IMG/VR virus record: IMGVR_UViG_3300040751_001192
Coordinates: 1 to 24,061 of that record
Reading direction: 5' to 3' (one strand)
Origin: a virus
DNA: 24,061 nucleotides
Below the pieces are notes generated by a model. The model saw only the letters and a list, made by a program, of their open reading frames with translations. It had not been told where the DNA came from and made no database searches. Below, piece by piece: positions 1 through 24,061 of this stretch (position 1 is its first letter; the number at the start of each line of letters is the position of its first letter). A program made the position numbers and the translations under genes.

Positions 1-2
1 CT

Positions 3-323
3 GGATATGCTTCAACTGCCGATAATGGTGATGCTCAGTTCGCATTTGGTGTAACTAAGATTGGTGCATTGAATAGCAGATTCCAAGTGTACAAGAATCC
101 TTATATGAAAGAGAACGTAATCCTTATGGGATATAGAGGAACTCAATTCCTTGAAACTGGAGCAGTTTACTCTCCATACATTCCATTGATTATGACTCCT
201 TTAGTATATGACCCTAAGAACTTCACTCCAAGAAAAGGTGTTATGACTCGCTACGCGAAGAAAATGCTAAGAGGTGAATTCTACGGTAAAGTATACGTTG
301 ATGGTTTACACAAAATTCAGTAA
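3..323 (+). CDS. 23: Major capsid protein, gp23-like, C-terminal part
   Basis: Open from the left edge of the window (frame of base 3) to TAA at 321-323, giving the last 106 residues or so; the true start lies upstream. The tail of the protein reads GYRGTQFLETGAVYSPYIP, then DPKNFTPRKGVMTRYAKK, and ends in YGKVYVDGLHKIQ. This matches the C-terminal pattern of T4 gp23 (GYKG...DAGLFYAPYV...DPKNFQP...TRYG...VYVKGI). In that family the protein forms the hexameric capsomers of the head. A strong hairpin terminator follows the stop by about 20 nt, so the gene appears to end its transcription unit. The match is by remembered motifs rather than alignment, but the pattern is distinctive. Confidence 0.9.
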   Translation, partial: GYASTADNGDAQFAFGVTKIGALNSRFQVYKNPYMKENVILMGYRGTQFLETGAVYSPYIPLIMTPLVYDPKNFTPRKGVMTRYAKKMLRGEFYGKVYVDGLHKIQ

Positions 324-345
324 TTGATTATTGAATAACTAAATT

Positions 346-376
346 AAAGAGGGGGTACTTAGGTATCCCCTTTTTT
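346..376 (+). terminator. Intrinsic terminator after the capsid gene
   Basis: The left arm 346-358 (AAAGAGGGGGTAC) pairs with the right arm 363-375 (GTATCCCCTTTTT) across a TTAG loop, with two G-U pairs. The right arm merges into a six-T tract. It sits 22 nt after the capsid stop codon and 35 nt before the TATTTATA motif of the next gene. Confidence 0.9.
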
Positions 377-410
377 ACGTCATAATCTAAGGTAATCTTC
401 TATTATTGGA

Positions 411-418
411 TATTTATA
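411..418 (+). promoter_or_regulatory. Candidate late promoter motif before phoH
   Basis: TATTTATA in the context GGATATTTATATC, 36 nt before the ATG at 455. It lies between the capsid terminator and phoH. The same octamer recurs before every other apparent transcription unit here. Confidence 0.6.
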
Positions 419-454
419 TCAAAGGTTCTATAAAATAATTAAGGAAATTTAAAT

Positions 455-1114
455 ATGGCGGAAAACATATCCAAAACCCCACCAAAAGGTAATGTAAGGT
501 TTTCAATATCATTATCTGAAGAACAAAAGTTAGCAAAATCTGAAATTTTAAGACACCCATTCAATTTTATCGTAGGAAAAGCCGGAAGTGGTAAAACACT
601 ACTAGCAGTTCAGATTGCATTAGATTCATTCTTTAAAAGACAAGTTAACAAAATCGTTATAACAAGACCAACTGTATCAAATGAGGATAATGGATTCTTA
701 CCAGGCTCATTAGAAGAAAAGATGGAGCCATGGTTAGTACCAATTCGTTCAAATATGAGAAAAGTTTACAACAAACCTCAGATTTTAGAGAAAATGGAGA
801 AAGATGAGAGTATAGAATTAGTAAGTTTATCACATTTTAGAGGAAGAACTTTTGATAACTCCATAATTATAGTAGATGAGTTCCAAAACTTAACCAAACA
901 ACAACTATTAATGGTGTTAGGTAGAGTGGGAAAAGGTTCTACAATGATTCTTTGTGGTGATAAACAACAAATAGATTTAAAATTCAACAATGATTCAGCA
1001 GTACACGAAGTTCCAAAACTAAAAGGTTCAAAATGGGTATATGATATTGTATTAAAAGATAATCATAGACATGAATCTTTAGATGAAATTCTAACATTAC
1101 TAACTGATTACTAA
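455..1114 (+). CDS. phoH: PhoH-family ATPase
   Basis: A 219-residue P-loop ATPase of the PhoH family, which is common in aquatic phages. Visible motifs are Walker A GKAGSGKT (residues 41-48), ITRPTV (69-74), GFLPGSLEEKMEPWL (80-94) with NMRKVY (100-105), the HFRGRTF segment (127-133), Walker B IIIVDEFQN (137-145) and a sensor-like ILCGDKQQID near 172-181. This set and order are typical of PhoH, and the length suits the single-domain phage form. AAGGAA lies upstream of the ATG. The gene has its own candidate promoter and no co-transcribed neighbour. The family is linked to RNA metabolism (ATPase or helicase activity, sometimes fused to a nuclease) and to the host phosphate regulon, but its job in phages is unsettled. 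No nuclease domain is present. Confidence 0.92.
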   Translation: MAENISKTPPKGNVRFSISLSEEQKLAKSEILRHPFNFIVGKAGSGKTLLAVQIALDSFFKRQVNKIVITRPTVSNEDNGFLPGSLEEKMEPWLVPIRSNMRKVYNKPQILEKMEKDESIELVSLSHFRGRTFDNSIIIVDEFQNLTKQQLLMVLGRVGKGSTMILCGDKQQIDLKFNNDSAVHEVPKLKGSKWVYDIVLKDNHRHESLDEILTLLTDY

Positions 1115-1123
1115 GATTAGTTA

Positions 1124-1131
1124 TATTTATA
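1124..1131 (+). promoter_or_regulatory. Candidate late promoter motif
   Basis: TATTTATA in the context TTATATTTATATAAA, 29 nt before the GTG at 1161 and 10 nt after the phoH stop. It is another copy of the recurring octamer. Confidence 0.55.
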
Positions 1132-1160
1132 TAAAACAAAACACATATAGAGGATAAATA

Positions 1161-2396
1161 GTGGCAGATTACACAGGTTCATTTAGTGGGTCGTTTGAAG
1201 GTAGTGGTACTGGGTTAACAAACATAGATTACTACAATCTAAGTAACCTACCTACTACGATTACACCATTTCAAAGAAATTCTATATCAGCAAATAATGC
1301 TTTTAGAGATAACTTTGCCAATAACCTAAAGGATAGGTTAAATGCTGAAAGTGTAATTAGTTCATCTGCTCAATTAACAACTGAATTTGATTTAAGATAT
1401 GGAAACGAAGAAGGTGATAACTTAATTAGTGGTTCATCTCAGGTAGATTTTAATTCAATATCAAATGTACCAAACGGATTAGTAAGTTCATCAGCACAAA
1501 TTACCATAACTGAATCACAAATTAGTGATTTAACACATTTTACATCTGCAGATGTTAGAAGTGTAATGAGAGATGATTCGGTTGTAAGTTCATCGGCTCA
1601 AGTAATAGCACATTTACCTTCAGGTACTGTAAGTTCATCTAATCAAATCACCATAAGTGAATCTCAGATTTCAGATTTAACCCACTACACAGATTCAGAT
1701 GTTAAAACAAAATTGAATGCTGAAGGAGTATTAAGTGGCTCATCTCAGATTACAATTACCGAATCTCAGATTTCAGATTTAACACATACCGATGTAAGTT
1801 CTTTAAATAATTTTACATCATCTGTTGTTTTAAATTCAGTAACATCATCTATGAGTGTTGCAACCGCATCATTCATCTCAGATACATTTATTTCTGAATC
1901 AGCAGCACGTAGTGGTTTTGGACAAGGTGGTGGAACATCAGATTATGATGAATTAATAAACGTTCCATCTGGTATTATATCATCATCAGCACAAATTACA
2001 GCATTAGGATATTCAACTACTGATAATGATAATCAAACTTTATCAATTTCAGGACAAACCTTAACAATATCAGATGGTAATAGTGTAATTCTACCATCAG
2101 CAGGTGGTGGGGGTGGTTCATCAATATGGACAACTGGCTCACAAGACCCAGAAGCGTATACTCACTTAATGACATCTAATAATTTACAACTAACGGGTAG
2201 TTTTGATGTATTAGGTGATTTGACTGTAAATGGAAAATCAATATTTACACAAATATCTGCATCTGATAATGAATCAGCAGTTGTAGTTAATGGTAGGATA
2301 AAAATTTTAGAACAACAAATAGAAGGATATATCGCATCAGCTTCAATTCAAATAGGAAATACACGAGATTCAATAGATTGTGGTGGTTTTTTCTAA
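1161..2396 (+). CDS. Fibre-type structural protein with SSAQ/TESQISDL repeats
   Basis: A 411-residue Ser/Thr-rich protein starting at GTG, with AGAGGA 6 nt or so upstream. The N-terminus (GSFSGSFEGSGTGLTNID) resembles phage fibre modules. The body repeats a unit of the form [IV][SG]SSAQ-ITITESQISDLTHY-SDVKTKLNAE, with about six SSAQ/SGSSQ elements and three ITxxESQISDLTH elements. A GGGGG linker and a typical LTGSFDVLGDLTVNG fibre segment follow. The C-terminus ends SIDCGGFF. No catalytic domain, signal peptide or membrane segment is seen. It shares a 58-bp identical stretch with the gene at 4977. The likely role is a trimeric tail or baseplate fibre, inferred from composition, repeats and position; the receptor is unknown. 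Confidence 0.75.
   Translation: MADYTGSFSGSFEGSGTGLTNIDYYNLSNLPTTITPFQRNSISANNAFRDNFANNLKDRLNAESVISSSAQLTTEFDLRYGNEEGDNLISGSSQVDFNSISNVPNGLVSSSAQITITESQISDLTHFTSADVRSVMRDDSVVSSSAQVIAHLPSGTVSSSNQITISESQISDLTHYTDSDVKTKLNAEGVLSGSSQITITESQISDLTHTDVSSLNNFTSSVVLNSVTSSMSVATASFISDTFISESAARSGFGQGGGTSDYDELINVPSGIISSSAQITALGYSTTDNDNQTLSISGQTLTISDGNSVILPSAGGGGGSSIWTTGSQDPEAYTHLMTSNNLQLTGSFDVLGDLTVNGKSIFTQISASDNESAVVVNGRIKILEQQIEGYIASASIQIGNTRDSIDCGGFF
1476..1533 (+). repeat. 58-bp repeat shared with 5688-5745
   Basis: These 58 bases are identical to 5688-5745 in another fibre gene, in the same orientation and reading frame. They encode the LVSSSAQITITESQISDL unit. Sequence diverges on both sides. Confidence 0.9.
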
Positions 2397-2405
2397 TTGT
2401 TTTGA

Positions 2406-2413
2406 TATTTATG
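2406..2413 (+). promoter_or_regulatory. Candidate late promoter motif (one-base variant)
   Basis: TATTTATG in the context TTGATATTTATGAA, 33 nt before the ATG at 2447. It differs from the octamer only at the last base. Confidence 0.4.
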
Positions 2414-2446
2414 AATGTAATCTTAGTTAAGTAATAGGATAAAAGT

Positions 2447-4957
2447 ATGGCTCAAACAATAAAACATAGAAGAGGTTCGATATCTTCGGTTAGAAATATC
2501 ACATCTTTTGGTGAAGCAGAAATCGTAATTGGTAGTGGTTCGGTAGATTCAAAGGTAACAGGACCAGTAGTTTACATAGGTAAACCAGGTGGTACAACCG
2601 CCGCTAATGATTATGTTCCTGTTGGAAAAATGTATGTAGGTAGTGGTGTACCTTCAATTACACCAGCACAATATGGAACAACCTTAGATGGGCTACCATA
2701 TTATGACACAACAAACAAAACACTTTATATATTAGGTGCTAACGCAGATGGTACATCTGGCCACACCCAAATTAATATAACAACATCATCCATTGATAGT
2801 TTCGATTCTCATGTATCAGCATCAGCTGCAGCAAGTGGATTTGGTGCTGGTAGTGGTGGTGGAATTTTCGAATTAGTATCAGGTACAATATACCAATCAG
2901 ATGGTAAAAACTTACAAATAAGTGGTTCTGGTGGTAAATACGCATTAGAAGTATCTGAATCTATAAACGCATACAATATTAATGCAGGTGTTCCTACATC
3001 AAACGATTGGCAAACCAACTTAGATGGTTCTTACTTTAATAACTTTACAAAAGATACAGATGTATCTGAAATTTTAAGATTTGTAGCAGGATTACTATCA
3101 TCTTCAGCAGCAAATCCAACACCAAATACAAAAACATATAACTCAATAAGTGAAAATAAAACAAACACTTCAACATCGGCTGCACCTTCGGGTTATATAC
3201 CAAACGATAATGATATAAATGATTTAACATACTTAATTGATAAGGGATGGGCTAGTGTTGGTGGAACATTATTTCCAGGAAAAACAATTTACACAAACAC
3301 TGGGTATTCAATATCCTATACTTCAGTAGCTGGTGGTTCAACATCACAACAATCTTCTGTTGATTCACAATTATTTGGATTAGGTGCTTTAAGTAGTGGA
3401 GCAGGTGCTGAATTTAGAGTAAGTGGTTCACATTCATTTACATTCTCAGATAATTCATCTGATACTACAACTGAAACATCAGCATCATCTGAAATCATAA
3501 GTAATTCTACATTAGATACTACATCAAATGGTATTACATTAGGTAAGATACAAACTGTAAATCCTGCAGTTATCCCTGCAGCTTTCCAAGATGGTAAATT
3601 TGCATCAGTATTTAATAAAAATGTAGTAAATTGGGTTACACCATCTTCTACTTCAGTATCGGCATCTGGAAATTATACAATTTCAACAACAATTGGTATA
3701 GCAACAGGTTCACAATCAGATTATACTGATAAAACTGCGAGTGAAACTATATTTTGGGCACCTGTATCAACTATTAATTCTAATATTGGTGATAACTCAT
3801 TAGCAAGTAGTGGAGAAGTTGTAACAGCATTAACACTTACATCAGGTTCTATGTCTGGAGCACCATTTATTAATGGTGGTACTTGGAATTTAGTAGCAAC
3901 CGCAAGTGGTGTGTTTGAACCAATGTACGCATCATCAACTACTTTAGTAGATGTATCGATTGGAAGTACGAGTGGATATACAATTTCTAATACATCAGGT
4001 AAAGATACTCTATCAACAAGTGGTGGTACAATCCAAACCACTGGTATGGTAACCGACGCTGCAGGAACAACTGCAAGAAATAGTGGTGTACCACACAGAA
4101 CTGATTTGGTAGAAATTGATGCAACTTATACAATAAGTGGTACTGGTAACACATTTAATGAGAGTGGGTTTAGTGATACATCATACACATTAACAACAAC
4201 CGCTAGAGATAGAGCAGCAACACAATCAACATTAGATACTAAAACAGTAAACCTACATTCGGCTGGTACATTTGGACAACCTGCTGCGAGTGGTTCAATG
4301 GGGTATCATGGTGGTGGTAGTACAACTACTACTTTAATAGAATACTTTACTTCGGAAAGTTATAGAAGAACAATTAGTGATTCAACTACATTAGATACTG
4401 TGTGGGATGAAAGTGATAGAGTAACATTAGGTGATGGTGGTGATTTACAGGTTAAACCAGGTTATTTGGTTAATCCAGAATCTGCAAATGGATATTGGTA
4501 TCCAACGGGTGGATATAACGCAGCACATTACAAATGGTATTTAAGAGAATTTGATACTGCGGCTTCTAACAACAAAGGTACACTAACAATTGATTTAAAT
4601 CCAGATACATCAGCAGATTTAACAACATTTGATGATACAACCACAGGTAAAATTGCAGTAGGTGTTATATTTGGTTCAACCGCATCAACTGTGTTTGATG
4701 CAGTTAAAGGTACTACATCATATGGTGGTTCATTAAACTCTCAATCAGCAAATGGTTCAACTAACCCATTTAGTGATACGATTGATGTAAAGAGTGATTT
4801 TGATTCATTAACTAACTCATCTGGAACGTTAACATTAGGTTTGGCTAACGCTGCTGGACAGACTATTAACGCAACACATGATAAAGTATGGGTTTTAATT
4901 AGATATACAGGTACACCATCAAATACATTAGAAAGAATAACGGTTTCAGTATCGTAA
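2447..4957 (+). CDS. Large Ser/Thr/Gly-rich virion adhesin
   Basis: An 836-residue protein with no enzymatic motif that I recognise. The N-terminus MAQTIKHRRGSISSVRN, followed by a short segment ending in an IGKPGG-type turn, has the IKxRRGS...GEaei pattern seen at the start of many phage fibre or adhesin proteins. It parallels the start of the protein at 6158. The remainder is rich in Ser, Thr, Gly and Asn, with few charged residues, as in beta-rich shaft or receptor-binding regions. No SSAQ/TESQISDL repeat, S74 chaperone or LamG motif is visible. The C-terminal 160 residues contain more aromatics (SANGYWYPTGGYNAAHYKWY) and may form a globular head. AGGATAAA lies before the ATG. A gene 19 nt downstream has no TATTTATA of its own, so the two are probably co-transcribed. 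Confidence 0.7.
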   Translation: MAQTIKHRRGSISSVRNITSFGEAEIVIGSGSVDSKVTGPVVYIGKPGGTTAANDYVPVGKMYVGSGVPSITPAQYGTTLDGLPYYDTTNKTLYILGANADGTSGHTQINITTSSIDSFDSHVSASAAASGFGAGSGGGIFELVSGTIYQSDGKNLQISGSGGKYALEVSESINAYNINAGVPTSNDWQTNLDGSYFNNFTKDTDVSEILRFVAGLLSSSAANPTPNTKTYNSISENKTNTSTSAAPSGYIPNDNDINDLTYLIDKGWASVGGTLFPGKTIYTNTGYSISYTSVAGGSTSQQSSVDSQLFGLGALSSGAGAEFRVSGSHSFTFSDNSSDTTTETSASSEIISNSTLDTTSNGITLGKIQTVNPAVIPAAFQDGKFASVFNKNVVNWVTPSSTSVSASGNYTISTTIGIATGSQSDYTDKTASETIFWAPVSTINSNIGDNSLASSGEVVTALTLTSGSMSGAPFINGGTWNLVATASGVFEPMYASSTTLVDVSIGSTSGYTISNTSGKDTLSTSGGTIQTTGMVTDAAGTTARNSGVPHRTDLVEIDATYTISGTGNTFNESGFSDTSYTLTTTARDRAATQSTLDTKTVNLHSAGTFGQPAASGSMGYHGGGSTTTTLIEYFTSESYRRTISDSTTLDTVWDESDRVTLGDGGDLQVKPGYLVNPESANGYWYPTGGYNAAHYKWYLREFDTAASNNKGTLTIDLNPDTSADLTTFDDTTTGKIAVGVIFGSTASTVFDAVKGTTSYGGSLNSQSANGSTNPFSDTIDVKSDFDSLTNSSGTLTLGLANAAGQTINATHDKVWVLIRYTGTPSNTLERITVSVS

Positions 4958-4976
4958 TATATAAAGAGGAACAAAA

Positions 4977-6143
4977 ATGGCATATAATTCAAATAACAGG
5001 TCGGAAAGATTATTACAAGGTAGACGTTTTACTACCGATAATCTTACATTAGGACAGGAAGCATTTACTGATGTATTCGATTTGGGTGCAGGTGAAATTT
5101 TTACCGATGATGGTTTAATTCCAACTGGTTCAAGTCAACTTCCATATAGTGGTTCATCACAAGATGGAAGTATCGTATCAGGTAGTGTTGTAAACCCATC
5201 AATTGCTAGTGATGTTTCTGTTTTAAAGTACCATTATAGAAAAAAACTAAAACAAGCAGCAGATGGTCAAAGAGAAGTTTATTATTTCACAACTTCAGAC
5301 CCAGCATCTGTTTCAGATACAGTAACATCCGACCAACTTATCGAATCAGACCAACAAACTAATTTTGTATCACCAAAATATATTATTGCATCTGATAGCC
5401 CTAACACTACTGAGGCATCAACTCCTGGTTATAAGGTAGTTGTTTACAAAGATACCGCATCTTCTGCTGGAAGTATTACATCATCACCGGCATTAACATC
5501 AACATATACATTTGATTATAAGACTGGTGTTTTGACTTGGAACGATGGTTCACAACCAGCATCGAATCAATTTGTATACATTACAACTTACCAATATGTT
5601 GGTAGAACACTTCGTTCTCAAATTGATGATGGTTCAATTGGTGGTGGTGGTACATCAGATTTTACTGAATTAACTAATGTACCAAGTGGATTAGTAAGTT
5701 CATCAGCACAAATTACCATAACTGAATCACAAATTAGTGATTTAAACCATTATGATGATTCTGATGTTAAAACAAAACTAAATACTGAAAATGTATTATC
5801 AGGTTCGGCTGCAAATGTTAAAACCTTTTTAAATATTACAGAATCAGATATATCAGATTTATCACATTATAGTGATTCTGATGTTAAAACAAAATTAAAT
5901 ACTGAAAATGTAATCAGTTCATCAGCTCAGGTAATATCTGGGTTAGAAGGACAAGATTTAACAGTTGCAACTATAACCGCTGAAACTTATATTGTAAGTT
6001 CATCTGTAACACATATGACTCAATCATTTAGTAGTGGTTCTACTATATTTGGTGATGATATCAATGATACTCATCAAATGACCGGGTCTTTATTTGTATC
6101 GGGTTCTATATCATTTAGTGAAATTGATGGCGGCACATTCTAA
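4977..6143 (+). CDS. Fibre protein with unique N-terminal domain and TESQISDL repeats
   Basis: A 388-residue protein with GAGG before the ATG. Residues 1 to about 220 form a non-repetitive domain (SERLLQGRRFTTDNLTLG, then VLKYHYRKKLKQ, then YVGRTLRSQID), probably the part that attaches to the baseplate or another fibre. A GGGG linker leads to SSAQITITESQISDL and two copies of YxDSDVKTKLNTEN, the repeat family of the protein at 1161. The C-terminus ends SFSEIDGGTF, resembling the IDCGGFF end of that protein. The two genes share 58 identical bases. The role as a structural fibre is inferred from repeats and neighbours. Confidence 0.72.
   Translation: MAYNSNNRSERLLQGRRFTTDNLTLGQEAFTDVFDLGAGEIFTDDGLIPTGSSQLPYSGSSQDGSIVSGSVVNPSIASDVSVLKYHYRKKLKQAADGQREVYYFTTSDPASVSDTVTSDQLIESDQQTNFVSPKYIIASDSPNTTEASTPGYKVVVYKDTASSAGSITSSPALTSTYTFDYKTGVLTWNDGSQPASNQFVYITTYQYVGRTLRSQIDDGSIGGGGTSDFTELTNVPSGLVSSSAQITITESQISDLNHYDDSDVKTKLNTENVLSGSAANVKTFLNITESDISDLSHYSDSDVKTKLNTENVISSSAQVISGLEGQDLTVATITAETYIVSSSVTHMTQSFSSGSTIFGDDINDTHQMTGSLFVSGSISFSEIDGGTF
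5688..5745 (+). repeat. 58-bp repeat shared with 1476-1533
   Basis: Identical over 58 bases to part of the gene at 1161. The flanking bases differ (A rather than C directly after), so this is a local patch of identity between otherwise diverged genes. Confidence 0.9.
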
Positions 6144-6157
6144 AATAGGGGATAGGC

Positions 6158-6550
6158 GTGGCCGAAAACAGAATAAAATTAAAAAGGAGCTCGGTATCTG
6201 CTAATGTACCCAATGTTGGTGATTTAACATTAGGTGAATTAGCTGTAAATACTTATGATGGTAAGTTATTCTTTAAAAAAGATAATGGAGTTGATTCTAT
6301 TGAATCAATCGTTACCACCAATGCTCAAATCACAGGTTCTGTTGAATTAACCGGGGCATTAACATCATCTCTTTCTTTGATTGAAAACAATACACCATCA
6401 ACTGATATGTTTTTGGTAAAAATCAATGGAAATGATAAAGTAAAAGTAAATTCAGAAGGAACATTCGTAATAAAAGAATCACTAACACTACCAACAGGCG
6501 AAAAAGGTGCGATGGTGGTTAGTGGAAGTGGATTTTTTATATATTTATAA
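6158..6550 (+). CDS. Small fibre-type protein
   Basis: A 130-residue protein starting at GTG, preceded by AGGGGATAGG and 14 nt after the previous stop. The start MAENRIKLKRSSVSANVP, then GDLTLGELAVNTYDGKLFFKKDN, is the widespread phage fibre N-terminal pattern (IxxRR...P...L..GElAvN...gklf.kd) and parallels the protein at 2447. The middle resembles fibre shaft sequence (QITGSVELTGALTSSLSLI). The end SGSGFFIYL resembles the GGEVFIYA end of the next gene. It could be a short fibre or an adaptor. It shares a transcription unit with 2447 and 4977, as no TATTTATA lies in front. Confidence 0.65.
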   Translation: MAENRIKLKRSSVSANVPNVGDLTLGELAVNTYDGKLFFKKDNGVDSIESIVTTNAQITGSVELTGALTSSLSLIENNTPSTDMFLVKINGNDKVKVNSEGTFVIKESLTLPTGEKGAMVVSGSGFFIYL

Positions 6551-6568
6551 CAAAGTAAAAAAAACAAA

Positions 6569-6576
6569 TATTTATT
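6569..6576 (+). promoter_or_regulatory. Candidate late promoter motif (variant) before 6612
   Basis: TATTTATT, 35 nt before the ATG at 6612. A perfect TATTTATA also lies at 6542-6549, overlapping the last codons of the previous gene, so either could serve. Confidence 0.4.
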
Positions 6577-6611
6577 TAACACAAACATAAAGCTTAAAAA
6601 GAGGAAACAAA

Positions 6612-8150
6612 ATGGCAGAATGGAAAAAAGTAATTGTATCGGGGTCATCACCTGAATTCGGTGCAATAACAGTAGATGGAACGGTAACTGCTAACGCATT
6701 TAGTGGTGATGGTTCAGCCCTTACGGGCGTAGCTGCGGGAAGTATCGATATTGATAACTTTAGCGCAAGTACAACATTAGCACAAGGAGACCACTTCTTA
6801 TTTTCAGATGGTGGTACTGAAAGTAAAATCACATTTAGTAATATCGAAGATGAAATCTTTGGTAACGTAAGTGGTGATGCAACTATCGCAGCAGGTGGTG
6901 CATTAACAATCGCTAATACAGCGGTAACTAACGATATGTTAGCGGGTTCAATTGCAAATGGAAAATTATCAAACTCAGCAATCACAATCGCTGGAAATTC
7001 AACTTCATTAGGTGGAAGTATCACTGCGGCAACTATCTTAGATGGTACTGGTGTACTTTCAGGTTCGGCTCAAATCGAATCAGAAATCAATGATTTGGCA
7101 GATTCACGAATTGGAGCAGCAAGTGTAACTGATTTATCTGATGTAACAAACGTAGGTTCTGGTGCAATCATTACTTCAGCTGAAAGAACTAAATTAGGTG
7201 GTATTGCAACTGGTGCAGAAGTAAACGTTGATACTAATATTACTGTATCAGAAGGTGCTAATACAGTTGAGATTCAATCTTCTACTGGTACTAACGATTC
7301 AATCGCAGCAGCTACTACATCAAAAGCTGGTGTTATGACTGCAACCGATAAAACTAAATTAGATGGTATTGAAGCTTTAGCAGATGTAACTGATGCTACA
7401 AATGTAACAAGTGGATTGGTAGCAGCAACTGCAATTTCTTCTGGTAATAAAACTACAATACAAACAAACTTAGGAGTAGATGCAGCAGGAACAGATAATA
7501 GTACATTAGCAGGTTTAACTGCAACCGCTATCGGTAAATCTATTGTTACAGGTTCTAACGCATCAGCTATTAGAAGTACAATTGGTGTAGATGCAGCAGG
7601 AACAGATAACTCAACTGATGTAACTTTAGCTGGTGTTCCAAACTATATTACAATTAGTGGACAGACTATTACAAGACATCAAATTGATATTTCAGATGAT
7701 ACTAACTTGGCTGTTGGTACTGGTGTAACTCTTACTGGAGATACTCTTTCAATCGGACAAGCAGTTGGTACATCAGATGATGTACAATTTGCAAATATCA
7801 CTGCAACTGGTGATTTAATGGTACAAGGTACTTTAACTTCATTACAAACTACTAACTTAAACATTGAGGACCAATTTATCTTATTGAACTCAGGTTCGGA
7901 AGATGCACAATCATCAGGTATTATATTTGGTGGTTCAACTGGAACACAAGGTGCTGGTGCAGCATTCTTCTACGATATGGATGCTGATAGACCTGCTTGG
8001 ACTAGTAATGCACTTGCATGGAATGCTACCGCTGCAACTGAAACAGCATTTATTCCTAGAGTATTTGATGTAGATGGTTCATCTCACACTCCTGTTGCTG
8101 AAGCTGGTTCTATCCAAATATCTGGTGGTGAAGTATTTATTTACGCATAG
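6612..8150 (+). CDS. Tail fibre protein with WKKVIVSGS N-terminus
   Basis: A 512-residue fibre with AAGAGGAAAC upstream. It opens MAEWKKVIVSGSSPEFGAIT, nearly the same start as the giant fibre at 8501, which suggests a shared docking peptide. The body carries repeats known from phage fibres: ITSAERTKLGGIATGAEVN and KAGVMTATDKTKLDGIEAL, and two copies of GVDAAGTDNST. A DLMVQGTLTSLQTTNLNIED segment with ILLNSG and SGIIFGG follows; a parallel segment occurs in the giant fibre. One SGSAQIESEINDL echoes the SSAQ repeats of earlier genes. The C-terminus SGGEVFIYA has no visible chaperone domain. The fibre assignment is firm from these repeats; the receptor is unknown. Confidence 0.8.
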   Translation: MAEWKKVIVSGSSPEFGAITVDGTVTANAFSGDGSALTGVAAGSIDIDNFSASTTLAQGDHFLFSDGGTESKITFSNIEDEIFGNVSGDATIAAGGALTIANTAVTNDMLAGSIANGKLSNSAITIAGNSTSLGGSITAATILDGTGVLSGSAQIESEINDLADSRIGAASVTDLSDVTNVGSGAIITSAERTKLGGIATGAEVNVDTNITVSEGANTVEIQSSTGTNDSIAAATTSKAGVMTATDKTKLDGIEALADVTDATNVTSGLVAATAISSGNKTTIQTNLGVDAAGTDNSTLAGLTATAIGKSIVTGSNASAIRSTIGVDAAGTDNSTDVTLAGVPNYITISGQTITRHQIDISDDTNLAVGTGVTLTGDTLSIGQAVGTSDDVQFANITATGDLMVQGTLTSLQTTNLNIEDQFILLNSGSEDAQSSGIIFGGSTGTQGAGAAFFYDMDADRPAWTSNALAWNATAATETAFIPRVFDVDGSSHTPVAEAGSIQISGGEVFIYA

Positions 8151-8187
8151 TAATTATTAAATAATGAAATGGTTAAAAAGGTTATAT

Positions 8188-8367
8188 ATGGCACTAATTA
8201 CAAAGGATAAAACTGAAGTTAAAAAACCAAAGAATGTAGTTGACTTTTCAAAGCAGGAGTTAGAGTTCCTCTTATCAACAATAGCCAACTCAACTTTTGA
8301 AGGTAAAGATGTTCAGCTGGTTTATGAAACGGCAGTTAAAATCCAAAAGCAAATTATGGAAATGTAA
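8188..8367 (+). CDS. Small protein of unknown function
   Basis: I place the start at the ATG at 8188 (59 residues, MALITKDKTEV...). AAAAAGG ends 6 nt before it, whereas the in-frame ATG at 8164 (67 residues) has no ribosome-binding sequence. The protein is Lys-rich at first and then helical (FSKQELEFLLSTIANSTF, then VQLVYETAVKIQKQIMEM). I recall small helical proteins of this type in other T4-like phages but cannot assign a function. It lies between two fibre genes and is closed by a strong terminator, so it is probably the last gene of the unit that starts at 6612. It might be a fibre assembly factor or a minor virion protein, but nothing in the sequence decides this. Confidence 0.7.
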   Translation: MALITKDKTEVKKPKNVVDFSKQELEFLLSTIANSTFEGKDVQLVYETAVKIQKQIMEM

Positions 8368-8370
8368 AAG

Positions 8371-8400
8371 AAACCCCAACAGAAATGTTGGGGTTTTTTA
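8371..8400 (+). terminator. Intrinsic terminator with GAAA loop
   Basis: AAACCCCAACA (8371-8381) pairs perfectly with TGTTGGGGTTT (8386-8396) around a GAAA tetraloop, followed by more T. It ends the unit containing 6612 and 8188. The core arm is identical to that of the terminator at 22304. Confidence 0.93.
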
Positions 8401-8420
8401 TTTTAAAATATATTATTCCA

Positions 8421-8428
8421 TATTTATA
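8421..8428 (+). promoter_or_regulatory. Candidate late promoter motif before the giant fibre gene
   Basis: TATTTATA in the context CCATATTTATATTAA, 20 nt after a terminator. The ATG at 8501 is 72 nt further on, a longer leader than in the other units, and a structured element lies in between. Confidence 0.6.
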
Positions 8429-8443
8429 TTAAATTAGCTTGTT

Positions 8444-8481
8444 GTTGGCCCGAAAGGGAAGTGGGCTTTTTAGTAACCAAC
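8444..8481 (+). promoter_or_regulatory. Structured leader, possible attenuator
   Basis: GCCC (8448-8451) can pair with GGGC (8463-8466), which runs directly into TTTTT. CCC GAAA GGG (8449-8458) is a competing hairpin, and GTTGG (8444-8448) can pair with CCAAC (8477-8481). These mutually exclusive folds lie between the promoter-like motif and the start of the giant fibre gene. They could attenuate or time its expression. The stems are short, so this is tentative. Confidence 0.35.
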
Positions 8482-8500
8482 CACAATAAAGGATTAGGAT

Positions 8501-11500
8501 ATGCCAAATTGGAAAAAAGTAATTGTCTCGGGGAGTGATGCATCCCTAAATACTCTAAGTGTAGATAATAATACACACTTATCAGGTTCATTAAATGTAT
8601 TTAAATCGGGTTCAACCGTATTTACAATCGAAGGTTCGCAAGGAACATTATTTCAGATAACAGACCAACTATCAGGTTCACTATTCTCAGTAGCAGATAT
8701 ATCAGGTGTACCATCATTTGAAGTATTCTCAGATGATACTGTAAAATTAGGAACATTTGGTTCAGAAGCAGTAGTTGTAGAGGGTGATGTATTAAAATTA
8801 TCACAACTATCAAATCAGAGTTCAGAAGCAACTGCCGTAGTGATAAATGGTTCAAATGTAGTTGGGACTAGGGAATTAGGTTCAAACGCATTTAATAGTA
8901 CAACAATCCCAACAAACAACAATCAATTAACCAATGGAGCGGGTTACATTACTGATGGTAACACCAATTGGAATAACTCATATGGGTTTATTACTGGATT
9001 AGATTGGACAGAATTAGGTGGTTCACAAGATAGTATCAATTTAAGTGGATTCAACAATGATAGTGGATTTACAACCAATATTGGAGATATCACAGGTGTT
9101 ACCGCAGGTACAAACCTAACAGGTGGGGGAACATCAGGCACTGTTACTATAAATATGGCTACTGGTGGTGCTGGCGCAGGAACGTATGGTTCAACTGCAA
9201 ACGGAACAAAAATCGATACAATCACAATTGATGCATATGGTAGGGTAACCTCAGTAGCTACTGGAGCGACAGGTACTTCATCAACATCAGGTACTGTAAC
9301 CTCAGTTGCTACTGGAACTGGATTGGCGGGTGGTACGATTACATCAACAGGTACATTATCACTTTCTCACTTAGGATTAGAATCATTAACCGACCCTAAT
9401 GATGATAGAATCTTCTTTTGGGATGATAGTGCTGGGGCATCTGCATGGTTAGATATCGGAAATGGGTTATCAATTAGTGGAACTACCCTATCAAACACTA
9501 TTACAAATAACAATCAACTAACTAACGGAGCAAGTTACATTACTGGTGTTGATTGGACAGAATTAGGTGGTTCACAAGATAGTATTAATATTAGTGGATT
9601 CAACAATGATAGTGGATTTACATCTAATGTAGGTGATATTACAGGTGTAACCGCAGGAAGTGGTTTAACAGGTGGAGGAACTTCAGGCACTGTAACTGTA
9701 TCTCACGCAGATACATCAACCCAATCATCTGTAAATAATAGTGGTAGAACATATATCCAAGATATTACATTAGATACTTACGGACACATCACTGGTATTA
9801 CATCAGCAACTGAAACAGTAGTAAATACAGATACAAACACAGTAACTTCAATTAGAAGAGATAATACTGGAACTTATAGGACAGGAAACATCAACTTAGT
9901 TGGTGGAAGTAATGTTACAATTACAGAAACATCAGCTGGTGTATTTAGCATTGCATCAACTGATACCAATACCAACACCACATACTCAGCAGGTTCACTT
10001 TTAGATTTAAGTGGTACTACATTTAATGTTGATTTATCAGAATTGACTGATATGACAGAAACGTTTGTAAAAACATCCGATGAGTTTGTAGTATTAGATA
10101 GTGGTGTACAAAAAAGAAAGTTAGCCTCTGAGATATTTGGTGATAACGCATTTAATAGTACAACAATCCCAACAAACAACAATCAATTAACCAATGGTGC
10201 AGGATATACAACTAATGTAGGTGATATTACTGGGGTTACCGTTACAGCAGGTAATGGTTTAACAGGTGGTGGTAGTGCTACAAGTGGTAATTTTTCAAAA
10301 ACTTTAAATGTTGGTGCTGGTACTGGTGTAACTGTAAACGCTGATAGTATTGAGATAGGTCAAGCAGTAGGAACATCGGATGATGTAGAATTTAATAGTT
10401 TAACTCTTGCTGGCGATTTGACCGTAAATGGTACAACTACTACCCTTAGTACAACAAATACAAAAATCTCTGATAACTTAATCGAACTAAATAGTGGTGC
10501 TACATCAAATGCAAACGATAGTGGTATCATCATTGAAAGAGGTACAACTGGTAATAATGCATTATTCATTTGGGATGAATCTGGTGATAAATTTGCAGTA
10601 GGTACAACAACCGCCACTGCCGATTCTACGGGTAATATTTCATATACACTTACTGATTTAGTGGCAAGTACATTTATTGGTGATTTAGAAGGAGTTGCCA
10701 ATTCAGCATACAATTGGGAAGACGCAAGAACAATTACTTTAGGTGGAGATTTAAGTGGTAATGTTTCAATTGATGGTAGTTCAGATGTAACACTTACTGC
10801 GACTGTTTCTAACAACTCACATACACATACATTATCAAATATAAGTGATGTAACTGCAACTGCAACTGAAGTAAATTATGTAGATGGTGTAACTTCAAAT
10901 ATCCAAACTCAGTTAGATTCAAAAGCAGGTGGTGATGATTTTGATGCAGATGGAACATTCGCATCATTGAGAGCGCAGGGAACTACAAAGGGCGATGTTG
11001 GTTTAGGAAATGTTACCAACGAATCAAAAGCAACAATGTTCACATCAGCTGCTCTTACAGGCACTCCAACCGCACCAACTGCTGCAACATCTACTAATAC
11101 TACTCAAATAGCAACAACCGCATTCGTTAAAGCTCAAGGATATACCTCAAATACAGGTGATATTACTGGTGTAACCGCTGGAGTTGGTTTAAGTGGTGGC
11201 GGAAACTCAGGTGGTGTAACACTAACACTTGATATGAGTGAACTCACCGATATGACCGCAGCAATGGTTGGTACTGATGAGTTTATTGTATTAGATAGTG
11301 GTGCAGATAGAAGAAAGGCTGCAAGTGAAATTGGATTAAGTATTTTTAACAACGATAGTGGATTCATCACTGGTGTTGATTGGACAGAATTAGGTGGTTC
11401 ACAAGATAGTATCAATGTGAGTGGATTTAACAACGATGCGGGTTATATTACATCATATGTAAACACTAACCAATTGACAACTTTCCAAGTAGAAGATGGT

Positions 11501-14047
11501 GATGGTACAGAAGTAACAATTTCACATGGTAAAGAATGGAAATTTGTAGAAGCAGGTGGTATCAATATCAATTGGACAGATACTTCAAATGGTAGTGATA
11601 CAGACCCTTATGATTTATCATTCTCAATCAATACAGGTGTAACCGCAGGCGATGGTTTAACAGGTGGTGGTACGTTAAGTTCTACACGAACTCTTAATAT
11701 CGGACAGGGTACTGGTATATCTGTAACCGCAGATGCAGTTTCACTAGCAACCGCTGGTGCTGGTGCAGGAACGTATGGTTCAACTGCGAATGGTACTAAG
11801 ATTGATACAATCACAATTGATGCTTATGGTAGAGTAACCGCAGTAGCAACAGGTGCAACGGGTACTTCATCAACATCAGGTACTGTAACCTCAATTGCCA
11901 CTGGAACTGGATTGGCGGGTGGTACAATTACTTCGACTGGGACATTATCACTTTCTCACTTAGGATTAGAATCTTTAACTGACCCTAATGATGATAGAAT
12001 CGCATTTTGGGATGATTCAGCAGGTGCATTTGGGTGGTTAGATGCAGGTTCAAACATTACAATTAGTGGAACAACCATTTCAGCAACTAACACTAACACA
12101 ACCTATTCAGCAGGTTCACTTTTAGATTTAAGTGGTACTACATTTAATGTAGACCTTTCCGAACTAACCGATATGACGCAAGCTTGGGTAACATCAACTG
12201 ATGAATTTGTAGTATTAGATAGTGGTGTACAAAAGAGAAAACTTTCCTCTGAAATATTTGGTTCAAACGCATTTAATAGTACAACAATCCCAACAAACAA
12301 CAATCAATTAACCAATGGAGCAGGTTACATCACCGATGGTAACACCAATTGGAATAACTCTTATGGATTCATCACTGGTGTTGATTGGACAGAATTAGGT
12401 GGTTCACAAGATAGTATTAATATTAGTGGATTCAACAATGATAGTGGATTTACAACAAACACAGGTACTGTAACCTCAGTTGGTATTACAACTTCAGCCG
12501 GATTAGATGGTTCGGGTACTATTACATCCACAGGAACAGTAAACATTAGTTTAGACTTATCAGAATTAACTGATATGACCACCGCAATTGATACTGCAGT
12601 TGATGAAATAATTCTATTAGATAATGGTGCAGAGAGAAGAAAGAGATTTTCAGAAATCTTTGGTTCAAATGCATATAATAGTACAACAATTCCAACAAAT
12701 AACAACCAATTAACCAATGGTGCTGGATACACCACAAATGTAGGTGATATTACTGGAGTTACTGCCGGAACTGGATTAAGTGGTGGTGGTACATCGGGTG
12801 GTGTTACATTAAATGTAGATTTATCAGAATTAACTGATATGACCGCAGCAATGGTTGGTACTGATGAGTTTATTGTATTAGATAGTGGTGCAGATAGAAG
12901 AAAAGCCGCTAACGAAATTGGTTTAAGTATTTTTAATAATGATAGTGGATTCATCACTGGTGTTGATTGGATTGGAATCGGTGGAAATGCAACTGATATT
13001 AATTTAAGTCAATTCACAAATGATTTAACAGTTAGTGCATTTACAAATGATGCGGGATACACCACAAATGTAGGTGATATTACTGGAGTTACTGCTGGAA
13101 CTGGATTAAGTGGTGGTGGTACATCAGGTGGTGTAACACTTAACTTAGCAAACACCGCAGTATCCGCAGGTTCATATACAAACGCTGATATTACGGTAGA
13201 TGCACAAGGTAGAATCACTGCAGCATCTAATGGGTCATCAGGTGGGTCTGGAGATATCACTTCAGTTAGATTAACTTCAGATGGTGGTTATGCACAGGTT
13301 ACTTCTGGAGCTGCTAATTTCACTATTCAAGGTGCAGGTACTGTTTCAACATCAGCAAGTAGTACAACATTAACAATTACCGGCCCAACCAACGTAAGTG
13401 AATTAACTAATGATAATAATTACTATTCAGAAGGAGATGCTGGAGAATTCTCTGCACTTTTGGTGGGTGATACAGGTGTAACAAATCCAGGTGGTACGGC
13501 ATCATTCCCGGCCATCATGTTTGCCACCTCTACCCCATTAGGTGCCACTGGATTTTATAGCGCAAATAGTACATCAATAAACGCTACAATTGCTGGTGTT
13601 CAACGATTGACTATCAATAATAATGGTATGAAAATTAATGGTGGTGCATTGGGTGTAAATGTGAACGCATCATCAACTGATGGTAGAATCGATGCATCAA
13701 ATGATATTGTAGCATACTCATCATCAGATAGAAGATGGAAAGAAAATATTAAACCAATTGATAACGCATTAAATAAAATATTAAAAATTGGTGGATACGA
13801 ATTCGATTGGAAAGAACTTTCAGAAGAAGAAAGAAAAACTCAACATGGTAACGAAGGACATGATATTGGTGTTATTGCACAAGAAGTAGAAGAAGTTTTA
13901 CCAGAAGTAGTAACCACAAGAGAAAATGGATTCAAAGGTGTTAAATACGATAAAATGGTAGCATTATTGATTGAAGGTATGAAAGAACAACAATCTCAAA
14001 TTGATTCTTTAAAATCAGAAATCAATGAACTTAAAGGGAGAGTATAA
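8501..14047 (+). CDS. Giant tail fibre with C-terminal S74 self-cleaving chaperone
   Basis: An 1848-residue fibre. It opens MPNWKKVIVSGSDASLNTL, sharing the WKKVIVSGS start of the protein at 6612. The shaft is built from recurring modules: NSTTIPTNNNQLTNGAGY (four copies), DWTELGGSQDSIN (four, plus one diverged), GDITGVTAG-GLTGGGTSG (about seven) and DMTxxxxxxDEFxVLDSGxxxRK (five). There is one TPTAPTAATSTNTTQIATTAF segment near residues 855-875, typical of the Phage_fiber_2 repeat. The C-terminal 107 residues form a Peptidase_S74 intramolecular chaperone: SDRRWKENIKPI with the expected Ser-Lys pair at Ser1742 and Lys1747, then GVIAQEVEEVLPEVV, VKYDKMVALLIEGMKEQQ and a closing coiled coil. 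In this family the domain trimerises the fibre and then cuts itself off before the Ser. GGATTAGGAT precedes the ATG. The stop overlaps the next start by one base. Confidence 0.9.
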   Translation: MPNWKKVIVSGSDASLNTLSVDNNTHLSGSLNVFKSGSTVFTIEGSQGTLFQITDQLSGSLFSVADISGVPSFEVFSDDTVKLGTFGSEAVVVEGDVLKLSQLSNQSSEATAVVINGSNVVGTRELGSNAFNSTTIPTNNNQLTNGAGYITDGNTNWNNSYGFITGLDWTELGGSQDSINLSGFNNDSGFTTNIGDITGVTAGTNLTGGGTSGTVTINMATGGAGAGTYGSTANGTKIDTITIDAYGRVTSVATGATGTSSTSGTVTSVATGTGLAGGTITSTGTLSLSHLGLESLTDPNDDRIFFWDDSAGASAWLDIGNGLSISGTTLSNTITNNNQLTNGASYITGVDWTELGGSQDSINISGFNNDSGFTSNVGDITGVTAGSGLTGGGTSGTVTVSHADTSTQSSVNNSGRTYIQDITLDTYGHITGITSATETVVNTDTNTVTSIRRDNTGTYRTGNINLVGGSNVTITETSAGVFSIASTDTNTNTTYSAGSLLDLSGTTFNVDLSELTDMTETFVKTSDEFVVLDSGVQKRKLASEIFGDNAFNSTTIPTNNNQLTNGAGYTTNVGDITGVTVTAGNGLTGGGSATSGNFSKTLNVGAGTGVTVNADSIEIGQAVGTSDDVEFNSLTLAGDLTVNGTTTTLSTTNTKISDNLIELNSGATSNANDSGIIIERGTTGNNALFIWDESGDKFAVGTTTATADSTGNISYTLTDLVASTFIGDLEGVANSAYNWEDARTITLGGDLSGNVSIDGSSDVTLTATVSNNSHTHTLSNISDVTATATEVNYVDGVTSNIQTQLDSKAGGDDFDADGTFASLRAQGTTKGDVGLGNVTNESKATMFTSAALTGTPTAPTAATSTNTTQIATTAFVKAQGYTSNTGDITGVTAGVGLSGGGNSGGVTLTLDMSELTDMTAAMVGTDEFIVLDSGADRRKAASEIGLSIFNNDSGFITGVDWTELGGSQDSINVSGFNNDAGYITSYVNTNQLTTFQVEDGDGTEVTISHGKEWKFVEAGGININWTDTSNGSDTDPYDLSFSINTGVTAGDGLTGGGTLSSTRTLNIGQGTGISVTADAVSLATAGAGAGTYGSTANGTKIDTITIDAYGRVTAVATGATGTSSTSGTVTSIATGTGLAGGTITSTGTLSLSHLGLESLTDPNDDRIAFWDDSAGAFGWLDAGSNITISGTTISATNTNTTYSAGSLLDLSGTTFNVDLSELTDMTQAWVTSTDEFVVLDSGVQKRKLSSEIFGSNAFNSTTIPTNNNQLTNGAGYITDGNTNWNNSYGFITGVDWTELGGSQDSINISGFNNDSGFTTNTGTVTSVGITTSAGLDGSGTITSTGTVNISLDLSELTDMTTAIDTAVDEIILLDNGAERRKRFSEIFGSNAYNSTTIPTNNNQLTNGAGYTTNVGDITGVTAGTGLSGGGTSGGVTLNVDLSELTDMTAAMVGTDEFIVLDSGADRRKAANEIGLSIFNNDSGFITGVDWIGIGGNATDINLSQFTNDLTVSAFTNDAGYTTNVGDITGVTAGTGLSGGGTSGGVTLNLANTAVSAGSYTNADITVDAQGRITAASNGSSGGSGDITSVRLTSDGGYAQVTSGAANFTIQGAGTVSTSASSTTLTITGPTNVSELTNDNNYYSEGDAGEFSALLVGDTGVTNPGGTASFPAIMFATSTPLGATGFYSANSTSINATIAGVQRLTINNNGMKINGGALGVNVNASSTDGRIDASNDIVAYSSSDRRWKENIKPIDNALNKILKIGGYEFDWKELSEEERKTQHGNEGHDIGVIAQEVEEVLPEVVTTRENGFKGVKYDKMVALLIEGMKEQQSQIDSLKSEINELKGRV
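8879..9079 (+). repeat. Long repeat A, copy 1
   Basis: About 200 bp closely similar to 12260-12460. The first 62 bases are identical and the rest differs at scattered, mostly synonymous sites. It encodes the NQLTNGAGY-to-GFNNDSGFTTN stretch of the giant fibre. Confidence 0.85.
9182..9412 (+). repeat. Long repeat B, copy 1
   Basis: A 231-bp block matching 11771-12001 at equal length with no gaps. It encodes residues 228-304 (TYGSTANGTKIDTITIDAYG onward to DDRI). Differences are mainly at third codon positions. Confidence 0.85.
11771..12001 (+). repeat. Long repeat B, copy 2
   Basis: Second copy of the 231-bp block of 9182-9412, encoding residues 1091-1167 of the giant fibre. Here block B comes before block A, the reverse of the first pair. 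Confidence 0.85.
12260..12460 (+). repeat. Long repeat A, copy 2
   Basis: Second copy of the 200-bp block of 8879-9079, at a constant offset of 3381 bases. It opens with 62 identical bases. Confidence 0.85.
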
Positions 14048-14724
14048 TGGCACTAGCAGATAGCGGAGAAATCTCATTTTCAGATATTAATACTGAGTTA
14101 GGACGGAGTTCAGATGCAGAACTTTCATTATCTGATGCAGCACAAGGTAATGTAGCAGTTATAAACACCAATTCAGCAAATACACCAGATTCATCAACAC
14201 CACATAGTATATCTGAATGGTATTCATACAACCATAGTGCTAGTGGTGGTCTTACCGAATTCCACGCTTCAGATATGGCACCAGACTCTTCCTTTGCGTG
14301 TGGATTTTCAGACTTTAATTTTGCTTATTGGCATAATGGTGGTGAAGTGTACCCGGAAGTTGGTAATCAAGTTTATATAGACTCATCAGGTGGTGATGGG
14401 GCCCAGGCGATGCCAGGATGGTATAAAACTTCCATAGGGTCCATATATGAATTGGATGGCTTGGGTGTAGTAACACAACAGGGTAGTTGTGGACGTTCAG
14501 AGAGAAGATTAAAATACAACATCGAATTTATTGGAGATTCACCAATGGGTATTCCAATGTATCATTTCAATTATAAAAACAAAAAAGATGGTGTTGGTAG
14601 ATTTGTTGGAACTATGGTAGATGATTTACAACGTTTAGGATTTGAAGATGCACTTATTTATGGTGATGATGCAATATATGTAAATTACTCTAAGATAGAT
14701 GTTCCATTTAAATTGGTAAAATAA
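14047..14724 (+). CDS. Small virion protein with C-terminal S74 chaperone domain
   Basis: A 225-residue protein that starts inside the stop of the giant fibre (TAATG), with AAAGGGAGAG just upstream, so it is probably translationally coupled. The N-terminus (DSGEISFSDINTELGRSS, later SISEWYSYNHSASGG) is a pattern I recognise from phage structural proteins. Residues 75-150 are a possible small receptor-binding head with aromatics and two Cys. From Ser151 comes a compact S74-type domain: SERRLKYNIEFIGDSPMGIP, YHFNYK, GRFVGTMVDDLQRLGFEDAL and VNYSKIDVPFKLVK. The Ser151-Lys156 spacing fits the S74 cleavage dyad, with Glu in place of the usual Asp after Ser. It is probably a self-processing trimeric tip or short fibre. 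Confidence 0.8.
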   Translation: MALADSGEISFSDINTELGRSSDAELSLSDAAQGNVAVINTNSANTPDSSTPHSISEWYSYNHSASGGLTEFHASDMAPDSSFACGFSDFNFAYWHNGGEVYPEVGNQVYIDSSGGDGAQAMPGWYKTSIGSIYELDGLGVVTQQGSCGRSERRLKYNIEFIGDSPMGIPMYHFNYKNKKDGVGRFVGTMVDDLQRLGFEDALIYGDDAIYVNYSKIDVPFKLVK

Positions 14725-14751
14725 AAGAAAATAGAAATTATATGGGTATAA

Positions 14752-14777
14752 GTTATGGGATTTAGTAGAGGACCTAA
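14752..14777 (+). repeat. 26-bp direct repeat, left copy
   Basis: Identical over 26 bases to 16257-16282. It spans GTT plus the first seven codons (MGFSRGP) of the lectin-like gene at 14755. The two copies flank both lectin-like genes. Confidence 0.9.
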
Positions 14778-15519
14778 AATAGTAACCGATGGATTAGTAT
14801 TCTCATTAGATGTTGGAAATCACAAATGTGTTTCAAACCCATCTAGTGGAATATCTAATGGAATTCAATCATTAGTAACTACATCTTTATGTGAAGGCGC
14901 AAATGGTTCACCTGGTAGTGGAACACATTCCCCATCTACTTCAAATATGCCTACATACTCTTCGGATTTTGGTGGAGTTTTAAATTTCTCAGGCGGTAAA
15001 GGTATAAATGTAGTACAAGATTTAGGTTCAACTACGGTATCAACTTATTCTATTTGGTTAAAATGGCCAGCTGGATATAGTTCTTATGCTTACTTATTTG
15101 ATGCGAGAGCAAATGGCGGTGTTTGGCATTTTGCAAATTATAATGGTTATAATGTACATTGGAATGCTAACTTACAATATAACTTTGGTGGTGGTAGTTT
15201 TGATGGGTCTAAATGGGATTGTGATGAATGGATACACCTAATAACCACATCAGATAGTGGTGGTTCTAAAATATGGGTAAATGGTTCTAATAGAACTTCA
15301 GATGCGAGTACTACAAACTCAACCAATGAAAACTTAGGTAAAAATTTTAGAATAGGAACAAGGTACACGACATCCAATCCATTTTCAGGTTTGATAGGCC
15401 CAATTCATTTATACAAATATTCGTTTACCGATTCGGATGCATTACAAATGTTTAACGCATCAAAAAGTAGATTTAATGCACTATCGTATGATGATTTAGC
15501 AACAAAGGCGGGATGGTAA
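14755..15519 (+). CDS. LamG/concanavalin-A-like lectin-fold protein, first of two
   Basis: A 254-residue protein opening MGFSRGPKIVTDGLVFSLDVGN, the IVxDGLVxxLD start typical of phage and environmental LamG-like (concanavalin A fold) proteins. Further LamG-like signs are STYSIWLKWP, YLFDARANGG, the central DEWIHLITTSDSGGSKIWVNG strand pair, and FRIGTRYTTSNPFSGLIGPIHLYKYSFTDSD at the C-terminal end of the fold. The ribosome-binding sequence is weak (GGGTATAAG). It is a paralogue of the next gene, 4 nt away. The likely role is carbohydrate binding at a fibre tip or baseplate, inferred from the fold and the fibre context. The sugar is unknown. Its first 22 bases recur after the second lectin gene. 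Confidence 0.72.
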   Translation: MGFSRGPKIVTDGLVFSLDVGNHKCVSNPSSGISNGIQSLVTTSLCEGANGSPGSGTHSPSTSNMPTYSSDFGGVLNFSGGKGINVVQDLGSTTVSTYSIWLKWPAGYSSYAYLFDARANGGVWHFANYNGYNVHWNANLQYNFGGGSFDGSKWDCDEWIHLITTSDSGGSKIWVNGSNRTSDASTTNSTNENLGKNFRIGTRYTTSNPFSGLIGPIHLYKYSFTDSDALQMFNASKSRFNALSYDDLATKAGW

Positions 15520-15523
15520 TATA

Positions 15524-16270
15524 ATGTATATAGGTCCTAACATAATAAATGATGGATTAGTTTTAGCATTAGACCCTTCAAATGTTGAAAAGCATGGGAC
15601 TTCACCATATAAAAACTTGGCGGGCAATGGTTCTATAACAAATAGTAATTTTACAACAACCGAAAATATTTTTAGGTCTGATTGTGTAAGTAGTGCTACT
15701 GGAACAAGTGAATTTACATTTTCTGGAATAGAAATAAATACAGGTAGTGTTACTGTACAATGGTTTATGAATGTTACAAGTAACCCAAATGTTGATGGTA
15801 ACAATAATTGGAGAAGATTGATTGCACAAACTGGTGGTGGGAGAAGTCCCTTTGGATTTGTACTTGAGCAAAGTTTACAAATTAATTTTACCTTACAAAC
15901 GACCTCGGGTACTAAACGATATCTAAATAATAATTTTGCACCATATAGTACGAGTTTGAATACTTGGCAAATGCACACCTTTACATATAATAAATCAACA
16001 GGCACTTCCGCTTGTTATAAAAACAATACACTTCAAAGTAGTGGAGCACAATCTACGAATAGTAGTGGGGCAAACGCAACAGTTGCTGGGGAAGCTATGG
16101 TTAACCTATCAACGAGTGAGGTTATGGGTATTTCAAATTCCAACTCAAGTAGTGGTAATGATGCATGTCTACCTGCTGATTTGGGATATTGGTTAATATA
16201 TAGTAAAGCATTAACAAGTGATGAAGTTACTCATAATTTTAATTTATTAAGAGCTCGTTATGGGATTTAG
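15524..16270 (+). CDS. LamG/concanavalin-A-like lectin-fold protein, second of two
   Basis: A 248-residue protein starting MYIGPNIINDGLVLALDPSN, the same N-terminal signature as its neighbour, and ending LGYWLIYSKALTSDEVTHNF, the usual last strand and helix of LamG-like phage proteins (IYxkaLtsdEv.hNFN). The centre has WRRLIAQTGGG, FGFVLEQSLQINF and WQMHTFTYNKSTGTSACYKN, again the LamG strand pattern. It follows the previous stop by 4 nt and has no promoter-like motif, so it belongs to the long unit from 8501. Its last codons (RYGI) read through the right copy of a 26-bp direct repeat. A carbohydrate-binding virion role is inferred. Confidence 0.72.
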   Translation: MYIGPNIINDGLVLALDPSNVEKHGTSPYKNLAGNGSITNSNFTTTENIFRSDCVSSATGTSEFTFSGIEINTGSVTVQWFMNVTSNPNVDGNNNWRRLIAQTGGGRSPFGFVLEQSLQINFTLQTTSGTKRYLNNNFAPYSTSLNTWQMHTFTYNKSTGTSACYKNNTLQSSGAQSTNSSGANATVAGEAMVNLSTSEVMGISNSNSSSGNDACLPADLGYWLIYSKALTSDEVTHNFNLLRARYGI

Positions 16271-16282
16271 TAGAGGACCTAA
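16257..16282 (+). repeat. 26-bp direct repeat, right copy
   Basis: Exact copy of 14752-14777. It overlaps the end of the second lectin-like gene and opens the short reading frame at 16260. Confidence 0.9.
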
Positions 16283-16304
16283 TAAGTCTAGATTCGGATT
16301 ATAA
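16260..16304 (+). pseudogene. 14-codon remnant of a third lectin-like gene start
   Basis: Reads MGFSRGPNKSRFGL and stops. The first seven residues and their bases equal the start of the gene at 14755, after which similarity ends. It overlaps the stop of the second lectin gene. Probably a recombination scar or a decayed third paralogue, though a translated 14-residue peptide cannot be excluded. Confidence 0.5.
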
Positions 16305-16314
16305 TAATCCACCA

Positions 16315-16322
16315 TATTTATA
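16315..16322 (+). promoter_or_regulatory. Candidate late promoter motif before gp13
   Basis: TATTTATA in the context CCATATTTATATACAAA, 22 nt before the ATG at 16345. The context is nearly the same as at 8421 and 18857. Confidence 0.6.
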
Positions 16323-16344
16323 TACAAACACTAAGGAGATTTAA

Positions 16345-17499
16345 ATGGCAGTTAATATTCCAATATGGCCTGGTAGCTCATCCTTCACAGCAGGTGATAC
16401 ACCATTCGGATACTATGATTCAGATTCAGAGTTCGTTACTGATGTTGATAATATAGCATCGTGGTGTGCCAAACGTTTAGGATATCCAATTGTGGATATT
16501 GAACTACAAGATATCAATTTCTATACTTGTGTTGAAGAAGCAGTTACTGAATACTCTACTCAAGTAAACCAATTCAACATTAGAGAAAACCTTTTAAACT
16601 TAAAAGGAAGTTCAACAGGTTCAAACTTATCACAAACACAACTAAATGCAAACTTAGGTGGATTGATTTCATTATCTAAAGATTATGGAACTGAAGCAGG
16701 TAGTGGTGGTAGGGTAACTTACTACACAGGTTCATTTGAAGCAAACGCATCTCAACAAGTTTATGATTTAACTGATGCGAGTTTGGTATCATTGGAGAGT
16801 GGAACTCCTGGTGTTGATAAGATTGAGATTAAAAAGATGTTACACAACGCACCACCTGCGATGGTAAGATACTTTGACCCATTTATTGGTACTGGTTTAG
16901 GTTCTCAACAAATGATGGATACTTTCGGATGGGGTAACTACTCACCAGGTGTTTCATTTATGATGCAACCACTTTATGATGACCTTTTAAGATTACAAGC
17001 AATCGAATTTAACGATATGGTTCGTAAATCTCAATATGGATTTGATATTCAAAACAATAGAATTAGATTATTTCCAGTACCTGAGCACGCATACACAGTT
17101 CATTTCCATTATATTTTAGAATCTGATAGAAGTAACTCAGTAGTATCTAACTCAGTAGTATCTGATTACTCAAACGCACCATTCGATAGAATTACATATA
17201 CTCACATCAATCACGTTGGTAAGAGATGGATTCAGAAATACGCATTAGCATTAGCAAAAGAAATGTTAGGTGCAGTTAGAGCTAAGTTTAGTTCAGTACC
17301 AATTCCAAATTCAGAAATTACATTAGATGGTGCAGATTTAAGAAGTGAAGCAGCATCAGAAAAGGAAATCTTAATATCAGAATTAAGAGAAAACTTAGAA
17401 GCTACTTCTCGTAAGGCATTATTACAGGCACAGCAAGAAGAATCCGAAGCAATGGAACAAACATTGAATAGAGTTCCTCGTGCTATTTATATAGGATAA
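16345..17499 (+). CDS. 13: Neck protein, gp13-like
   Basis: A 384-residue protein with a strong AAGGAG 6 nt before ATG. The N-terminal segment TPFGYYDSDSEFVTDVDNIA, then ASWCAKRLGYPIVDIEL and FYTCVEEAVTEYSTQVNQF (about residues 22-77), is the hallmark of the gp13 neck protein of T4-like marine phages. T4 gp13 is shorter (309). In T4, gp13 with gp14 completes the head-tail connector after DNA packaging. gp14 follows 3 nt later. Residues from the tandem NSVVSNSVVS come from a 15-bp direct duplication. The C-terminus is a charged helix (KALLQAQQEESEAMEQ). Confidence 0.9.
   Translation: MAVNIPIWPGSSSFTAGDTPFGYYDSDSEFVTDVDNIASWCAKRLGYPIVDIELQDINFYTCVEEAVTEYSTQVNQFNIRENLLNLKGSSTGSNLSQTQLNANLGGLISLSKDYGTEAGSGGRVTYYTGSFEANASQQVYDLTDASLVSLESGTPGVDKIEIKKMLHNAPPAMVRYFDPFIGTGLGSQQMMDTFGWGNYSPGVSFMMQPLYDDLLRLQAIEFNDMVRKSQYGFDIQNNRIRLFPVPEHAYTVHFHYILESDRSNSVVSNSVVSDYSNAPFDRITYTHINHVGKRWIQKYALALAKEMLGAVRAKFSSVPIPNSEITLDGADLRSEAASEKEILISELRENLEATSRKALLQAQQEESEAMEQTLNRVPRAIYIG
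17134..17163 (+). repeat. Two 15-bp tandem copies inside gp13
   Basis: AACTCAGTAGTATCT occurs twice with no gap, encoding NSVVS twice in frame. It lies in a Ser-rich loop between the conserved segments FHYILESDRS and FDRITYTHIN. Confidence 0.95.
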
Positions 17500-17502
17500 A
17501 GA

Positions 17503-18030
17503 ATGGCGTTATTTGGTGGAGAAAGAGATGCAGCTTTGTTTAGAAAAATAAACAAAGAATTGATTACGGATATTATTGATACCGAAATCTACTACTATAA
17601 GCTTATTTTAGATGATTCTAAAAGAAATCTTTATGGTGAGGGTAAAGATAAGGTATTTTATAATCCTGTAAAGATTCCTACATTGGTTGATAGAACAAAT
17701 GCAGAACAAATCTTTGATGAATTTGGTTCATCTTACACCAGAAATGTTAACTTCTATTTCCTAAGAGATATTTTAGTAGAAAAGAATGTGTTTCCAGAAG
17801 TTGGTGATGTGATTGTATGGAATGATGAACAACATATTGTAGATGTAACATTTACAAACCAATTCTTTGCAGGAAAGAATCCTGATACTTGGGATGGTGG
17901 TGATTCACAAGGTTATAACATATCTATTATATGTGAAACTCATGTAACGAGAAAAACACAACTAAAATTAGAAGATGATTTCCGATTTGGGAACGATACT
18001 ACAAATAACGATTTACCAGTAGGTGTATAA
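17503..18030 (+). CDS. 14: Neck protein, gp14-like
   Basis: A 175-residue protein 3 nt after gp13, with AGGATAAAG before the ATG. Recognisable features of gp14 from T4-like phages are the start MALFGGERDAALFRKINKEL, then YKLILDDSKRNLYGE, VFYNPVKIPTLVDR, FLRDILVEKNVFPEVGDVI and FFAGKNPDTWDGGDSQG. It is shorter than T4 gp14 (256). In T4 this protein forms the neck together with gp13, joining head and tail. The stop overlaps the next start by one base (TAATG), so gp13, gp14 and the gp15-like gene form one operon. Confidence 0.88.
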   Translation: MALFGGERDAALFRKINKELITDIIDTEIYYYKLILDDSKRNLYGEGKDKVFYNPVKIPTLVDRTNAEQIFDEFGSSYTRNVNFYFLRDILVEKNVFPEVGDVIVWNDEQHIVDVTFTNQFFAGKNPDTWDGGDSQGYNISIICETHVTRKTQLKLEDDFRFGNDTTNNDLPVGV

Positions 18031-18836
18031 TGGCAATAAAGTATAGACAAAATAGAGATGAAAAGGTTGATTTAGGTAGAACCCAAAGTTCTTTTTCAGA
18101 TGACCCTAAATTAAATAAAGCCAAACAAGTATCGAGAAGAAATGATGATGTTAAGAATTTTCAAGTCGGAATATACGATATTGATTTGGCATTTAAAGAT
18201 TTCTTAGAGAAAGATGTTAAACCTACTATCGAAGAGAGTGGAAAATACATTCCAGTACCCGTATTATACGCATCTCCAGAGAATTGGGCATCTGCACAAA
18301 AAGATGGATATTTAAGAGATGCTAATGGTAAAGTTTTAACTCCATTGATTTCATTTAAAAGAAATTCATTAGATATTAACACCGAATATTCAAAATTAAA
18401 GGTGATGACTGATGAAGATACTTCAAGAACATTTGTAAGAAAATACACACCTCAGAATAGATATGACAAATTTTCACAATTAGTGGATAGTAGAGATTAT
18501 TATGAATATCATATGGTAGATACACCTGATTATGTAAACATTCAGTATGATGTTATTATGTGGTGTGATTATATGGAAGATTTAAATAAGTTAGTAGAAC
18601 AGGTAATCTATTTTCAAGGTGGCGCATTTGGTGAAAGATATAAATTCCAAATTAAAGGAGAATCTTACTCATTCGAAACTACAAATGCAGTTGGTGAAGA
18701 AAGATTGGTACGAAGTAATGTAACACTTACTGCAAAGGCATACATTATACCTGAAGATAGAGGTAAACGTACAATGAATACTCAGAAAGCATTTGGTACA
18801 ACCAAAATAGTTTGGAATGTAGGATTAGATACCTAA
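18030..18836 (+). CDS. 15: Tail completion / sheath stabiliser protein, gp15-like
   Basis: A 268-residue protein, close to T4 gp15 (272). It contains YIPVPVLYASPENW (residues 73-86), comparable with the PITYAS segment of gp15, and a later DYVNIQYDVIMWCDYMEDLN followed by LVEQVIYF, comparable with the gp15 segment that ends in a VEQILPWF-like stretch. In T4, gp15 caps the tail tube and sheath and provides the docking face for the neck. The position right after gp13 and gp14 matches the T4 order 13-14-15. The gene starts inside the stop of gp14, with AGGTG just upstream. The assignment rests on two motifs, length and gene order. Confidence 0.75.
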   Translation: MAIKYRQNRDEKVDLGRTQSSFSDDPKLNKAKQVSRRNDDVKNFQVGIYDIDLAFKDFLEKDVKPTIEESGKYIPVPVLYASPENWASAQKDGYLRDANGKVLTPLISFKRNSLDINTEYSKLKVMTDEDTSRTFVRKYTPQNRYDKFSQLVDSRDYYEYHMVDTPDYVNIQYDVIMWCDYMEDLNKLVEQVIYFQGGAFGERYKFQIKGESYSFETTNAVGEERLVRSNVTLTAKAYIIPEDRGKRTMNTQKAFGTTKIVWNVGLDT

Positions 18837-18856
18837 TGTTTCTAAATAAATTTTCA

Positions 18857-18864
18857 TATTTATA
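18857..18864 (+). promoter_or_regulatory. Candidate late promoter motif
   Basis: TATTTATA in the context TCATATTTATATAAAC, 34 nt before the ATG at 18899, in the gap after the gp15-like gene. Confidence 0.58.
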
Positions 18865-18898
18865 TAAACACAAAGTTTAACTTAATAAAAAAAATGTT

Positions 18899-19198
18899 AT
18901 GGCAGAAGTAAAACAAGTCAAAGAAACAGAAGTGATTAAATTTACAGAAGAAGAAATCGCAAAGATTGGAAAGTTCAGACAAGAATTTTCAGAAGTTACC
19001 GCTAGGTTGGGTGAAGTTGAAATTGAACTTACTTTAATCGAAACTCAAAAAACAAATATTGAGAACTTCAAAGCTCAATTAAAACAAAAGTATTTGGAGA
19101 TGAGAGAATCTGAAATTAAATTAGCAGGTGAACTTAAAGAAAAGTATGGTGAGGGTGAGTTCGATATTAATACAGGTGTATTTACACCCAACGTATAA
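18899..19198 (+). CDS. Small coiled-coil protein of unknown function
   Basis: A 99-residue, highly charged, Glu/Lys-rich protein with an unbroken helical stretch (FTEEEIAKIGKFRQEFSEVT through KYLEMRESEIKLAGELKEKY) likely to form a coiled coil. The C-terminus changes to DINTGVFTPNV. No known family is recognised. It lacks a good ribosome-binding sequence (an A-rich stretch precedes the ATG), and an out-of-frame ATG five bases upstream opens a five-codon frame across the start. It has its own TATTTATA and lies between the gp15-like gene and the sheath gene, where T4 carries the terminase genes 16 and 17. It could be a tail assembly factor or scaffold. The ORF is well supported, the function is not. 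Confidence 0.75.
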   Translation: MAEVKQVKETEVIKFTEEEIAKIGKFRQEFSEVTARLGEVEIELTLIETQKTNIENFKAQLKQKYLEMRESEIKLAGELKEKYGEGEFDINTGVFTPNV

Positions 19199-19224
19199 AT
19201 ATAATCGTTTCTGATTTTTTGGAG

Positions 19225-19232
19225 TATTTATA
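19225..19232 (+). promoter_or_regulatory. Candidate late promoter motif before the sheath gene
   Basis: TATTTATA in the context GGAGTATTTATAGATATA, 37 nt before the ATG at 19270. Confidence 0.55.
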
Positions 19233-19269
19233 GATATACAAAACCAAAGAAATTAAATAGGAGAATAAA

Positions 19270-21669
19270 ATGGCAGAAAGAATAGTAAGTCCTGGAGTAT
19301 TTACAAGAGAAAAGGACTTGTCATTTCTACCTCAAGGGATTGGTGAAATTGGAGCAGCGTTAATTGGGTCAACCGTTAAGGGACCTGCGTTCGTTCCAAC
19401 TCAAGTCGAATCTTTTCAAGAGTTTCAGCAGATATTTGGTGGTTTAACGGAAGATTCGTACCTACCATATACTGCTCAATCTTATTTGGAAGATGCTGGA
19501 ACTGCAACAATCGTTAGGGTATTAGGACAAGATGGATACACTCTGGAAAATCCAGTTGGACTAATCATCTCATCATCAGAAGGTACAAAAGTAGCAGCAG
19601 TATTACACCCAACTACTGGTATCGTTTCTGACACCGATGTATTTAAAGCAAGTTCAGTAGCAGACCAATTCGGCTCATCTGATGTATCAGCATCTTTATT
19701 TACATTAACAATTACAGGTTCAGAGGCCGTTGGAACTAATTTTTCAGCATCTTTAAACCCAACAAATGGTAACTACTTTACCAAAACTTTTGGATTCTCT
19801 CCAAGAGGTTCGCAAGACGCGTTTGTACAATCTAACTTTAAAACATTCCAATCAGCATCGTTCGCCACTGGTGAAGAAGTTGTTGTAACTTTAGATGTTG
19901 CAAAAGATATTGATTACTCAAAAGCATATACTGAGGCATCAACACCATACATTACATCACAGAAAGTGGGTGGTGCTACTACTAACTTATTTAAGTTCCA
20001 TACTTTATCACATGGTAACCCAACTAACTACGAATTTAAAATCGGTATTCAGGATGTTAAACCAGCTGGAACTGTAGCAGGTTCTGAGTATGGTTCATTT
20101 ACTGTAATCGTAAGAAGAGTAGACCAAGATAAAGTAAATGGTTCACCATTCGTAGGCGTGGTTGATTCAGATATCAGACCTAACTTAGTTGAAACTTTCC
20201 AGGGTGTTAACTTAGACCCTAATTCACCTAACTTTATCGCTAGAGTAATTGGTGATAAGTGGATTACTGTTGATTCAAATGGTAAATTATCAACAAATGG
20301 TGATTACCCTAACAATTCGGCAAACATTAGAGTTGAAGTAACTCAGGCAGTTAAAGATGAGGCAATTGACCCTTCATTAGTACCTTTCGGATTCGCAGCA
20401 TTGCAAAATCCTTATGGAACTGCATTTACGTTACCTAATCCAACTTATGTATTAGACCAAACAATCAATAACTCATATAACTCTAAGAAGTTCTATGGAT
20501 TTGATTTTGATTTTGTTACAACTGATAACTTAAACTATTTAGCACCAACTCCTGATTCATCTACTGCAACTGCAGGTACTGCATTCTACTTAGGTGATTA
20601 CAATCAGAATACTGGAGCTAACTACCCATCTTCAACCTCACCACACACTGGTTCAATTGATTTAAATGATAATAATACGGCATTAGCATCTCGTAAATTC
20701 TTAGTTCCTTTCCAAAGTGGATTTGATGGATACAAACCAAATAGAATTGTTTATACTGCAGGTGATATCATCGCAGGTAATACACAAGGATATGATTTAT
20801 CTTCAAATACTGCAACTGGTACATTAGCATTTAGAAAAGCTATCAACTCAGTATCTAATCCTGATGAATTTGATATCAATATGTTAGTAATTCCAGGTGT
20901 TATCCACAGATTACACTCTGCAGTAACAACATTTGCTAAAGATATGTGTGAAGATAGACAAGATACATTCTTTGTAATGGATGCATCTGCATGGGCTGAT
21001 TCAATCTCAACTGCAACTAACGCAGTTCAATCATTTGATTCAAATTATGTAGCATCTTACTACCCTTGGGTTAAGATTCTTAACACAGATAAGAACAAAC
21101 CAGTATGGGTGCCGCCATCGGCTGTACTTCCTGGCGTTATCGCATTTAACGACCAAGTTGCCGCTGAGTGGTTCGCTCCTGCAGGATTGAATAGAGGTGG
21201 ATTAACTTCAGTAATTGAAGCTAAGACAAGATTGACAAGAGCAGAAAGAGATGAACTCTACGAAGGTAGATTGAATCCTATCGCTACATTCCCTGGACAG
21301 GGTGTAACTGTATTTGGACAGAAAACACTACAAGCTAAACCATCAGCATTGGATAGAATCAATGTAAGAAGGTTGTTGATTGCAGTGAAGAAGTTCATCG
21401 CATCTTCTACTCGTTACTTAGTGTTCGAAAACAACACAGCAGCAACGAGAAACAGATTCTTATCAATCGTTAATCCTTATTTGGAATCAATCCAACAAAG
21501 ACAAGGGTTATACGCATTTAGAGTGATTATGGATGAAACTAATAACACTCCAGATGTAATTGATAGAAACATTATGGTAGGAGAAATCTTCTTACAACCA
21601 GCTAAGACTGCTGAGTTTATTGTTCTAGATTTCAATGTATTACCAACTGGGGCAGCATTTCCAGAATAA
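19270..21669 (+). CDS. 18: Tail sheath protein, gp18-like
   Basis: A 799-residue contractile sheath subunit, longer than T4 gp18 (659). The N-terminus MAERIVSPGVFTREKDLS, then GEIGAALIGSTVKGPAFVPT and SYLEDAGTATIVRVLG, is the standard sheath start. The C-terminal conserved domain includes DEFDINMLVIPGVIH, YYPWVKILN, VWVPPSAVLPGVIAFND, PAGLNRG, RLTRAERDELYEGRLNPIA, GVTVFGQKTL, INVRRLLIAVKKFI and, at the end, RNIMVGEIFLQPAKTAEFIV. The middle part (about residues 120-480) is the variable, exposed insertion region and accounts for the extra length. AGGAG precedes the ATG. A terminator follows. It contracts around the gp19 tube encoded next. Confidence 0.97.
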   Translation: MAERIVSPGVFTREKDLSFLPQGIGEIGAALIGSTVKGPAFVPTQVESFQEFQQIFGGLTEDSYLPYTAQSYLEDAGTATIVRVLGQDGYTLENPVGLIISSSEGTKVAAVLHPTTGIVSDTDVFKASSVADQFGSSDVSASLFTLTITGSEAVGTNFSASLNPTNGNYFTKTFGFSPRGSQDAFVQSNFKTFQSASFATGEEVVVTLDVAKDIDYSKAYTEASTPYITSQKVGGATTNLFKFHTLSHGNPTNYEFKIGIQDVKPAGTVAGSEYGSFTVIVRRVDQDKVNGSPFVGVVDSDIRPNLVETFQGVNLDPNSPNFIARVIGDKWITVDSNGKLSTNGDYPNNSANIRVEVTQAVKDEAIDPSLVPFGFAALQNPYGTAFTLPNPTYVLDQTINNSYNSKKFYGFDFDFVTTDNLNYLAPTPDSSTATAGTAFYLGDYNQNTGANYPSSTSPHTGSIDLNDNNTALASRKFLVPFQSGFDGYKPNRIVYTAGDIIAGNTQGYDLSSNTATGTLAFRKAINSVSNPDEFDINMLVIPGVIHRLHSAVTTFAKDMCEDRQDTFFVMDASAWADSISTATNAVQSFDSNYVASYYPWVKILNTDKNKPVWVPPSAVLPGVIAFNDQVAAEWFAPAGLNRGGLTSVIEAKTRLTRAERDELYEGRLNPIATFPGQGVTVFGQKTLQAKPSALDRINVRRLLIAVKKFIASSTRYLVFENNTAATRNRFLSIVNPYLESIQQRQGLYAFRVIMDETNNTPDVIDRNIMVGEIFLQPAKTAEFIVLDFNVLPTGAAFPE

Positions 21670-21683
21670 ATAAATTAGATTAA

Positions 21684-21718
21684 GTTCCCCATTTCGGTGG
21701 GGAACACAATCTTTTTTT
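21684..21718 (+). terminator. Intrinsic terminator after the sheath gene
   Basis: GTTCCCCA (21684-21691) pairs with TGGGGAAC (21698-21705). A T-G pair closes a TTCG tetraloop. A seven-T run follows after a 6-nt gap (21712-21718), so the T tract is not immediately adjacent. The candidate promoter of the tube gene begins 10 nt later. Confidence 0.8.
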
Positions 21719-21728
21719 AAAAGAACAA

Positions 21729-21736
21729 TATTTATA
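21729..21736 (+). promoter_or_regulatory. Candidate late promoter motif before the tube gene
   Basis: TATTTATA in the context CAATATTTATATTAAAG, 28 nt before the ATG at 21765 and directly after the sheath terminator. Confidence 0.6.
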
Positions 21737-21764
21737 TTAAAGAAAACACAACGGAGTAACATAA

Positions 21765-22253
21765 ATGGCACAATTATTAGACCCAACTGAAGTAATGTTC
21801 ACATCATTCGAACCGAAGATGTCGAACCGCTTTATTATGTATGTAGAAGGAATTCCTGCATATCTAATCAAAGCAGCCAATAGACCTGAAATATCAAATG
21901 GTAAAGTAACTATCGACCATATCAACGTAAGAAGATATGTAAAAGGTAGAAGTGAGTGGAGTAGTTTAACAATTTCATTGTACGACCCAGTAGTACCATC
22001 TGCAGCACAAGCTACAATGGAGTGGGTACGTTTACACCACGAATCAGTAACTGGTAGAGACGGTTACTCTGATTTCTACAAAAAAGATATCACTTTTAAC
22101 AGTTTGGGTCCTGTTGGTGATAAAGTAGAAGAGTGGACACTTAAAGGAGCATTTATCGAAACTGCTAAATTCTCAGATATGGATTATACTGGTGAAGATT
22201 TAGCAACTGTAGATTTAACACTTGCTTACGATTACGCAATACTACAATACTAA
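21765..22253 (+). CDS. 19: Tail tube protein, gp19-like
   Basis: A 162-residue protein, almost the length of T4 gp19 (163). Typical segments are PKMSNRFIMYVEGIPAYLIK, AANRPEISNGKVTIDHINV, KGRSEWSSLTISLYDPVVPS, EWVRLHHESVTGRDGYSDFY and VEEWTLKGAFIETAKFSDMD, ending in TVDLTLAYDYAILQY. Hexameric rings of this protein form the inner tube inside the gp18 sheath. CGGAG lies upstream of the ATG. It has its own promoter-like motif and terminator, which fits the need for many copies of this protein. Confidence 0.95.
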   Translation: MAQLLDPTEVMFTSFEPKMSNRFIMYVEGIPAYLIKAANRPEISNGKVTIDHINVRRYVKGRSEWSSLTISLYDPVVPSAAQATMEWVRLHHESVTGRDGYSDFYKKDITFNSLGPVGDKVEEWTLKGAFIETAKFSDMDYTGEDLATVDLTLAYDYAILQY

Positions 22254-22271
22254 TTTCGGATTGTTGTAATA

Positions 22272-22303
22272 CAAATTGAAAATTCAGCAAATTGAAAATT
22301 CAG
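22272..22303 (+). repeat. Two 16-bp tandem copies before a terminator
   Basis: CAAATTGAAAATTCAG occurs twice without a gap (22272-22287 and 22288-22303), perfectly conserved and non-coding, directly before the terminator of the tube gene. Confidence 0.95.
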
Positions 22304-22335
22304 AACCCCAACATTTTTGTTGGGGTTTTTGTTTT
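22304..22335 (+). terminator. Intrinsic terminator after the tube gene
   Basis: AACCCCAACA (22304-22313) pairs perfectly with TGTTGGGGTT (22318-22327) around TTTT, followed by a T-rich tail. The left arm is identical to 8372-8381 of the terminator after the gene at 8188. Confidence 0.93.
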
Positions 22336-22340
22336 AATTA

Positions 22341-22360
22341 TATTTATTTTCATATTTATT
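22341..22360 (+). promoter_or_regulatory. Candidate late promoter motifs, two variants
   Basis: TATTTATT at 22341-22348 and again at 22353-22360, right after the tube terminator. The second is 44 nt before the ATG at 22405. Both differ from the octamer at the last base. Confidence 0.4.
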
Positions 22361-22404
22361 ACTAGGTTAACCAAAATTTAAGTTTTAAAACAAAAGAGAA
22401 CGTT

Positions 22405-23283
22405 ATGAGCGAAGAATTGCAAGATGATTACAAATCAAACATCTCAAATCAGGAGATGGTGGAACTTGCCAAACAACAATTTGAACAGAAGCAAGTTTCA
22501 GATTACAAATTCCCAACTGAAATCGTAGAGTTACCATCTAAGGGGTTGATTTACCCAAAGGATAACTCACTTTCAAGTGGTAGAGTTGAAATGAAGTATA
22601 TGACTGCTAAAGAGGAAGATATCCTTACTACACAATCATATATTAAAGATGGTTCGGTGTTAGACCGATTATTCCAATCACTTATTATTTCAAATGGTGA
22701 AGGATTACCAGTAAAATATGTAGATATCACCGCAGGTGATAAAAACGCAATTATGATTGCAGCACGTATTTTGGGATATGGTAAGGATTATGAGGTGGAG
22801 ATTACAGACCCATTTACTAACACAAAACAAAAAGAAGTTATTGATTTAACTCAATTTGAAAATAAAGATTACGATGGTAGTAAACAAACAGAACCACATA
22901 AAAATGAGTTCGAATTCACACTACCTCGTTCAACTCGTAAGATTACGTTTCAAGCATTAACTGAAAGTAAAGAACGTAAGATTAAACATCAGTTAGAAGA
23001 TTTGAAAAAAGCAGGTCGTAAAATGAAAGATTTAACATCTAAAGAATTGACGACTCGTTTAAAAAATACAATTACATCAGTAGATGGGGAATACGATACT
23101 AAATATATTAGTAATTTCGTAGATAACGAATTGTTTGCAGTAGATTCTAAGTCTCTCAGAGCATACATTAATGAAGTTATACCGGATATTGATTTAACAT
23201 ACGAATTTATTTCTGAAGAGACTGGGGAAAGGAGAGAGATGCTACTGCCTATGGATGTCGGGTTTTTTTGGCCTAAGTCTTAA
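22405..23283 (+). CDS. 26: T4_baseplate-family (gp26-like) protein, probable tail assembly chaperone
   Basis: A 292-residue protein with AAGAGAAC before the ATG. After an acidic, helical leader it has FPTEIVELPSKGLIYP (residues 36-51), VEMKYMTAKEEDIL (61-74), LDRLFQSLII and GDKNAIMIAARILGYGKDYE, which I recognise from the gp26/T4_baseplate family of T4-like phages. The C-terminus ends MDVGFFWPKS. The position directly after the tube gene is where other long-tailed phages encode their tail assembly chaperone, usually with a frameshifted extension. Here the end of the gene overlaps a second ORF in the +1 frame at GGGTTTTTTTGG (23260-23271), which supports that reading. The alternative is a baseplate hub protein, as T4 gp26 has been described. 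Confidence 0.75.
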   Translation: MSEELQDDYKSNISNQEMVELAKQQFEQKQVSDYKFPTEIVELPSKGLIYPKDNSLSSGRVEMKYMTAKEEDILTTQSYIKDGSVLDRLFQSLIISNGEGLPVKYVDITAGDKNAIMIAARILGYGKDYEVEITDPFTNTKQKEVIDLTQFENKDYDGSKQTEPHKNEFEFTLPRSTRKITFQALTESKERKIKHQLEDLKKAGRKMKDLTSKELTTRLKNTITSVDGEYDTKYISNFVDNELFAVDSKSLRAYINEVIPDIDLTYEFISEETGERREMLLPMDVGFFWPKS

Positions 23284-23476
23284 TTATAGGAAGTTATTAC
23301 ACTCTCAAATATTCGACCTAATCTATCATGGAAATGGTGGGTTTACCTTTTCAGATGTTTACAATATGCCACTTTGGGCTCGAAAATTTTATATTACTAA
23401 GATTGTAGAATTTAAAGAAAATGAAAAACAGGCGTATGAGAAACAAGCGAAAAAAACAAAAGGTATAAGAAGATAA
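23198..23476 (+). CDS. Probable frameshift extension of the gp26-like protein
   Basis: This frame is open from 23198 (after TAA at 23195) to TAA at 23474-23476, overlapping the previous gene by 86 nt in the +1 frame. The only ATG in the overlap is at 23255, giving 73 residues, and the GGAGAGAG there is 17 nt away, too far to serve it well. A shift at TTTTTTT (23263-23269) would instead join FF to GLSLNYRKLLHSQ. A +1 slip would give a 356-residue fusion and a -2 slip one of 357. The extension has NGGFTFSDVYNMPLWARKFY followed by a Lys/Glu-rich helix, like the short helical C-terminal parts of tail assembly chaperones that contact the tape measure. Independent translation from 23255 remains possible. 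A terminator follows immediately. Confidence 0.7.
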   Translation, partial: HTNLFLKRLGKGERCYCLWMSGFFGLSLNYRKLLHSQIFDLIYHGNGGFTFSDVYNMPLWARKFYITKIVEFKENEKQAYEKQAKKTKGIRR

Positions 23477-23510
23477 TAAGAAACCCAACGTAATTGTTGG
23501 GTTTTCTTAT
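23476..23510 (+). terminator. Intrinsic terminator
   Basis: Arms 23476-23489 and 23496-23510 pair (core AAACCCAAC with GTTGGGTTT) with one bulged T and a six-base loop. It begins on the last base of the stop codon. The right arm ends on the first base of the next TATTTATA. Confidence 0.82.
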
Positions 23511-23517
23511 ATTTATA
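23510..23517 (+). promoter_or_regulatory. Candidate late promoter motif
   Basis: TATTTATA in the context CTTATATTTATACATA, 23 nt before the ATG at 23541, abutting the terminator. Confidence 0.55.
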
Positions 23518-23540
23518 CATATAACAATAGGGAAACTGAT

Positions 23541-23774
23541 ATGAAGATTAAAGAATCACAACTCAGAGAACTTTTTAAGGAAGTTGGTCTTTCTGAAGAT
23601 ATGTTTGATATATTCAGAAGCAAACGTAAAAAATTAGATAGAAAAATCAAAGATTTGAAATCTGATTTAAAAGATATGGAAGATTCAGCACCTACTGATA
23701 AGGATAGGGAACGTCTTAGAAAGTTAAACTCAACACTTCAAACAGCACTTAAATCAGGTGGTCTGAAAATATAG
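23541..23774 (+). CDS. Small charged helical protein of unknown function
   Basis: A 77-residue protein with AGGGAA before the ATG. It is dominated by Lys, Asp and Glu in helical heptad-like arrangement (FRSKRKKLDRKIKDLKSDLK, then DKDRERLRKLNSTLQ), so a coiled coil is likely. I recognise no family. It lies between the tail assembly chaperone pair and another coiled-coil gene, which suggests a tail or baseplate assembly role, but this is only context. Confidence 0.7.
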   Translation: MKIKESQLRELFKEVGLSEDMFDIFRSKRKKLDRKIKDLKSDLKDMEDSAPTDKDRERLRKLNSTLQTALKSGGLKI

Positions 23775-23786
23775 TAATTTATACAA

Positions 23787-24061
23787 ATGGCTAAAAAAGA
23801 TATTCAAAATCGTAAAAAGGAGTTGCAGGAAGAAATCCAAGCAACTAAAGATTTGGCTGCAGCACAACTTGCGTTGATTAAGAATGCCCAAACAACAAAA
23901 GCATTATCTAATGAAGCCATAGGTTTAAAAGAGAAACTACTAAAAAAATTACAATCAGAAGAATCACTTACAGGTCAAATCAACAGTATTCAAGAAGCAA
24001 TTGATGGTATGTTGAAAGAACAAATCGAAAGAGGTGATGAGGTAAATCAACATTACATTGA
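23787..24061 (+). CDS. Coiled-coil protein, cut by the window edge; possible tape measure N-terminus
   Basis: ATG at 23787, 12 nt after the previous stop, open to the end of the window (91 full codons, MAKKDIQNRKKELQEEIQAT...). No clear ribosome-binding sequence. The visible part is entirely helical and rich in Lys, Glu, Gln, Leu and Ala (KLLKKLQSEESLTGQINSI, then EAIDGMLKEQIERGDE), a long coiled coil without charge clusters that would suggest DNA binding. In long-tailed phages the tape measure gene usually follows the chaperone frameshift pair, so this could be its start. A baseplate or hub protein is equally allowed. Gene presence is fairly sure, identity is not. Confidence 0.6.
   Translation, partial: MAKKDIQNRKKELQEEIQATKDLAAAQLALIKNAQTTKALSNEAIGLKEKLLKKLQSEESLTGQINSIQEAIDGMLKEQIERGDEVNQHYI

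Follow-up and report, generated by a model that had tools for sequence, protein, structure and literature searches.

The heptamer TATTTAT precedes most virion-gene transcription units across a large group of T4-like phages of Bacteroidota, most of them uncultured. The motif very probably acts as a late promoter, one that varies the T4 type in a new way, and its reader is probably a phage sigma factor that had previously gone unrecognised. As a whole, the reading that [A/G]TATTTAT[A/T] is a -10-type late-promoter element, read by a phage sigma-domain-2 protein together with the host core polymerase, is given a probability of about 0.72. Late in infection, the host core RNA polymerase would exchange the host sigma for the phage protein and open the DNA at [A/G]TATTTAT[A/T], with transcripts beginning a few bases downstream. 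Such starts would precede the virion-gene operons, several of them behind intrinsic terminators.

The motif was studied in a stretch of phage DNA of 24,061 nt, referred to here in its full length as the window. The copies in the window are listed below, with the distance from the end of the octamer to the start codon and the occurrence of the core in relatives.

411..418, + strand: putative late promoter core TATTTATA, 5' of the phoH-like gene 455-1114; 36 nt; 3/4 distinct relatives
1124..1131, + strand: putative late promoter core TATTTATA, 5' of gene 1161-2396; 29 nt; 4/4 relatives
2406..2413, + strand: putative late promoter core TATTTATG, 5' of gene 2447-4957; 33 nt; TATTTAT in 3/3 relatives, antisense too in 2/3
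6542..6549, + strand: TATTTATA, sharing bases with the stop codon that ends gene 6158-6550, 5' of gene 6612-8150; core in 4/5 relatives within 80 nt and 5/5 within 130 nt
6569..6576, + strand: second copy, TATTTATT, 5' of gene 6612-8150; 35 nt
8421..8428, + strand: putative late promoter core TATTTATA, 5' of the 1848-aa fibre/baseplate gene 8501-14047; 72-nt leader; core in 0/7 relatives within 80 nt and 6/7 within 130 nt
16315..16322, + strand: putative late promoter core TATTTATA, 5' of the head-tail adaptor gene 16345-17499; 22 nt; 14/14 relatives
17484..17491, + strand: TATTTATA, probably no promoter, inside the 3' end of gene 16345-17499; 2/10 distinct relatives
18857..18864, + strand: putative late promoter core TATTTATA, 5' of gene 18899-19198; 34 nt; 23/24 relatives
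19225..19232, + strand: putative late promoter core TATTTATA, 5' of the tail sheath gene 19270-21669; 37 nt; 14/15 distinct relatives
21729..21736, + strand: putative late promoter core TATTTATA, 5' of the tail tube gene 21765-22253; 28 nt; 15/15 relatives
22341-22348, + strand: second copy before gene 22405, alongside the next
22353..22360, + strand: putative late promoter core TATTTATT, 5' of the baseplate hub-like gene 22405-23283; 44 nt; 14/15 relatives
23510..23517, + strand: putative late promoter core TATTTATA, 5' of gene 23541-23774; 23 nt; 8/8 relatives

An earlier reading, made from the sequence only, had placed the motif before eleven genes, usually at 22-45 nt, and ten of the eleven distances fall within this range, the gene at 8501 being the exception. 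The same reading had given the gene at 17503 a copy of its own. This copy (17484..17491) is present, but its poor retention among relatives suggests that it is probably incidental. Five terminators, each followed by a copy of the motif, had also been described, and these were recovered as the following hairpins.

351..370, + strand: terminator-like hairpin with T-run before the 411 promoter, seen by eye and missed by the hairpin scan
8371..8396, + strand: terminator-like hairpin before the 8421 promoter, for which the scan gave only a minus-strand reading
21684..21705, + strand: terminator-like hairpin before the 21729 promoter, from the hairpin scan
22302..22329, + strand: terminator-like hairpin before the 22341/22353 promoter, from the hairpin scan
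23480..23505, + strand: terminator-like hairpin before the 23510 promoter, from the hairpin scan

The gaps between these T-run hairpins and the copies that follow are approximately 40, 24, 23, 11 and 4 nt, respectively. Scans of the window with Rfam (gathering threshold) and for tRNAs found nothing.

Counts of the exact octamer TATTTATA gave 12 occurrences on both strands of the window, 10 of them on the plus (coding) strand, against a mean of 4.89 and a maximum of 10 in 100 dinucleotide shuffles of the whole window. The octamer has nonetheless been dropped as the functional unit, since in 9/9 records its backward control word ATATTTAT is at least as common, whether counted on the gene-rich strand or in total. 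Sequences with up to one mismatch to TATTTATA are not in excess in the window (80 observed, 84.9 expected), and single-base variants are therefore uninformative alone. The view that such variants serve as promoters thus gains nothing from counts, while the copies at 2406 and 22353 are backed by conservation (TATTTAT before 2447 in 3/3 distinct relatives and before 22405 in 14/15). The heptamer fares differently. TATTTAT is the top over-represented 7-mer in the non-coding upstream DNA of the window, with 12 occurrences in 1,024 bp against 1.2 expected under an order-2 Markov model; the antisense count is 1 and the count in coding DNA 4. This bears out the enrichment upstream of genes, with composition allowed for, in DNA of 32-38% GC. 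Across 86 upstreams selected for having the core, the preceding base is A in 74 and G in 12, giving [A/G]TATTTAT as the preferred core. Free motif fitting by EM on whole genomes blended the late and host-type motifs and was set aside.

Conservation follows the same pattern. For six window genes the core is kept in 88/91 distinct upstreams (14/14, 23/24, 14/15, 15/15, 14/15 and 8/8), and it occurs in 0/34 distinct relative upstreams of five packed genes. The motif had been described as absent before genes packed behind another gene, which holds for these five but not entirely for the gene at 6158, where the core is found in 1/6. The distance from core to start codon varies by gene among the relatives, with medians between 23 and 45 nt, and with some 70 nt for 8501. 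Upstream of the tail sheath gene, GTATTTAT is present in 79/80 loci and the full octamer in 49/80.

The over-representation of TATTTAT in upstream non-coding DNA extends to related genomes, as observed against expected counts (antisense in brackets) of 34 vs 6.6 (7) in G001, 18 vs 3.1 (7) in G002, 22 vs 4.8 (2) in G003, 15 vs 2.6 (2) in G005 and 37 vs 7.4 (13) in the Flavobacterium phage immuto (laboratory host LMO8) have shown. The same method recovered TATAAATA in the T4 control, with 19 vs 2.1 (7). In Mel-JY01, nine other words outrank TATTTAT, and the preference for one strand is less marked (30 vs 13). When homologues of virion genes were contrasted with other genes having an upstream gap, the core was associated with the virion genes of six out of the seven related genomes compared: G001 (12/15 vs 16/77), G002 (11/14 vs 4/41), G003 (15/19 vs 6/22), G004 (5/6 vs 2/16), Mel-JY01 (8/12 vs 12/76) and immuto (14/24 vs 14/87), each with p <0.005. 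No such contrast was detected in G005 (10/13 vs 4/5, p 0.77). The Rhodothermus phage RM378 carries an intergenic variant, TATTTAA, with promoter-like orientation: 15 sense copies vs 3 in tandem gaps, 8 and 8 in divergent gaps, and 0 and 1 in convergent gaps, the T4 control giving 12 vs 0 for TATAAATA in tandem gaps. RM378 also has a remote relative of the candidate sigma described below, but its word ends in another base and its genome encodes a second sigma, of the conventional kind, which makes the reader in this phage ambiguous.

The octamer had been noted as the exact reverse complement of the T4 late promoter core. This is true but misleading, given that TATTTATA and the T4 element TATAAATA (-13 to -6) agree in 6/8 letters on the coding strand and differ in 2/8, the core TATTTAT standing where the T4 octamer would be. 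No inversion is needed, and a reversed T4 promoter on the minus strand was rejected because the motif tracks gene direction. The motif may instead correspond to a T4 late element whose AA at T4 positions -10/-9 has become TT, and would be used late in infection. With the T4 late promoter, which is served by gp55, gp33 and gp45, it shares a short -10-type element, an association with virion-gene operons and, a weak upstream T-rich patch apart, the lack of a strong -35 block; a sigma-domain-2 candidate is found here too, as well as a gp45-like clamp in three relatives. The differences lie in the centre of the element (AA in T4, TT here) and in the candidate, which has no significant gp55 sequence match, is extended at its C-terminus by a helical domain of about 100 residues and shows no visible clamp-binding tail. 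A precedent among T4-like phages for a late element and gp55 diverging together is provided by Aeh1, whose late promoter is given as CTAAATA, with a diverged gp55, in the available text of PMC1524935. There, the 5' side of the element is changed and the protein is still named gp55, whereas here the centre is changed and the reader is not identifiable from sequence alone. The association with virion genes, the orientation, the conservation, the lack of a strong -35 block and the candidate sigma in relatives give good support to the earlier proposal that this is a late promoter which has diverged and has gp55-type specificity, although one of the units listed for it, 17503, is probably not a promoter.

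The candidate, found in relatives of the phage (immuto35A_152 in immuto), is a protein without annotation, about 235 residues long, for which a sigma-domain-2 fold is predicted. Its gene is absent from this 24-kb fragment, and its presence in this phage is predicted from a relative whose sheath protein is 93% identical. At least 600 viral stretches hold relatives of the immuto candidate, with others in G001, G003, Mel-JY01 and, remotely, RM378 (hmmsearch 2.8e-8, with composition bias). In the AF2 model, residues ~6-113 fit sigma domain 2 (4x8k_A at 2.3 A over 95 residues, 4lup_C at 2.8 A over 93), with fits of 2.3-3.0 A over 90-102 residues in matches such as 4x8k_A, 4lup_C, 5h6x_B and 9e86_F. 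The Z of ~9 for these fits is middling for a helical model by the tool's own note, and the best Foldseek match is weak (E 0.039). gp55 itself is not among the best 50 Foldseek matches listed, nor among the structure-fit matches listed, an absence that carries no weight. The C-terminal domain is modelled as helical (pLDDT 84) and appears HTH-like by eye; no sigma4 match heads its list. Sequence comparisons retrieved only annexins from the PDB (E 0.38) and no sigma match from Pfam. Among 10 records phrog_12791 matched T4 only, and of 6 genomes Sigma70_r2 and Sigma70_r4 matched RM378 only, at genes other than the candidate.

A gp55 homologue elsewhere in the genome would be in keeping with the sequence-only reading. 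The phrog_234 (gp55) profile does match in immuto, with E 0.008 on a one-genome scale, but this is not significant, with matches also in 7/14 control genomes and E 0.5 for the immuto candidate against the whole library. Within the candidate family 3/55 members match phrog_234 (best E 0.026), families of unknown function scoring better, and profile comparison (hhalign) with gp55 gave probabilities of only 0.1% and 0.6%. In the available text of PMC7892883, gp55 is described as stacking Y97 on A-12, with H95 and N13 at A-9 and T99 at A-8. In an alignment which is itself not significant, the position of Y97 is Y in 58/58 sequences, that of H95 is F/Y in 58/58, that of N13 is T in 56/58, the T99 equivalent is T/S in only 20/58 and R57 is not kept (contacts from PMC7892883). 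The A-12 contact residue is thus kept and the A-9 residues are changed, a parallel to the motif, which is changed at -9 (contacts as described in PMC7892883). True homology to gp55 is unproven, and the protein is a good but unproven candidate for the reader of the motif. A small ORF overlapping the candidate gene was weighed as a possible gp33 and discarded on visual inspection. By eye, no clamp-binding tail is apparent in the six candidate-family rows of a joint alignment with gp55. Relatives of the gp45 clamp (phrog_223) were found in G001, G002 and G004, 3/9 non-T4 records, with no match in the other six, immuto, Mel-JY01 and RM378 included. A sliding clamp may assist at these promoters. 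Among the papers listed in searches of openly licensed PMC literature, no account of the TATTTAT motif or of the candidate sigma was seen.

Across the late promoters examined there is no strong shared -35-like block. One conserved element was detected before the sheath promoter core.

19204..19210, + strand: ATCGTTT, a possible -33-type contact or activator site

ATCGTTT is present in 77/80 sheath upstreams and CGTTT in 80/80, at a spacing of 14 nt from the core in 79/79 core-bearing loci. Elsewhere, a weak T-rich patch lies about 15 nt 5' of the core (T 0.55-0.73 against a background of 0.31-0.35 in the window, G001-G005 and Mel-JY01), which is absent in the T4 control. These elements are what an upstream contact would give under a rival reading, in which the host's own primary sigma (sigma-ABfr type), unmodified, recognises this late promoter as a weak -7 variant, possibly helped by a phage activator, and the sigma-fold protein has another role. 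The resemblance of TATTTATA to the Flavobacterium -7 box TAnnTTTG, TA and then T's, would also be accounted for, as would G001, where TAnnTTTG has no clear tie to non-virion genes (14/77 vs 2/15 virion). This reading is nevertheless unlikely. According to the available text of PMC6847099 and PMC9723704, the Bacteroidota primary-sigma promoter (TTTG / TAnnTTTG, the latter at -12 to -5) needs a 3' G and a -33 element. Some of these phage genomes do contain such sites, most clearly Mel-JY01, as a separate class of TAnnTTTG with an upstream TTG (19 sites), but there TAnnTTTG lies mainly upstream of non-virion genes (23/76, with 12/76 in the antisense control, vs 1/12 virion). It is rare before virion genes, occurring in 0/13 of those upstreams in the window and in 0-2 per relative. 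The late motif lacks the G at -5 and a common upstream TTG (2/11 in the window), and none of the F. psychrophilum sigma motifs, as described in the text of PMC9723704 and its logos apart, matches TATTTAT.

Action in RNA or translation, as an A/U-rich leader element or a processing site, is far less probable. The motif stands 22-72 nt ahead of the start codons and in many cases would fall in or near the leader, but the five packed genes also need translation and lack it, its distance to the start differs among genes, several copies stand directly behind terminators, and in RM378 divergent regions carry the word on both strands and convergent regions almost none. Slightly less probable still is a phage-encoded RNA polymerase for which the motif serves as promoter. 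Certain large phages do encode polymerases of their own, but 8 bp would be little for a promoter of the T7 type, and the multi-subunit beta-prime domain PF00623 had no match in 6 genomes, with controls matched in 14/14; single-subunit PF00940 also had no match, which is weak since its controls matched nowhere. A composition artefact of A/T-rich intergenic DNA, for which the low GC and the one-mismatch counts might speak, is barely credible against the intergenic excess over the order-2 Markov model, the 12 copies vs one antisense in the window and the conservation in up to 24 distinct relatives.

A late promoter read by a phage sigma factor would give a very common and almost unstudied group of aquatic phages a late-promoter code, together with a named candidate for its reader. 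Operons and late genes would become predictable straight from metagenomic contigs, and TATAAATA with gp55 and TATTTATA with the new sigma would form a natural pair of systems for understanding how a sigma pocket shifts specificity. More tentatively, it is possible that far-T4 phages of Bacteroidota have recoded the centre of the late promoter through a changed sigma base pocket, that the C-terminal DNA-binding domain of this sigma is able to use a contact near -30 (CGTTT at the sheath gene, a weak T-rich patch elsewhere), and that promoter code and sigma have co-evolved within one phage superfamily. The motif and its reader may also offer a second promoter system for Bacteroidota.

The genes on this 24,061-bp IMG/VR virus fragment encode virion proteins of a phage that is distantly T4-like. 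A simple gene caller gave 21 genes, whose products include the major head protein (end only), a PhoH-like protein, fibre and baseplate proteins, a head-tail adaptor, the tail sheath, the tail tube and the baseplate hub. The closest named records to the sheath by tblastn were Mel-JY01 (PP395634.1; 58.8%), LR756508 (43.5%) and Rhodothermus phage RM378 (NC_004735.1; 26.7%); the sheath of Flavobacterium phage immuto (MW353176.1) matched at 50.9% over 48% of the query.

The octamer TATTTATA, described in the sequence-only reading as recurring upstream of genes, occurs 12 times in the window, ten on the plus strand, against a shuffle mean of 4.89, and none of 100 shuffles reached 12. Its core, TATTTAT, is the top 7-mer of upstream non-coding DNA (12 copies against 1.2 expected; one antisense, four in coding sequence), which confirms the recurrence; the one-base variants had been counted as members, and one-mismatch versions show no excess in the window. 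Among upstream 7-mers the core takes first place in three related phage genomes (G001, G003, G005) and second place in G002 and immuto; it comes fifth in G004 and tenth in Mel-JY01, and RM378 has TATTTAA in its place (33 against 3.1 expected). The same method applied to T4 as a control returned TATAAATA (19 against 2.1 expected, antisense 7), together with further words, GTTTACA and GGTACTAT among them.

TATTTAT in distinct relatives (upstream regions differing by more than 15%), by window gene start, within 80 nt of the start unless stated
455: 3/4
1161: 4/4
2447: 3/3
4977: 0/3
6158: 1/6
6612: 4/5
8164: 1/3
8501: 0/7; 6/7 within 130 nt
14047: 0/11
14755: 0/6
15524: 0/3
16345: 14/14
17503: 2/10
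18030: 0/11
18899: 23/24
19270: 14/15
21765: 15/15
22405: 14/15
23541: 8/8

Six genes had been listed as lacking the motif (4977, 6158, 14047, 14755, 15524 and 18030), which holds throughout the relatives for all except 6158; the copy 11 nt before 17503 is present in the window but seldom kept. Antisense copies number 0-2 per gene, save at 19270 (12/15), where an upstream ATAAATA overlaps the previous gene's stop. Before the sheath gene, 79 loci out of 80, with 38 distinct upstreams, have GTATTTAT (the exception, L083, has TACTTAT), and 49 have the full octamer; these loci are the top 80 among at least 580 relatives on viral contigs.

Genes with an upstream gap that carry TATTTAT (virion-gene homologues; other genes), its sense:antisense counts in tandem gaps, and T frequency at -15 from the core (background 0.31-0.35)
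Window: 11/13; virion-type genes only; 12:1; 0.73
G001: 12/15; 16/77; 31:3; 0.64
G002: 11/14; 4/41; 17:5; 0.73
G003: 15/19; 6/22; 22:2; 0.71
G004: 5/6; 2/16; 8:1; 0.71
G005: 10/13; 4/5 (no contrast between classes); 14:2; 0.57
Mel-JY01: 8/12; 12/76; 30:13; 0.55
immuto: 14/24; 14/87; 35:12; 0.43

For TATTTAA in RM378, sense and antisense counts were 15:3 in tandem gaps; divergent gaps had 8 in each orientation, and convergent ones 0 and 1. TATAAATA in T4 gave 12:0 in tandem gaps. Judged from these distributions, TATTTAT acts like a virion-gene promoter.

The T4 late promoter is reported as TATAAATA at -13 to -6, read by the late sigma gp55 with gp33 and the sliding clamp gp45, and that of Aeh1 as CTAAATA with a diverged gp55 (PMC1524935). 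The octamer had been presented as the reverse complement of the T4 core; the relation exists, but on the coding strand TATTTATA and TATAAATA differ only at two central A's, and by our reading of the letters the complementarity is a by-product of this near-palindrome. There is good support for a late promoter with a new type of sequence.

Across 86 distinct upstreams of nine genes, picked for holding the core, no second strong shared block was found upstream of it. The sheath promoter has CGTTT in 80/80 loci, always 14 nt upstream of the core where a core is present (79/79), and the longer ATCGTTT (window 19204-19210) in 77/80; among the nine late genes CGTTT is present throughout only there (12/12; 3/13 at 22405, none at the other seven). 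A copy of TATAAATA lies on the plus strand at 19194-19201, adjoining this element, over the previous gene's stop codon. Other late promoters of this clade are T-rich at the position matching this CGTTT, -15 from the core; T there is 0.31 in both RM378 and T4. This may be an upstream contact, the rows being few and related. A Shine-Dalgarno-like GGAG shortly precedes the sheath start codon in 80/80 loci (window 19260-19263), in contrast to Flavobacterium mRNAs, reported in PMC6847099 to be without such sequences.

The leader that separates the 8421 promoter from the giant fibre gene contains, at 8441-8484, a conserved element, GGCCC-GAAA-GGG-AAGTGGGC...ACCAACC, kept with changes in nine relatives, some near-identical. 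It had no Rfam match at the gathering threshold, and is probably a structured RNA.

A second class in Mel-JY01, TAnnTTTG with TTG upstream (19 sites), precedes mainly non-virion genes (23/76, antisense 12/76, versus 1/12 virion genes). This split is weak in G001 (14/77 versus 2/15), and the class is almost missing in immuto (1/87 and 1/24). It matches the Flavobacterium primary-sigma consensus, TTTG/TANNTTTG, as reported in PMC6847099 and PMC9723704. Mel-JY01 is labelled as infecting Microcystis, yet many of its non-virion genes have Bacteroidota-type promoters, and it groups with Flavobacterium phages among the best matches to the window sheath; the host label deserves a check. In immuto, a different set of over-represented upstream words around TTTAGGTATC (TTTAGGT, 18 against 1.7 expected, antisense 6) is perhaps an early or middle promoter.

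Clamps resembling gp45 were detected in G001, G002 and G004 (E 1e-13 to 1e-15); the remaining six non-T4 records, some of which are fragments, gave none. A multi-subunit phage RNA polymerase was found in none of six genomes. When gp55 homologues were sought with the phrog_234 profile in 10 records, the single match outside T4 was a weak one, immuto35A_152 (E 0.008 for one genome; 0.5 against the whole library), and 7 of 14 control genomes also matched. This unannotated protein of about 235 residues typifies a family found in relatives of the window.

Relatives of immuto35A_152
G003 78769-79491, minus strand: phmmer 3e-44
G001 132670-133386: phmmer 2e-42
Mel-JY01 158764-159534: phmmer 1e-38
RM378 17032-17826, plus strand: remote member, profile search 2.8e-8 with composition bias

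Three viral-contig scans confirmed 253, at least 523 and at least 600 relatives. RM378 carries, besides its remote member, a conventional sigma-70 domain-2 gene (match at 128638-128847, minus strand).

An AlphaFold2 model from 55 sequences (pLDDT 78, pTM 0.45) has two helical parts. VIA-align placed approximately residues 6-113 on domain 2 of entries that are, by title, RNA polymerases or sigma factors (5h6x_B, 4x8k_A, 4lup_C; 2.3-3.0 Å), while Foldseek alone gave E 0.039 or worse; a separate model of the C-terminal part (pLDDT 84) had no clear structural match. In the gp55 structure, Y97 is reported to stack on A-12, N13 and H95 to touch A-9 and T99 to bind A-8 (PMC7892883). When 34 gp55 and 58 new-family sequences were aligned together, all 58 of the latter had Y at Y97 and F or Y at both H95 and F86; T replaced N13 in 56/58 and R57 in 57/58, and the T99 position had G (29), T (18), Q (9) or S (2). 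TATTTAT keeps A-12 and alters A-9 relative to the T4 element, with which this pattern would agree; the agreement is suggestive only, because the joint alignment is not significant by sequence. That TATTTAT is read by this new sigma-fold family is likely but unproven.

Follow-up and report, generated by a model that had tools for sequence, protein, structure and literature searches.

The question raised by this locus is whether a single phage gene, related to gene 26 of phage T4, gives rise to two tail assembly proteins through a change of reading frame close to its end. T4 gp26 and gp51 are baseplate hub assembly chaperones. The window, i.e. the whole stretch of DNA that was analyzed, comprises 24,061 nt and corresponds to positions 1-24,061 of the IMG/VR record IMGVR_UViG_3300040751_001192. 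A first-pass annotation had proposed a programmed frameshift in a tail-assembly-chaperone-like gene of this window, and the comparative tests that we ran on its relatives support the proposal. The region contains the following features:

21765-22253, + strand: tail tube protein, gp19-like, upstream of the gene (phrog_4542 tail tube, 9.9e-23)
22302-22329, + strand: terminator-like hairpin 5' of the gene (12-pair stem and T tail)
22405-23283, + strand: gp26-like main protein (TAC-N), 292 aa (PF12322 T4_baseplate, E = 1.7e-6; phrog_150 baseplate hub, 1e-8)
22405-23476, + strand: whole recoded gene, with a product predicted from sequence (fusion of 356 aa if +1, TAC-NC; 357 aa if -2)
23198-23283, + strand: overlap of the two frames, 86 nt; the only in-frame ATG of the second ORF is at 23255
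23263-23274, + strand: shift site TTT TTT TGG CCT; the run of seven T is 23263-23269, in GGG TTT TTT TGG
23270-23476, + strand: +1-frame C-terminal extension GLSLNYRK..., 68 aa, three helices predicted
23480-23505, + strand: terminator-like hairpin directly 3' of the extension (11-pair stem and T tail)
23787-24059, + strand: start of a probable tape measure protein, truncated at the end of the window (at least 696 aa in the near-identical contig L003)

The overlap between the gp26-like ORF and the +1 frame, which is open from 23198 to 23476, has exactly the coordinates that had been reported for it. The main ORF terminates in ...LPMDVGFFWPKS, with MDVGFFWPKS as the last residues before the stop. 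Reading both TTT codons and skipping one T brings GGC CTA into frame and leads to ...VGFFGLSLNYRK... in the 356-residue fusion; a -2 slip would insert one extra Phe. The terminator-like hairpins on both sides delimit main ORF and extension as one flanked unit. The gene had also been likened to known chaperone pairs by its position after the tube gene and by its shape, a main protein with a short helical extension, and both observations hold: the tube gene is upstream and the probable tape measure gene downstream, and the 292-residue protein is followed by 68 residues that are predicted to be helical. A tape measure gene is likewise located downstream in contig L043, where the equivalent of the probable tape measure ORF matches phrog_167 (tape measure, 7e-12), and in Microcystis phage Mel-JY01, and it is so annotated in Flavobacterium phage immuto.

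Other parts of the window are of separate interest. A charged ORF of 77 aa (23541-23774) separates the extension from the tape measure gene and has a 97-aa ORF as counterpart in L043; no informative family match was obtained for the 77-aa ORF. A PhoH-like ATPase (455-1114; phrog_170, 1.4e-61) is encoded beside structural genes, and a repetitive structural protein of 1848 aa (8501-14047) contains recurring DWTELGGSQDSINLSGFNNDSG-type units and has a C-terminal end that presumably resembles a self-cleaving tail-spike chaperone.

The family is common, as a protein scan of one collection of viral contigs returned at least 598 relatives of the main protein. Eighty were retained, and 66 distinct relatives (46-100% identity) remained after deduplication; because these sequences are related, counts over them do not represent independent events. 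TTT TTT TGG CCN and the +1-frame extension are present at every locus among the 80 that covers the gene end. Loci with separated ORFs or unrelated frames were looked for among the distinct relatives, but all 66 keep TTT TTT TGG and the +1 arrangement, which favors the first-pass reading. At the two Phe positions of the slip site, TTT is used in 132 of 132 cases, compared to 498 of 664 Phe codons (75%) elsewhere in the same genes. In a codon alignment with 92 columns in which the amino acid is conserved and synonymous codons exist, synonymous change is absent only from the two that represent Phe at the slip site; at five other columns with conserved Phe, 16-37% of the sequences use TTC. When the set is thinned to 35 sequences with less than 80% identity, the probability of finding only TTT by chance is 4e-10. 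No further run of seven T occurs in the genes of the 66 relatives. The TGG codon is followed by CCT in 62 of 66 relatives, which is explained by double coding, since the last two bases of CCT start the Leu codon of the extension. In these comparisons, the conservation of the shift site is far from chance, and the +1 signal is common to about 130 distinct sequences from related uncultured phages.

The extension behaves as a coding sequence. Its median dN/dS is 0.09 with variation at third positions, i.e. it is under purifying selection, and the extension family has zero stops in its own frame, compared to averages of 2.8 and 6.8 stops in the remaining frames. In 14 of the 66 loci, the +1 frame contains a stop 2 nt ahead of the T run, and in the 66 loci the gp26 stop ends 18-27 nt past the start of this run. 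These two boundaries confine the frame change to TTT TTT TGG CCN together with no more than four codons that vary. A -1 signal of the X_XXY_YYZ type, as in lambda, P2 and the cyanophages, is not present in the window, where the conserved extension is in the +1 frame; the -1 frame opens just 7 nt before the end of the gp26-like gene and closes 12 codons past its stop.

Alternatively, the extension could be made without any change of frame, as an independent 73-aa protein that starts at ATG 23255 via translational coupling. The window does contain this in-frame ATG, a start codon of some kind is present within the overlap of many relatives, and in the Mel-JY01 record the second ORF is annotated as its own gene. 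Nonetheless, a separate start is unlikely, and its probability appears very small when the relatives are considered: 30 of the 66 loci are without ATG, GTG or TTG ahead of residue 11 and the conserved core of the extension, the frame is closed just before the run in the 14 loci mentioned above, and the invariance of TTT TTT in loci without a start codon would be left unexplained. Moreover, the ATG is as poorly served as had been suspected, with the AGGAG at 23230-23234 being about 20 nt away and the ATG itself missing from many relatives. That the two frames result from a sequencing error or from a decayed gene split by an indel has a virtually negligible probability. Base-call errors are common at homopolymers, but about 130 distinct sequences from metagenomes, as well as genomes of isolates, have the same site and frame, and selection maintains the extension.

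The direction of the slip is less evident from the window, because its sequence taken alone permits -2 as well as +1. The first-pass annotation had stated that tRNA-Phe can re-pair perfectly after either slip; this is correct for the window, but homologous sites with TTT CTT or TTT CTA allow only +1. In the group of Flavobacterium phage immuto (64 distinct sequences), the site reads TTT TTT TGG in 31, TTT CTT TGG in 28, TTT CTA TGG in 4 and TTT CTT TAC in 1, and all 64 retain the +1 frame for the extension. Isolate and assembled genomes add TTT TTT TGG (Mel-JY01), TTT CTA TTC (LR756508), TTT TTT CAC (SP-15), TTC TTT CGT (GXN1) and TTT TTT AGT (LIS04). Thus, UUU_U or UUU_C is found at the junction in 130 of 130 distinct sequences from two clades and in these five genomes, and a UUU followed by a pyrimidine would at all sites allow perfect re-pairing of tRNA-Phe after a +1 slip (UUU to UUU or UUC). 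According to PMC5009743, UUU_Y is a tetranucleotide at which +1 shifting happens particularly readily in bacteria.

If the ribosome slipped by -2 on the T run, as is stated for Mu (PMC5009743), the result would be ...GFFFGLSL and a product of 357 aa, and on TTT TTT TGG the tRNA-Phe indeed re-pairs perfectly at -2. TTT CTT TGG, TTT CTA TGG, TTT CTA TTC and TTC TTT CGT, however, re-pair at +1 and not at -2, although the frame that is entered is the same, which makes a -2 slip improbable. Slippage of the RNA polymerase on the seven T, by which the long form would be translated from an altered mRNA, is conceivable in so far as such a run is prone to it in principle and the loss of one U leads into the +1 frame; yet relatives with TTTCTTT or TTTCTAT keep the arrangement with T runs of at most 3, and this explanation is highly improbable. 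The +1 slip at UUU_Y is accordingly favored over both by the sequence comparison.

The occurrence, direction and rate of the shift and the roles of the two proteins are what we infer from this pattern: very probably, one gene encodes two tail assembly chaperones, TAC-N and TAC-NC, via a +1 slip at UUU_Y. Most ribosomes would stop at the gp26 stop and release the 292-aa short form. A minority would slip by +1 with the peptidyl-tRNA-Phe on UUU and a following pyrimidine (UUU_U within 23263-23269), and if this happened at the second UUU, the codon waiting in the A-site would be UGG (Trp). Translation would then continue with GGC at 23270 into the 68-residue helical domain and produce the 356-aa long form. 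If lambda G/GT is taken as the model, the role of the short form would be to coat the downstream-encoded tape measure protein, and that of the extension to recruit the upstream-encoded tube protein.

Just downstream of the slip site, 13 distant loci (L062:5949-5966; L054, L064-L069, L071, L076, L077, L079, L081) have a hairpin of 6 bp (GGGCCT-6 nt-AGGCCC), which is a candidate +1 stimulator. It starts with base 7 of the extension frame, counting GGC as bases 1-3; all positions pair in all 13 loci, both sides have changed in 4 of the 6 pairs, and the covariation score was reached by no shuffle. This hairpin is absent from the clade of the window and is thus dispensable for the basic signal. Downstream RNA structure was rejected as a general stimulator, as the clade of the window has no consistent fold signal and the hairpin is limited to the 13 loci. 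A Shine-Dalgarno-like stimulator upstream was likewise rejected, because a match is present in just 19 of the 66 relatives and is not conserved. The natural series UUU_UUU_UGG, UUU_CUU_UGG and UUU_CUA_UGG, with and without hairpin, is well suited for studying what drives +1 shifting in bacteria.

By sequence, the main protein belongs to PF12322 (T4_baseplate), the family of T4 gp26 and gp51. The window protein scores 28.3 bits against a curated cut-off of 24.5, and the family also matches T4 gp26 (8.8e-64), residues 1-201 of T4 gp51 (3.9e-52) and the protein of Synechococcus phage S-H38 (3.8e-71). A relationship between T4 gp26 and gp51 themselves is evident from hhalign (E 9e-5). Compared as single sequences, the fusion matches T4 gp26 and gp51 weakly, and the relation becomes visible via PF12322. 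The extension resembles the C-terminal part of T4 gp51 through indirect matches via phrog_634 and S-H38. phrog_634 (baseplate hub assembly catalyst) covers residues 147-246 of gp51 and matches the -1 extension of S-H38 at 6e-23; it matches the extension of the window weakly (0.0041) and 10 of 36 members of the extension family. A profile of the extension (alignment A3) finds the extensions of S-H38 (2.6e-5), LIS04 (1.8e-6), SP-15 (3.6e-4) and LR756508 (3e-18), and its direct profile comparison with T4, including gp51, was negative. The Pfam family DUF6760 is matched by 14 of the 36 members (best 3.4e-5); DUF6760 may also be represented in contractile injection systems, which may therefore have a chaperone pair of this kind. 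A search of NCBIfam returned nothing informative.

Main protein and extension were modeled apart with AF2, and the models reached a pLDDT of 86.5 and 89.7, respectively, the extension being predicted as three helices. In BFVD, the model of the main protein matches the SP-15 hub subunit and predicted gp26 or T4-like hub assembly proteins. Among solved structures, the HK97 tail assembly chaperone 2OB9 was the best match on a second look, with a weak Z of 4.8 over 83 of 104 residues and 3.0 for the next match, and a Foldseek search with the main-protein model gave E 2.3; a fold likeness between the modeled main protein and 2OB9 is therefore suggestive only.

Gene content differs in a complementary way between the split-gene genomes and T4. 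Six large contigs (115-162 kb), immuto and Mel-JY01 each encode the main protein once, with a single extension adjoining it, and SP-15, GXN1, LIS04, LR756508, LR756511 and S-H38 have one PF12322 copy each. In T4, profile searches found two PF12322 copies and no separate extension. This distribution fits the recoding of one gene and the possession of two genes as alternative ways to the same pair. What the comparison between genomes shows is the conservation of signal and frame, the coding character of the extension, the homology, the order of the genes and the presence of one copy. In a tree of 56 proteins, the +1 loci are on one side, with the CTT/CTA forms nested among them, and the cyanophages together with T4 are on the other (100/99). 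The -1 record LR756511 is on a long branch and groups with the +1 side; because of long branches, the placement of T4 and the root are unsure.

The arrangement is also present in cultured phages (Flavobacterium immuto, Microcystis Mel-JY01, Bacillus SP-15). Gene callers overlook the long product, and the extension is annotated as a separate hypothetical protein or left out. In the public records of SP-15, GXN1 and LIS04 (L085, L086, L088), the +1 extension is either unannotated or partly entered as a separate hypothetical protein, which could be corrected.

Frameshifting in chaperone genes was stated in a 2016 review to be conserved among long-tailed phages "except T4" (PMC5009743), and the very strictly conserved +1 signal described here is located in a chaperone gene of the T4 family. 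PMC10274946 and PMC12846349 credit Vladimirov et al. 2022 with the identification of T4 gp26 and gp51 as tail assembly chaperones; for T4, that study reportedly put forward a mechanism that does not involve frameshifting. The former paper cites it for T4-like chaperone genes without frameshifting and the latter for poly-T -1 signals in other T4-like phages. The link between the T4_baseplate family and tail assembly chaperones that the first-pass annotation had anticipated is, judging from these citing papers, not new. For the gp26/gp51 family, a strictly conserved +1 UUU_Y version that is backed by a large clade was not encountered in the literature searched, in which Vladimirov et al. 2022 was represented by the papers that cite it, and within this scope the +1 UUU_Y clade seems to represent a variant that is new.

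Single genes close to the tape measure gene that encode both a short and a long chaperone are also known for lambda (G/GT), P2, Mu and SPP1 (gp17.5/17.5*) (PMC5009743, PMC6316719). Their likeness to the window is one of arrangement; lambda, P2 and putatively SPP1 use -1 and Mu uses -2, and the window would use +1. SPP1 had been cited as a +1 precedent for the chaperone, which has to be corrected: its gp17.5* is a putative -1 product at UUUUUUC, and the +1 shift of SPP1 is in the tube protein gp17.1* (PMC6316719). A +1 shift in a tail chaperone gene is presumed to be used for G-T by the archaeal myovirus HSTV-2 (PMC5009743), which belongs to another host domain and is comparable to the window in the direction of the shift. 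In P2, the chaperone gene names are E/E'.

The closest comparison is with the T4-like phages themselves. T4 gp26, gp51 residues 1-201 and the window protein have PF12322 in common, and the extension resembles the phrog_634 region; however, T4 uses two genes on opposite strands and no frameshift, whereas the window has one gene with an out-of-frame extension. T4-like cyanophages such as S-H38 also have a single PF12322 copy with an out-of-frame extension at the same FF position, but there T_TTT_TTN precedes a -1-frame extension (50 of 50 distinct sequences), in contrast to +1 in the window. We slightly favor the view that the gp26/gp51 family evolved three routes to the same chaperone pair at one homologous position: -1 in cyanophages, +1 at UUU_Y in some Bacillota phages as well as in the large and predominantly uncultured clade of the window, and duplication plus fusion in T4. 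In that case, the mode would follow phage lineage rather than host, as Microcystis phage Mel-JY01 has the +1 and Synechococcus phage S-H38 the -1 form, and T4, the textbook exception, would be the lineage that abandoned recoding.
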